Shown here piece by piece: positions 1-64,000 of a stretch of DNA of 64,000 bases (within the stretch, counting starts at the first letter, position 1; every line of letters begins with the position of its first letter). Source of the DNA: Warburgia ugandensis. Its lineage: Eukaryota > Streptophyta > Magnoliopsida > Canellales > Canellaceae. The stretch covers positions 49,913,880 to 49,977,879 of the forward strand of contig CP141132.1 in the NCBI GenBank assembly GCA_035236585.1. Reading direction: 5' to 3'. Under the pieces are notes generated by a model. The model was given only the letters and a program-made list of their open reading frames with translations, did not search any database and was not told where the DNA came from. Both the position numbers and the translations under genes were made by a program.

Positions 1-1231
1 CTTCTTTCCTTTACACTTCACGCACCATCTTCTTTTTCTCCAATACCACTGTCTCTTTTCTCTCTTAGTCTCCATCTCCCTTGTTTACATTGACCACATC
101 TCCTCTGTCTCTCTTCTCTTTTCCTCTCCCTCTATTCACCAGCCATTGCACTGCTTCATCTCTCTACCCATCTCTCCCACTGGCTGGCCATAGGTGCGTG
201 ACACACCAAGCAGGTCTGGCATCATCTCTCTCTCTCTTTGTCCGCTCCCTCTTTACCACTCACTCTCTCACTCTGTCTCATCTCTCAATTGAAATTACTG
301 GTGCATCAATCAGTCAGTCGATGCCCAGTATGTTCTCATCTTCTCCCCCTTTATGCCATTTCCTTTCTCCACTCAGTCAGGCTACCTCATCAGCATCTTC
401 AAGCCGGCATCTCTCACCCCAGTTCTTCATCACAGGTCGTGCCTTGCCCAGATCGCACGAAGCCGACCACCTCATCTCTGTTTCTCTTTCCCAACTTCTC
501 CTATCTCCCTCTCGTTCTTTGTCTTCAACAATGCACCAATTTCTAGCACCAGATAAAGCCAACCACAATCAGAACCAACACCGGCCAATCGACCCATTTC
601 ATCCTTCACTGGCCAGATTGCTCAGAGCTCCCAAAATCCCCATCTAAGACATCTTCCCAAGCTCTGGTCGGCCAAGTAGAGAAAACATGAATTGGGTTTT
701 GCTCCGTTTTTCTGTCCTCTCTTCTCCTTCCTCTCTCTCCCTCCTTCTCCCTTCTTCTTTCTTCCCCATCTCATTCTCTAGTTTTTTCCTCAACAGTTTT
801 CCTCTGGTTTTCGTTAAAAACTAGAAATCCAAACAAAGTCCAATTCTGCCCTTGGCAGATCTCAGTAATTCCAACTCTATCCTCGTTTTAATTCTGTCTG
901 AGTCCCTATTTTATTTACAGATATGTCCCTGAATATTCTGGTTTTACCTTATCCCTATTCTACCTATCCAGGGACAGTGATATCCAAGACTGCTTGTTTA
1001 GTTTTATTTTCTGTTTTCTTAGATTTAGAAATTCTATAAATTGCAGCAGTTAAATAAATTGAGAATTTTTATTTTATTGTTAGTGTATTTCTGTTATATT
1101 CTTTATTTTTATTCTTTTATTAATTAAATTTTATTTAAAACTCCATCATTCTAAAGCGAGTCCTTGTGGGATCAACCCGTATTTGCATAACTATACTACA
1201 ATAGCCTATGCACTTGTGGAAAACATCAACA
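1..1231 (+). mobile_element. Tat/Athila-like LTR, 3' part, cut by window edge
   Basis: The stretch runs from a CT-rich, low-complexity leader (about 1-790) into an AT-rich tail. It ends with the signature of Tat/Athila-type Gypsy LTRs: a GAGTCCTTGTGGGATCAACC-like block, then ACTATACTACAAT, then TGCACTTGTGG, closing at CATCAACA. The same order ends the better-supported LTR at 53427. No primer-binding site follows, so this is a solo or distal LTR. The 188-residue open stretch at 81-647 is CT-rich leader and not a gene. The left end lies outside the window. Confidence 0.6.
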
Positions 1232-1529
1232 TATACATGCATAAAGAGTGGCACCATTTTTCACAAATGCTATAAAGGTACAACCACTAGAGGTGATCAC
1301 AAGACCCTTTCAATATGTATCTATATGCTTCCACGAGGATACGATAGTATTCCCTTTAGGATACCAAGGGGCATGTGTTATAGTAGAGATTACGTGAGCA
1401 TACCCGAGCACATGAGGATTTTGTGTTTTATGCTATTGGGGAGTGTGATTAGAGTTTGCTAGATTAACCTAGGTGAGTACTCAAAATAGCATTGGCAGAT
1501 GTACTAATAAGACTTTATTGAATGCCTAG
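1232..1529. other. unassigned spacer between LTR remnants
   Basis: No gene, tRNA or clear repeat end is visible. It contains a run starting at 1208 that is open for 84 codons but has no recognisable domain. It is probably older repeat debris. Confidence 0.4.
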
Positions 1530-2022
1530 TGTTATAGACTGTTGTTATGAAGTCCATGGGCAAGGCCCACAAGGTTTAAGAGAGGCCTTTTTTGGTTCAT
1601 GGACATGGTCCAAGGGACTTAGGTCCATTATAGAAGGTCCATGAAGGAAAACCTATTTCTAGAAGCCCTAAATTCTAAAAGTGACCATAAAAATATATAA
1701 GATCTAGAATATGGTAGAATTTAGATATTTTTTAGAGAATAATCTAGAACATACACATGTAACAATCTCCACCATTCATTAAGGAGGTAGAAAGGGGGTG
1801 AGCACCTACAAATAGAGGAGCTCCCTCATTTGTAAGACATCTCATAATCAACCATCAATCCAAGAGTTGTAAGCACCTTCAGAGTAATAAAGGTAGAGTT
1901 GTCTCCAAGTCCCCTCCAGTTGTTCTTCTCCTTAAAGATTCTAGTCAAGCTTACTTAGTTTGTGTAAAGTGAGAAGCCAAGCTAAATGCCGCATAGGAGT
2001 TTGAAAAGTTAAGCTTGTGATA
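1530..2022 (+). mobile_element. solo LTR of the gag-only LTR family at 20659-24015
   Basis: Read on the plus strand, this roughly 493-bp block matches the reverse complement of the 602-bp LTRs at 20659 and 23414. Shared landmarks in order are the AAGGCC/CAAGGCCCAC opening, GGACTTAGG, ACCATTCATTAAGGAGGT, CACCTACAAATAGAGGAGCT (TATA-like), CTTGTAAGACATC, AATAAAG and a GTGA(C/T)A end. It starts TGTTATAG and ends GTGATA, and CTAG flanks both ends (1526-1529 and 2023-2026), a likely target duplication. No internal region remains, so recombination between the LTRs of a once complete copy is likely. Confidence 0.75.
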
Positions 2023-2719
2023 CTAGATAATTATTTTGATATCATACTTTTATGATTTTGATGCATCATGAAATTACCTGAGTTGTCAAGTTATTATACT
2101 TATTCTCTATAGATATATATGGATGTATGCATGTACTATGAATATGCCATGATGCTTCGCATTGATCAACAAATAAGAGTTTAGTTATGAGGTTTTAATG
2201 CTTACAAACCTAGTTTCAAACTTATCTGAGTGTTAGTATGTTGTTATGCAGTAGTTTCAAAAGTTGTAGTTTTTATCTACTAGGTATCATTGTATACTCA
2301 ATACACCATGGACCCTACAGATGCTCATGGAAAGTCATGGGCTAGGAGATTTGAGCTACAGATTGGAAGTAGTTTACAAAAAGTGAGACACTAGTTGAAG
2401 AAAAACTATTATTTCATTATGCTTTGGACTATTGATGTAATAAGGAACTATGTGCTAGACTTTAATCATTTTAAGTCCTTGCATTATTATTTGCATTGTG
2501 GATGATAATGCTTGGGAGTGTTTTAAACTAAATGTTGTGTCTGGTACTCAAATGTAGTTCTTGATTTTCAAACTTGGATTTTGACCCTTGGGTGTTTTGG
2601 AAGCAATTTTTTGTAAAGAAACTGTAATTTTGAAAAGGAGATTTTCAAATAGGGATATCCCTACTTTTAAAATGCATTAAATTTTTTGTAAATTGAGTTT
2701 TTAAAAAGCGGGGGTGTGA
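2023..2719 (+). mobile_element. possible chromovirus-type LTR 3' end fragment
   Basis: The last 120 bases resemble the 3' end of the LTRs at 44812 and 57726: a GGGATATCCC-like block, an A/T-rich run, then GCGGGGGTGTGATA at 2706-2719. The rest shows no diagnostic sequence, and I did not find the stem-loop seen in the other LTRs. It may be a truncated, old LTR. Confidence 0.35.
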
Positions 2720-3177
2720 TAAGTGATGCTAATGGTTTCTTAGAAGAGGGACAACATGGTGGGAGAGAATCTAGACAACTATGCAAATAATATTAAATAT
2801 GTTGCCAAAAAGTAGCAATATTTAGATTGAGAAGATTGGTGAAAATAAGCCCCATTTTAAGACAATATCAAAGTGAATAAAAGCTATATTATTTTTGGGA
2901 GGAATTTTAGGTACACATACAACCTCTACAACTACAAACCTTTGCATGCAAATACCTTACATGGGATATAGCTAGCATACCCTCAATCGTGTAGTCTTCC
3001 AAATTTAGGGACTACATTGGTACCGCATGTTGCTGTCCACATGCAAAAAGGGCATGTCCAACAGTTGCATATGTGTCTAGCATTTCCACATTTTCAAAGT
3101 ACAACTTCTAAGCAAGGCTCTTGCTTGCTTTAGAGACAAATGCAAATCAACAATGTTCATGCAGCACTTTTACTTGG
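2720..3177. other. unassigned AT-rich spacer
   Basis: No coding region or repeat terminus was recognised. It directly abuts the inverted Tat-like LTR end at 3178. Confidence 0.35.
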
Positions 3178-4680
3178 TGTTGTGTTTTAAAAATATTCAA
3201 GTGCATGAGTCCACTATAACATAGACAAGGCAAATACAGGTCAATTCTACAAGGACTCTAATTATGAATTTTCATAAAATTTTAATGAAAATATATTTTA
3301 AATTAATTTAACCTAGCAAAAAAAATTAGCAATTGAATCAAATATACTTAAAAACACTAACAAGAGATAAAATTAACTAATTAACTTAATCTAGGTTTTA
3401 GAATCCACCATATAAACTTAAATATATCCAAATTCAAGTAACTTAGGCTTTATTATTTAGAAGCCCTAATATCTATATTTTATTAATTTTAAGGTTTTGC
3501 ATAATTAAGTTTATTATTCCAAGCACAATTTGTCTTCTTAGGTCACAAAATGTCTAAGATTCTCTAAACTAAATTAATTAACCTAACATAACAAGTATCT
3601 CAATTTTACGAAATCGCTTATATAAGTTAATTTGCTAGCCTTATAATTGATATTTAAACACTTTTAAAACTTAAAATTACCTAAATTGAACATAACTAAA
3701 CCTAAGGTAATTTCATCCTTACCTAGGATAAAAACTTAGCCTAACATATCTACTCCCAACATTATATTAAAATATGAATTCGAAACAATTATCAAATATT
3801 AACAAAATTATAAACTAAATCATTAAACAATTACTAAAGCAAATAACAAATTGACTAAGGATAAGTAAACTTCATTGCTTCAAGTTTAAAATTTTTATAA
3901 GAGGGTTACATGGATGAAAAAAAAGCAAATATATAAAGAAATTAAACTCCTATGGAAAGGAATGATATAACTATGTCTTCTCATTGTGTCACTCAACAAA
4001 ATCCATCATTGAAGTCGCTCCAACCCATGCTACTGCCATGCTTTCCACTAGCAAATGATGTCTTACCCTTGTTATGCCACTCAACTAAGATAGAGGGTAT
4101 CACCCAATTACCCACTAGCTTAGGAGAATCAACAATCACTCAACCATTAACCAATCATCCAAACTACTCCCTAAGAGAATGGGAAAAGAAGACTATGAGT
4201 GTAAGCTTAAAGAGAATATGGTCAAGGTAAATGTGGAAGTGAGTAAGGCTAGGTGGGTCATATGATGCGTGGATGATGGCTATGCATTGTGTAAGAAGAT
4301 GGGAGATCGTAGCTTGCATGGACAAGCCAAGGAGATAGGAAAATATGTGTGGGATAGAAGTAAGAGTGGGAAAGATGGATGAATGGTGAGAGGATGATGA
4401 AGAGAGGGATATGGGAGATGGAATACATGAGAGTGAAGGAGATAGGAAAATGTGATGTGTTGGATTTACAGAAGAATATGAAGGACAGAATGGAAAGAAG
4501 ACAAGGGATGGGTGGATGAGTGGAGTTAAGAAGTGGAGAAGAGATGAGATGCATTCAAAATGGGAGATAGAGGGATGGAAGTGGCTAGGCATTGATGGTA
4601 AGATGGAGAGGAGGATGGGGAAGATGGTATGAGGAATGGATGAGTGAGGAGGAGGATGATCTACTTCCTTAGAGTTTCTC
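3178..4680 (-). mobile_element. Tat/Athila-like LTR in reverse orientation, 5' limit unclear
   Basis: The reverse complement of 3178-3260 carries the same tail order as the LTR end at 1231: GAGTCCTTGTAGAATTGACC, TGTATTTGC, ATGTTATAGTGGACTCATGC, and an end at ACACAACA. Further inside, the minus strand is CT-rich (about 4200-4660), the counterpart of the CT-rich leader at 1-790. The 142-residue minus-strand open stretch at 4164-4592 is this low-complexity leader. No primer-binding site follows the end, so a solo or distal LTR is most likely. The far boundary is a guess. Confidence 0.5.
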
Positions 4681-5199
4681 TACCTTAGGATGTCTTCATG
4701 TATGGTATGGGTGAATGTGATCTCCTTCACTTTTTACCTTTCTTCTTGTGATTTCACATTGAAGCACCATAAGGGGGTGATGGAAATTGCTTTAAATATC
4801 TCCTCTATTTGTAATTCATGTGAGAGGCTTAAGGAGGTGGAAGTTTCTTTAAGGAAACTCCCTCTTATCTCCTCCATGTAGATCACATCCAAGTTCCTAT
4901 TTTTTCTCTACTTATTTTATCTTTGATCTCATCTTATCATTCTATCTTGTAGCATGATAGAGTCCTCCATGTGGAACCTTGAGGAGGTCGAAATTTTCTT
5001 TAGGAAAGTCCTATCTTTCCTTTCATGTTCAACCTTTCGATCATGCTTAACCTATCATAGATGGTTGAGACTTCTTTGAAATTTTATTTCCTTGATTCTC
5101 TCCCTGGCCCACAATTTTTTCCTCCTCCAATCATAAGCCAAGCTTCAACACATTTTCTTATAATAATAAAAACATGTTTTTCTCCTAAAAAATGGTGGA

Positions 5200-5320
5200 C
5201 AGCCTAAAGTTAGGATAGATATTAGCCAATGAATGATTAAATGTTTTCTCACTGGATGCTTTAGGGCAGCCTAAAGTTAGGATAGATCTTAGCCAATGAA
5301 TGCTTTAAAAGTATGGATGA
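5200..5320 (+). repeat. 67-bp tandem duplication
   Basis: The block starting CAGCCTAAAGTTAGGATAGA at 5200 begins again at 5267, with the shared run TTAGCCAATGAATG, so the period is 67 bp. The second copy decays after about 45 bases. Bases 4681-5199 upstream show no gene. Confidence 0.75.
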
Positions 5321-5536
5321 ATATTGGCCATAAATTATCTCTCTCTTCTCCAATTATTCTCCTCCTTTATTTTCTCATGCAAATCATGTCTAAAGTGGGT
5401 ATAACACGTATATTCCTACATTGAAATTGTGGACTCCCTTGTATGGTCCCATCTTAGAGTTAAGTGAAAGAGAAAATGAGTGGAAGTAGTCTTCATGTAG
5501 GGCTTAGTTTCTAACTTAATTTTCTTCAGAAAAAGG

Positions 5537-5537
<1 letters not shown>

Positions 5538-5606
<69 letters not shown>
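5538..5606 (+). repeat. (TG)n microsatellite
   Basis: An uninterrupted TG run of about 69 bases, likely polymorphic in length. Confidence 0.97.
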
Positions 5607-5607
<1 letters not shown>

Positions 5608-6825
5608 TATATGAATCTAGCATCTCTTAGAAGCATTCCAAGGTGATGGCATGCTTGTATGCATTCGTCAGAAGTCTGTCACCCTTTTAATAAGAGCAAT
5701 CTCTATAGTACAAATATGGTTAGTCGATGCTTTAAGATTTCTAATTACTTTGAATTCGATACCTACACTCCCATAGTATTCTAAACTTTTGGACTTCATG
5801 GTTTATGACATATGGTCCCATGATATTACTGGCACAACAAAATTGATCTCTTTTATGGTTTTAGTTGCCAAAAATATGCATTTTTCTCAGTTGTACCCCA
5901 ATTCTGTAAAATGTGAAATAAACTCTAATTAGTGATATATAAAGTAAATTATGGTTAAAACTACTAAATATAGGCATGTTATATGTAATATTTCTATGTA
6001 TATCACTTGAGACAAGTATTTTTGAAACATTCTGTAAGAAAATTGTTTTAAAAATACATAAGTTGTGAGAAAAAAAGCGTTACGCAACACTCAATAATTT
6101 GTACTTTTCCTTGAAGCAAGAAAGTGCCCTAATCCTTATCAATTTCTTATTCTCAAGAGAATTTCTAGTTGAATAAAAACGAAATGTAACTAAAATTCAA
6201 AAGCTATGATGTAATCAAGAGGAGAACTAGCTAGTAGGTCAAAACAATAAAAAGAGGTAAAGAAAAGATTAATTACTTTTTTGTTCACTTCATAGGTATC
6301 CTTTTGTACTAATCTTCTTTACAAAGATTTCAAAAAGTTTCTTTAATTGTTTTGCAAATTATTGTAGTTTGGTTTTCATTTTTCCCTTGCATATTTGTGG
6401 TGAAGACTCAATGGAAATCTTAAATGGTATTAGCAATGCTTGAGATGGGATAAGCTAGCTTTGAGATGACATGAGATGAGATCTAGGAGCTTGAGATAAT
6501 TTGAGATGGATTAGGAGTATCTAAATTTGGCATGAGATAAAATGTGGTGGCTAAAACTATCGCTTAGGCTGGTTAGGGATGAGTGGAGGAAATGGATTGA
6601 GATCAAATGGTTAAGATGAGTTGGAGGAGATGATTTAGACGATATGGTATAGATCATTTTCATCTCAAGCAAAATACAAGGTTGTGGCTGAATTTTGGGA
6701 TGAGAAGGAATGTATTTCTTTTCACTATGAATGAGATGAGATAGCTTGAGATGAGAATGATATGCAAACTACCAATATGTATGCTAGTTCATATTGCTTT
6801 GTAGTGACCATTTAACCAAAAAATG
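5607..6825. other. no gene seen; degenerate GAGATGAGAT-rich stretch
   Basis: AT-rich sequence without coding potential. From about 6436 to 6755 the words TTGAGATG, GAGATGAGAT and GAGATAAT recur irregularly in one orientation, suggesting a decayed short tandem repeat. Bases 6085-6170 resemble 47920-47990 (TGTACTTTT, then CTTATCAATTT), an unclassified dispersed repeat. Confidence 0.4.
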
Positions 6826-6980
6826 ACTAGTATAGTTGGTGGCAGACAACTTGGCATTTCCCTTGAAGTACACTTGGTCACAGGTTAGAATCATTGCTTT
6901 CACCTTTGGTCAGGAATTATATTTAGGAGTGTGAATAAGTGACTTTCTTTGTTATTCTTTACTTGTACAATAAAAAGTAG
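6826..6980 (+). mobile_element. SINE-like repeat, copy A
   Basis: An A-box-like TAGTTGGTGGCAGACA is followed about 40 bases later by a B-box-like GGTCACAGGTTAGAATC. The body then has ATTTAGGAGTGTG and ends TTGTTATTCTTTACTTGTACAATAAAA. The same order recurs at 7165-7320. The spacing of the two boxes fits a tRNA-derived SINE, but I cannot name the family, and no target duplication was identified. Confidence 0.45.
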
Positions 6981-7164
6981 CAATCCCATAAGTAGGCCAT
7001 AGGTTTGAGGTAGTGCATCGTATCCCTTTAAGGGAAGTAAGGAGCATTGTACTTTGAGGTGGGTATCCTAGGAATACATTCGGCAAGGTGTACATTACAA
7101 GGGGTGACCTGAGAATACACATGGAAAAGTATATATGAAGAATTATTGGGTGTGAGTAACCTAT

Positions 7165-7320
7165 TAAAAGAAAAAATAGTCTAGCACATTTGGTTGCAGA
7201 CAACTCTGCATCATTGGTTGCAGGTACAAATCACAACGTCCCCCTTGGCAGGTATTAGATTTAGGAGTGTGTGTGCGATTGATTTTCTTTGTAATTCTTC
7301 ACTTGTAAAAGAATAAAATG
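7165..7320 (+). mobile_element. SINE-like repeat, copy B
   Basis: It shares with 6826-6980 the pieces GGTTGCAGACAACT, a B-box-like GGTTGCAGGTACAAATC, the run GATTTAGGAGTGTG, and the tail TTTGTAATTCTTCACTTGTA. The two copies are in the same orientation about 340 bp apart, so either two insertions or one segmental duplication explains them. Confidence 0.45.
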
Positions 7321-8069
7321 GTAGCCATTTTATACAGGAAATGATATTCCAACCCCTTCTATTGACACTACTCGTGCCCCTTCCTGGTTTTTGGGCATTC
7401 AGTTGTTTAAGTGTTTGACTTTTGCGCTGAAAAACTATTAGCAAAGCAGTAAATGCCCAAAAACTATGAGAGGCGCAAGTAATGTCCAAAAGATGGGAGT
7501 GGAATTATCATTTCCCTCATTGCGTTTTACATGGATCTCTCCATTGTCCATTTTCTCAGATCTACCTTTGTTCAGCCCGTAGGTGTGATGATCTAATGTC
7601 CAACTTACTAGACTTGTAATTCGTTCCAAGATACGACATTTGAGATTTTTGGTATCTTAACAATGAGATCTATTTCAATCAACTCTTGTAATCATATTTA
7701 ATAAATTTAAAATAAGAAGAATCGGCAATTTGCTTGCAAGACCAAGAAAAGAAATACAAACTTCAAACAGCATCGTAGGACCGCCTTTCACTTCATTGCA
7801 ACAGGCACACAAATCATCCAGCAAAGATGCAACAAAAATTCTGGAACGTGATTTCTGGCTCCACAACTCAATTTTATGTCAGGTGTGTGGTGAAAAGGGC
7901 TACCAGGGCCTTATAATGTCAGAGTCAGCATAGCCATGCGTACCAAGCTTATGCAGTTTACTACCACTGAAGTAGATTCAAGATTAAAGTCGCTACTGGT
8001 TGGCAATGTAAGTTGTAGCTTATCAATGATATCTGCTTTTAATAACAAGAAGACTAAAGAGACCACACT
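7321..8069. other. unassigned; no convincing gene
   Basis: Short open stretches exist on both strands, but none shows a recognisable domain. The part from about 7660 may belong to the coding-like stretch described at 8070-8640. Confidence 0.3.
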
Positions 8070-8640
8070 AACTAATTCTCTGTAGTGTTGGGATCTGTTT
8101 AAGATGATCATGAAAGATTGCAAATGAAGTTTCTGCTATATACCAGCTTGTTGAGATGATGACAGCAAAGGATAAAACCTGGTTGCAAGTTACAACTAGC
8201 ATGAGACAAAGAACTCTTGCTGATGTTGGAAAAATAGTGGCACTGAACAGCTCCAAATCTTCGAGAAGCTTGTGTAATTGTTCTCGTCTAGTTAATGATT
8301 CAATTTTTTCTCTACCAATCAACTCCAACTTAGCGAACAAGTATTTACCACGTCTGACTTGCCCTTAGAATGGGTTCTCATCCATGAGGTACTTTCTAGG
8401 CTGTGGTTGTTCTGGAAAGGAGGCAAAATGGAGGTGCAAATCAAGCATCTTCAAGACCTATTGATGGCCACCCTTATAGGCACGGCAACTCTTCTTAAGT
8501 GGATATGGGGGCTTCCCTACAACTGAAGTGACGTTTTGCATGCTTTCTCCTTGTTTATTGCTGCAAGCCGGAGAAGATTCAGGCATGTTATTGGCAGGGT
8601 TTTTGATATGAACTCTTCCATGGTGTTTCTTCAGCCTTAT
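8070..8640 (-). pseudogene. unrecognised coding-like stretch, probably broken
   Basis: The minus strand gives a long, fairly natural-looking reading (for example MPESSPACSNKQGESMQNV near 8580 and KLELIGREKIESLTRREQLH near 8300) with two in-frame stops between these parts. The latter part would be a charged helix followed by a hydrophobic segment. I do not recognise a family. It could be a decayed host gene, exons with missed introns, or chance. No start or splice site could be fixed. Confidence 0.2.
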
Positions 8641-8977
8641 AAATCAAGCCAGAAATCTGGGTGGATAACTCAGACATCACTTTTTGCCACATGTAGATAT
8701 GACTAACTCAAATGCCGATGCCTTGGATCAAGAGGGAGACACTGGTGAGTCTTTTAATTACCAAAATTTAGATGAGGATGACTTATGTTGTTTTACTTCA
8801 TGGTTCTTGAGCATGTCTATTTATGGCTCAGGATTTCTGCTTTTCTGTTTTCAGGTTATTGTTTCATGAGGGGGTTGGCAAAACTGTTGGTATTATCCTG
8901 TGTTTTTGCAAGTATTCTTCACTTCTCACAAAATCCTTCTTCCTATCATTCAAAAGAAAAAGAAAAAAAGGTGAAAC

Positions 8978-9012
8978 TATTTTGTGACAAAGGTTTGCCT
9001 TTGTTCACAAGG
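8978..9012. repeat. short hairpin
   Basis: TTGTGACAAAGG and CCTTTGTTCACAA face each other across TTTG, a stem of about 12 bp with one bulge. It lies in an otherwise unannotated spacer (8641-9090). Function unknown. Confidence 0.5.
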
Positions 9013-9090
9013 TTTATGTCTGTATCCTGAATCATGGGAAGATTATTTAATCCCTTTTGACATCCAACCAACACTAGTGTTTTTTTTCAT

Positions 9091-9217
9091 AAAAGGGCAG
9101 CCAGGTGCATGAAGCCCTCATGTATGCAAGGTCCAGGGAAGGGGCAGACCACTATAGATCCTTTGTGGTCCACCCCTTCCCCAAATCCCACAAACGCAGG
9201 AGCTGTGCATCAGGCTA
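9091..9217. mobile_element. two Au SINE 3' ends in inverted arrangement
   Basis: Bases 9091-9155 read AAAAGGGCAGCC..., the 3' end of an Au SINE lying on the minus strand. Bases 9155-9217 read GTGGTCCACCCCTTCCCC... to GTGCATCAGGCT, the same SINE 3' end on the plus strand. The two fuse head to head at GGTCC-type sequence, leaving only 3' halves and no Pol III boxes. A palindromic rearrangement or one SINE landing in another could explain this. Confidence 0.7.
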
Positions 9218-9910
9218 CACACACACACATGATTACTCAGCAAAGCAAGTTCTACCAATTGATTAATATTGAATCCCGTCTACAAAGAACATAGATGTCT
9301 TACAAAATAATGACAATCATTTACCATCTGTTCTAACATATCCATCCGATGCTTTAAAACTCTGATCGAAAGTTTATTTATATGTCACATCACAACGTTT
9401 AGATTGAAGGCTTATAATATCTCGGTACTATATGTTCTTAGTTGATTTGAATGTTTTTCTTTTTCACTTGAATCTTATTGACTTCAAAGTCTCTTAAAAT
9501 GATAGTAAGAGCAAATTTTCACTAAAATAATAATTTGCAACTTTTCAGTTAAAGCAGGTTTAGGGTATGCTCAATGATCAAGCTTCCTAAACCTCAGTAG
9601 TTTTGGCTCAGCGGTTTAATATTATTGAAGCTTATATTTTCAAGTTCACTCCAATGCAATCTGGTTTACAAAACCAATTGCCAGTTTAGGATCTTTCCTA
9701 CTTAGTATCAGTGGAAACAAAACAATCACTGACCATACACATCAAAGTGACAATGAACCAGCTAACTGTGATCTATATAACTCCAAGTTTGATGCATTCT
9801 AGAATTTGGCATCACCAACGTCAAGCATGAAATTCATTGGATGATACAAATGTTTTGATGGCCAATAATGATACTTGATACCTTGCATTAGTTATAATGA
9901 AGCTCCTATA

Positions 9911-10092
9911 AAGGGGCAGCCCCGGTGCATGAAGCTCCCGCCTATGCAGGGTTTGGGGAAGGGGCGGACCACAAAGGCCTATAATATGCTGCCTTACCTT
10001 GCAGTTTTGCAAGAGGCTGTTTCCACACCTTGAACCCGTGACCTCAAGGTCACATGACAACAACTTTTACCATTGCGCCAAGGCTCCCCTTC
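9911..10092 (-). mobile_element. full-length Au-type SINE
   Basis: On the minus strand it begins AAGGGGAGCCTTGGCGCAAT, which includes the Pol III A box (TTGGCGCAATGGTAAA). The B box follows (GGTCACGGGTTCAAGG), then CAGCCTCTTGCAAAAC, GGTAAGGCAGC, TGGTCCGCCCCTTCCCC, and the end CACCGGGGCTGCCCCTTT. This order matches the Au family of tRNA-derived SINEs. It is flanked by a perfect 17-bp target duplication, ATAATGAAGCTCCTATA, at 9894-9910 and 10093-10109, so the copy is intact and fairly young. Confidence 0.93.
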
Positions 10093-10109
10093 ATAATGAA
10101 GCTCCTATA

Positions 10110-11692
10110 CCATATGAAATTCCATCACTGATCTTAATAATGTCCATAAGAAAAATAACCACAAGGAAACTGACTTGCAATGATCTACGAGAACCTATTT
10201 GTCAATCTTGCATGGAGAAGTTTATTGGGGAAAAATGATAGTTAAAAGAATAATCATATACCGGAACAAGTAAAAGCAGACCAACAAGTTAACATCATTT
10301 ATAATAAATAAGCCACATCAACCATCAAATTCTCAATGCCTAACTAACTACTGATCATGGAAAATTTAAACACAAATTAAGAAGATGACAGTCATTTCAC
10401 CAAACAAACCACTTACTATTAGCAAACTGTCCAATGATGACAAACCTTACAAAAAAAGGGTAAGAAAAAGTGAAAATGCACATCTATTCGCATGTTGTAA
10501 CCTCACCTATCAAGAGGAGTTCAGATAATCTAATCAGCTTGTAAGGAACTCTATCCACTGAAAACATGAAGTCCAATCAGCAAATAACAACCACAAACTG
10601 AACTTCTCAAATTGGGTGGTAGCTCTATACGAACCACTCACTGATCAGAAAAGAATGTAACTTCAAAATACATATCTTTTTTTAGGTAGGCTTATAAAAG
10701 ATGTGCCAAGAGCAATAAAGGACTGATCATCTGAAATTAGATGAAGTCTGAAAAACCCTTTCCACATGATCACTGGACAAGCATTGCTTAAAATTTTTTA
10801 TTGTCAGTTGGAATAGGATTTGGACATTTCAAAGTACAAATCACTATGCATTATGTAAATATATGAGATAATTAACCTCACTGTGATCAAAGACAACATA
10901 AAAAACTAGCTTTACTATCTTCTCCAAACAAAACAGATCACTGATTTGTTTTGACTAGACAAAGGAAAAGGCCTCAAATTTGATACTTCATGGTCTCAAA
11001 TTCGATACTTCATGGAAGAAAGGATCAATAACAACAAATGATGTATAGTTCAACTGAGCTGATTCTCCTCATTTGCACCCAAGATACTATGGGCATTTGC
11101 ACAGGCAAAGTGGTGGTAAGAAGAAGAAAGAGAAAAAAGTCTGAAATGCAAAGTTTTCGTCTGATCGTCTTAATGATCAACAAAAAATCAGACTTCCTAG
11201 AGACTCCTCAATTCCCATAAATTACTAATCATAGGAAATGTTCTACTCTGAAAAAACAAATGATAGAGTTTCTTTATGCAAAGAAATGAAAGAGTTTATC
11301 AAACAGAGTGTCAAGTTTCCTTGAGAAGATTATGCTATTTGCTCCATTGTCCAGGCAGTCTCCTAAGACCCCAAAGTAACAATGATACAAAGAGATATAT
11401 TTCAAATGAGTGTGAAGAGGAGCTGGTCAAATGAGTGTGGAGACGCCATTCAGAAAAAATGAGTGTGGAGAGGAGCTCGTTTGTACAGTTCTCATCTATT
11501 TGATCAAGAAAAGATTGAACACTTTGGTTAGAATACTTAGAATAATTTACGTAAATAATCTCACCTGAAAACAGAGAATAAAAGAGAGATGGTTCTTCTC
11601 AGCCAGCTGTTGATCACAGAATGGACTCAATTACAAAAGGGGTTATGATATAATTGCCCCCTATTTTGATCCGTTAGTCCTTAACTAAATAG
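10110..11692. other. no gene seen between SINE and MITE
   Basis: AT-rich sequence with no open frame that looks coding. A motif AAATGAGTGTG(A/G)AGA(G/C)G occurs three times at about 11405-11480, a small local triplication. This tract lies downstream of the 3' end of the minus-strand gene at 12173-14373. Confidence 0.4.
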
Positions 11693-11984
11693 CAAGGGTG
11701 GTTATAACTTTAGGTGGGCCCATATTTATGAAGATCCAAACCATTCATAATGTTGCCACTTAATTTAGATGGACCATGCTCCAAAGTTCTTATCCATTGG
11801 ATGATCCTAGCCATTGCGATTTTTAGCTATAAAAATGGATGATGAAACTTTTGACTATTCATTTTATAACACATGAGAATAGTGGCTAGGATCAGCCAGT
11901 GGAGTGGAATTTTGGAACATGTAACATCTAAGTTAAGGACACATTGTGAATGATTCAGATACTTGCAAACCTATTACAACCTTG
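11693..11984. mobile_element. foldback MITE with long inverted arms
   Basis: The left arm (about 11693-11815) and right arm (about 11875-11984) are reverse complements over most of their length. Paired landmarks are CAAGGGTGGTT/AACCTTG, GATCCAAACCATTCATAATG/CATTGTGAATGATTCAGAT, and GATCCTAGCCA/TGGCTAGGATC. It has no coding capacity. The size and arm structure fit a non-autonomous DNA transposon. The superfamily is unclear because I could not settle a target duplication. Confidence 0.75.
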
Positions 11985-12172
11985 TTTCACAAAAGAAGAA
12001 AAAGCTTATTTCTATTCTCAATTCTTATTGATCTTGAAGCAATAATAGTTACACAGACTAATTGGCTGCTTGATTACCTGAACCACTGAGGAAATTGCAC
12101 TAGTTGGAATCAAACATATGAAAGAAAACTGCCTTTCTCTCACCTAACAACGACAACAACAACACAGAGTCT

Positions 12173-14373
12173 TCAAGCTTTACTTTCCCGAGATCTTTTA
12201 CGTAGACTGTCATCTTTGATATGCTTTGTTAGATCCACTTCTTCAGGTCCAATAGCCTTTGGCAAGGGTGTTTGGTTGCTATGACTGTCATTTGTTACTC
12301 CCTCAATTCTGGAAACAATTGCATCACCCTTATTCACCATCTCTACTGCTCCATAAGAAAGAAATGAACAAACACGAAAATGTAAAGGACAATTTGTAAT
12401 ATCCTAGCAAGAGCTATAGAGTGAACAAACATGAAAATGCAAATGATAAAATGTCATAGCCTAGCAAGAGTCAGAAACTGCATTACCAAAATAAGTTTTG
12501 CTATAGCCAGGATGGAAATGGAACGTAATTTTGGAATAAGTGGCATCATTGCTATCCTCAGTTTTGTGGCCAAATTTTAAATTGAAAAAATAGGAAAGAA
12601 AGTACAAAGCTTTCTTTTGTTCTTTGAACCAAAATACCTGAATCATTTGCAAAGTCTTGCTAGTTCACAGACATAAGCATAAGTAAAAGAAGAGAGACAG
12701 ATTCTGTAGACTAAACAGAAAATTGAAAATGAAAATCAGATAACAGAAACCTCAAAAGGGCAGCCCCGGTGCACGAAGTTCCCGTCTATGTGAGGTCCGG
12801 GGAAGGGGCGGACCACAATGGCCTAAAGTAGGCAGCCTTACCTTGCATTTTTGCAAGAGGCTGATTCCACGCCTCGTAACAGAAACCTCGATAACAATAT
12901 AATAAATTCTAGAAAATAGTTCACAGAAAAGTACGAAGTCACAGTTGGGCCTCGTATCTACTCATATGACCCATGTCTCGCGTGAAAAGTGTCAATGAAC
13001 TTGTTAGAACAAGAGAAAAGGGTGAAATCAATTTTCCCTCAAAAAAGCAGCAAGAACAAAGTCATATTCCATTGTTCATTTGGTTTTAGATACAGAACAG
13101 CATGAAACAAATAAAATCTACAAGAAGAAGAAAGAAAAGCAAAGAGCTAAGTAAATGTAACACAATATCCCCTACCCCTTTCTTAGACAGACTAAGACAA
13201 ATTATTTTCCCCTAAACTACCTGGAGGACGTAAAATAAAACTATCATCAAGAAAAAGGAAGAAACAAATATTTGTATAATTGGTCTCTCTTTTCCTCTCT
13301 ACCCAACTAGCAAAGTGGAAGAAGAAGATAAAATAAATAAATAAATAAATGAAAGAAAGAAAGAAAGAAAGAAAGGAGCAAGATGCTGTACTAGGCTTCT
13401 CTTTCTTTATTAAATAAAAACTAAGCTAAGTCATTTCCTTTTTAAATTTATTGGAAAATAAACACAGGCAAGTTTTACAGTAATACAAGCGCTTAATTAC
13501 AAAAGCCTCCCAACAAGAGGAGAGAAACACATAAGCATACCTCTGAATTTCTCGAGAAACAAATAAGTATACCCCTGAATTTCTCTCTCTCTCTCTCTCA
13601 TAATTGCCTACCCTATTAAAATGAAGAAAAAAAAGAGAAACAAATCAGCAGATAGCTTGACTAGTAGTAGATATTAACCTAGAGAAAGACCAAAAAGCTA
13701 ATCCTTTGTCCAATTTATTGAGAAAAAACAAGCCACCGCCTCCGAATAACCTGATTAATAAGGGAAAATCCCACTTTTGTCTTTATGGAACTGAAACATC
13801 CACTAAGACATCAAAGTAAAATAAACAGAAACCGAACCATATTTCCCTTCTAACAAATTGCCCAATGCAACAACGAATAGAAAGATCCGACAAGAGAAAA
13901 AACATAACACAGAGCTGCATAGGTGCAGAAACTAATTAAGAATAACTAATCTGTTGGACAAGAAAAGTGCCTATTCCTTATAAATAGAGAAAATCCAAGC
14001 GATTTTCTTTACACAACTGAAGAACCCAGCTAAGCAATCCAAGTAAAAACAGAAAAAGAAATATATATTTTTCTATCACTAAAATAAAAAGACAAAAAAG
14101 AAATGGGTAGTGATAAGATCTTGCTTCATTACTCGGATGAGAGAAGAACCAGAGGATGATGGCGCAGAGAATGAGAACTAGAGGTATGATGTGAACAGTG
14201 CGCTCGGAAGATTTGAGTCGCAAAGTTTCCTTCTTGGCAGCTTCTGATAAAGGATCGTCGGTTGGAAGCTGATCAATCTCTGCAGATTTCAGCCCAGGAG
14301 AGCTCTTTGCCTGTGGAGACATGTTCAAGAAAAATTCAACGGACGCGCGAGAAGTGCTCGCCGAACGATGCAT
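12173..14373 (-). CDS. small single-pass membrane protein, two exons
   Basis: Exon 1 spans 14373-14133 (ATG at 14373) and ends in a GT donor (GA|GTAATG). Exon 2 spans 12345-12173, after a CAG acceptor and ending TGA. The 241 + 173 nt give 137 residues. Residues 1-58 are polar (MHRSASTSRASVEFFLNMSP...). Residues about 60-77 form one strong membrane helix (VHIIPLVLILCAIILWFFSH). Residues 81-137 are hydrophilic, with SRIEG and a basic C-terminus (RKRSRESKA). I recognise this as an uncharacterised plant family of short membrane proteins whose N-terminus MHRSAST and segment HIIPLVLxLCAxILWFFS are conserved; the function is not known to me. The 1787-bp intron holds an Au SINE (12754-12876) and simple repeats. 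Frame and phase match across the junction, which supports an intact gene. Orientation of the ends in the membrane is unproven. Confidence 0.85.
12754..12876 (-). mobile_element. 5'-truncated Au SINE in the intron
   Basis: It contains the 3' two-thirds of the Au SINE on the minus strand (CAGCCTCTTGCAAAA, GGTAAGGCTGCC, GGTCCGCCCCTTCCCCGG, CACCGGGGCTGCCCTTTT). The Pol III boxes are absent. A 13-bp target duplication, TAACAGAAACCTC, flanks it (12741-12753 and 12877-12889), so it arrived already truncated, as happens with incomplete target-primed reverse transcription. It lies antisense-neutral within the intron, on the same strand as the host gene. Confidence 0.9.
13331..13375 (+). repeat. compound (AAAT)n(GAAA)n microsatellite
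   Basis: Five AAAT-type units are followed by about six GAAA units, inside the intron of the minus-strand gene. A further CT run lies at 13576-13599. Confidence 0.9.
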
Positions 14374-14600
14374 CTTTCAAGAGCAGAGGAAACAAATAAC
14401 AAGAACAGAGGAAGAAAATTCCCAATAAGAGAAGATGAAGAAAGAAAAGAGAATTTTTAGAATGTATGAAAGAATGGGGCCAATTGGAATGCTGAATCTT
14501 AGGAAGAGCGAGTTTGAAGTCAGAACCCCGAATCAGCAAAGAAATATCTCTCGCTTTCTGTCCCGCACCGTGCTAATCAGTCTCCCTCTTTGAAAACTAA
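14374..14600 (-). promoter_or_regulatory. 5' leader and likely proximal promoter of the membrane-protein gene
   Basis: Upstream of the ATG at 14373 the minus strand is CT-rich, as plant leaders often are. A CCAAT element (ATTCCAATTGGCC) sits at about 14478-14490, roughly 110 bases upstream of the ATG. No clear TATA box was seen. An open frame at 14336-14539 on the same strand overlaps the leader and looks accidental. The repeat that begins near 14600 probably limits the promoter. Confidence 0.45.
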
Positions 14601-14838
14601 ATGAACGGTTTTACAGAAAACCCCTCATCACTCCTCTATTTTGCCCTGCAACTCCTTTTACTACTTGAATTACACTGCACGTGTCTTTCTTTTGAGCTCC
14701 TTATTTTCTCAGTATACTCTTTTACATACCGACGCCCAATCTCTCTAACAGAAAAGATAATTCTATTTCTTGATTTTGATACCCACGTCTCTTTCATTTT
14801 CTTTTTAAATTATACTCATGGGCCCGAACCTTAGCCAC
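14600..14838. repeat. left part of a dispersed repeat also seen at 49770-50330
   Basis: CACTCCTCTATTTTGCCCTGCAACTCC and ACTTGAATTACACTGCACGTGTC-type pieces recur at 49790-49850 in the same order, and both copies then continue to TTTTGATAxxxACxxCTCT and a GGGCC-containing stretch. The repeat is interrupted here by the solo LTR at 14844 and appears to resume at 18363. Class unknown; a DNA transposon is likely. Confidence 0.45.
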
Positions 14839-14843
14839 CTAGG

Positions 14844-17800
14844 TGTAATAATCCTAAAATTTGTAATATAGTTGTGTGATTTGTATGTGAGATTTAATTG
14901 TGAAAAACGTGATTGGCATCCCATATTTTAAGAACTATAATTTTTTATAAAAATAGAATAAAAATATTTGAATTCTACTAAAAAAATAAGCACAAAAAAT
15001 AATAAAAACGAAATTCGTATGAGAAAATTATAATCTTTGAAGTATAGGAGTATTTTAGTATTTAAAAGTTGAAAAAGAAAAAGAAAATGACCTGAAATCA
15101 CAGGGGGTCGTGCTGCTAACGACACCCCTTGTCTTCTCCGTGGTCTAGGGCGGGGACTCGACGGTCAACCGTGTCCCTCTCCGGTCACCGTTTTCGGCGC
15201 CGGCAAAGTAGACCGCGGCGGCAACTGGCTCGTTCCACCACGATAAAACCCTCTTCCCCCAGACTTCTCTCCCTTCTATCTCTTCTCCGGTTTTTCCCTT
15301 CCCTCTCCGTTATTCCGGCAATCTAGGGTTCCGGCAAACCTCCCCAGAAAACCCTTTATTTTTCTCTTCTTCTACGGCACCTGCAAAGGCCCGATTTTCC
15401 CATCTTCTCCTCCACTATTTCCGGCTCTCTTTACCTGTGGTTCGTCCCTTCACAGAGCCGCTAACGTAGATTTCTCCGGCAGCACAGAACGATCTGCACC
15501 AACGGAGATCGGCGATCAGAAAACCTGAATCGGGTAAGAACTCTTTTCCATTTTTCTTCTTTTCCCTCCAGCCTCATCTCCGTTTTCTCTCTGTTCTCCG
15601 GCGTTAGGGTTCCAGCGGCACAGAACAGCCTGCACCACGAGAAAACCCAGATTCCTCCTCCTCCGGCTAACCCTAAGCACCCCCTCTCTCCTTTCCGTTT
15701 TTCCCCTTCAATTTCCGGCAGCTTTTAGGCTAGATCCGTTCCGGATCTGGTCTCACCGGCCGGACCATTGTCCGTGAAATCAGATCCGGAGGATCTTGCG
15801 GGGCTCACTGTCAGGGATGAGCCGTCCGATGAATTGGTGGGACTCGAAAACCCTAGGATAAAGTTGGACAGAAAATTTTCAATGTTCTCAATCCTTAGCT
15901 CCATGGAACGTCGCGCGTACGGTACACATGCACGAGTTTCGTTCCCACTGTGACGCTACTGCGTCATCGTGACGGTGATGCGTTACCATCGCTAGAACGC
16001 GTGCGTGCTCGAGACTGCGTGTCCTGCACTGTGCATCCCCGCGACATGTAATGTTTTGGGAAAAAAATTTTCAGGAAAAATCCTGAAACGTTAAATATGC
16101 ACAGAAATAGAAATTTTTAAATTTAAAGGGCTACAGGAACCCAATGACAATCCGAAAGAACCGTTAGACTCGTATCGATGCCATGAACATATATGTCTAA
16201 TAAAAATTCTGATCAGAAGGAAATTTTGGATTTATCTACCTTAGGACTTATAAAAATTGAACAGATGGGCCTCATCAGAACCAATCAAGACCTATAAAAG
16301 AACTAATTAAGGAATCTTATAGTAGCTTAAACAATTAGAACATTAGATTTTATTCTTAGAATGAAAATTATCACTTTGAAAACTTAGATTTAGTTTAGAA
16401 TCACAAAATCTAACGGATTAGAATTGGATCTAATAGCTAGATCTAGATCTACACTTTAGATAAGGAGTAAATAAACAAAAATGTTAGTGTTTAAAACAAT
16501 AAAAGTAGATTTAAAATATAGATTATGAAATTTGACCAATCAAAGCTAATCAAACAAACTTTAAGGAGATATTGGTCTAATCAGAAAAGATCAAATGCAA
16601 AATCATCTAGGTTATGATGTTTAATAATAAAAAGATAAGAAAATAATTACCTTTTTGAATATGTAATTTTATAGATACATGCTACCACACCAACGCAAAG
16701 GAATACGGTCCTGGAGTGATTGCTTACCCAATTCGAGGTAGGTGGAGTTTAAGAATGCATATTCTAAGTTGTAAATTGTACTTAATAATATGATTCTAAT
16801 AAATCTAAATTTTTTACTATGTAAAATAAATAGCAAATTATCATGTTTTACATGCCTAGTATATAACATGAGTTAAGTATAATGTTGTGTTAATTTCATG
16901 CTTCTAATTATGCGAATCTTATCTGAACATCATGATCTAGATTTATCTTAATGAAAGCATTTTTTGATACTTGGGTACAAATCTCATTACACGCTAATTG
17001 TGAAATCTGATTTACATATTTATATCCTTGGTGTATGAGCACCCAAAGAGAGATGATGTTTAAATTGTTATAAGATTTCTTATTTACTTAACCAAGAAAA
17101 TCGCCTATTATTATTATAATTTTACATCCGAGTATAGAGACCCAAGGATTTTTTTTTTTACAGGCATAAGCCTGGGGATCCTATGCTAGGAGGGGACAAG
17201 GATTGGCCATCCGCCCTCCAAAACTAATGATATATGTGTGATACCATGCCCATAGCAAGGCTAAAAGTCGGGTAAGAAAATTATAGGAAGGCCCTACTGT
17301 GAAAGTCCTGTCTCCCCATATGAACAGTGACATATGATATTTCTGTCGTGGTATCAGTGAATTGCCTATGAAGCCATCCATCCCATGTTATGGATTAAGG
17401 GCTATGATGTGACAGCATAGTAGTCCTTATATTTTGTGTACTATGGTGTTAATTTGATGGCAGGGTAAGATGCTTTATGTGATGTGACATAATGATATGT
17501 CTGGTGTGAGCTCATTACCACTATGTGTTATGATATTTTAATGTTTCTTGTTATGATTGAATAATCATACATGCAATATGGTAAGACGTATGGATAATAG
17601 ATATTATGATATTTATAATTTTGTATGTTCTTTAACAATTTTGTCATGTATAGTATGATTACATATTATATAAACTATTAGATGAGTATTTTTAGAAAAG
17701 CGTTCCCCTCATGTAGAATTGTGAAGTAGAAGTTAGAATACCATATATGATTCATAATGATTAACCTTATGATAGGAACCTTATGATAGGACAACTATGA

Positions 17801-18357
17801 ATAAGAATATGTGAGTTTATGATAAAATGTTGGATTATAAATTATACTTTAAGTTTCATATGCTTTCTTAAGATTTCCTACCACGCATAACTTGATGAGA
17901 TATTGTAAATGTTTGAATGTTTACAATATCTCAGATCTAGATGGATAGGAGTGGAGAAATACAATTCATGGGGATCAGCAATATTATAATTGAGTAAGGG
18001 TATATCTGTAGTTAAGTTTATTTGAAGGATGTAATAAAGATTTGTATTGTGTAGTTAGATGTTGGATTATACACTTTGGACATGTTATGTCATAATTACA
18101 GTGAGGCTAGGTAAGTGGACCATTGGATGGATCCTGTTTCTTTCTAAATTATTATATAATAAAAGTATCTATTTTCTACATTACATATGATTAGTGTGGA
18201 TAATTGCATTTGACATAGGGGATTTTTGCAAAGAAAAAAATGAATTTCAAAAAGAAAATATTTTTCTAATGTTAAAATATTTAGTTCTTTTAAAATATGG
18301 GCCCCATCTTTTCCAAAATAGATTCGAAAAAGTACTATAAAAACCCGAGTTATCACA
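14844..18357 (+). mobile_element. solo LTR of a chromovirus-type Gypsy element (3.5 kb)
   Basis: It starts TGTAATAATCC and ends CCCGAGTTATCACA, the same end types as the LTRs at 30282, 41806 and 57726. A perfect 5-bp target duplication, CTAGG, flanks it (14839-14843 and 18358-18362), with no internal region. A GC-rich block lies about 0.3-1.2 kb from its 5' end. A motif like the Tekay-type LTRs (CTATGCTAGGAGG, GGCCATCCGCCCTCC, 17180-17220) lies in the middle, and a perfect stem-loop at 17896. The GC-rich open frames at 15129-15326 and 15768-15953 are part of the LTR. Confidence 0.87.
17896..17933 (+). other. LTR stem-loop, solo LTR copy
   Basis: TGAGATATTGTAAA pairs perfectly with TTTACAATATCTCA across a 10-base loop. 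It sits about 430-460 bases before the LTR 3' end, after CGCATAACTTGA. Equivalent stems with different sequence occur in the four other chromovirus-type LTRs. Confidence 0.75.
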
Positions 18358-19199
18358 CTAGGTGACAGAATCCATGTTGTGCTACTGTGCCATAAGGCTT
18401 TGGTGCTACAACTCTCTTTACTCCAAAAGCTCTCTTCACCGTAGAATACTATGTGAGGTCACCTTTTAATCATTCAAACCATTCATCTTGTTTATATGCA
18501 TGACTAGCACTAGCAAGGCAGATAAGTGAATTGAATCCAATTAGATCTACGGGGATACAATTGGATATTGATTAGGGGCTTTGATCCATACAGTTGATAA
18601 AAAAAATCCCAATCTGTATCTCATCTAGGTGTGGATCACAGATTTGTAGATTTTCATCTATCTCGCATAAGCAAATAGATTTAATTTCATTTAAAGATCT
18701 AAACCATTAATATTATTTGAATTGCATTAGATAAGCTAAGTGTCAGATTTTGATAGAGTAGGTTCCTATAACTTAAGCTACTAAAGTTAAAAATTAGGAC
18801 CACTAATTTTTTTTCTTTTTCTTGGAGAAACAAAATAAGTGCTTAGGATCATCTAAATGCAATAATTTTTCATGGGTCATCTATTTGGGAGGTAACGAGC
18901 AAGATTAATGGTTTAGATCTTTCAAAAGAATTTAGTATTTAGTATATTATTTTCTAATTTAAATTCTCAAACTACCTTTTAAATATATATTCACTGATTT
19001 ATCCATTCAAATAGCATATTTAAAGGGTTGAATTAATTTAATCCACATTTTATAAGATCTAAACTATTCAAATGATAGGTCATGCCCACATTTTACAAAG
19101 TCTAAATCATTCAAATATAATATGTCATCTAGGATCTTGGGTTCACATTTAGAACATATAAACTATTCAAAAAATAGAGGCTCTAAGTATGACATGAGC
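18358..19199. repeat. resumption of the dispersed repeat, inverted-motif part
   Basis: No gene. The sequence holds several (A/G)ATCTAAACxATTxAAAT words in one orientation (about 18480-19110), the inverse of the words in the tandem array that follows, so the centre of a large foldback lies near 19130-19190. Confidence 0.45.
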
Positions 19200-19575
19200 T
19201 ATGATTTGGATAATTTAGATATTTTAATTTGTGGGCCCAAGTTTTGCCTGCTTTGTTATTTGCATGGTTTAGACATTTTCAAATATGGGTATAAGTCTTA
19301 CATGATATATTATTTGAATGGTTTATATATTTTAAAATGCTAGTACAACTCACATGTGAATGGTTTAGATCATCTAAATGTAGGGCCAACTCTCAAATGG
19401 CCTATGATGCTTGAATGGTTTAACCTTTTAAAATGTAGGCCCAACTCTTACATATCCTATGATTTGAATTATTTAGATATTCTAAAATGCAAATCTAAGT
19501 CTCACATGTCTTATGATGTCAACAATTTAGATCTTCTAAAATGGGGGCCCATTATATCCTATGGTTTAAATGAAG
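19200..19575 (+). repeat. about 54-bp tandem array, seven units
   Basis: Units start near 19200, 19256, 19311, 19357, 19411, 19464 and 19518. Each reads roughly ATTTGAATGGTTTAGAT, TTCTAAAATG, GGGCCCAA, then CTCACATG. Because 54 is a multiple of three, two open frames (19122-19343 and 19356-19592) run through it and spell an 18-residue repeat (YDLNxLDILKCGPKSHM-like). Some units are shorter by several bases, and I see no start context, splice pattern or homologous family, so I read it as DNA repeat and not protein. Confidence 0.7.
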
Positions 19576-20658
19576 ATGTATGCTTAACTTGAGTTATAGG
19601 CAGAACAGAACAATGGATGAAATCTGATTCAATTTGCCTAGATCTAGGTCAAAACAAATTGAGACATTAAATTTTCATGTATAACGGATCCAAAAATACA
19701 AATCAATATTCAATTCAATAAGGATAATAGTTTCACGGATAATAATGAATGATTGGTAACCTTTAAAAAAAAGTTCCAAGTAACATTAGACACTCATTCA
19801 AGTATGATAGCGTAAATTCTTGCTCTTGGAGTCTAGGTTTGAAAGATCTAAGTAGTTCATCATGTTCAACATACAAAAACTAGGCAAGCCCATGAGAAAT
19901 GGATGCATTTGGATAATTTAAACTATTTGTTTTGGGTCTCTAAAAAATCAATGGTTCTAATTTTGAACCCAAAAGGCATACACTAATATCATCCAAAAGG
20001 ATGGAATTTCATATGTAACCTACTTAAATCATTCTAAAAATGGTGAATGGTTTAGATACTTCAAAATCAAACTAATTTTATCTTTTTTTATTCTTAAAAT
20101 GTGCTTTTATACAAATATCTATGGATAAATCCGTGCATGATCATGATTTCAAAAGATCAAATTGGTTCAATCCGTTTTATAAATAGATATCTACAAACTT
20201 TTATCTATTTTGCGGCCCTTGTATTTAGTTTAAATCTACAAAAACGTGGACCTAATTTGAGTCATACTTACAAAGAAGATGAATAGGTTAAATAATTAAA
20301 AGGTGTTCCCACATAACCTTTTTATAGTATAAGATTAAATAAATATTAAAATAAAGCATAAATTTGTGTTTTTATGTGAGAGAAATAGGTGTCAATATTA
20401 AAAGCATAGCTTGTGTGGTCTTCGACATCCTCTCACTCAAAAAATATATTTAAAAAATAAGAAAGGGTTGACTTATTAAAAATTAGGTTGTGGGGGCGGT
20501 GTTTAAGATGGGTTTGTTTGAAATGATTAAGTTTGGTTTGTGAAAGTACGAGTTGCTTTGCATCGTTATCTTTTCGAGAGTTTTGTTCTTTGACTCTCTC
20601 GCTCTAGCTAGCACGATTTCTTGATCGCCTCAACAAGGTACACTTTGACTGTGCATAG
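19576..20658. other. unassigned AT-rich stretch to the LTR element
   Basis: Bases 20230-20330 resemble 50180-50290 (AAAACGTGG, CTAATTTGAGTCATA, TAATTAAAAGGT), so the dispersed repeat continues to about there. No coding region was seen. GAGAGTTTTGTTCTTTGACTCTC at about 20576-20599 could form a small hairpin. Confidence 0.4.
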
Positions 20659-21260
20659 TGTCATAGGCTGAGATTTTCAGACTCCCGTGCGGCACTTAGA
20701 TTGGCTTTTCACCCCGAACTAACTAAGTAAGCCTGACTTAAGCTCAAAGGAGAAGAACAACTGAAAGAGTACTTTGAAGGAACTTGTAGCTTTATTTCTT
20801 GAAGATGCTTACAACTCTCTTGGATCACTCCTTGATCACACTCTTGGATGGATCACTGGATGTCTTACAAGTGAGGAAGCTCCCCTATTTATAGGTGCTT
20901 ACCTCCTTCCACCTCCTTAATGGACGGTGGGGATCTTTACAAATGTTGACTATCCGACAATTGGAGACTATTCTAGAGTTCTCTCTAGAAGTCTCTGCAC
21001 AAGTCCATGGTTCCACCATATTCAAGATGGTCCTAGATAATTCTAGAGTATAGATATTTACATGAAGTATTGGGGGCTTCTAGATTATGGATCCTTTAGA
21101 TGGATCTAAGTCCTTCAAACTAAACCCGTGAGCTAAGCAGGCCTTCAATGGATTCCTCAACAGCAAACCTAAGTCCTTCAGGCCAGGTCCACGTCCTAAG
21201 TGAGCCCTCCTTAGAGGCTATAGGCCTTGGTCACGGGCTTTGCAATGTAAGTCTGTGACA
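20659..21260 (-). repeat. 3' LTR of the gag-only element
   Basis: The plus strand reads TGTCATAGGCTGAG to GTCTGTGACA. The minus strand carries a TATA-like CACCTATAAATAGGGGAGCT near the middle, followed by CTTGTAAGACATCC, and AATAAAG downstream, consistent with a promoter and poly(A) region. Confidence 0.92.
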
Positions 21261-21270
21261 TCCTCCCCCA
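21261..21270 (-). other. polypurine tract
   Basis: The minus strand reads TGGGGGAGGA directly before the 3' LTR, in the place used to prime plus-strand synthesis in LTR elements. Confidence 0.85.
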
Positions 21271-21697
21271 CCTAATAGCGTTGATGCCCTCGTCGACACA
21301 TCTTCACTGGTGTCGCATTCTTTGAATTTGGGCATATCTCATGTGGCCTTGTCCTCTTCATGAGGTGCCTAGCAGTGTCCCTCCCTTTGGACCTTGCTAG
21401 CCAACTACTCTTGTGCACTTATGGGACTTTCTTTGGTTCCTTTATGTTGGGTGTGTGCTTGCACACTTTTGCACTTTTGCATAGTTGCAAGTAGTCACCC
21501 CTCTGGCACTCCTCTTTTGCTATTCTCCATTGTTGTGCCTCTTGTACATTGGTGTAGTAGTTACCAACTCCTATGGTCCTTGCACATCTTAGCTTGGTCT
21601 TGTCCCTCTTGGAGTTTCCTTATTGTGACACACCCTTGTCATCAACTAGTCTCCCCTTGAACCCTTCAGACCTTAGCACCTTAATGGCTCCTAGATG

Positions 21698-23412
21698 TCA
21701 TAAGTCTAGTTGTGTCGATTCCACACTCTTTGTGGTTCCTTCTGTCAATTGCAAGGCAGATAGCATCTTCCCTTGCTCTTTTCCATTCTTCAACACTAGG
21801 ACTGCACAATGGGTCTTCTCATCAAAGAAGCTCGGCATTCCTAGGTGTGGCATAGGGACTGCTCTAGCCTTGGAGAGGAAATCCATTCCTAGAATAACCT
21901 CATAATCGTTCAAAGGTACTATAGTCAAAGTGATGTTGCCTTGCCACTTCCCCACCTTGACAGGTACGTCTCTAACAACTCCTAGTACGGACTTCGCTTT
22001 GGAGTTGACTGTCTTGATCAAGCTCTCATCCTTCTTCATCTTGAGGCCTAATCTCTTAGCCTTCCCTTCAAAGATGAAGTTGTGAGTAGCTCCCGTATCC
22101 ACTATAGCTCGTGTGCCTTTGCCTTTGAGACACACGTCCACATACATCAACCTTTTCCCAGTAGAGGGTTTAGGAACCTCCGACTTAACAGTGTTGAGAT
22201 ATTGTAAGGAAGATAGTCTATAATCTTCCCCGCTCCTTCCTTCTTCCCGATGTGCGATCATTGAGTTTAAAGCGTTCTTCTTTGGATAGTCCCGCATGAA
22301 GTGCGGTCCATCATAGAAGTAGCAAGCTCTCGACAGAGAAGCTTGTTCCTTACTCTTTCCCCTCCAGCTTGGTTTGGATGACTCAAGCTCGGTCCCATGA
22401 ACGCCTTTGTCTCTCCCACCATTGTCATGGCTACTCTTTTGGCCATTTGATTTCCCTTCATCTCTCCTTATTTTGACTAAGGATTCAGTTGCAGTAATGG
22501 CGGCGGACAAAGTAGAGACGTTATGGTGACGTAACTCCTGCTCTGCCCAATCCTTCAACCCACTGAAGAAGTACACAAATTTGTCTTCTTCAAACATATT
22601 GGAGATCTCAAATAATAGGTTAGAATACTCTGAAATATAATCCCAAATAGTCCCTGTATGCCTCAGCCATCGTAGCTTCTCCTTAGCCTCTATGCGTGCA
22701 TTCTTAGGATAGAAATGCACCTTAAGGTCATTCTTAAACTCATTCCAGGTGTTGATGGTGAACGTACCTCTTTCAATTTCCATGCTTCTCCTATGCCACC
22801 ATAATAGAGCATTGTCTGTGAGGTAGAGTGAGGCAGTAGCTATCTTCTGCTCATCTTCCTACATTTGTAAGTGCCAGAAGTACCTCTCAACATTCCAAAG
22901 GAATGTGTCAATCTCCTTTGCATCCCTTTTCCCTCCATAGCTCTTTGCTTAGGGACGTCAATCTTAGGGGTCTCACGAATTGCGTGAGTCCTATTTGCCA
23001 TAGCTTCTTTGCACAAGGATACATCCTCGCGCATTACCCTCATCTCATCACAGAGTGTAGCTAACTCTGCGAATAGCTTGTCAAGTTGGGTTTGGAACTC
23101 GACATGACTTGCACTCCTCATGGAGTTTAGACCGCTCTCCCACTCTCCCTTAAGCTCTTCCCCCATAGCTTCAAGGGACCCAAACGTTGAGTGCTCTACA
23201 TCTAGCTGATTGGAGATATCTGCAACGGCTGACTCCATCTTCACAAGTCTGGATTCCAAGGAAGAGACTAAGTCCTTGGACTTACCTCTTTTGTTATTCC
23301 TCCGAGCATCTTCACCAACAAGCTCCACATGAGAACCGTTTGCCATCTTTCTTCTCCTTGCTAGGATACGAACCTTCGCTCCTAACTTGCCGAACCTTTG
23401 CTCTAATACCAA
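21698..23412 (-). pseudogene. gag-protease coding region of the gag-only element, fossil
   Basis: In order on the minus strand: an N-terminal coiled-coil-like part (residues such as LVSSLESRLVKMESAVADI), a retrotransposon gag domain (NTWNEFKNDLKVHFYP, LRHTGTIWDYISEYSNLLFE), a zinc-knuckle-like region near CYFYDGPHFMRDYPKK, and a pepsin-type protease with the active-site motif VDTGATHNFI followed by VILGMDFL. The order is that of Gypsy-type gag-PR. It is nearly whole, with about one or two breaks. Nothing after the protease resembles polymerase. Confidence 0.85.
23395..23411 (-). other. primer-binding site, initiator-Met type
   Basis: The minus strand reads TGGTATTAGAGCAAAGG two bases inside the 5' LTR, close to the TGGTATCAGAGC consensus complementary to the 3' end of initiator methionine tRNA. 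Confidence 0.88.
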
Positions 23413-23413
23413 C

Positions 23414-24015
23414 TGTCACGAGCTGAGAATTTTAGACTCCTGTGCAGCACTTAGATTGGCTTTTCACCCCGAACTAACTAAGTAAGCCTAACTTAAGCTC
23501 AAAGGAGAAGAACAACTAAAAGAGCACTTTGAAGGAACTTGTAGCTTTATTTCTTGAAGATGCTTACAACTCTCTTGGATCACTCCTTGATCACACTCCT
23601 GGATGGATCACTGGATGCCTTACAAGTGAGGAAGCTCCCCTATTTATAGGTGCTTACCTCCTTCCACCTCCTCAATGGATGGTGGGGATCTTTACAAATG
23701 TTGACCATCTGACAGTTGGAGACTATTCTAGAGTTCTCTCTAGAAGTCTCTACACAAGTCCATGGTTCCACCATATTCAGGATGGTCCTGGACAATTCTA
23801 GAGTTTAGATATTTACATGAAGTATTGGGGGCTTCTAGATTATGGATCCTTCAGATGGATTTGAGTCCTTCAGGCTGAACCCGTGAGCTGAGCAGGCCTT
23901 CAATGGATTCCTCAACAATAGACCTAAGTCCTTCAGGCCAGGTCCACGTCTTAAGTGAGCCCTCCTTAGAGGCTGTAGGCCTTGGTCACGGGCTTTAAAA
24001 TGTAAGCCTATGATA
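23414..24015 (-). repeat. 5' LTR of the gag-only element
   Basis: Same length as the other LTR (602 bp). The plus strand reads TGTCACGAGCTGAG to GCCTATGATA. Confidence 0.92.
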
Positions 24016-24237
24016 GTAGGCAAATAACCAGAAGGAGAGAGGTGTTCCCACAAACAGGTTCGACTTCAAAGTGTTCAACTTGAAAAAAAGTATAAAAAAG
24101 ATGGTAAGTGATTCACCTTTAGTACGTGATATCTGTTACAAATAATTATTTAATTATGTTTGCATCAATGTCTAGGATTATAATGAGGATACAGCATGCA
24201 CACCAAAAATATACGACTGTGTGCAAAAATATACGAC

Positions 24238-24484
24238 TGGGCCCATCTCTGTGTTCATCCAAATCATTTGTCTTCTACACCTTGTGTTTGATAGGCCATG
24301 TTCCAAAAAACTTAACAATTGGATCAATGTAGCTATGTTCTTCTAAGTAGTAAAATTCAGTAAACAATTTTATTATACATTTTACAAATCATAACAAAAC
24401 AATGATGCCTGTCTTCTTCTGAGCATTCCCATGATTGCATTTTGGACAAAGCAATGGTTTGGATCATTGTAGAACTGGGACCAA
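24238..24484. mobile_element. MITE with about 40-bp inverted ends
   Basis: The left end GGGCCCATCTCTGTGTTCAT, followed by CCAAATCATTTGTC, matches the reverse complement of the right end (GACAAAGCAATGGTTTGGAT, then CATTGTAGAACTGGGACCAA). It is non-coding. The motifs resemble those in the MITE at 11693. Bases 24016-24237 to the left show nothing. Confidence 0.6.
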
Positions 24485-24682
24485 TTATGAGGATTCCATG
24501 CCTATCCTTTGTAAGTCATGATGCAACAAGTGATGTAATTTTCCAGCAAACTACACACTTGGCTTCGAAGATGGGGGGCTAGCACCTAACTATTTTTAAT
24601 GTTAGCGCTGTAGTAGATCCCAAGAAAGCATGACAGGAGAGATGAATCTAATAAACCATGGATATTGATGATGGGGAGTGAT

Positions 24683-25031
24683 GGCATAGAGCGTCACAGT
24701 ACAACTACTATTGTGACTTGCCCACTCTACTTTTGCATAATGGACCCTACAAAAAGTTGGTCAAACCTGTCCCATTGATTTCTATGGACTTGAATTACTT
24801 GTATGCCAAATATGAGGGTGATCAAATGTTTATAAAATCTTAAAATTATGTTTTTTACTTTTTCAGTATGGATAGATAGTTCTTCTAGACTCGTTCAATC
24901 CTTGCCATTTTCAGCTCATTAAATATACAAAGTTGGGAAAATCAGATGGACTGTTTGATCAACTATTTCTGTGTCCATTATGCAAAAGTGGAGCACACGA
25001 TAGCAAGTATATGTAATGGCCACACTATGCT
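24683..25031. mobile_element. MITE with imperfect inverted ends
   Basis: Bases 24710-24755 (ACTTGCCCACTCTACTTTTG, CATAATGGAC) pair with 24970-25010 (GTCCATTATGCAAAAGTGGAGC...GCAAGT). The match extends more weakly outward to GGCATAG/CTATGC. Non-coding, about 350 bp, superfamily unknown. Confidence 0.6.
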
Positions 25032-25158
25032 ACTATTCCTAGATAATAAAAGTCTTAGTTTTATAACTTCAAGGGGCTCATTTGTCATTACCCTAAAAGC
25101 ACATTTATAATTGCCTAAATACTGCCAAGCTTGACCCTTCCTTGAGAAAGAAGTATAA

Positions 25159-25195
25159 GGGGGGTTTATTTAACGGCATATGTATGGCATTTCTG
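25159..25195 (+). repeat. Harbinger left terminal inverted repeat
   Basis: It starts with six G and runs to GGCATTTCTG. Its mate is at 47783-47819, and TAA precedes it. Confidence 0.88.
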
Positions 25196-25227
25196 AGATA
25201 ACATGGCATATCTCATAAATATATCAT

Positions 25228-25365
25228 ATTTAACTGCAATATCTTTGGCATATGTAAGCTATCGAGTTTATTTAACTGCGATATCTTCGACATATGTGAA
25301 ATATCAAGTTTATTTAATTGTGATATCTTTAGCATATGTGAGAGATCAGGTTTATTTAACTTTAT
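25228..25365 (+). repeat. Harbinger subterminal array, about 43-bp period
   Basis: Three near-copies of TTTAACTGC(A/G)ATATCTTxGGCATATGTGA...AGTTTA are laid head to tail, followed by a partial fourth. The words resemble the terminal repeat itself (TTTAACGGCATATG), so these are candidate transposase-binding sites. The right subterminal zone (47690-47780) has six GATATC-type words. Confidence 0.75.
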
Positions 25366-25493
25366 CATGCTTGATATGTTTGGTGTTATTTCATATATGC
25401 CAAATTTTGTTTCTAGTGTAAAATATGTTCATTTTTAGAGAAAGAAAAATCAAATGAAAAGCATAGTCTTTTAGAGAGAGAAACAGGCGTTGT

Positions 25494-25712
25494 CTCCCTC
25501 TCTTCTCATCCCTACACCTCTCATTCTCCCTCTAATTCACCTGTGCAAAGACATCATCATCTCCCTTTCTTCCCATCCTTACCACACCTCATGTTCTCCC
25601 TCTGATTCACCCACGCAGAGATACTGTGGTCTCCCTCTCTTCCCATCCCTACCGCACTTCTCGTTCTCCCTCTGATTCACCCGCATAGAGACACCGTCGT
25701 CTCCCTCTATTG
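25494..25712 (+). repeat. about 70-bp CT-rich tandem repeat, three units
   Basis: Units begin at 25494, 25561 and 25631 with CTCCCT(C/T)TCTTC(T/C)CATCC and contain GTTCTCCCTCTGATTCACCC. A fourth starts at 25701 and breaks off. The position, some 340 bp inside the transposon and upstream of a possible splice donor (ACAAG|GTATGA near 25829), suggests the untranslated leader of the transposase transcript. Confidence 0.7.
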
Positions 25713-28700
25713 CTCTATAATATCTCACAGCAGCACCAGATCTGTGGCACCAATTCGCCGACACCACATCCCTTTTGCAAAATCCCCACTTGAATTCACT
25801 GTCGGCTTCTTAGTGAATCTGCACAAGGTATGATTCCTATGAGACCTATGCTTTCCACTAATGATTCCACTAATGGTTAGGGTTTTCCAGATTTTACGCA
25901 TATTTTTGTTTGTGTGATTATTCAGTAAATATTCAAAAATTATGGTTTTTTGAGATGCTACCCAGAAATTATTTAGTAACCCCAAAATATCTAATCTATT
26001 GATGGATCCTTTTAATCTATTCTTAGAGGAAGCAACATTCAGATCCCAAGAGCCAAAGCCAGTACACTAAGTTTCACATTCTTTATCTCCAGTTGAATCC
26101 TCAGTTCTAGAATTGATTGTTTTGGAGTTTAGATTTGATGTACTGGCTTTGGTAAATCATTGTATAACTTTAGACATAATGCTTGCTGCTATTTTGGTAC
26201 AAATGCCTTACCATTCTACCAATCGATTAGTGTGGTGGCATTTCTGCTTGCTTACTAATTGATTGTAAATGCCTACTGCTATTATGTATATATCTGTAGA
26301 TTCAAGTGGAAACTGTGATCTTTAGAGTAGTTTCATTTTTAGGTGGTGTACATTCAAGTGAAATTGTGATCTCCTTTCAGTGTTTTGGCCTTATTCATTG
26401 TTTCTTGTGGCTAAATACTTGCAAGTCATTATTTATGTTGGATTAAGTCAAACAAGCTTCATGCATTTGGTCTCCCTACTGTCAACTTTATTATGGTTAG
26501 AATGATTAATGTTAGTTGCATGATTAATGTTTAGAATGATTAATGATTGTCAACTTTTTCTAGTGTAATGCTTAGAATGATTAATGTCTGTTGCATGCCT
26601 AACAATTTATGACAGGATTTTGTTTTCTACTAATATGGTTAGATTTTTGTTGTGATGGAAAATTAAAGGTCCTATGTATTGATTGAACAAAGGTGATGAA
26701 CTTTCCATAAGTTATGTGTCCATTTGGAGTCTTCGACTAGTAGGTCTTCGAACTCGTTATTTGGAATTAACTTTTTGAGTTTGTGATCCTTCTCCATTGA
26801 TATTTGTTATTCCATACACATGAGTAGTAAGCATAGTGTAGGCAAGGCGGGTCCTTTTTTTTTTTTGCATTTCTTTCTAATCTGCTGCTTTTTTTCACAG
26901 CATTTATTTGTTCTTAGATTGAAACTCAAGATCTATGAGTTTTAGAATGACTGGAAGTCCAGAACTGAAGTGTAAAGTTTGATATTATGTGATTTCTAGG
27001 AAGTGTAAAAACTTGGAAGATGACAGGTATGGCGTCAACTTCGTTTTCCATTGGTTCAAATGCTTCTTTTGATATTTTGGCCCTCTCAAGATTGGTCTTG
27101 CTTTGGAAGAAGTCTTTATTTTGGATTTTAGATAAAACAGTCTCTTAGGTGTGCAGGAAGCCTCCCACATCTGCTGCAATCTTCTCTTTTTTAAGTTTGG
27201 TTTGAACTTGGTGTTGTCTCTTGACTATATGGAGTTTTATCTAACAATTTAGAGCTTCTACCTTTTGTTGTTTATGTTTTATGAGAATTATTGCAGACTC
27301 ATTGGAGTCTAAACCGTGCATAATCCTCTTCTATTGGAGTTATTATGTCATGCTTGGGAATATATAGCAGTGTTCATCAATGTAAAGTAAAAGTACATAT
27401 GAGCCTAGATGTATTGCTGATCCAAATATCAAGCATGCTTCTTTAGCATTCATGCTAATGAATATCTGGTCAACTAAAGCCTTTATTAGTATATCCTCAT
27501 CATATGAGTTTCGATTGAGCTTGGATATGTCCTAATGCACTAAGACACCAATCTATGTGATTTTTCCTCTACATTCTTTTTTTGAACTTTTGGTATAATA
27601 TTTAGAATGTTGATACCCAGTATAACTTCGTTTCTGGTTTGAACTATATTTAGTTCTTTCACCAATTCAAGCCATTCATCTTTTGTTATTATTTAGTAAT
27701 AGCTATGCCTTTTTGCTTATTTTAGCAAGTGCAAGTCTACAGCCCTTCTAAACTACTTAGGTTAAACCTTGGTCAGTTGGAAAATGATTGGCTTTTGAGT
27801 AGAGATGAGCCCTTCATAGGGAAACCCTATGAAGAATTAAGCGGGTTTTTAAAACAACTTAAAGGTTTTTGGTTTCTTGAGGTTTTCACCTCTCCTGCAT
27901 TTTTCATGTGTAAACTTGTTATAATTATTTATGTTATGTTAAAATCTTGCCTTTTCTCTTTATAAGAAAAAATCAACTTCTTTTTAGTTGTGTTTTCTTC
28001 GAAGTGGTTACTACATAGTTTTATTATTCTAGTTGTTTTTTCCAATGTTTTTTTTTTTTTTTAATTATAGCATATGATTTATTTGTTCAAAGGTTACTTC
28101 CCCACTCCATTCAATATGGAAGGAAGTTTCATAACATAATATTCTAAAATGGAAACTAAAATAAAAAATGCATTGGAACATTTTGAATTGTCCACTCATT
28201 CCAGCTATTTAGTATGTTCTTTAGTCCTTCTTTCATATTTTCATTTTACTAGTTTTCTCAATTGGAAAAACATCCCCAAGCAAACTGAGATATTTAACAA
28301 TACTAAAACCTCTCTTTACATAATATTAGTATACAATATTACTTATATCTGGTGTTTGGCTTGACAAAGGATTTAGAAAAGACTATACACTTGGTGGGTA
28401 GGAACCAAAGAGAATCACCAAGTATTAGATCAAGGATGACTTTATAATTTGAGCCTAGATGAATACTTTTTAGGTAGCCTCACTACCACATAGTTCTTTG
28501 GAGAATAATGGAAATTGGAAAGAAATCAGAAAGCATTATAAAAATATAACTCTCTTATACTTTCAGAATCCAACATTGATTTGTATAGATGATTTAGTAT
28601 AACATGGTGTTTCATCACTATGCTACATACTACATTGAGATTATTAGTTGAGTATTCAACATTTAATCTACTAAAAAGAGCATTGTGGAAAGAATCTATT

Positions 28701-29081
28701 ACAAATCATGAAATGTGTAAGGAGTTAAGATTATAAAACAAACTCGGACCTTTGCAAATGTACTTATTGAAGCTCAAATCCTTGTCAAAAGAAAACAAAA
28801 AATTAACATTCTTTTTATCATATGCAGCTCCATTGTCTTTCCAATTTTATTTCTTTTTGTATGGGAAGGAGCTTCATTAAAGAGAGTCGATTGTAAAAGG
28901 CCATGAAGATGCATTGACCATGAAGGCTTAACATAAATCCAACATCACAGAGTTAAGAAAAATAGTTAGTACTATCTACGTATGAACATCTTGAATAGTA
29001 ATTGTAGTTTACACTATCTAATCTCTAGGCTTCATCTACATCAACTTTCATTTTCGGACTAGATTTCAAAAATTATGCAGA
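25713..29081. other. Harbinger 5' non-coding region
   Basis: No convincing exon was found. The tract is T-rich, with a word TTAGAATGATTAATG repeated at about 26496-26590 and a duplicated ATTCAAGTGxAAxxTGTGATCT at about 26300-26375. An open stretch at 27729-27965 (VYSPSKLLRLNLGQLENDW...) has no recognisable domain. It is probably introns of the transposase gene. Confidence 0.45.
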
Positions 29082-30259
29082 ATGCATCAATTTCAGTTTG
29101 ATAAGTTGGTTAGTATTTTTCAGAACAACGGCCTCTTATCCAAAACCCATTGGGTGATAGTAGAGGAGATTGTGGTAACATTCTTAATGATTGTTGGTCA
29201 GGACTCAACGTACAAACCCATAGCAAAGGATCTTTTCAAGTTCATTTATACCATAAGTACCAACTTTTGCAAGGTCCTCTATGCACTGTTGCAATTATAT
29301 AATTGCCTTATGGCTCATGCAATAGAAGACCACCCATAAATTATAAACAACTATCAAAGAGACAACCACTTCATGGTACCTCCATTTGTCTTTTTTGATA
29401 TTTGATGTGATAGTTTAGGACACTACACACTTAATCTATCTATCATTTCATTTACAGGGTTGCATTGGAGTTGTAGATGGGACATTGATCCCAGTTAGGG
29501 TATTTGGTGTGGTTCCTCGCGATTTGACAAAGTGGCATAATAGGAAGGGATTCATTGCACAAAATGTTCTTACATGTTGTAATTTTGACATGCAATTCAC
29601 ATACATATTTACTAGCTTTGAGGGGGTTACACATGACTCCACTGTGCTGAAAGAAGCTCTTATGAGAGCAGGCGCTGGTTGACAATTCCTAAGGGTAAAT
29701 CCATTATGTGTTAATATTTCCACATTCGTAGGTTCTACCTTCATGGCTCATCATTAATCACTAATGCGGTTTTGGTGCAGGGAAGTACTACCTAGTTAAT
29801 AGGGGTTATGTAAATAGACAATAGTTTCTTGCCCCTTATCAAAAGACCAGGTATCACCTAAAGGAGTTTGTCCAGGGGATGCAGCAACCACAAAATGCAG
29901 CGAAGTTATTCAACCTTCGGCACACATCTTTGAGGAATGTAATCAAGCAAACATTTGGCGTTCTAAAAGCCAGATTTCATATTCTCAAGTCTATGCCTAC
30001 CTTTCCTTTTAGGATACAGATTAATCTTGTGAAGGAACTATGTGCACTTCATAATTTTATGTGGCAGGAACGCGTTGACGACACGTGGTTGGCAAAGGAG
30101 ATGGGGGAGAATCCTGAATCTCAAAGCGATGATGACAATGACAATGTACTATTGAGCAATGATTTGGAGGATGAAGTAATCACAATAGTAGAATTGGAAA
30201 GGATGAACATAGGTATCCAAGTGCCGCATCAGGATGAGGTGGAGATGCAGGGTTTATAA
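29082..30259 (+). pseudogene. PIF/Harbinger transposase (DDE_Tnp_4 type), decayed
   Basis: The N-terminal exon from 29082 reads MHQFQFDKLVSIFQNNGLL and VEEIVVTFLMIVGQ, matching the helical region before the nuclease. After an acceptor at 29457 the second exon (29458-29694) reads GCIGVVDGTLIPVRV, with the first catalytic Asp, then NRKGFIAQNVLTCCNFDMQF, FTSFEGVTHDSTVL (second Asp). The third exon (29781-30259) reads GKYYLVNRGYVNR, APYQKTRYHLKEF, LFNLRHTSLRNVI, TFGVLKARF. The usual glutamate before TFGVLK (IERTFG) is lysine at 29945-29947 (IKQTFG). A frame offset before 29694 and an in-frame TAG after YVNRQ are also present. The protein ends with a TAA at 30257. The typical tail is found past the LTR insertion (40729-40883). 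Confidence 0.88.
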
Positions 30260-30281
30260 GCAGCATTAATGAGTGAAAATA

Positions 30282-33200
30282 TGTGACGACCCAAGTTTTT
30301 CAACACTTTTTAATAAAACTTTTCGAAAGGTGGGGCCCCAAATTTTATAAAAACTAAAACAACAAAAAATAATTTCAAACAATTTTCATTTCTAGAAAAC
30401 CCTGAGGGTCAACCATTGACTAAAAGCTCAAAAAAAAAATTTCAAGTAAACATTTTTAAAATAAATTTACTACTCTAGGACTCATCCAGTCAGCAGCCAT
30501 ATCCCCACAACAATATAATCAAGTCTAATAAGATAGATATACATATACAGTCCATGTGGAATCATAACATACCTCCCAATGAGACATCTCGATCACTATT
30601 CGTCTAACTCTCCATCAGTCCTATCTTTCTCTCAATATCTGAGGCATTGCAACAATAACGCAATGCCTTAGAAAGCAATGCTTGGTAGATACATAGACAT
30701 TTAATGTAATAACAATGGAATAAAATCGAATAGCAATGCTGATATAATAAGTAGATCGATATAATGATTATAAGCAATGCCAATAAAATCTTATTAGTCA
30801 TATACGATAAAACATGCATCTCATGTATTTAAAACATTATATGATCTAATATAAGTGAGCATGCAATAACAACAGGGCACCCCAAGGTACGTGGGTCCCA
30901 CGAGTGTCCCATACACTCATATAACAGATCATGAGTACTCATATCAAACCTCTGAGTGTCATCATACCTAGGCATATAATAACATCTCCATGCTCATCAT
31001 GCAAGCACACAGAATAAGAGTATGGATCGTCATGCCGTAGTGGCAACCCTCCAGGGTCTCAACTACCGCCGCTCCCCATCAACACCATAATGGGAGACTT
31101 AATGTCCACCCCCATGGAAAGGCCCGAACTGGTAATGTGGACTATCCATGTTACTAAACCCCTACCGAAAGCCATCTGTGGGCAGGTGTCTATCATATCA
31201 TAATCACATCATAAATTTTGGAGGGTGGGTGGCCAGCCCTACTCCCTCCTAGCATGACATCCACTAGGTGAGAGCACCCGTCATAAAACACAAAACACAA
31301 AAATTGCGTATCTCGAAAACCAAGAGCACTCGTGGCTCACAATCCCCAAGGCATGCCCCTCATCTCGTGGTTAACCTCTCAAAGGATTAGCAACCAAGGC
31401 TCCACTGTCGTCCTTATTAAAACCCATTAGTTTTAGTGGTGCAATAAAGAAAGATAATTTCTAATTATGCATAAATACGCAATATCAATTTCATGAAACC
31501 ATTGATCATAAATCCATTTAATACAATATTAAAATCTAATATCAATCATAGCATAAAACTCTGAGTCTCACAAAATCGTAGACTAAATAAATAAGTGCAA
31601 TTAAATCACAAATCATGATGCTATGATAATGCAAGGTTTTTAAATCAAAACATAACATTAAATGTCGTCACCTACCTTAATGTGAGATAACCCACTTCAA
31701 GAGTGTAATCCTCTTAGCTCGTATGCACAGATGTACCTGTTAGTATCATAGTACCATTTCGTGTTATGCCTTTCATCATAGTGAAATCTATGGCGATCCA
31801 ACTGTTGGATCATTCTCTAAGAGCTCTAATTATGATTTAGTCCTTAATCCCAACATTACTTGTTATTAATTTGTCTTATCTTATGTTTATCTATTCATTT
31901 TTGTGTGTATCTAACGTTTATACCTTAATTTGATAGTTAGATCATCCTCAAATCAATAGTTTCCCAAGACCTAGTTCAGACCAATGGTTTAGATCAATTT
32001 CTAGAGTAATCACACATAATATGATCCTTAGAACTCTTATTTATTGTCATACGTTAGTTCGTTGTTCAGGTCCTGGGGCCTGATCACCTTTTGATCGGCC
32101 AGTCCTAAGTTATTGAATAATATTTTATAATTTAAAATTGGTCAAATATAAGTTTCCAAGTCAAATCTAAGTCCATGTCATTAAGACAATCGCAACGGAT
32201 GTTTCTAATTGTGATTTAGACCTCTGTAGCTCCAAAAATCAAGCTTTTTGTGAAAAGACTTCATAAATTAATACATATTAATTTACAGGGGGTCGAGTGG
32301 GCTATTTGCACCGATTTACACTAGTGGCTCAGTTTACACCAGGTTACACAGGCGTAAACTGGTGTCCCCAAGATGCTCTACTTCTAGAACGCACCGTGGA
32401 ACACATCGCATGCGTCCTGGTCATCGAGACGCTCCTCCGCGTGCGTCCCAATCACCAAGACGCCGAGCGTCCCTGCCTCCTGTGACCACGTGCAGGGCGC
32501 TCCCGCATGCGCGTGTTATGTGTGTGCACAATGATGCATGCCCACTCGTGCATTTGTGTTGGGGCGTCCCGGCATCAGCGACAGGGTGCCGATGCAGGAG
32601 CCGTCGCTAGAGAAGACGACCAGAGTCCGGTCGTTGCCAATGACTCCCCACAGGCCCAAAATTCGTGATTCTTTGCACCTTTTTGCTTGGAATTTCATGT
32701 ATATTCCATTTTTAACACTCTTTTTGATTATTTTGCCAAAAACTAGGGTTTTTTTCTCAATTTTTCTCACATTACTACAATGATTTTCAGGGTCACCAAC
32801 TGCTGGATCTTCCTCAAACTTAAAGGGTTTGTTCTTGGGTTCATTACACACTAGATGAACATGTGGATCATTATTTTAACACTATTTCATTGGTTTATTC
32901 CCACGCCTATAGTAGGGTATACCGAGTACCTGGAAGAACGACAAATCCACGTTGTTCTTCGACATCACTGGTGCAACTCAACATGTATGCTGTAAGTGGA
33001 AAGGGGGAAGAAGGGACATTACTTACCTTAGTCCATCGGCTGCCATTAACACTGCCAAAGAGATTTTTTTTTAGCTTTTTCGGCGTTGTGTCTTTGCAAG
33101 AGATTCCTAGAAATCCCGATTTCTAGAGTCGAGAGGGTTTGAGATGGAGTGATTGAACAGAAGTTGGGCTGCTATTTAACGCGAGTGATCCATTTTCCTT

Positions 33201-33503
33201 GGCCACCAACCAATTTTTTTGTTGAAGTAGTCGGATCTGATAGGGAGTAGACGGAGGTGCCGTTGTAAAAAACAACCCGTTGTATTTCAAGCCTCTCCAA
33301 ATTATCAAATTGCCCTTCTAACTTCAACAGCTCCTAACTTCTTCGTTTGAGCTCCGTTTTCTGCTTTCTTTATACTATTCAATTCCTATTGATGTGTACT
33401 TCTAGTTTTTTGGTTTTTAAAATCAAATTCCATGCATAAAATTTTTAATTTAATTAATTTACCTTATTACTAATTTAGGGTAAAAAAAATTGAGGATATT
33501 ACA
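30282..33503 (-). repeat. chromovirus 3' LTR
   Basis: Matches 37503-40723 throughout, including a GC-rich block at about 32360-32650 and a stem-loop at 30639-30670. The 62- to 111-residue open frames in the GC-rich block are LTR sequence. Confidence 0.92.
30639..30670 (-). other. LTR stem-loop, chromovirus 3' LTR
   Basis: The minus strand reads (T)AAGGCATTGC, a 9-base loop, then GCAATGCCTCA. It follows AAGCATTGCTTTC and lies about 360-390 bases before the LTR 3' end. The copy in the other LTR is at 37860-37891. Confidence 0.72.
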
Positions 33504-33518
33504 TCCTTCCCACCTTAT
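33504..33518 (-). other. polypurine tract of the chromovirus
   Basis: The minus strand reads ATAAGGTGGGAAGGA directly before the TGTAATATCC start of the 3' LTR. It is preceded by GAGGACGAAATTTTT, the familiar context in plant chromoviruses. Confidence 0.85.
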
Positions 33519-33549
33519 AAAAATTTCGTCCTCGAAATTTCGGTACATA

Positions 33550-33800
33550 CCTCTATGTAAATAACTCTAGTGGATCCTCCTCATCTCCTTTTCTGTCTCC
33601 CATGTGGTCTCCTATAGTGAATGATATTTCCAAAGGACTTTGACTAATGAAATAGTTTTAGTCCTCATCTTTTTGACTTTCGTATCCAGTATACGCACAG
33701 GTCTCTCCTCAAATGTCATGTCAAGCAGTAACTCTCCTGGGATCTGCTCAAGTTTGTGAGACAGATTTGACATATACTTCCTTTGAACAATTCTAGAGTC
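33550..33800 (-). pseudogene. chromodomain remnant of the chromovirus, fossil
   Basis: The minus strand gives readings such as LEQIPGELLLDMTFEERPVRI and LVKVLWKYHS followed by an ETTWE-type motif, which is the C-terminal chromodomain region of Tekay/Del-type integrases. It places the element in the chromovirus branch. Broken. Confidence 0.75.
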
Positions 33801-34299
33801 ATCCCCACATCACAATATATGATAATCGTGACAATAATTCCAGAGTCAACATCACTGAGCAATTCCGTAACATATATCTTCTTATCTTAACCCATCATGT
33901 AAATCAATGCCTATCAATCCTCTCTTTATATAATTTGACACATCATAACCACCTATGATGAACTTAACACAAACCAAGCTTCCATTTAGGACTTGATTAC
34001 TTATGTACAACTTAGCACTAGTAAATTCACTATATCTGCTTGATTCATTGCATCTCTGTTAACCCATAGGAAATCATTTACCAAATCAAAACTAGAGTAT
34101 ATAGCTCACCAATAGGAAATCATATACTAGTCACAACGACAACATATCAACTCACCAACATGAACTCTATGCCAATGAGAACCAATCTGCAACATGATCG
34201 TACTTGTAAGCACTTAGGAGCTTGCCATCTAAAAGTTTACCAGTGTGTCTAGCACCTACCCTCATTGGTTACTCCCCAGCATTGATTGTAAATTGAAAT

Positions 34300-34950
34300 C
34301 TGATTAATCATAAGGGAATAATCTCACATAATATTATATATCACTAACATCTTGGTGACACTCAATTCTACAGTGCCCAAAAATTATGAGACTAAGGGAC
34401 TATGAACCTCAGTCACCAATTTGGCTAATCTCAACCCCTTATGGTCTCAATAAACGACTCCTCTGTTATTCAAGGTGTTTCGTAAAGGAAATTCACTTCC
34501 TCTAACAATAACTCATGCTATAAATGTTTGCAATAAATGATGAGCCCTTAAACCTTTTGAATTTATACACAATGATTCCTTGTGCTCCTCCGTGTTCGTG
34601 AAGTATTCAATAATACTATCTATTAACACAATCATGGCTTATCAAAATAACATTTGAAAATTTAACCCATCATATCCATACATGCTGTCAGTGTATTTGT
34701 TCCATCAATTTGTACCATCCAGAACTAGTAACAATTATAACAAGTTCTAAAAATAATCTTAAAGATGACATACTCAGAATCCTAGGCTAGGTATAATCAC
34801 ACCTCAAATCACTCTCTACAAACACCATGTACCCTCAGGAATTAATCAAATAAATCATTAATATATGATTTAAATTATTAGTTTTCTACCGTGATATTAT
34901 CAAACGGATGAAAATCTGTGCATAATAAGAAAGATCTAGCTCTCTTCTCA
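34300..34950 (-). pseudogene. reverse-transcriptase remnant of the chromovirus, fossil
   Basis: The minus strand around 34570-34640 resembles the FIDDILVYS...EEHxxH segment of Gypsy reverse transcriptases, and the whole tract aligns by eye with 62300-63015 in the partial element downstream. Heavily decayed. Confidence 0.5.
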
Positions 34951-35699
34951 TGAAGAAGACTAATGCACTTCATGAAGACCCACTAAGCCTGTCAAAACTC
35001 TCATCAAAAGCTCGTATAGTTGGAACTTTGTTAGCTCAATTAGGAACATCTCACAGGGCATTCAGAGTAAGTAATGTTATACCTAATGCCTAATTGACAT
35101 CAATATCAATCTCTTGTGGCAAAATCATGAAACTCCTCAGGCAAAACCATGAACTCTTGCGCAGCATCTTTTTGCTCATTCCATAATTGCTCATGGTACC
35201 CCATAATCACACAATTAAGGAATACCTAGTACCTTCTAAAAAGTACTGTACTACTTTTAAGATAGAAACAACACAACTCTTAAAGATGCCTATTCTTACA
35301 CAAGTGAGGCAAATAGCTATCCAGTTACACCAGAAGTAATCTTCTTATCATAGAATTCACTATCTCCAAATTAGAGAGTCCATTCTAAGGATAATATTAC
35401 AATCAATCATATTGAGTGGAATGAAATCAACATTCATCCTATCGCTCGTTATCTCCACCACTCGTCCCTAGTCATACTTACAAGTTTCCATAACCCTTTT
35501 GCTAGTATCCTTACATCTGATCCCAGATACTACTGTATATTCACAAATATATTCCTCAAAGCGTTAATACATAAAGTCCAAAATCACTAGATCCTAAACC
35601 AATAAGTACTCAAGCATGTTTACTAGAAATCAAGAAAATATTTTCCATTACCCAAATTAAGGTCTATACTTGCTTTCAAGTAATGACAAAGACTCATCA

Positions 35700-36180
35700 C
35701 TACTAATGTGGAGCCATTTCTGCCCCATCTCCAATGTTAGTCAATCTGACTCATGTTCTTATGAAACAGTCTCTATCGAATACTCTGTCTCCCCACAGTC
35801 AAAACATTTTAAAGGATTGTAGCTATAATGGCTGTTGTTGCTGCTATTACCGCTATTGCGATAATCTAATAACTCCAAGACGTAGCTGTCTAGGTGTCTG
35901 TTCTTTTACTAATGTACTTTCTCTTGTTCACATCCTAATCATGTCTAATCAAATGTTGCTGGTTCAGTGGCCCCTGTAATTATGTCCGAGTTTCTACGCT
36001 CAGCTTGAGTCCCAAGAGGATATCTCTCGATAACATAGAGTCCAATTCTATTGCCTTTGTCACCAATGTAGGATGCGCTACCATCACCTGATTTCTCAAT
36101 CCAGGAGCCAACATATCATAATCTATTTGTAGCCTCCTTACCCAACATAAAGAAGTCAGGGGCCTATCAATCAATTATAT
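35700..36180 (-). pseudogene. gag remnant of the chromovirus, fossil
   Basis: The minus strand shows a gag-like stretch (APGLRNQVMVAHPTLVTKAI) and, further on, a zinc-knuckle-like KCFDCGET. Both fit the C-terminal half of chromovirus gag. Decayed. Confidence 0.55.
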
Positions 36181-37485
36181 ATTCCAGTTCAATACTATTG
36201 AACCATTTAATTTCTCTACTCTAAAGCAACAAACTCTCATCGTGTCACCAAATTCTCATAAGACAAAGATATTGATCATTATTAGCCTTTCTAAGAGTCT
36301 TTCATATAAAGTCTCAGCAATGGAGGAACTTGATCTCCCAAACAACCATAATTAGAATTCTCATAATCATATTTTTGGTGTTCTCACTTCCACTATTTCA
36401 TTTCCTTTAATTAATCAAATATTCCGTGGTCATATTTATCAAATCATTTATAACCATGAACCTCACATCCAATGTGATTAATATTTCATAATGACTTTCT
36501 TAGCCATTTTAGGTCACATTAAAATCAATATTTAATAAATATTCTCATAAAATAGTTATCACATCCTCCAGGGCTATGCACTTTCAAATCATAATTAAAA
36601 CCCCAATAAAATTCATAACATTAACTTTTCACAGAGGTCTGGTTATCAATATTTTTGTGCACATAAGAACTTATAAATTTCAACTCATAGATCAAGTAAT
36701 TCATCTATAGAATATTAATTATTATTCCATCAATTGTCAATGATTTTCATTCATATTATATTTTATTCCTCAACTCAATCCACTTTAAGTTTAGATTAAT
36801 ACAATACTTCTTTAAGATTCTCAAGTTCGCATTTGTTGTAACGATCATTGATCTTGCTCAATTGTAGTTACAATAGCCTTTATACTCTTTCAAAAATTTA
36901 TAAACACAGTCCAAGTTATAACTTGAATTCTCAAAAGTAATTTATGTATATATATATATATCTTCTATCATATAGTAAAGTTTTCACCTAGAGAACTTAT
37001 TCACAATCTTTATTCTAATAATTTACTCACCATTAACCATAATACTCTATAAAGCATCATCGTACTGTTCTCACATTAAATATTATATTCACAGTACGTT
37101 TTCTCCATTAGCAAATCATCTATCAACATGAATGTTCTCAGCTAGAGACATTAACTAATGCATGTCATGTATTGATTTCTTACCCTTAAGAGCTCCAACA
37201 TTCTGATAAGAATTTAATTTTCCTTTAGTTGGTCGTTTTCCTTTTTCCATGACTATTCATGTTTCCCACTTGAATCATTATCTATTAATGATAAGATTCA
37301 ACTATATATATGATTTTCACTCTATCCTTGCAGTTATTAACTCAACTCCTAACATCATTAAATGGTGTTTATTCCAGTTTCATAATTTACAAAATGATTT
37401 ACTCATTTAGCTCCTATCAGTTCTAATTCTCACCTTGGATTGTCATCTTCACATGGACTTTTGGGATTGGCTGTGAGTAGATGAA

Positions 37486-37500
37486 CTTGCTCTAATACCA
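37486..37500 (-). other. primer-binding site of the chromovirus
   Basis: The minus strand reads TGGTATTAGAGCAAG two bases inside the 5' LTR, of initiator-Met type. Confidence 0.87.
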
Positions 37501-37502
37501 AC

Positions 37503-40500
37503 TGTGACGAACCAAGTTTTTCAACACTTTTTAGTAAAAATTTTTGAAAGGTGAGGCCCTAAATTTTATAAAAAATTAAACAACGAAAAACAATTTCAAA
37601 CAATTTTCATTTCTAGAAAACCCCGAGGGTCAACCATTGACTCAAAACTCAATAAAAAAAATTCAAGTAAACATTTTTAAAATAAATTTAGTACTCCAGG
37701 ACTCATCCAATCAACAACCACATTCTCATAACAATATAATCAAGTCCAATAAGATAGATATACATATGCAATCCATGTGGAATCATAACATACCTCCCAA
37801 TGAGACATCTTGATCTTTATTCGTCTAACTCTCCATTAGTCTTGTCTTTCTCTCAATATCTGAGGCATTGCAACAATAACACAATGCCTTAACAAGCAAT
37901 GCTTGGTAGGTACATAGACATTTAATGTAATAACAATGGAATAAAATTGAATAACAGTGCTGATATAATAAGTAGATCGATATAATGATTATAAGCAATG
38001 CCAATAAAATCTTATAACGTCATATATGATAAAACATGCATCTCATAGATTTAAAACATAATATGATCTAATATAAGTGAGCATGCAATAACAACAGGAC
38101 ACCCTAAGGTATGTGGGTCCCACGAGTATCCCATACACTCGTATAATAGATCATGAGTACTCATATCAAACCTCTGAGTGTCGTCACACCCAAGCATACA
38201 ATAACATATCCATGCTCATTATGCAAGCATATAGAATAAGAGTATGGATTGTCATGCTGCAGTGGCAGCCCTCCAGGGTCTCAACCACTGCCGCTCCCCG
38301 TCAACACCATAATGGGAGACTTAATGTCCGTTCCCATGGACAGGCCCCGTCCAGTAGTGTGGACTATCCATGTTACCAAACCCCTACCAAAAGCCATCTG
38401 TGGGTAGGTGTCTATCATATCACAATCACATCATAAATTTCAGAGGGTGGGTGGTTGGCCCTACTCCCTCCTAGCATGACATCCACAGGGTGAGAGCACT
38501 TGTAATAAAACACAAAACACAAAAATTGCGTATCTAAAAAATTAGGAGCACTCGTGGCTCACAATCCCCAAGGCACGCCCCTAATCCTAGGGTTAGCCTC
38601 TCAAAGGACTAACCACTAAGCCTCCACAGTCGTCTGTATTAAAACCCATCAGTTTCAGTGGTGCAATAAAGAAAGATAATTTTTAATTATGCATAAATAC
38701 GCAGTATCAATTTCATGAAACCATTGATCATAAATCTATTTAATACAATATTAAAATCTAATATCAATCATAGCATAAAACTCTGAGTCTCACAAAATCG
38801 TAGACTAAATAAAGAAGTGCAATTAAATCATAAATCATGATGCTATAATGATGCAAGGTTTTTAAATCAAAACATAACATTAAATGTCGTCACCTACCTT
38901 AATGTGAGATAACCACTTCAAGAGTGTAATCCTCTTAGCTCGTACACTCAAATGTACCTGTCAGTGTCATAGTACCATTTCGTGTTATTCATTTCATCAT
39001 AGTGAAATCTATGGTGATCCAACTGTTGAATTATTCTCTAAGATCTCTAATTATGACTTGGTCCTTAATCCCAACATTACTTGTTATTAATTTGTCCTAT
39101 CTCATATTCATCTGTTTGTGTTTTGTGTGTATATAATGTTTATACCTTACTCTGACGATCAGATCATCCTCAAATCAATAATTTCTCAAAATTTAGTTTA
39201 GACCAATGGTTTAGATCAATTTCTAGAGTAATCACACATAATATGATCCTTATAACTCTTATTTATTATCATACACTAGCTCATTGTTTAAGTCCTAGGG
39301 CTTAATCACCTTTTGATCAGCTGGTCCTAAGTTATTGAATAATATTTTATTATTTGACTAATTTAAAATTGGTCAAATATAAGTTTCCAAGTTAAATATA
39401 GGTCCATGTCATCAAGTTAAATCTAGCTCCCAAAATCAAGCTTTTTGTGAAAAGACTTCATAAATTAATACATATTAATTTATAGGGGGTCGGGCAGGCT
39501 ATTTGCACCGATTTACATTAGCGGCTCAGTTTACACCTAGTTACACTGGCGTAAACCAGTGTCCCCAAGACGCTCCACTTCCAGAATGCACCGCGGAACA
39601 CACCGCATGCGTCCTGGTCACCGGGACGCTCCTCTGCATGCGTCCTAGTTACCAAGACGTCGGGCGTGCCGACCTCCCGTGACTGCCAGTAGGGCGCTCC
39701 CATGTGCGCGTGCTATGTGTGTGAGTGATGACGCTCGCCCGCGCTTATGTTTGCATTGGGGTGTCTCGCATGGCATCTTAGCGTCAGCTACAGGGCACCG
39801 ACACAGGAGCCGTCGCCGGAGAAGACGACTGAAGTCCGGTCGTCATCGGTGACTCCTCAAGTGCCCAAAATTCATGATTTTTGCACCTTGAAATTTCATG
39901 TATATTCTATTTTTAACACTCCTTTTGATTGATTTTTCCAAAAACTAGGTTTTTTCTCTATTTTTCTCATATTCCTAAAATTCTCTTACGTACTGTTCTT
40001 GGTGATTTTTGGGGTCACCAGCTGTTGGATCTCCCTCAAACTTAAAGGGTTTGTTCTTGGGTTCATTATGCACTAGATGAATGTGCGATCATTGTTTTAA
40101 CACAATTTCGTTGGTTTATTCCCATGCCTATAGTAGGGTATACTGAGTATTCAGAAGAACGACAAATCCACGATGTTCTTCGACATCGCAGGTGCAACTC
40201 AACATGTATGCTGTAAGTGGAAAGGGGGAAGAAGGGACATGACTTACCTTAGTCCGTCATCTGCTGTTGACGATGCCAAAGAGACTTTTTCCAAGCTTTT
40301 CTAGTGTTGTGTCTTTGCTAGAGATTCCTAGAAATCCCGATCTCTAGAGTTTAGAGGGTTTGAGATGGAGTGATTGAACAAAAGGTGGGCTGCCATTTAA
40401 CGCGGGTAATCTATTTTCCTCAGTCGTCGACCAATTTTTTTGGTGAATTAGTTGGATTTAATAGGGGGCAGAAGGGGGTGCTGTTATAAAAATATAGCCC

Positions 40501-40723
40501 CCTATATTTCAGCCCTTCCAAATTACCAAATTGCTCTTCTAAATTCAAGGGTTCCTAACTTCTCCTTTGAGCTCCATTTTCTGTGTTCTTTATACCATTC
40601 AATTCCTATCAACATGTACTTTCTAGTTTTTGGGTTTTCAAAATCAAATTCCATGCATAAAAAATTTAATTTAATTAATTTTCCTTATTACTAATTTAGG
40701 GTAAAAAAATTGAGGATATTACA
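37503..40723 (-). repeat. chromovirus 5' LTR
   Basis: Full partner of 30282-33503. The minus strand begins TGTAATATCC at 40723 and ends at TTCGTCACA. It contains the stem-loop at 37860-37891 with a G-U-type change in the stem. Confidence 0.92.
37860..37891 (-). other. LTR stem-loop, chromovirus 5' LTR
   Basis: The minus strand reads AAGGCATTGT, loop, GCAATGCCTCA. Compared with the 3' LTR copy, one stem C has become T, giving a U-G pair and keeping the stem. Confidence 0.7.
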
Positions 40724-40728
40724 AAATA

Positions 40729-40883
40729 ATTCACAGAGCATGGGACTACATGCTACCTAGGAGTTTGCTTGTCAAGATGCTACTGCTTGGCGCACTTTCA
40801 TTGCATAGAAACTATGGTTCGATTATGTTCATAGAAACAACCAATGGTTGTGCGATCATGACATAAAACATGTTGGTGTATGA
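40729..40883 (+). pseudogene. tail of the Harbinger transposase, separated by the LTR insertion
   Basis: Directly after the target duplication the plus strand reads ACQDATAWRTFIA, then KLWFDYVHRNN. This fits the C-terminal WRDxIAxxMWxDY motif common at the end of PIF/Harbinger transposases. Two in-frame stops occur in this part, and a further stop (TAA at 30257) lies before the insertion. Confidence 0.6.
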
Positions 40884-41315
40884 AAACTCTTTTTTAGTCT
40901 ACAATAAGGCTCTTTTTTGGTCTATTTACTTGTTCCTTTATGAAAAGTTAAATGATGATTGCTTATATTAATTGAATTGAATGTATTACTTATATATCAA
41001 AACTACTATTCACATGATGTCTTCTTATAGGAATGGAGCAAAACTCCTACCCCTTATGTGCATACGAACGAGGGCTTATGCTGCTATTCCATGTGTGTTC
41101 GGAGCCCAATCATGGCAAGTGATACTTTTGTTGTCTTGCCAATGAACAACATATGGGATGGTTCATCTAGCTTGATGAGTATATGTCGGTTGAGCTGCCA
41201 CCCTTACCACCAATTGGGACGACAATGCATTGGAGGGAGTAGTTGGATGGTAGGAGGTTGGATCAAAATGTGGTGTTGAAGTCTGCTAATGCATTATAAG
41301 ACGAAGGGAGTGACC
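40884..41315 (+). other. Harbinger internal sequence, coding status unclear
   Basis: The 41035-41315 part follows a possible acceptor (TCTTATAG|G at about 41031) and yields short readings such as LDEYMSVELPPLPPIGTTMH with stops. A second transposon gene is possible (autonomous Harbingers usually carry a Myb/SANT-like gene), but I see no Myb/SANT motif. Confidence 0.3.
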
Positions 41316-43639
41316 GTGTCTGTGACACCCTAGGTTTTCTAAACCTTTTTCAATTACATATAGTAGCAGTAAAAAGATTAATTTTATAAAATAGGCTGGA
41401 TCCTTGAAATAAAACTCAAAATTTATGTTGTTCTCTTTACATAGATTCGCATGGTTATGGCTTACATGCATCTACGTATTTTCTCGGATCTTGCATGGCT
41501 TGACACCATGATTGATGATGCCTTAATTATATCATGGATTTTGTATATCTTTCATCGTGTTTTAACTACAATACAAGTATCGGATTAGGAATGGTTTGAA
41601 ACATACATTGGGTTATATGTATGAGCTGTTATTTGAGGAGATAACATGTTATGAAATTGTTTATCGACATTAACTTTGAAATGATGATACTATATGTGGG
41701 TCTTATGATACTATATGATGATACCATATGGGGATGTTTCTAGAATTGTTAAGGAATGACATGAAAAGAATTTTGAGGACGAAATTTTCTATAAGGTGGG
41801 CAGGATGTAATATTTGCTATTTTTAAAAATTTTGAAAATACATAAATTGTGAAATTTTAGAATTTTGCAAAAATTGAGGTAATTGTGAAATTGAGAATTT
41901 TAGAGATTAATCATGAGTTAAAACCTCAATAATTGGAATGTACTTGGAAAATGGAATCCAGCGCCACTAAGAACACTAAAATTAGATATTAGAGTAAAAA
42001 TGGCTAATTATTTTAATTTTTGTATTTAATTAAATGGCAAGAGGGCAAAATAGTAAATGCACGTGGGGCTCATGGACTGGCCATGGGAACCGACAAATGA
42101 GGCTTTAAAAGCCTATCTCGTTTCCTGCATAGCCATAACTCCCCCTCCGTCAGTTCTCATGCCACACGAATGGGGAGCTCTTGTTCTACCAAGCCTAATC
42201 AAGGTAAGTCGCCACCCTCTGTTTTCCCCTTCTTACACTGAGTTCCTCTACTGTAAATGGTGGAAAATGACGTGGAATGTCGTTTTTCCAGTGATTGTGG
42301 AAGTTACTATTTTTGCAAAAATAAGTAGATGAAACGGTGTCAGATGATGATTTGAACCATCCATCTTGTGCATGACGATACAACGAACAAACCTATGAAT
42401 TTTCATGGTGATTGGACAGCTGGGGACACTAGAAAACCAAGAAAATAGTAAGATGAGGGTTTTTAGGAGTGTGATAAAAATCATGTAAAAATGGCAGATA
42501 ATGAAGGAATTTGTTGAAATGGAGTTTGAAAATGAAATGTATGTGAAAAACTAGACAAAATGGTGTAAAAATTGCAAGAAATGGGGTACCTAGGGTTGCC
42601 ATCGACTGGATTCCAATGATCGTCTTCGACGACAGCAGACTAGTCCGGTCACCATCCCCGGCAACAGCAAGAGGCAATAGTCGGACGGGTGACGTCGGGT
42701 GGCAAGTGCAGCACAACACCTGCGCAACACGTGGCGGGCCACACGGTGCGACAGTAGTGTGACTCGCAGTGTAACATGCGAGCGCCACATGATGCTCCGC
42801 GCGCATGACATACGTAGCAACACGTGTGCGCACATGGACGGTACACGCGTGCACACGCAGCACGTGCGGCAATCTCTTTTTCTTGCTTTTAGGTTTTTTT
42901 GATCGCCCATTCACAAAAAATGTGATTCTGGGAGTTATAGAGGTCCAAATCATGATCCGAAAGAGGCGTTGTGATTGTCTCAATGAGGAGGACCTAGATT
43001 TAAGATAAAAATCTAGTTTGGAGCACCTTTTAAATAGTTAAACCACTAAATACTTTTAGATGACTTAGATCAAGCCGATGAATGTATGATTAGGTCATAG
43101 ACCTTGGTTGTATACATTAAACATGAGATGATATAGGAGATTAGAAGGATAGATCTCATTGAATTGCCAATAAAAAATGACCCTAACGGTCGATCTGAGC
43201 AATTACCTTAGGATGTGCTAATCAAAGAGCGATCTGACTGTTAAATCGACACGTGATCATAAAGATACATGTGACTCACTAACAAAATAGAAATTTTAAG
43301 GGTCATGATGAAAATGAGAGGTTTAACAATCAATAATGATTTATGGTGTGACAGGTACGTCAAGGAGTACGACTTGATACCGCTTATAAGTCTGATTTAT
43401 TGAGGTAGGTGATTACATTCTTGATTTACATGGTTTCTTAAATCATGACCTATTATTTGAAACTTTCAGGCATAGGTTTTATGCCCTACCATGTTGCATA
43501 AGATCATTTTTAGCATGTATTGCCGATATGCTTGCTACTTCCCTTGTGTGTGTTTTGTGCACTATTTTTGGTATATTTCAGTTACATTGCCTTGACAATT
43601 GAGACTATTGAGCTTGTGATGGGATGCATCCCACCCCAT

Positions 43640-43843
43640 GAGTGCCTAAGCGCTTGAGTGCAACGTGTGGGTGAAAGGGTGAAAGCGGACATGAAATGCG
43701 TCTTTCCGTGAGTGCCTGAGTGTCCGTGTGGGTGAAAGGGTGAAAGCGGAATTGGAACACATCTTCCCATGAGTGCCTGAGTGCCTTGTTGTGGGTGAAA
43801 GGGTAAAAGCGGATGGTATTGAGAGCTGACCCCATGTTGCCAT
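43640..43843 (+). repeat. minisatellite inside the LTR, three units
   Basis: Units starting GAGTGCCT(A/G)AG at 43640, 43710 and 43771 (70, 61 and 72 bp) each contain GTGGGTGAAAGGGT(G/A)AAAGCGGA. A fourth GAGTG start is at 43843. The minus-strand open frames at 43582-43948 reflect this repeat. Confidence 0.85.
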
Positions 43844-44174
43844 GAGTGTATTTGAGACACTCATAAGGCTGGACCATATCCAATGTTTTGTTGGCTTTGA
43901 CATGCATTCATGACATTCTATGGATACTGAATTTTTTTGATTTGGCATACATGTATTTACGAATTTTTTTTCATGTTATGCATTTCTTGATGCCCAGGTT
44001 TGATATCGCTTTGCTTATATCATGGACTTCATGTACTGTTCTTTGTGGATTATGATGTTTTGTGCATATATGTTCTTCTTAAGGGAACTTCTATGATCTT
44101 GATATCTTGCGACATGTGATTTTATATCGTTTATGGTAAATTGAATGTAAATCACCTACACAAGCATAGCTTGC

Positions 44175-44203
44175 TGAGGCACTGCTTTGTTTGCAATGCC
44201 TCA
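44175..44203 (+). other. LTR stem-loop, rearranged element
   Basis: TGAGGCACTGC, a 7-base loop, GCAATGCCTCA: 11 bp with one mismatch. It is preceded by CAAGCATAGCTTGC and lies about 610-640 bases before the LTR 3' end. Confidence 0.72.
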
Positions 44204-44817
44204 GATACGGAAAGTGACTCCAAGTTGATGCATTGATAGAGCAGGTAAAAGTGACGGTAGCTTTCCAGTAAAGCACTGAGGATGTTCAGAGATGAAAGGT
44301 TTGTTCAAGACTTCACTTTGGGTTTTGAGTATGGATTGTACTTTAATTAAAATTGTAAGGTGACCTAGATGTAGAAATATGAATTCATGTTGGATGTGAT
44401 GGCTGTATGGAGGGACCCTGGGTCTTTTGTCGTGACTATATTTTCTAATCCATTGTTGGAGTATATTTTATTGAAAATAGCATTTGGTTGTGGATCGGTG
44501 TGGAGACTGAGTCTCCCATATGATATATCTTATATATTATTTATTAGGTGGTTTTGTATTGCATTGATCATATGCAATGGTCCAAAATACAGAGGAAACT
44601 CTATCAAATTTTTGTTAGAAATGGTATTTCATTTCACTGTTAAATCCGTAGTTTTGTGTTTTTATGACTCCTTGGATTTTTGAAGGAAATGCTTCCGTTT
44701 AAGTTTTTGTTTTGGTAATTTTAAACTTCAAAGTTTTTAAAACAAGTATCCCGACTGTTTTTGTAAATTATTATTATATTATTGAGAAAAAAAAAAAACC
44801 TGGGGTGTCACAGTGTC

Positions 44818-47782
44818 TCCCTCATATTTAACACTCCATCGTCATCATTCAATGCAGTAGCATATGTCCTTTGTAGACTTCTACTTATAATGATAATGTT
44901 TATGATTGTGTCTATGTTTATGTAAAACTTATCTTAAAAACTACATTTACTTTGTTAATGCTTTCCAATGAAACTAGTTGTTATTTGATGAAAATATATA
45001 CTTCACTTTGAAGGTTCCGTACTTTGAGGGTCATTGCTACCTGATTGGTTGATGCATTAATTTTTATTAAAAAATAATAAAATATTTCTCTTCACGTTGG
45101 GTGGAAATGCTTTTGCTGGTTCTGCAATATGCATAGCTGTAGTCTCGAGGGATCGAGGTTATCAGCCTAAGTAGGTTTGGACCCAACATTTGTAGAGATC
45201 ATTTTGCATGTAAGCTGTTTTAGTGTACTTTACACTTTTAATTTTAGTAGATAGTGCTTGTGATGTTAGAGCTTGTGCTGTTTATAGTTTAGGGCAGCCT
45301 TCTTATACAGATTCGTGAGTGAATCAAGTGACTTGGGTTTCAAGTTTGCATCTTCACGTTTTATTCAACCAAGCTAGCTTTTCAACAATTGATAGCATGC
45401 ATTGCAAGAGTAGGATTGTAACTTATAATAGCGTGAGCATTCTTTGGTTCGTGGCACAACACCATGTGTGATACATGGTTCACGTGAAATAGTGAAGCGT
45501 AATGGTGAGGTTTGCTTGCAAGCTCCTTATTATTTAGTTTGAGAAGTTTAGGACTGGATTATATGAAACATCACTTTGAAGTTTAAAGTTCTACCATGAA
45601 CCAGTTTTTGTGTTATTTTTTATGCGCAGAAGTAACTAAGGATGGTACGTTCTATGACACAAGTTATATTTCTAGATAAGGTTCGGAAATTTTTGGTGGA
45701 AGATTCTATTGTTATGAATGAATATGATTTGTTGAATAAAGTAGTTGTAAATATTTGGACTGGTTTTGTAATCATTGTGCATCAGAACTTCGAGCAAGTA
45801 CTACAATGGGCATCTCAAAGGCAACCTTCAAAGAGGAGAAGCTGAGACTCAATTGCAAGACATGAGATATGTATAAATTCTCAGGCATTGTATGGATTGT
45901 CTTGTCACTAGCTTGCTTATCATGTTGACCTGCCTAATGTATGGTGTGTATGTTTATTCATACAGCTGGATCAAGGAGATAACAGCATATTGTACATCAA
46001 CTAAGAGGGTTAGTAGCAGGTTTTCCTTCAGTTTCCAGAAAAATGCTTGCCTACATTTTGTAGTTTGAGATGATACAAATAATGTCTACTTTCATTTACA
46101 AGAGTCTAAAGCTTGATCGTTTTCAAATTCAGTGGCATCAGTCAGTTTAGGATGGCTTGTATTTAGATGCCATGTTATAGCTTTGAGCCGCCTACTGTTT
46201 GGCGTGCTTGTGATATTTACACTTGCTTATTCTCTTGTCCAACGATCTGCCTCTTGCAGGTAAACAATGTCGATGACCTTCATATTATTGCTCTTAGGGG
46301 TTGCGTGTGGTCTTGCTGGGAAGGTCTATGTGGACATGTTGGGAGGGAGTGGATATTAGTGGCTTTTAAATGTTGCTTGTTACATTTATTTGCAAACTTC
46401 TTGACTACACTTTCGTTCAATATTCTACATGGCCCACATACTGTCATTCAAACAACAGAGAAAAAGAATTGGTTGCCATATTGGATTCGGCGAGTTGCAT
46501 TCTACAGATAAGTTATTAGCATTCAACCTCGGGCTGGAGAGTTGATTTTGGCCGAAGCATATGGTGAAGTGATGGTATTCCCCTGCAAGATAACGCTGCT
46601 GATCTAAAGCTCAACTTCAGGCTCCCCTTATTAATTATGTCATTTGGTTGGTTATTTTATTCTAATCTGTATGCTAAAGGTGATTGTTAATAACTATTAT
46701 GTAGCTCATCTTGTGTATGATTCTATGAATGAGTTGCTCTTTAGTTGGCTTACTGTCTTTTATTATAATAATAATGTAATTCAAGGTTATGTGCGAATAA
46801 TCAGTAGTTTAGCCTGCACTAATGTTTAACTTCTTTATAATTTAATTTTCTCTCACTTTCTTTCATCATTTTAATGCCCTTTCTTGCCTAAATTTGCAAA
46901 CATTCTTATGATCGTTGCTGTGATTTGATGCATGACCATCTCAATGATTTAGGTCCTTTCTTGATGACAAGTTTCAGGGTAGGGTTTTCCATGGCCGGAG
47001 ATAGAGGGAACGACAATTGAATCTCAATGAAAAAGAAATCATATGTGGTTGAAATTGAACTACGCCAAATGCCCAAAGTTCATGACATAAATTTTTTGGG
47101 TTCTTTGGCGTGATTCAGTTTCAAGCAGCAGAACAAAATTTTATGGAGAACTTTACATGCGACATCATCTTCCCGCCAAGCAGATTAACTCTACTAGGTT
47201 TTCTCTGCTTTTAAATAATATTTACCTGCACGTGAAAAGTACTAAAGAGATGGTAGGCGGAGTCAAATGACAAAGCGTTCACAAAAATTTTATATGAAAT
47301 GAGAAATGTGAAAAAGTTTTAAATTTTAAAGAAAAAGAATAAAACACTTACATTGAAGAGGGACAAAAGTGAAACAAAAGATAGAGGAAGGAAAAATTGG
47401 AAAGAATGTAGTAATTGAATAAGTGTTTCTTGTGTGTTTTAGTTAAGTTTTTCATCAACTTTTTTTTTAAAAAGTTCTATAGATGTTTTTATTGGTATTT
47501 TAGGAAATTTCCAAAAATTATAATATGAGTTTTTAGAGATAGTTTCATATTGGTACCTAAAAAAAATTTCACATGCATTATTAAGATATTTAATAACTAT
47601 GGTTTGAGCAGTTAATTCAATGTGTCTATTGGATTTGATCATTATATTTATATTTTGATTTTTTATCTCATGTCGTATTTTAGATATCACCAAAGATATT
47701 GCTGGAGATATCATAGAATAAATGTCACATATCCCAGATATCACTGAAGATATCATCAGAGATATCGCAAGAGATGTGCCAA
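44818..47782. other. Harbinger right part, no recognised gene
   Basis: Open stretches at 45642-45845 (VRKFLVEDSIVMNEYDLLNK, ending QRQPSKRRS after a possible acceptor at about 45628) and 46167-46511 have no domain I know. They could be exons of a second transposon gene, a captured host fragment, or chance. The right end carries the GATATC-rich subterminal zone. Confidence 0.35.
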
Positions 47783-47819
47783 CAGAAACGCCAAACATAT
47801 TCCATTAAATAAGCCCCCC
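47783..47819 (-). repeat. Harbinger right terminal inverted repeat
   Basis: Reads CAGAAACGCC...AAGCCCCCC on the plus strand. It is the inverse of 25159-25195 with five mismatches and is followed by TAA. Confidence 0.88.
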
Positions 47820-47822
47820 TAA

Positions 47823-48889
47823 ATTAAAGAGCCACATGGCACTTCTTTGTGGAACTTGTGTTTTGCTTCAAGAAAATGCAACAAAGGATATATAAGTTCC
47901 AAAATAAAGTGCATGTGTACTCATTAGTTTGTACTTTTTGCTCAAGTACGAAGTGCACTTCTCCTTATCAATTTTCTTATAGGATTACTTCAGCCTAGTC
48001 TTGCATTATTATCCATCTGAGTAAGCTGGCTCTAAAATTACTGAAAAATTCTACCATACTAAAATTGTGTCTTGAGGAGTTTTGACCCTTGTTTATATAT
48101 AATTTCTCACCTCTGTTTCATGCAAGTATAAGTATAATTTTAAGGTGTGAGAATCATCTAGAGCTAGAGCTAATTAGATTAATAGTTTAGACCATCTAAA
48201 GTAGGCTCCTCTCATACAAAATTGGGCCAGTTCGACAGACACCTTATAGGGTGCATCCCTCAAGCCATGTAGTGCAAATGGTAGTAGACAACAATCTAGT
48301 CAAAAGTTCAAGGTGGCACCAAATTTCTCTTGTTGGGGGGATCTCTGAGTAAATTTAAGAATTAAGATAATTGGTTGCTAAATAGCTTGCTTCATAATTC
48401 ATTATAACTAAAACAATACTAAAATATAAAGGTAACAATTGGTGAGGAATGCTACAATAAGGTATAATGACTCGGTAAGGTTGCCCTGTGGCCTTCCACT
48501 GTTACATGAAGGTCACAACTAACCATGCATGTCTTGTTGCATTCTTCAAAAGTTCCACTTCTTCTCTCTAAAAACGAACCATAACAGAGAGTATTTGGCT
48601 GAAGGAAATTGTATCAAGCAACGAGAGACTGTGATCACCCTATCATAATAATAATCTTCTGCCTTTGGTAATGAAAGATCTCATTAGTTATTTTTAGCAA
48701 TCCCTTAGGAGCATCCTTAATGCTCCCACGTGCCCAAACACGTGATGTAGGTTCAAATTCTGTCTTATGGCTACGTTCGCCGTAGCGTAAACAAATATAA
48801 TCCTACTGTTATGGCCCTAAACCCAGTTGCACCTAGGTCCTCACTGGGCCATTTGGACGGTGGTTTCTGTTGGCTACTAGTTCACCTCG
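47823..48889. other. no gene seen; possible tRNA-like repeat pieces
   Basis: The tract holds AATGGTAGTAGACA followed by AAAAGTTCAAGGTGG (48273-48320) and GATGTAGGTTCAAATTC (48749-48765), which resemble Pol III A/B boxes of SINEs. No ends or target duplications could be defined. Confidence 0.3.
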
Positions 48890-49700
48890 GTCTAGGAGAT
48901 CAATAATATTTAATATCATTAAGAAAAATACAGCTGTGGCGGCACTGAAGCATTCGGTGGGCACACTTGATTGTCCCTACCCAAGCATTTTATTAAGTGG
49001 TCTAGTGAGAGGAACGATTATTTGTCCAGGGAGAGAGAATACAAGGGAAGCAGTTACTTTGCAAGTTAATGACAAACCAATACAAGATGGGAGCAGAAAA
49101 CATAAAGCAGACGACGCGGCATACCAGAATGGGGACGGAAAACAATTGTAAGCGAGAAACAGAGCATCACGAAACAGCCAAACCAAACGTGATTTCAGCC
49201 CTACAATCCTCACCCAACTAACAGGAGCAAGAGTAACCAAACCACAAAGCAAGCTCCCAAGCTCCATCCAGCCTAGATCCCAAAACTATGATACCATATC
49301 AGACTGATCACCTATGTCAGTCATCTCCAAACTAAAAATGTTAAATCGTGGAGCTCCTATTGACACCCTCCTTGACCAACGTATCTGCTTTCTTATTGGC
49401 CTCCCTAGACCTTTGCAGAAACTGAATTCCTTCCCCTCTGTCCAAAGCCATATATCTTCAATCTTATCATGAAACCTTCGAGGAGGAGCTTTGAGCCTTG
49501 ACAGCCTCATTACGGAGTCCCGGTCGACAATAAGAGGTCGTCTTTCATGTCTTCTCCAAATATCAGAGCGAAAATCAGCAAGGACTTCTGCCTCACTGAA
49601 GTCCTTGATCCCTTAGCTAGGAGCATTCAGCGGATACTTACCAACCACTGATTTCACCGAATGCAGGATCTCGACGATCCCGAAGATTAGCTACCAAAAC
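48890..49700 (-). mobile_element. L1-type LINE 3' end with RNase H remnant
   Basis: On the minus strand a plant LINE RNase H domain can be followed: DFSEAEVLADFRSDIWRRHE, RRPLIVDRDSVMRLSRLKAP, PRRFHDKIEDIWLWTEGKEF, then a tail that fits the usual ANKxADxLxxEGVNR end in shifted frames. A hydrophobic C-terminal stretch and a 3' UTR with AATAAAATG near 48990 follow. Only the last 0.8 kb remains, the usual 5' truncation. At least one stop and one frameshift break the domain. Confidence 0.72.
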
Positions 49701-49769
49701 TGTATCTAGCAGTAGCTTGAGGAGGCATCCCTACTGCAAACTGCTTGTCTAAAGGGATCCACAATAAGC

Positions 49770-50330
49770 AGCTTTTAAATGAAACCCTTGTGACTCCTTT
49801 ATTTTACTATGCAGCTCCCGTCACTAATTAAATTACACCGGTGCCCCCTTTTTCACAAATCCTTAATAAGTCAGCCTCTTCTTATTTTTAAATCTATATT
49901 TGGAGTGAAAAAAAGCAATCAAAGAAACGCAAGATACTCTTTTGATAATGACACCTATCTCTCTTGTGCAAAAGATACCCTTATGCCTTTGTTTTGATAT
50001 TTACACCTCTCTATTTAAAATATAAAAGAAAAGCTATGACTCAAATCGGGCCAACATTTTATTCGATCTAAAGAATTCAAATAATAGGTCATGTAAGACT
50101 TTGGCCCACATGTTAGAACATCTAAGTCATTTCAACGTAAGACTTTGGCCCACGGTGCATGATTTAAACGTTAAAAAACGTGGCCTAACTTGAGTCATAT
50201 CTTATAAAGAAAATTAATAAATTGGATGATTAAAAGGTAGCCCCACATATTCTTTTACAATGATTGATCTCATATAAAAAGAGTATCTTATTTGTTCTTT
50301 AAATCTTTTCACTTAAAATATGCAATTTAA
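49770..50330. repeat. second copy of the dispersed repeat at 14600/18358-20330
   Basis: The left part shares GACTCCTTTATTTTACTATGCAGCTCC- and AATTACACCGGTGCC-type blocks with 14620-14690. The right part (50040-50290) shares the GGCCCACAT/CTAAGTCATTTCAA words and AAAACGTGGCCTAACTTGAG with 20230-20330. Non-coding here. It shows what the other copy looked like without its 3.5-kb LTR insertion. Confidence 0.5.
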
Positions 50331-50629
50331 AAAGGAAAAGTATTTTTTAAAATTAGTAACTCACACACCCAATAAATCTTTATATATACACCCTTTTCAT
50401 TACTCCCTCCCACTACCAGTTTTAGACTAGACCCTCCCAACAAAAAGGTTGGTCAAATTTATGGGCCCCAACTAATAGAGGGGGTTCAATTTCGTCCTTC
50501 CGTCCCATTTTCCATTAAATGTAAAGATAGAATAGGCAAACAGATCCCATGTGGGACCTATTTGTTCATATTCTCTCAAATGACTAAAGTATCCATATAT
50601 TGATATTAAAATTTCAAAATAGAACCATT

Positions 50630-50632
<3 letters not shown>

Positions 50633-50706
<74 letters not shown>
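50633..50706 (+). repeat. (CT)n microsatellite
   Basis: Thirty-seven uninterrupted CT units. The Arg-Glu repeat in the minus-strand open frame here is a by-product. Confidence 0.98.
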
Positions 50707-50709
<3 letters not shown>

Positions 50710-50938
50710 GTGCATAGGCGGTACTCCGAGTGTGTTTATGAATGTAATAAAATCTTTTAGAAAACAAACTTTCTCATAGGAAGTCTCTACCATCAAAACC
50801 TGGTTTAGCTTCGTAGGTGGTGCATTAAGCATGGGAGATGGTCGTTGTCTATGATTACTTATCACACCACTTTCTTAGCCACATGTCATTTAATCATCAT
50901 CCATGTAACAAGAATGATGGAAATACCTACTTTTACAA

Positions 50939-51440
50939 TGGAGATTGTGGTATAACATTATCAAATCACTTGCCTCAACCATTCTATATGTCCATGAGGA
51001 ATGGGACGAGCACGTGATTGATTGTAACATACATCCACTAGTGCAGCCCCTAGCGCCATCTTTGGCTACATAGCACCAGCTTATATTGGTTCTGGAGAGG
51101 TAAGGACCATGGTCAATATTCCTAGCTTTGGCGTGGTGGTACTAGAGGTGGTGAGTGGATGGAGGGCAATTAATATCCTTTGGCCTGAATTATTGTCGGT
51201 AAAGAAAACTGATGAATTTCATGGGAGGGGGCCTTTAGTTGAGCTTGTAGATAGTATATTAGATAGCCATTATGATAGCCGGGAGTTGCTCAAGTTGGTG
51301 AGATTGGGAGTGGCTTGCATACATTTAGATCTAGGGTCAAGACTAAGGCAGATAATTATATAGTTGACGGAAATGATGACAACTTGAATCAGTTGCATCA
51401 AAAGGTCAGAGAGAGGAGAAATAGAAGAAGTCAGTCTTGA
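50939..51440 (+). pseudogene. receptor-like kinase S.2-type (L-lectin RLK) C-terminal pseudogene
   Basis: The reading begins WRLWYNIIKSLASTILYVHE, EWDEHVIDCNIH, matching WRRRYxIIKxLASALLYLHEEWEQxVIHRDIK of the kinase C-lobe, with the catalytic HRD changed to DCN. After a gap and a frame change that remove the DFG segment it continues IFGYIAPAYIGSGEVRTM, VNIPSFGVVVLEVVSGWRAI, LVELVDSILDSHYDSRELLK, LVRLGVACIH. After a further frame change it ends VDGNDDNLNQ...RRNRRSQS with a stop. VEVVSG plus the WPELLSVKKxxEF insert is characteristic of receptor-like protein kinase S.2. Intact members are single-exon and far longer. Only about 165 residues remain, with no extracellular lectin domain nearby, so this is a dead fragment. 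Confidence 0.82.
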
Positions 51441-52079
51441 GTATTTAATTATAGTTAAAAGACTCAAGTTAGCATTAGTATGGATTATCTAACCAATTAA
51501 TTTTGTATTATTAGATTAAATATGCATTATATAGTCCTTGATCATCTAATTGTTGTTTGGCAAAATTTAATGGCTAAATGATTAGCGGAGCTGATCAGAT
51601 GAATAAGCATGGTTAAGATGATCCTAATTAAATTTTATGTGTTACTAATCAATTAGAGTGGGCTTGGAGGACTCAGGTCAAGTTAATCAAAATTAGATCG
51701 TCAAAAGAATACATAGGTCTCACAATGCAAGATGAATCTCGGAGATGACAAATGAAAATAAAGTACACATTGATAGAAAGAGTCAGATGGCCAAACGCTT
51801 GAAAAAAGGTACCGCAAGTGAAAACTTAGAAAGAGTAGAAAAAAGAAGGAAACTTCAATCCTTTTAAGACTCTAACGTGATTCATTAAAGAAGGAAGGGC
51901 ACAATCCAAAAGGGTACTTCTTACTTTTGGAATTCAATGCAAACTACAAATATCGAAAAGAAAGCTTTAAAGAGAGAGAAAGGAGAAGTGAATAAAGGGG
52001 GGCCTTGAAAAAGAAGATAAAAAACCAAAGGGAGAAAAGAGAATTGAAGGAAGCAGAAGGCTTGACCCGAGGAGAAAGA
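51441..52079. other. unassigned; may include the start of the Tat-like LTR
   Basis: AT-rich, no gene. The LTR that ends at 53427 probably begins somewhere here, but I could not fix a TG start. Confidence 0.35.
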
Positions 52080-53427
52080 CCATTTTCATAGTCATCTCAT
52101 CCCTTGTTCTCATCGTTGTTTTCACTGTTTGTTCACTGTGTTTTTTCACCATTTCACCATCAGTTTCTTCCCTATTTCTTCATGGTTTTTGCTTCAATTT
52201 CTATGTTCCATCAATTTTCTCCTTTCTGTTTCATCATCGTTCCAGTCTCCTTTCAACACTTTTTCTTCTCTGCTTCAACCGTTTTCTTCCATCTGTTGTC
52301 ACCGTGTTTACCTTCTATTACTAGTCCCTATATCCCGTCGGTTCTTCGCCCCTGTTTCCAACTGTTCCCTTCCTTGCTTATTTCACATTCCAGTCACACC
52401 ATTCTTCCCTGCTTTCATTTACAGTTTTTCTCCCATTTTCATTCTTGTTTCAACACTATTTGACCCCTGCTTTTTCACTATAGTTTTTCCCCTATTCTAA
52501 TCGTCATTTTCCCCTTGTTATCACCGTGTTTTTTCCTTGATACCCACCGTGATTTTCCCCTAATTTCTTTCCTCCTTGCAATCTTCGTTATTTCAATTCA
52601 ACCAACTTCGATTTCACCCAATCCAACCCTCTGCTTCCTTTCCTTTCCAAAGCTTTTCAAACAGCTCCTTGTCCTTGTAAAACAGCTCCTTGCGTCTTCT
52701 TCCTCTTTTGGTTAAGAGTTTAAAGAAAAATTCAAAATTCCATTTCAACCATATCATCCAATTTAAATTCCTTATGTATCCCAATTTTGTCCTTTTCTCA
52801 ATAACCCTCTAAACGTTGCAGATCCGGCCCTTGTTCAGCTATAGCTTAACTTAATAAATGATTTAGCCTTAATTGAGGGACCTCCTTAATGTATCTTCAT
52901 CTTTTTCTTGATCTCAAGACATTAGATCTTCATTTTAATCCAAGTCCTCACTGACCCATTGGCTTTGATCTTGCATCTTGAATTAGTATAGTCTATCATA
53001 ATTGTTCAATTCACAGTTTCATACATTGACCCAGACCATCAATTTTTTTTTATAGAAAATTTGTATCATTCGACCATTGAATTAGTGATTAGGAGCCTTA
53101 GTAATTGATTAGCATGGGTTGATCTATTTGGATGCAATCGGGTATTGAGAATGTCATTGCATGACATGGCGATCGAACTAGGGAAGTGAAATTTAGTTAT
53201 TATTTTGTTTAATTCATTTTCATGTAGATTCATAATTGTGTACTTTTTACTTGAGTAATAAATTTGAGCGTTTTAGTGCATTGTTATTTACTAGTTTTAA
53301 TTTTTGTTAATTTTAGTAATTTAAATTTTACTTAAACTCCTATTTTCCAAGTTGAGTCTTCGTTGGATGTACCCCTATTTGTACTCACTATACTACAATA
53401 ACCTATGCACTTGTGAAAAATACAACA
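52080..53427 (+). mobile_element. Tat-like 5' LTR (left limit uncertain), fossil
   Basis: CT-rich leader (52080-52710), AT-rich body, then the Tat-type LTR tail: GAGTCTTCGTTGGATGTACC, CTATACTACAAT, ATGCACTTGTG, ending ATACAACA. It is directly followed by a primer-binding-like sequence. The 119- and 123-residue open frames here are low-complexity leader. Confidence 0.68.
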
Positions 53428-53454
53428 AGTTCTTGGTGCCATTATTGGTGACTT
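53428..53454 (+). other. primer-binding region of the Tat-like element
   Basis: CTTGGTGCCATTATTGGTGA corresponds to the TTTGGCGCCGTTGxCGGGGA signature that follows Tat/Athila LTRs, with the CpG positions turned to TpG/CpA, as expected for methylated, ageing DNA. Confidence 0.68.
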
Positions 53455-54949
53455 GCAATGTAGTTTTCATAAACTTTTAAAAATAGAATAATAAAATAAT
53501 AAAAAATTTAAGAATTGCATTTATTTAGCATTCTAGGCATTTTTAAGTGCATTTTTCATTTTTGTTCTTTGTAGTGCATAATCACTCCATTTCCTAAACT
53601 TTGGTACTTGTTGTTATTTTTTATTTTGCAAGAAATTGGAGAAGAAATTAAAGGAGGATCTCAATTAGGGTGGTTAAAATTTTATTTTGAGTGGATTGTA
53701 GTAAGGACAGATTGTATTTTTTTTTATTGCAATTTATTTAAAAAGGTCAAATAATACAAATCAATGATGGATCATAGTTACCTAGAAGTGGAGTTGGAAT
53801 GTATCTAGTCCTATCCTTTTACGAGAAGACTTTATTTAGGACCTAATTGTGAGTAGTCCCAACTCCTTACAATTCCAAGATTAGGCTTTCATAATTAGAA
53901 TAACTTTACATTATTGTTTAGTAGCAAGATTGCATATAGATAGCATCCATTATACTTGTTGCATTTTAGGACTTGCATTAGTTTATTGCTTTTTAATTAC
54001 ATTTTAGGCAATGTTTATCACTTTTAAGGTGATTTATATGCTGATCGAAATGCTATGAAGTGAGAAAATTAATTAGTAAGGGCACTTGACCCCACAAGAA
54101 CAAGTGTACATTTCATCACCACCTCTTGGGCCACCTATGATAATCACCACAAGCAAGTAACCCGGCCTTTCAAATTAATTTAAAGTTAATTAGAAGAGAC
54201 CTATAGAGGCCCTCACATGCTTATAGGACCCTCTTAGAGGGAGGCAACCTATTGCTACTCCAGTGGCCCCTGTCTAATTGACTTTGGTATTTAAACGATT
54301 AGCTTTGCAAGCACACTTGACAACTCAAACTATATATAGCTAGTTGAGGAGGGTGTGAAGTGGTTGGTTAGGTTAGGATCTAACTGGTAAGCATGGGTCA
54401 AATCTAAAAGAGAGAAGGAGCATTAGATTAGGCTAATCTAAAAGCTTCTCTCCCACACAAATTCAAGACAATTAAACTTTCTACTTGCTAGCCTTAAGGT
54501 TGTGTAAATTGTGTGCTCTATCATAGTCCATCTTTAGCATTTAAAGTAGTTTTTCCCATTAAAAAAGAAGAAGGAAAAATCTCTTTCGTTGTATATACTT
54601 TTAGATACACGATAAAATCATACGGTTAATTAAGTATGACCAAAATGACATACAACTAGATCAGTCACTTTCAATGACTAATCAATAATCTAGGGTTAAT
54701 TTACCCCATGAAAGTAAGAGAAGTGATCAAGGACCTCCACTCATCTTGAATGAGAAACCACGACCTCTAATGGATGATGAGTATCAACCTCCCCCAAGGA
54801 GGAACAATCATCTAATGCAAAGATATTGAAAACAGAGATTGGGACCAACAGAGTGATCATGGGGACAATGATTTTTATCAAAATCCTCATGGGAGAACTA
54901 TCAAAGACTACCTGCGTTAGCATGCACCAGTACACCATCTTATGTTATT
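53455..54949 (+). other. 5' untranslated leader of the Tat-like element
   Basis: No open frame. The length of about 1.5 kb between primer site and gag is usual for Tat-type elements. Contains the GAGGGAGGCAACCTATTGC-type stretch at 54237-54256. Confidence 0.45.
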
Positions 54950-56130
54950 CTACCTCAGCATGCTAGTGTAGTAGAGTTAAAAACAGGAGCAATCCAATTA
55001 CTCTCAAAGTTCCATGGGCTAGACAGTGAGAGTCCTTATCTACATCTTAAGAAATTTGATGAAGTATGTGCCACATAGAATACACAAAACATCACCTTAG
55101 ACATAGTGTGGCTTAAAATTTTTCCCTTTTTTGTGAAGAAAAAAGCTAAAATATGGTTTAATTCATTGTTAGTAGGTTCCATAAGGACCTGGTAAGAAAT
55201 GGCTAGGGAATTCTTTAAAAAAAAAATTCTCTACACAAAACAAATACACTACATCAAAAGATAATGAACTTCACTTAGAAGGACAAAGAGTTATTCTACC
55301 AATGTTGAAAAATGTTCAAAGACTTATTACTTGCATGCCCACATCATGAGCTTCAAGCCATGATGTATAATTAATTTCTTCTATGAAAGGCTTAGTTCCG
55401 ACATGCACCAGTTCGTAGAATGATGTACAATGGCAACTTCTTCGATCAACAACCAGAAGAGGCAAAGGAGTATTTAGAATAGCTCGCTGAAAGTCCGCAA
55501 ACCTAGGCTGACTCGAAAAGAGTTGAACATCCAGATGAGCTACAAGCCATGATGCATCATTAATTGCTTCTATGAAAGGCTTAGTTTCGACATGAACCAG
55601 TTTGTAGAGATGATGTGCAATAGCAACTTCTTAGATCAATAATTAGAAGAGGCAAAGGAGTATTTAAATGGCTTGCTGAAAGTCCACAAACCTAGGCTGA
55701 CTTGAAAGGAGTTGAACATTCAGATAAGCTCAAGCCCACCACTCATGTTAGGAGAGGCATGTATGCCATGCCTGAGAAGATGAACTTAATGCCAAAGTAG
55801 CATTCCTAGACTGAAAAGTAGAGGCCATAGAGATGGGGAACATCACATCCAAAAAAGTCAAACAAGTGTATAGCATCTATAAAAGTACCTCATATCCTAC
55901 TTCGTAATTCCCCACAAATCCAAAATTCAAAGCGGTACTTCATGAATAGGCCAATGCCCTAAATGCATATAGAAGACCTTTCTCCCCTTACTCTGAGACA
56001 TATAATTCCAATTGGAGAAACCATACAAATTTTAGTTGGACAAATATACTAACTACCAATGTCTCATAAACCGACTCATACTAGCCTCATGAACAAAATC
56101 AAGGACACACTACTCCAGCCCCATTCCAAC
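54950..56130 (+). pseudogene. gag of the Tat-like element, fossil
   Basis: Readable pieces in order: AIQLLSKFHGLDSESPYLHL, KKFDEVC, LVGSIRTW and EMAREFFKKKFST, then the FYERLxSDMHQFVE-type region, and YSETYNSNWRNHTNFSW near 56000. These match the gag of Tat-type Gypsy elements. A 189-bp tandem duplication lies inside (55348-55725). Broken many times. Confidence 0.75.
55348..55725 (+). repeat. 189-bp tandem duplication within the fossil gag
   Basis: The block GAGCTTCAAGCCATGATG... at 55348 begins again at 55537 (GAGCTACAAGCCATGATG...), and the first bases of a third start at 55726. The period of 189 bases equals 63 codons. The two copies differ at scattered sites. Confidence 0.85.
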
Positions 56131-56329
56131 ACCAACCTCTTGCTCCTAGATCTTACATGCCCCCATCCAAAAAGCCTATAGAGATGTTACCATTATTTGG
56201 AGTAGTAAAAGAAATGAGAAGGATGGGTCACAAAAGACTGATTAGGTAGAAAGATTCACTACAGATAGAGAAAAATCTAAAGAGAGGGAGACCACTCCAC
56301 CTGTTGAACCATGCCCCATTCATGCTCCA

Positions 56330-56880
56330 TTTCCTTAAAGGTTGCATCAAGTCACATGGAGTACCACCAATGAAGAGATTATGTAGATAGTCATGCAAGT
56401 TAAGATCAACATATTGATCTTAGATGCAATAAAACAAACCCCATCATATGTAAGGATTTATGCACAATCAAGAGAAAATTAAATGTACAAAAGAAGGCAT
56501 TTGTGACTGAACAAGTAAGTTTAATTCGTCAGCACCATATACCCCAAAAATATATGGATCCAAGTTCCTCCACTCTCACTTGTGTCGTCAACAACCATAA
56601 GATTAACTAAGCCCTTTAGATTTAGGGTCCTATGTCAATTTGTTACCATACATAGTCTATGTTTAGTTAAGATTAGGAGTACTAAAGCTAATATACACTA
56701 CACTCTAGTTAGCTAATAGATTAGTGGTAATATTGAGGGGTGTAGTGGAAGATGTGATAGTCTAAATCGAACAATTCCTTTTTCTATTTAATTTTTTAGT
56801 CTTGAACACACAACCACTAGTGAATGTGGTAAGTGTCTAATATGTATAAAAACCATCCAATTAGTTACCCATGTGTTATA
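56330..56880 (+). pseudogene. protease region of the Tat-like element, fossil
   Basis: Pieces such as VKINILILDAIKQTPSYV, TCVVNNHKIN, and a DLG-type active-site neighbourhood followed by VNLLPY match the linker and pepsin-like protease of Tat elements. Broken. No polymerase was recognised after it before the next insertion. Confidence 0.65.
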
Positions 56881-57725
56881 ACTTACAGGAGTAAATTAGG
56901 ATTTTTAGATCAAAATTCGTAACACATGAATTTTTGACCTAATGAAGCAAAAGTTTGATATTTTGTAGGTCCAAAGGTTAATCTGAGGTAATTTTGTGAT
57001 TAATCATCTTTTCTTAGGATTTAATTAGAGATATTTTTACTTTTGTAGGAAGAGAGATGATGATCTGATAGCCGAGATTGATCAAAATGAATATTGAAGA
57101 TCAAGATCAAAAGATGGAGTTAAAGCCTACGAGTCATCAATCCAACACGAGATCAAGGCCAAGGATGATAATGGATGTGATCACAGGAGCTAAAGGTGGC
57201 CAAAATGGGCCCATGAAGTAAGCCATACATTTCACCACCTTTGCGTGGGATCCATTCAAGCCACCTTAGCAATTAAAGCCATGAAAAAGGATGATATACC
57301 CTACAAGCTACTCAAGCCTTGAAGCCACTTAAGTGACTAAGGAATGAGCTATCAAAGTTAGTCGTCAAGCCAAGGAGGAGTGTCACATGGAGTCACACAA
57401 TTGGAGCATTAATTCAAGCAACTTTTTTATGTTAAGAGTGATTTTTAAGGGATTTTATGAGATTAATGTAAAAGATAAGATGATCATGAATTAAGGGACC
57501 CATAAAGAGAGAAAAACCCATTTTTCTAATCCATTTCCCAACCCTAATCCACCCATCTTACTAAGGTGCAATCATCCAAGAGGAGGATGCCCCCCTTTTT
57601 TAACTGGAGATCAAGTGGTTTGCTAAATAGGAAACCTTAGATCTACTTCAATCCAAACAACTTTAAAACCATAGATCTTTATACATCTTTCTAAACCTTA
57701 TTCCTTAACTTTCCAACAACCAAAC
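56881..57725. other. unassigned stretch before the second chromovirus
   Basis: No domain recognised. TTTTGTAGGAAGAGAGATGATG (57039-57060) and the gene-poor, A-rich character could belong to an LTR or the non-coding part of a Tat-like element. Confidence 0.3.
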
Positions 57726-60700
57726 TGTGACACCCCAGGTTTTTCCCAACAATATAATTCAAAATTTTAAAATGTCGGGATCCCTGTTTTAAAAACTTTG
57801 ATTTTAAATTTGACTATAAACAAAAATTTGAATAAAAAGTGTTCATTTCAAAATCACTAGATCCATACAACCACAAAATCAAGGATTTTAGTGGTGAAAT
57901 GATATTTTCATTTCTACCAAAAATTTGACCAAGTCTCCTCTGTATTTTAAACCATTGCCATATAACACGTGTGATACAACATCTCCTGATGAATACAATA
58001 ACATAAAGCAACACCTAGGAGACTCAGTCTCCATGCCCATCCACCTAGATCAAATACAATTCTTGATAAAATTATATACTTCAATGGTGAAGAATAAAAA
58101 TCAAAGATATGACAACATTGTCGAGGGTTTATCCTTTCATAGCCATTACATTCAACATGAATATATCCATACATCCAAGTCATAATGTAAATTATCCCAA
58201 TATATAGTCCATAAATAACAAATGAGGTAAGGTTCTCAACAAACCATTTTCATTTTTGAAATCTCCTCTATACATCGTTGAAGGCTGTCATCACCTTTGC
58301 CTGATCTATCAATATGTCAAACCTGCTATCTTTCTCTGCATTTGAGGCATTACAAAAATATCATAATGCCTCAGCAAGCTATGCTTGTGTAGGTGACCAC
58401 GTTTAATATCAAACAAAGAATAGGTAGCATGACATATAAAGATCAGGGTTTATGATAAAGCTCATGGATGTGAAACATTTATATAAGAAGTTGAATCATT
58501 AGATATCAAGGATGAAATGATGCATGAATAATAATTAGTTAGAATCAAATACAATAACCGATGAGGATATGATTTCGTGCATAAAATGTAGAAGTATCAT
58601 AAACCAAATACCATGGCATGCATAACATGATTACTGTGTGCTTATGAGACTGGTAGAGCTAAATACAACAAATCTATCATATTAAAGCATGAATGCATGT
58701 CATGAATAAAAGGGCATGCAACTCAACCATGTCCCTCGAGTGTCCCACAACACTCTCATATCTGGCTATGAGTACTCATACCAACCCTCTAGGTCCCTCA
58801 CCTTTTGCACACTAGGTAGCTTTCCCAGCCCGTAGGCCCGCCCACATAGGCTTCACATTGAGGATGCATTGTCATGTTGTACATGCATTAGGATATAATT
58901 ATCTAGATGTGTCTATAACTACATGCCCATATAGAACAAGTGCATGGATTTCTATGCTGTAGTGGCAACTACTTCGGGGTATCAACCACTACTGCTCACT
59001 GTCGACACCAAAACATGAGACTACTATCCACTGAGGCATGGGAGTGTGAATGGTGTGGGTGGCCAGCCCATGATTATCACAACTGCACTCTGTTTGCCCA
59101 CATATCAAGGCGCGTGTCTATCATTTATATACTTAGAGGCTAGTGGGCAACCATATGACCCTCTTAGCATAGCATCCACCAGGTAGAACACTCATCATAA
59201 GTCAGTGAAAATATGAAATCGAGTATAAAAAATCCATGCATGACCATCCTTGATAAAATCAGGTTGATAAAGTATTTTAATGTATCGATAATCATGTATC
59301 AAAATCCATGTATAACATCCTCAAATAATCCAATTGATGAAGCATATAATGTATCAAGAACAGTGCATGAATCATGTAAAATGAGAAGATAGTATAAGCA
59401 TTAGCATCACATGTTGAATGACAATCCCAGGGAAATCATGGGGTTGGTTTACATATCCATACATCAAATTATCCATGTGAATAAGGCCATCTAGTAAATA
59501 ATCATGATCTAAAATATCATAAAAATATTAAATGTAGTCACCTACCTCAAATGAAAAACTACTCATCTGTATCTCTCAAATCAAACAGGCTCTTATCTAG
59601 CTCAGTCCGCAATAGTCTCATCACCTTGATACATGTCACTTCCAGTTCACCCTTAGAATCCAAATTATCTAAATTGGATCCTTAATTATAAAACAAAATT
59701 TTATTTTCATATCTCAATATATCATGTTTCAATACAATCCAACTGATTACAATCATGGAATCTCAAGATGGGGCTTGCCCTAGTTGGCTAATGATTCAAA
59801 TCACACTAAATCAGCATTAATAACTATCTGATTTCTCTTCTTAATTATATCATCACATATTTCAGAGCTATCATGCTCAAATAATATGAATCTTAGTTTA
59901 TTTATTATTTAATTAACCAATTGGGCATTATTACATGCAATTCATGCTCAATCTTATCTAATTACAACCAAATCAAATGGCTAAGATACTAATCTTACCT
60001 TGTCCAAATCAATTTGAATGACATTTGGCTGTCTGCTTGGCTGGATCGTCAACTGATCACCTCAAATGTGCCCAATCTCAGATATCCATATTGATCTAGT
60101 CACAATTCTGTACTTGATGGCCCTAGATCAAATAACAAATTAGTAATTCTAACCAAATAATCCAATTAAATAATCTGAATGGTATAGATCATAGAACTTG
60201 ATCTAATTTCATACCTGGATCCTCAATTGATCTCAGCTATTGATCAAGATTGGCTAAATCACCTAAAAAATGCTTCAGATCTAAGATATCTTGATGGATA
60301 TTGATTTACACTTCATGAGGATCACAATGGGCTACTTAAATAAAAAAAATAATGTTAGGTCATCATAGATTAGATGATTTGAAGTTCAATTGAAGATATA
60401 AGCAAATCAATAGTTAGATCTTCCTAGATCAATGAATGTGAAGATGGGTATTGTTCCTCACTTTTCAAGGAACATGAGGGTTATCTCGTATCTCCAAGAT
60501 CCTTCCTGTATTAGCTAGAGTAGATAATTGAAGTTCAAGGGTTGAATTGGGTCTATTGAGTCAACTCGACTCCCCCAAAATGAGCCGGGAGTGAGTTGAC
60601 TCAATGAGTCAACTCAACCCTGCCTTGCTAGAAATAGGGAAGACAGGGGATTGACGAATGGTGGTGACTATCAGGTTATCATTTGCCTAGCCTCGACGGA

Positions 60701-61677
60701 GAGAGGGAATGACAATGAGGGGAAGGACAATGGGAATCCTAGCATGCTGGCCTGTCCAACAACTTGGTGGTGCCAATGTCATGGTGGACAGAGGAGAAAG
60801 GGGTTTGTAGATCGCTTGGTTGGCCTATCCAAATAGGCATGTCATGTTGGTTGCTATAGTGAAACCTTGACTAGAGGGGGGGGGGGCAGGGGGCAGAAGA
60901 AGTAAGGGTGGGCAGTCCACGTGACCAGCCAGTTGGTTGCGCTGGTGGAAGGTGATTGAATGAGGCGGGGGGGGGAGGGTTTTAGTCATCTCGTCGGAGA
61001 AGCCTATGCACACTCGAAGAGGAAACATATGAAGGGAAGGGGAGTTTCCACTGGTGGCTTGCTTTAGGGGGTGTGCAACTAGAGAGGGAAGAGGAGAGGG
61101 GCTGCACACTGGCATAAGGGTTTTCATGTCACCGAAGAAAAAGTGACATGGGTTTTTCTATTATCTCCAAAGAGAGGGGAAAAGATGCCAGGAATGGGGA
61201 ATCTGGTCTAGGAAGGTGGGCTTTGCACTTCAGGAAAAAGGTGGCAGGCAGACGCTAGATTTTTTCCCCTTCTTCTCTGGCATCCTCTCATTTTAATGCG
61301 TTCTACCTACCACAGTCCATTGCAAGGGAGATGGGCCGATGCATAGCGACCGACAGTCCTTGTATCGTACCCATTCCTTGCGTGGCCTTGCACCCGTAGT
61401 CCACAAAACGATAAAATAGAGGGGTGCCATTATCGATTTTGGCCCCCTCTAAATTTGTATAACTTTTGAACTTTTCAATCTCAATCTCCATTTCGTGCAA
61501 AATTAGTGTCATTGGAATCATATCAATGCGTATATTCCAATTTGATAGTTCTAAGTCCAAATTCTAAGTTTTTTGGGAGTTCACTTTCATGAGTCTCAAT
61601 TTTTTTTAATGGAATTCAATTCCAATTAATATATAATATAATACATAGAAATTGACCCAAAATTGAGGGTCATTACA
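57726..61677 (-). repeat. LTR of the partial chromovirus
   Basis: Carries the same architecture as the other chromovirus-type LTRs: GC-rich block at about 60540-61300, and a stem-loop at 58343-58373 with AAGCATAGCTTGC before it. Confidence 0.8.
58343..58373 (-). other. LTR stem-loop, partial chromovirus
   Basis: The minus strand reads TGAGGCATTA, an 11-base middle, TAATGCCTCA, a perfect 10-bp stem. Where the LTRs at 30282 and 41806 have a G-C pair after CATT, this one has A-T. Confidence 0.75.
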
Positions 61678-61690
61678 TTCTTCCCTCCTT
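61678..61690 (-). other. polypurine tract of the partial chromovirus
   Basis: The minus strand reads AAGGAGGGAAGAA directly before the LTR start TGTAATGACC. Confidence 0.75.
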
Positions 61691-63030
61691 ATAAGAATAT
61701 CATCCTTGAAATTCTTTCCACGTTATCCTTTAAACAATTTTAAAAGCATCCCCATTTCACATGATATACTAATCATGCCAATAATTTTAGAGTCAACATC
61801 AATAAACCATTTCAAGCAATGTCATCCCCTTAGATAGTAACTCATATATATATATATATATATAAATCGATATATGTTTCAAACCATCTTGAATCAAATA
61901 ACTCATGTCATAATTAGAACGCGTCATAACCACATATAATGCAATTAGCACAAACCATACTCTCATCTAGGAGTTATTTGTTTGTGTAAAACTTTAGTAT
62001 AAATATAATCACCATATCAACAAAAATTGGAGTATCTCAACTCACATATAGGCAATTATATTCTAAATCTATTCCATAGCACATTCCCTCACCAATAGGC
62101 AATGAATACCAATCAAAACCATAGCATATCAGCTCATGAATAGGTAATATATGCCAATCAAAATCAAACCATCTCTGCTCATCAACAAGTAATCTATGCC
62201 AAACAAAACTAGTTCACAACATGATTATAGTGTGAGCACTTTGAAGCCTGCCACCTAGAAGCTTGCCACCTAGAATCCTACCATTGCCTCATGCACCTGC
62301 CCTCTTAGGCTGCCCTCATTGACTACTCACAAGTATAAGTCATAAATCAATTTCTGATTACACATAAGAAAATGATTTCATACTAAATATATGTCACTAT
62401 CACACCTCTCATCTCATGATAAATCAGGCTTATATATGTAATATAAAACAACATCCATGTCATTGCTATCCTGGAGAACTCAATAACCCATCGATAATAG
62501 TTCACCAGACTAAGGAAACTATTAACCTTAGTCACTAATTTGGGCTAATCCCTACCCATATAGTGGTTAAGGAAATTCACCTTCTTCAACCATAACTCAC
62601 ACTCCCATAAATTCACAACAAGATATGAGTCTTCAAGATATTCAAACTAGTGCACAAGGATTTCTTGTGCTCCACCATGCCATGGGTTATACAAGGACAT
62701 CATTCACTAACATAATCATGACTAATCAAAGTAACATTTGAAAATTCAGCCCATCATATCCACACATACTATCAATGCATTGGTTCCATTAATCGGTATC
62801 ACCGAGAACTTGTAGTAATCATAACCAATTCTAAAAATAGTCTTAAAGATGCCTTACTCCCCAATTCTTCGGTTGGTGGTAACCAGACCTCAAAATAATA
62901 TCCACACACACCATGTACCATCCAGAGTTGCCCAAGTGGATCATTAATACACGATAGCCCAAGTGGATCATTAATACATGATAGAGAATGTCGGTTCTCT
63001 ACTATGGTGTTATCAAACATTGGATTTCTC

Positions 63031-64000
63031 AAGCCTTTTTCCTTTGTTTTTGCACTTGAATTCCAGGTGAGTGCTTTGTTTCATTGCTTTACTTTCTTTG
63101 CTTTAGCTTCTTGCTTTGCTTCCTTGTTTTGATTTTGCTTTCACACTAATAATTCCTCCTAACTTTCCTTTAGTTCTTTAGTTCCAATTTCTTAGTTTTC
63201 CTACTTATTCATCAAAGATCCAACTTAATTATCCACTAGTAGTGACATCCAAGGAAAGAAAGAGCATGAATCATTGATATCCCATTTTGAATTCCATTGT
63301 TTTATGCTTGAAATTGGGACTAGTTCTAGGCATTTTTGCCTTAACTAGCCCCATCATTCCAGCCATCTTTCTCTTCAATTTTCTCTTGGATTTTACTTAT
63401 ATATCATCTTAGTTTAGTTTGACAATATTTTAGTGTGTTGGATGTTTGATTTGAATCAAGTTTTAAGTGTGGGAAGAGTGTGTATTTTTCATGTTATAAT
63501 CTATGTGTAATAAGCACTATATTTGATGTACTTTGGCATTCCATTAATAAAGTTCTATGAGGATTATTGCTTATGCTTATTTATAGTATTAAAATAATTT
63601 AGATCTTGAGTTTTAGCTTGCATAAAAATTTCTATTTAAGTTGCTTTCCATGCTTGGTTTGATTTATGTTTTTTGAGTGCTTGAAATCTAGAATTTTTTC
63701 ATTCAAAGTTCATGCTTAATTTCCAACACCATATTCATCTTATTTGCTTGATTCCTTAGGAAACTATTTAGGTTTTTAGGTTTTTTTTATTAAGTTCTTT
63801 GATTATATGGAATGTTACTTAGTCATTGATTTAGTAATTTTAGCCATTTTTGACCCCATGAACCATGTGTAGCATCCCATGGATCACGCATGTGGTACTA
63901 GGGTGAAGTCTCTTTAGATCTTGAATGTTTTTGTTGTTTGATATTAGTTTAGTAATTATTAATTAGTTGTTTGACTCTTAGTTTAGTTTTAGAAAAGTCT
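63031..64000 (+). mobile_element. Tat-like non-coding region distal to pol, cut by window edge
   Basis: CACTTGAATTCCAGGTGAGTG, followed by a TTTGCTTT-rich run and TTTTAAGTGTGGGAAGAG at 63462-63479, resembles the long non-coding stretch between pol and the 3' LTR in Tat/Athila elements. It may be the distal part of the same Tat-like element that starts near 52 kb, with the chromovirus inserted in between. Confidence 0.5.

Follow-up and report, generated by a model that had tools for sequence, protein, structure and literature searches.

The long terminal repeats (LTRs) of a very abundant retrotransposon lineage in Warburgia ugandensis share a block of about 50 bases with a ten-pair hairpin at its core, and this hairpin, kept in thousands of old copies amid changed surroundings, is probably a working part of the element. 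Our preferred reading, to which we give a probability of roughly 45%, is that it is a conserved cis-acting hairpin in the RNA of Tekay-like chromoviruses. The block would thus act as a hairpin in the element RNA and, because LTR sequence is transcribed there, would sit at the start or the end of the genomic transcript, or at both, where it would most likely be a recognition structure for a step of replication such as packaging, dimerisation, strand transfer or 3'-end formation.

The hairpin block in the window and in the genome

The window, i.e. the whole stretch of 64,000 nucleotides of contig CP141132.1 that was analysed, contains five stem-loops that an earlier note had placed at an equivalent position in five LTRs (Table 1). 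All five lie where they were said to lie, with folds of -11.4 to -17.4 kcal/mol, and three of them (30639, 37860 and 58343) are on the minus strand; those at 30639 and 37860, however, belong to the two LTRs of one element (30282-40723), so the sites represent four insertions rather than five. The common upstream context holds as well, a degenerate 22-base pattern matching every site with 0-2 mismatches, as does the distance of 0.36-0.65 kb before the LTR 3' end when read in element orientation (at 37860 the stem base is 389 nt away from the end of the LTR). A sixth match to the pattern, at 16553 with 3 mismatches, is at chance level (0.58 expected). Only two of the five stems are fully Watson-Crick over ten pairs; the stems at 30639 and 37860 have A-C at pair 2, and that at 44175 has C-A at pair 8. 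The 58343 stem, in its TGAGGCATTA/TAATGCCTCA form, is alone among the 29 aligned members of its group in having both bases of pair 10 changed, and at 17896 the long loop is itself paired.

Table 1. Features of the hairpin-bearing LTRs in the window
Feature	Position	Strand	Remark
Upstream shared motif CGCATAACTTGA	17884..17895	+	22-base pattern; decayed form of small inverted repeat
Stem-loop, AT type	17896..17933	+	RNAfold -17.4; 14 perfect pairs and extended inner stem
Likely 3' end of 17896 LTR, TATAAAAACCCGAGTTATCACA	18336..18357	+	relatives end alike, some with primer binding site
Target-site duplication TATTT	30277..30281	.	low-coordinate side
3' LTR (TGTAATATCC...GTCACA)	30282..33503	-	
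Stem-loop, GC-II type	30639..30670	-	in 3' LTR of element 30282-40723
Upstream motif AGCATTGCTTTC	30671..30682	-	22-base pattern; precedes 30639 stem
Purine-rich tract AAGGTGGGAAGGA	33504..33516	-	one T; adjoins 3' LTR
Primer binding site TGGTATTAGAGC	37489..37500	-	tRNA-Met type; 2 nt past 5' LTR
5' LTR	37503..40723	-	86.2% identity with 3' LTR
Stem-loop, GC-II type	37860..37891	-	in 5' LTR of element 30282-40723
Upstream motif AGCATTGCTTGT	37892..37903	-	22-base pattern; precedes 37860 stem
Target-site duplication TATTT	40724..40728	.	high-coordinate side
Upstream motif AGCATAGCTTGC	44163..44174	+	22-base pattern; 44175 stem
Stem-loop, GC-I type	44175..44203	+	single C-A mismatch, pair 8
3' end of 44175 LTR, CTGGGGTGTCACA	44800..44812	+	primer binding site absent directly after
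3' end of 58343 LTR, CCTGGGGTGTCACA	57726..57739	-	
Stem-loop, GC-I group	58343..58373	-	private A-T at pair 10
Upstream motif AGCATAGCTTGC	58374..58385	-	22-base pattern; 58343 stem

Hairpins as such are not rare in the window, and the evidence is therefore their shared position. We set aside hairpin number: perfect arms of at least 9 (loops 3-20) occur 13 times in the window versus 3-12 times in 20 dinucleotide shuffles, and arms of at least 10 occur 6 times versus 0-7. Across the 1.12-Gb genome, three exact patterns of the block occur 2413, 4112 and 5624 times, and reversed control patterns 1, 0 and 0 times. The block runs from CCTAC through a small inverted repeat (CAAGCATWGCTTG) to the ten-pair stem, TGAG(GC/AT)ATTG...CAAT(GC/AT)CTCA, often followed by GATA, and lies about 0.38-0.64 kb upstream of the LTR 3' end; in many copies the stem is bordered by CCTA and GAT/AAT. 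Among 60 copies picked by the bases preceding the stem (the stem-blind sample), 53 form 8 or more of the 10 pairs at the site, versus 98 of 2640 control windows (Fisher p = 6e-63); in 34 of these copies none of the 112 other 40-nt windows has a fold energy as low as that of the site, and at most three windows are lower in 53. Loop lengths are mostly 9, 10, 11, 17 or 18 while the arms are kept, the loop-closing pair is C-G, T-G or T-A in 91 of 98 copies, and arm diversity is lower than loop diversity in all three LTR groups into which the copies sort (GC-I, GC-II and AT; in the AT group, the search pattern itself had set part of the 5' arm in 30 copies).

Could the hairpin be ordinary family resemblance, the members of a repeat being alike and sharing a hairpin without special cause? 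Copy numbers are huge, and the groups are indeed related outside the block: the LTR at 30282-33503 and the LTR region of 58343 share two patches, of 60 nt at 80% and of about 100 nt at 72%, and stretches of the inner regions of their elements match at 65-73%. Against this, 12-nt windows within the three groups have median identities of only 0.46, 0.54 and 0.76 to the window copy, whereas the arms are near-invariant across them. Family resemblance is thus largely contradicted, and we regard it as highly improbable. Near flanks give no 60-bit match between groups, and the block is the best-conserved stretch that the three have in common, in copies that are not fully independent, some being both LTRs of one element (e.g. 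L009 and L010, 7.2 kb apart). Together with the stem-blind result, this bears out the proposal that selection acted before the copies decayed: selection on the block is well supported, and selection on RNA pairing weakly so.

As to the lineage, chromoviruses are described as having a tRNA-Met-type primer binding site (PMC3605345). In element 30282-40723 such a site lies within 3 nt of the 5' LTR, as expected of the Tekay clade, and this window element also has the purine tract before the 3' LTR and the short target-site duplication. An LTR end with a match resembling the primer binding site (3 substitutions allowed) was found in 22 of 102 parsed copies, in 17 of which the LTR end is 384-644 nt from the stem base. 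A Ty3-type gag lies behind the LTR in the AT group (L085, Retrotrans_gag, E 2.5e-16), one of three pieces scanned against Pfam; the other two (L010 and L073) gave no Pfam match, and gag was thus seen in the AT group alone. Five decayed pieces gave no match to retroelement families in Pfam and one weak match, below the cut-off, to a plant PHD finger. A 65-aa piece of the window element, whose inner part is decayed, is what we take to be chromodomain-like; it has no Pfam match at E 0.1. The lineage is best read as a very abundant, Tekay-like chromovirus.

Pairing, wobble and the competing explanations

The earlier note argued from compensating changes, and here the picture is mixed. Two neighbouring pairs do change on both arms together: two of the groups have G-C/C-G there and the third has A-T/T-A. 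Exact copies number 2701 for GC/GC, 6047 for AT/AT and 11 for AT/GC hybrids (hybrids counted in one direction). In the alignment, all 49 AT-group copies have A-T at pair 5, and none of the 29 GC-I and 20 GC-II copies does. The switch coincides with one LTR group and so may be one event; in other words, it is covariation, but probably a single historical change. Within groups there is no surplus of double changes (2 found versus a null mean of 3.25 in 98 aligned copies), and covariation is confined to these two adjacent pairs between groups rather than spread over several independent pairs. At 8 of the 10 stem positions the commonest pair is identical in all groups, and these positions therefore carry little information on pairing; the highest corrected column-pair score joins u-7 with r4, which is not a base pair. 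The alignment of 98 copies omits L001 (the 17896 locus), L022 (the L079 locus), L037 (parsed, not a real stem) and L015 (stem not alignable); L066, one of 103 sequences, lacks the 5' arm and was unparsed.

Wobble pairs are not favoured either. One-step variants at pairs 5 and 6 comprise 171 G-U and 210 A-C (p = 0.051), a direction opposite to the RNA expectation in a comparison of limited power; the stem-blind sample has 19 and 21. Copies L069-L098, picked for a 5' arm with TGAG and a base other than G, were left out of this comparison. Over all ten pairs, the A-C pattern has 3993 matches, the 2701 unchanged copies included. An apparent G-U excess at the loop-closing pair (T-G 21 versus C-A 4 in 98 aligned copies) was set aside: by eye, the 100 listed of the 2701 copies hold 11 T-G, 8 C-A and 1 T-A, and several of the GC-II T-G cells sit at CpG.

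What, then, has kept the arms alike? One answer is a DNA-level element, in which each arm, like the small inverted repeat, is bound in the promoter or enhancer of the LTR by a protein of the host or of the element, and pairing arises only because the two sites are inverted. The near-parity of G-U and A-C variants, expected where strand is irrelevant, fits this explanation, as do the conserved primary sequence (the same letters in all groups at those 8 of 10 pairs), the flanking CCTA and GAT/AAT, and the LTR palindromes of Sireviruses, which are described as cis-regulatory (PMC10760457). The arms, however, are spaced 9 to 18 nt apart, which is unusual for a fixed dimer site, and the preference of the protein would need to shift for the same two bases to have changed on both arms. 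Intact arms around loops of 9-18 nt are more in keeping with a hairpin than with a rigid protein site made of two half-sites. We consider the DNA element possible, if unlikely, and slightly favour the RNA-level reading over a DNA palindrome.

Alternatively, template switching during reverse transcription or replication may have made the palindrome, the switch being one arm copied to the other and the block being selected for something else. A single such event accounts for the GC/AT difference, with A-T at pair 5 confined to the AT group, and the eleven hybrid stems and the independent look of within-group changes agree with it; but pairing is near-perfect in all three groups while the loops change, and the arms remain less diverse than the loops. 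We think this origin improbable. The conserved RNA hairpin remains our preferred reading.

Its position in the transcript is another matter. The site had been placed near the presumed R/U5 border, which the sequence does not bear out: TATA-like sites cluster at different offsets from the stem in each group (-110; +254, -126 and -68; +123), so that neither end of the transcript can be located from the sequence, and promoter placement by such sites was abandoned, no position being common to the groups. Rfam, ribozymes included, gives no family at gathering score in the window, and a lenient search (E up to 1) of 4 of the 98 loci gave two matches, both below gathering score and off the stem.

Significance and relation to known systems

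A block of about 50 bases that outlasts LTR turnover offers an anchor for classifying plant Ty3 LTRs, whose length variation is described as too great for one published modelling effort (PMC3601003), and is a concrete target for locating RNA start, end and recognition in plant Ty3 elements. If its RNA role is true, an abundant plant retrotransposon lineage would have a conserved structured element. A broader proposal, which we hold to be rather doubtful, is a two-part cis-acting RNA module, the small CAAGCATWGCTTG hairpin followed by one of 10-17 pairs, at the ends of Tekay-type genomic RNA; kept across several LTR families amid LTR divergence, it would be the plant equivalent of the structured leader of retroviruses and usable as a lineage marker. 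Among the matches listed in a literature search (titles and abstract openings of open papers), no such element is described for Tekay LTRs, and a text search with the motif letters gave a single, unrelated paper.

Lentiviruses carry the TAR and poly(A) hairpins in the R region. Like these hairpins and the stem-loops conserved in long R regions, the Warburgia hairpin is inside the LTR and has both arms conserved; those belong to another host and clade, and a place in R for the present one is conjectural. The work on long R regions did not succeed in modelling LTRs of plant Metaviridae. PAL6 of Ty3 is also a palindrome in a hairpin of a Ty3-type element, with a role in the genomic RNA; PAL6, however, is 6 nt long, is located outside the LTR (within GAG, going by the order of parts in the paper) and is experimentally supported, whereas the Warburgia hairpin is in the LTR and sequence-based (PMC11381356). 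Sireviruses likewise have palindromes in plant LTRs but belong to the Copia superfamily, unlike the Ty3-type lineage here, and the same source describes maize Ty3 elements as generally without an obvious peak of miRNA-like structure (PMC10760457). Finally, the Conserved Hairpin Site of fungal GalEa elements lies directly past the 5' LTR in elements that lack a primer binding site, whereas ours is inside the LTR of elements with an ordinary one; the two share conserved arms around a variable spacer, of 12-41 bp in GalEa (PMC5445492).

The stem-loops and their elements

All five stem-loops described in the earlier note were recovered when the sequences were read and folded. They share a ten-pair core, TGAG(GC/AT)ATTG...CAAT(GC/AT)CTCA, that is fully Watson–Crick at two of the five sites; three sites lie on the minus strand. 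The note placed them in five LTRs; the five sites are present, but 30639 and 37860 belong to the two LTRs of a single element, which are direct repeats of 86.2% identity with TG...CA termini. This element has a primer binding site 2 nt past its 5′ LTR, a purine-rich tract before its 3′ LTR and the same five bases, TATTT, at both outer flanks. The Jukes–Cantor distance between its LTRs is 0.152, which we take to represent a few million years at rates commonly assumed for plants. We assign the lineage to the chromoviruses because of this primer binding site, purine-rich tract and duplication, together with one gag match in a copy of the AT group (defined below); a Pfam scan of decayed inner pieces did not confirm a chromodomain, and the label Tekay is partly our assumption.

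A separate structure at 20659–24013 looks like an LTR element with gag and protease only, a type that we presume to be TR-GAG; a second ORF scanned inside it gave no match.

Coordinates of the features discussed (window positions unless contig C1 is named)
Feature	Position	Strand	Detail
Stem-loop	17896	+	Ten Watson–Crick pairs
Stem-loop	30639	-	A-C at pair 2
Stem-loop	37860	-	A-C at pair 2
Stem-loop	44175	+	C-A at pair 8
Stem-loop	58343	-	Ten Watson–Crick pairs
LTR element	30282-40723		Holds 30639 and 37860
LTR of this element	30282-33503		Holds 30639
LTR of this element	37503-40723		Holds 37860
Related LTR region	58731-59031		Versus LTR 30282-33503: two further LTR patches, 60 and ~100 nt, 80% and 72% identity
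Gag/protease element	20659-24013	-	600-nt direct repeats, 93.7% identical, around 2.2 kb
ORF within it	21698-22858		386 aa; matches Retrotrans_gag and gag-asp protease
Tandem repeat	55346-55736		189-bp unit, two copies, ~89% identical
Repeat series	C1: 41,931,762-41,965,939		Five same-strand TACCAAGCATTGCTT matches
Hybrid stem (L044)	C1: 5997403		GC-II copy

Abundance and conservation of the hairpin block

The stem belongs to a block of about 50 bases that is abundant in the genome. Exact searches of both strands of the 1.12 Gb assembly (14 contigs) gave 2413 matches to ACAAGCATAGCTTG, 4112 to TACCAAGCATTGCTT and 5624 to AAGCATAGCTTGNTGAGH, with 1, 0 and 0 for the reversed controls. Matches to ACAAGCATAGCTTG and AAGCATAGCTTGNTGAGH partly overlap; TACCAAGCATTGCTT and AAGCATAGCTTGNTGAGH never fall at the same place, and there are therefore at least 9736 exact copies of the block context. 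Among the matches listed, the regular spacing of one TACCAAGCATTGCTT series on C1 (8.53–8.55 kb) suggests LTR elements arrayed in tandem with common LTRs.

The hairpin is also found when copies are chosen by the bases preceding the stem, with the stem itself outside the search pattern. We took the first 30 loci listed for each of ACAAGCATAGCTTG and TACCAAGCATTGCTT, all on contig C1, and counted Watson–Crick pairs between ten-base arms separated by 7–20 nt. Both arms are readable at a permissive threshold in 59 of the 60 loci (L066 has lost its 5′ arm, and L037 is readable with no real stem). At least eight pairs form in 53/60, at least nine in 48/60 and all ten in 29/60; control windows from the same loci give 98, 18 and 0 of 2640 (Fisher p = 6e-63 for at least eight pairs), and mononucleotide shuffles of the stem site reach eight pairs in 68 of 3000.

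When the flanks of 102 sequences (~300 nt each side, hairpins excluded) were compared by BLAST and joined at 60 bits, they fell into three groups, named by stem pairs 5 and 6: AT (51, including two doubly counted loci), GC-I (31) and GC-II (20). Near flanks are unlike between groups, and CCTAC, the arms and the bases past the stem are common to them. The search patterns themselves impose some of the upstream match. Among features that they left at least partly free, CCTA lies within 26 nt upstream of the stem in 8/8, 19/30, 26/29 and 23/30 copies of four samples (for L039–L068 the pattern fixed its TA), and the bases after the 3′ arm are GAT or AAT in 7/8, 18/30, 28/29 and 26/30. At -34, 12-nt windows are conserved in both GC groups, a hint that the block may extend slightly further upstream. 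Because the groups are related elsewhere too (Table), with inner-region matches of 65–73% between the elements compared there, the block is the best-conserved of several shared stretches. We conclude that it is under selection in LTRs of this Tekay-like lineage.

Two further stretches were seen downstream. One, conserved in AT and GC-I copies between roughly +220 and +254 relative to the stem, is a possible second cis element (12-nt window identities of 0.76 and 0.88 in AT, 0.84 and 0.69 in GC-I); it holds GGATCC in the copy at 17896 and GACCCTGGGTC in that at 44175. The other is the palindrome GGAGACTGAGTCTCC, located between roughly +320 and +340 relative to the motif in some GC-I copies (L025, L036, L037 and L038 among them); of the 30 loci L009–L038, 11 contain it when up to two mismatches are allowed.

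From stem base to LTR 3′ end is 384–644 nt in 17 of 22 copies having an LTR-end and PBS-like match; the other five distances (58, 819, 946, 1282 and 1334 nt) look spurious or rearranged. The suggestion that the stem sits near the R/U5 border is not supported: within 400 nt either side of the stem, TATA-like sites (best 12-nt windows) peak at -110 in GC-I (12/31 copies), at +254, -126 and -68 in AT (13, 12 and 11 of 50) and at +123 in GC-II (11/20), a disagreement that precludes assigning U3, R and U5 from sequence.

Paired changes and the nature of the hairpin

Is the pairing itself what is maintained? In an alignment of 98 copies, all 49 of the AT group have A-T at pair 5, where 28/29 GC-I and 17/20 GC-II copies have G-C; pair 6 is T-A in 48/49 and C-G in 26/29 and 18/20. 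The remaining cells are one-sided changes, except in L044, a hybrid that joins an AT-type 5′ arm to a GC-type 3′ arm. Genome-wide, 2701 exact copies carry G-C/C-G at these adjacent pairs and 6047 carry A-T/T-A, with 11 hybrids in the one direction counted (L044 and ten other places), which could reflect recombination between families or stepwise decay. The chance that four substitutions exactly fill two pairs is about 1/45 to 1/405, assuming two changes per arm and either transitions only or any base. When 1035 column pairs are ordered by corrected G statistic, pairs 5 and 6 come third and fifth. The crossed pairs 6-5′ and 5-6′ come second and seventh, which is what a single joint change at all four positions would produce; an unpaired column pair comes first, and the other eight stem pairs come no better than 90th. 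Within groups there is no excess of double changes (2 observed against a shuffle mean of 3.25, with 432 of 500 shuffles reaching 2) or of Watson–Crick cells (981 against 982.3). The compensating change claimed earlier thus survives as a switch of pairs 5 and 6 on both arms; the covariation is real, yet may rest on a single switch, for which template-switch tidying of a palindrome could account.

The block would act as a hairpin, and we slightly favour a role in RNA because the loop varies from 9 to 18 nt with the arms kept (18, 17, 9 or 10 nt in AT, mostly 10 or 9 in GC-I, 11 or 9 in GC-II) and because both arms switched jointly. The main rival is a DNA palindrome bound by a regulatory protein. 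In a perfect stem the arms are identical as local duplex, which makes a C-to-T change in one the mirror image of a G-to-A change in its partner; selection for pairing in the sense RNA should make G-U variants commoner than A-C. At pair 6, single-step changes to the GC stem leave G-U in 90 copies and A-C in 101; at pair 5 the figures are 81 and 109 (171 versus 210 in total, p = 0.051). The ten pairs of the stem-blind sample give 19 versus 21; neither comparison supports the RNA role. Most one-step variants probably post-date insertion and are free of selection, and the test is thus of limited power.

No Rfam family reaches its gathering score within the window, and we found no description of this block in Tekay LTRs in the openly accessible literature. 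Structured LTR elements are a known kind, to which we rate this hairpin block as an addition.
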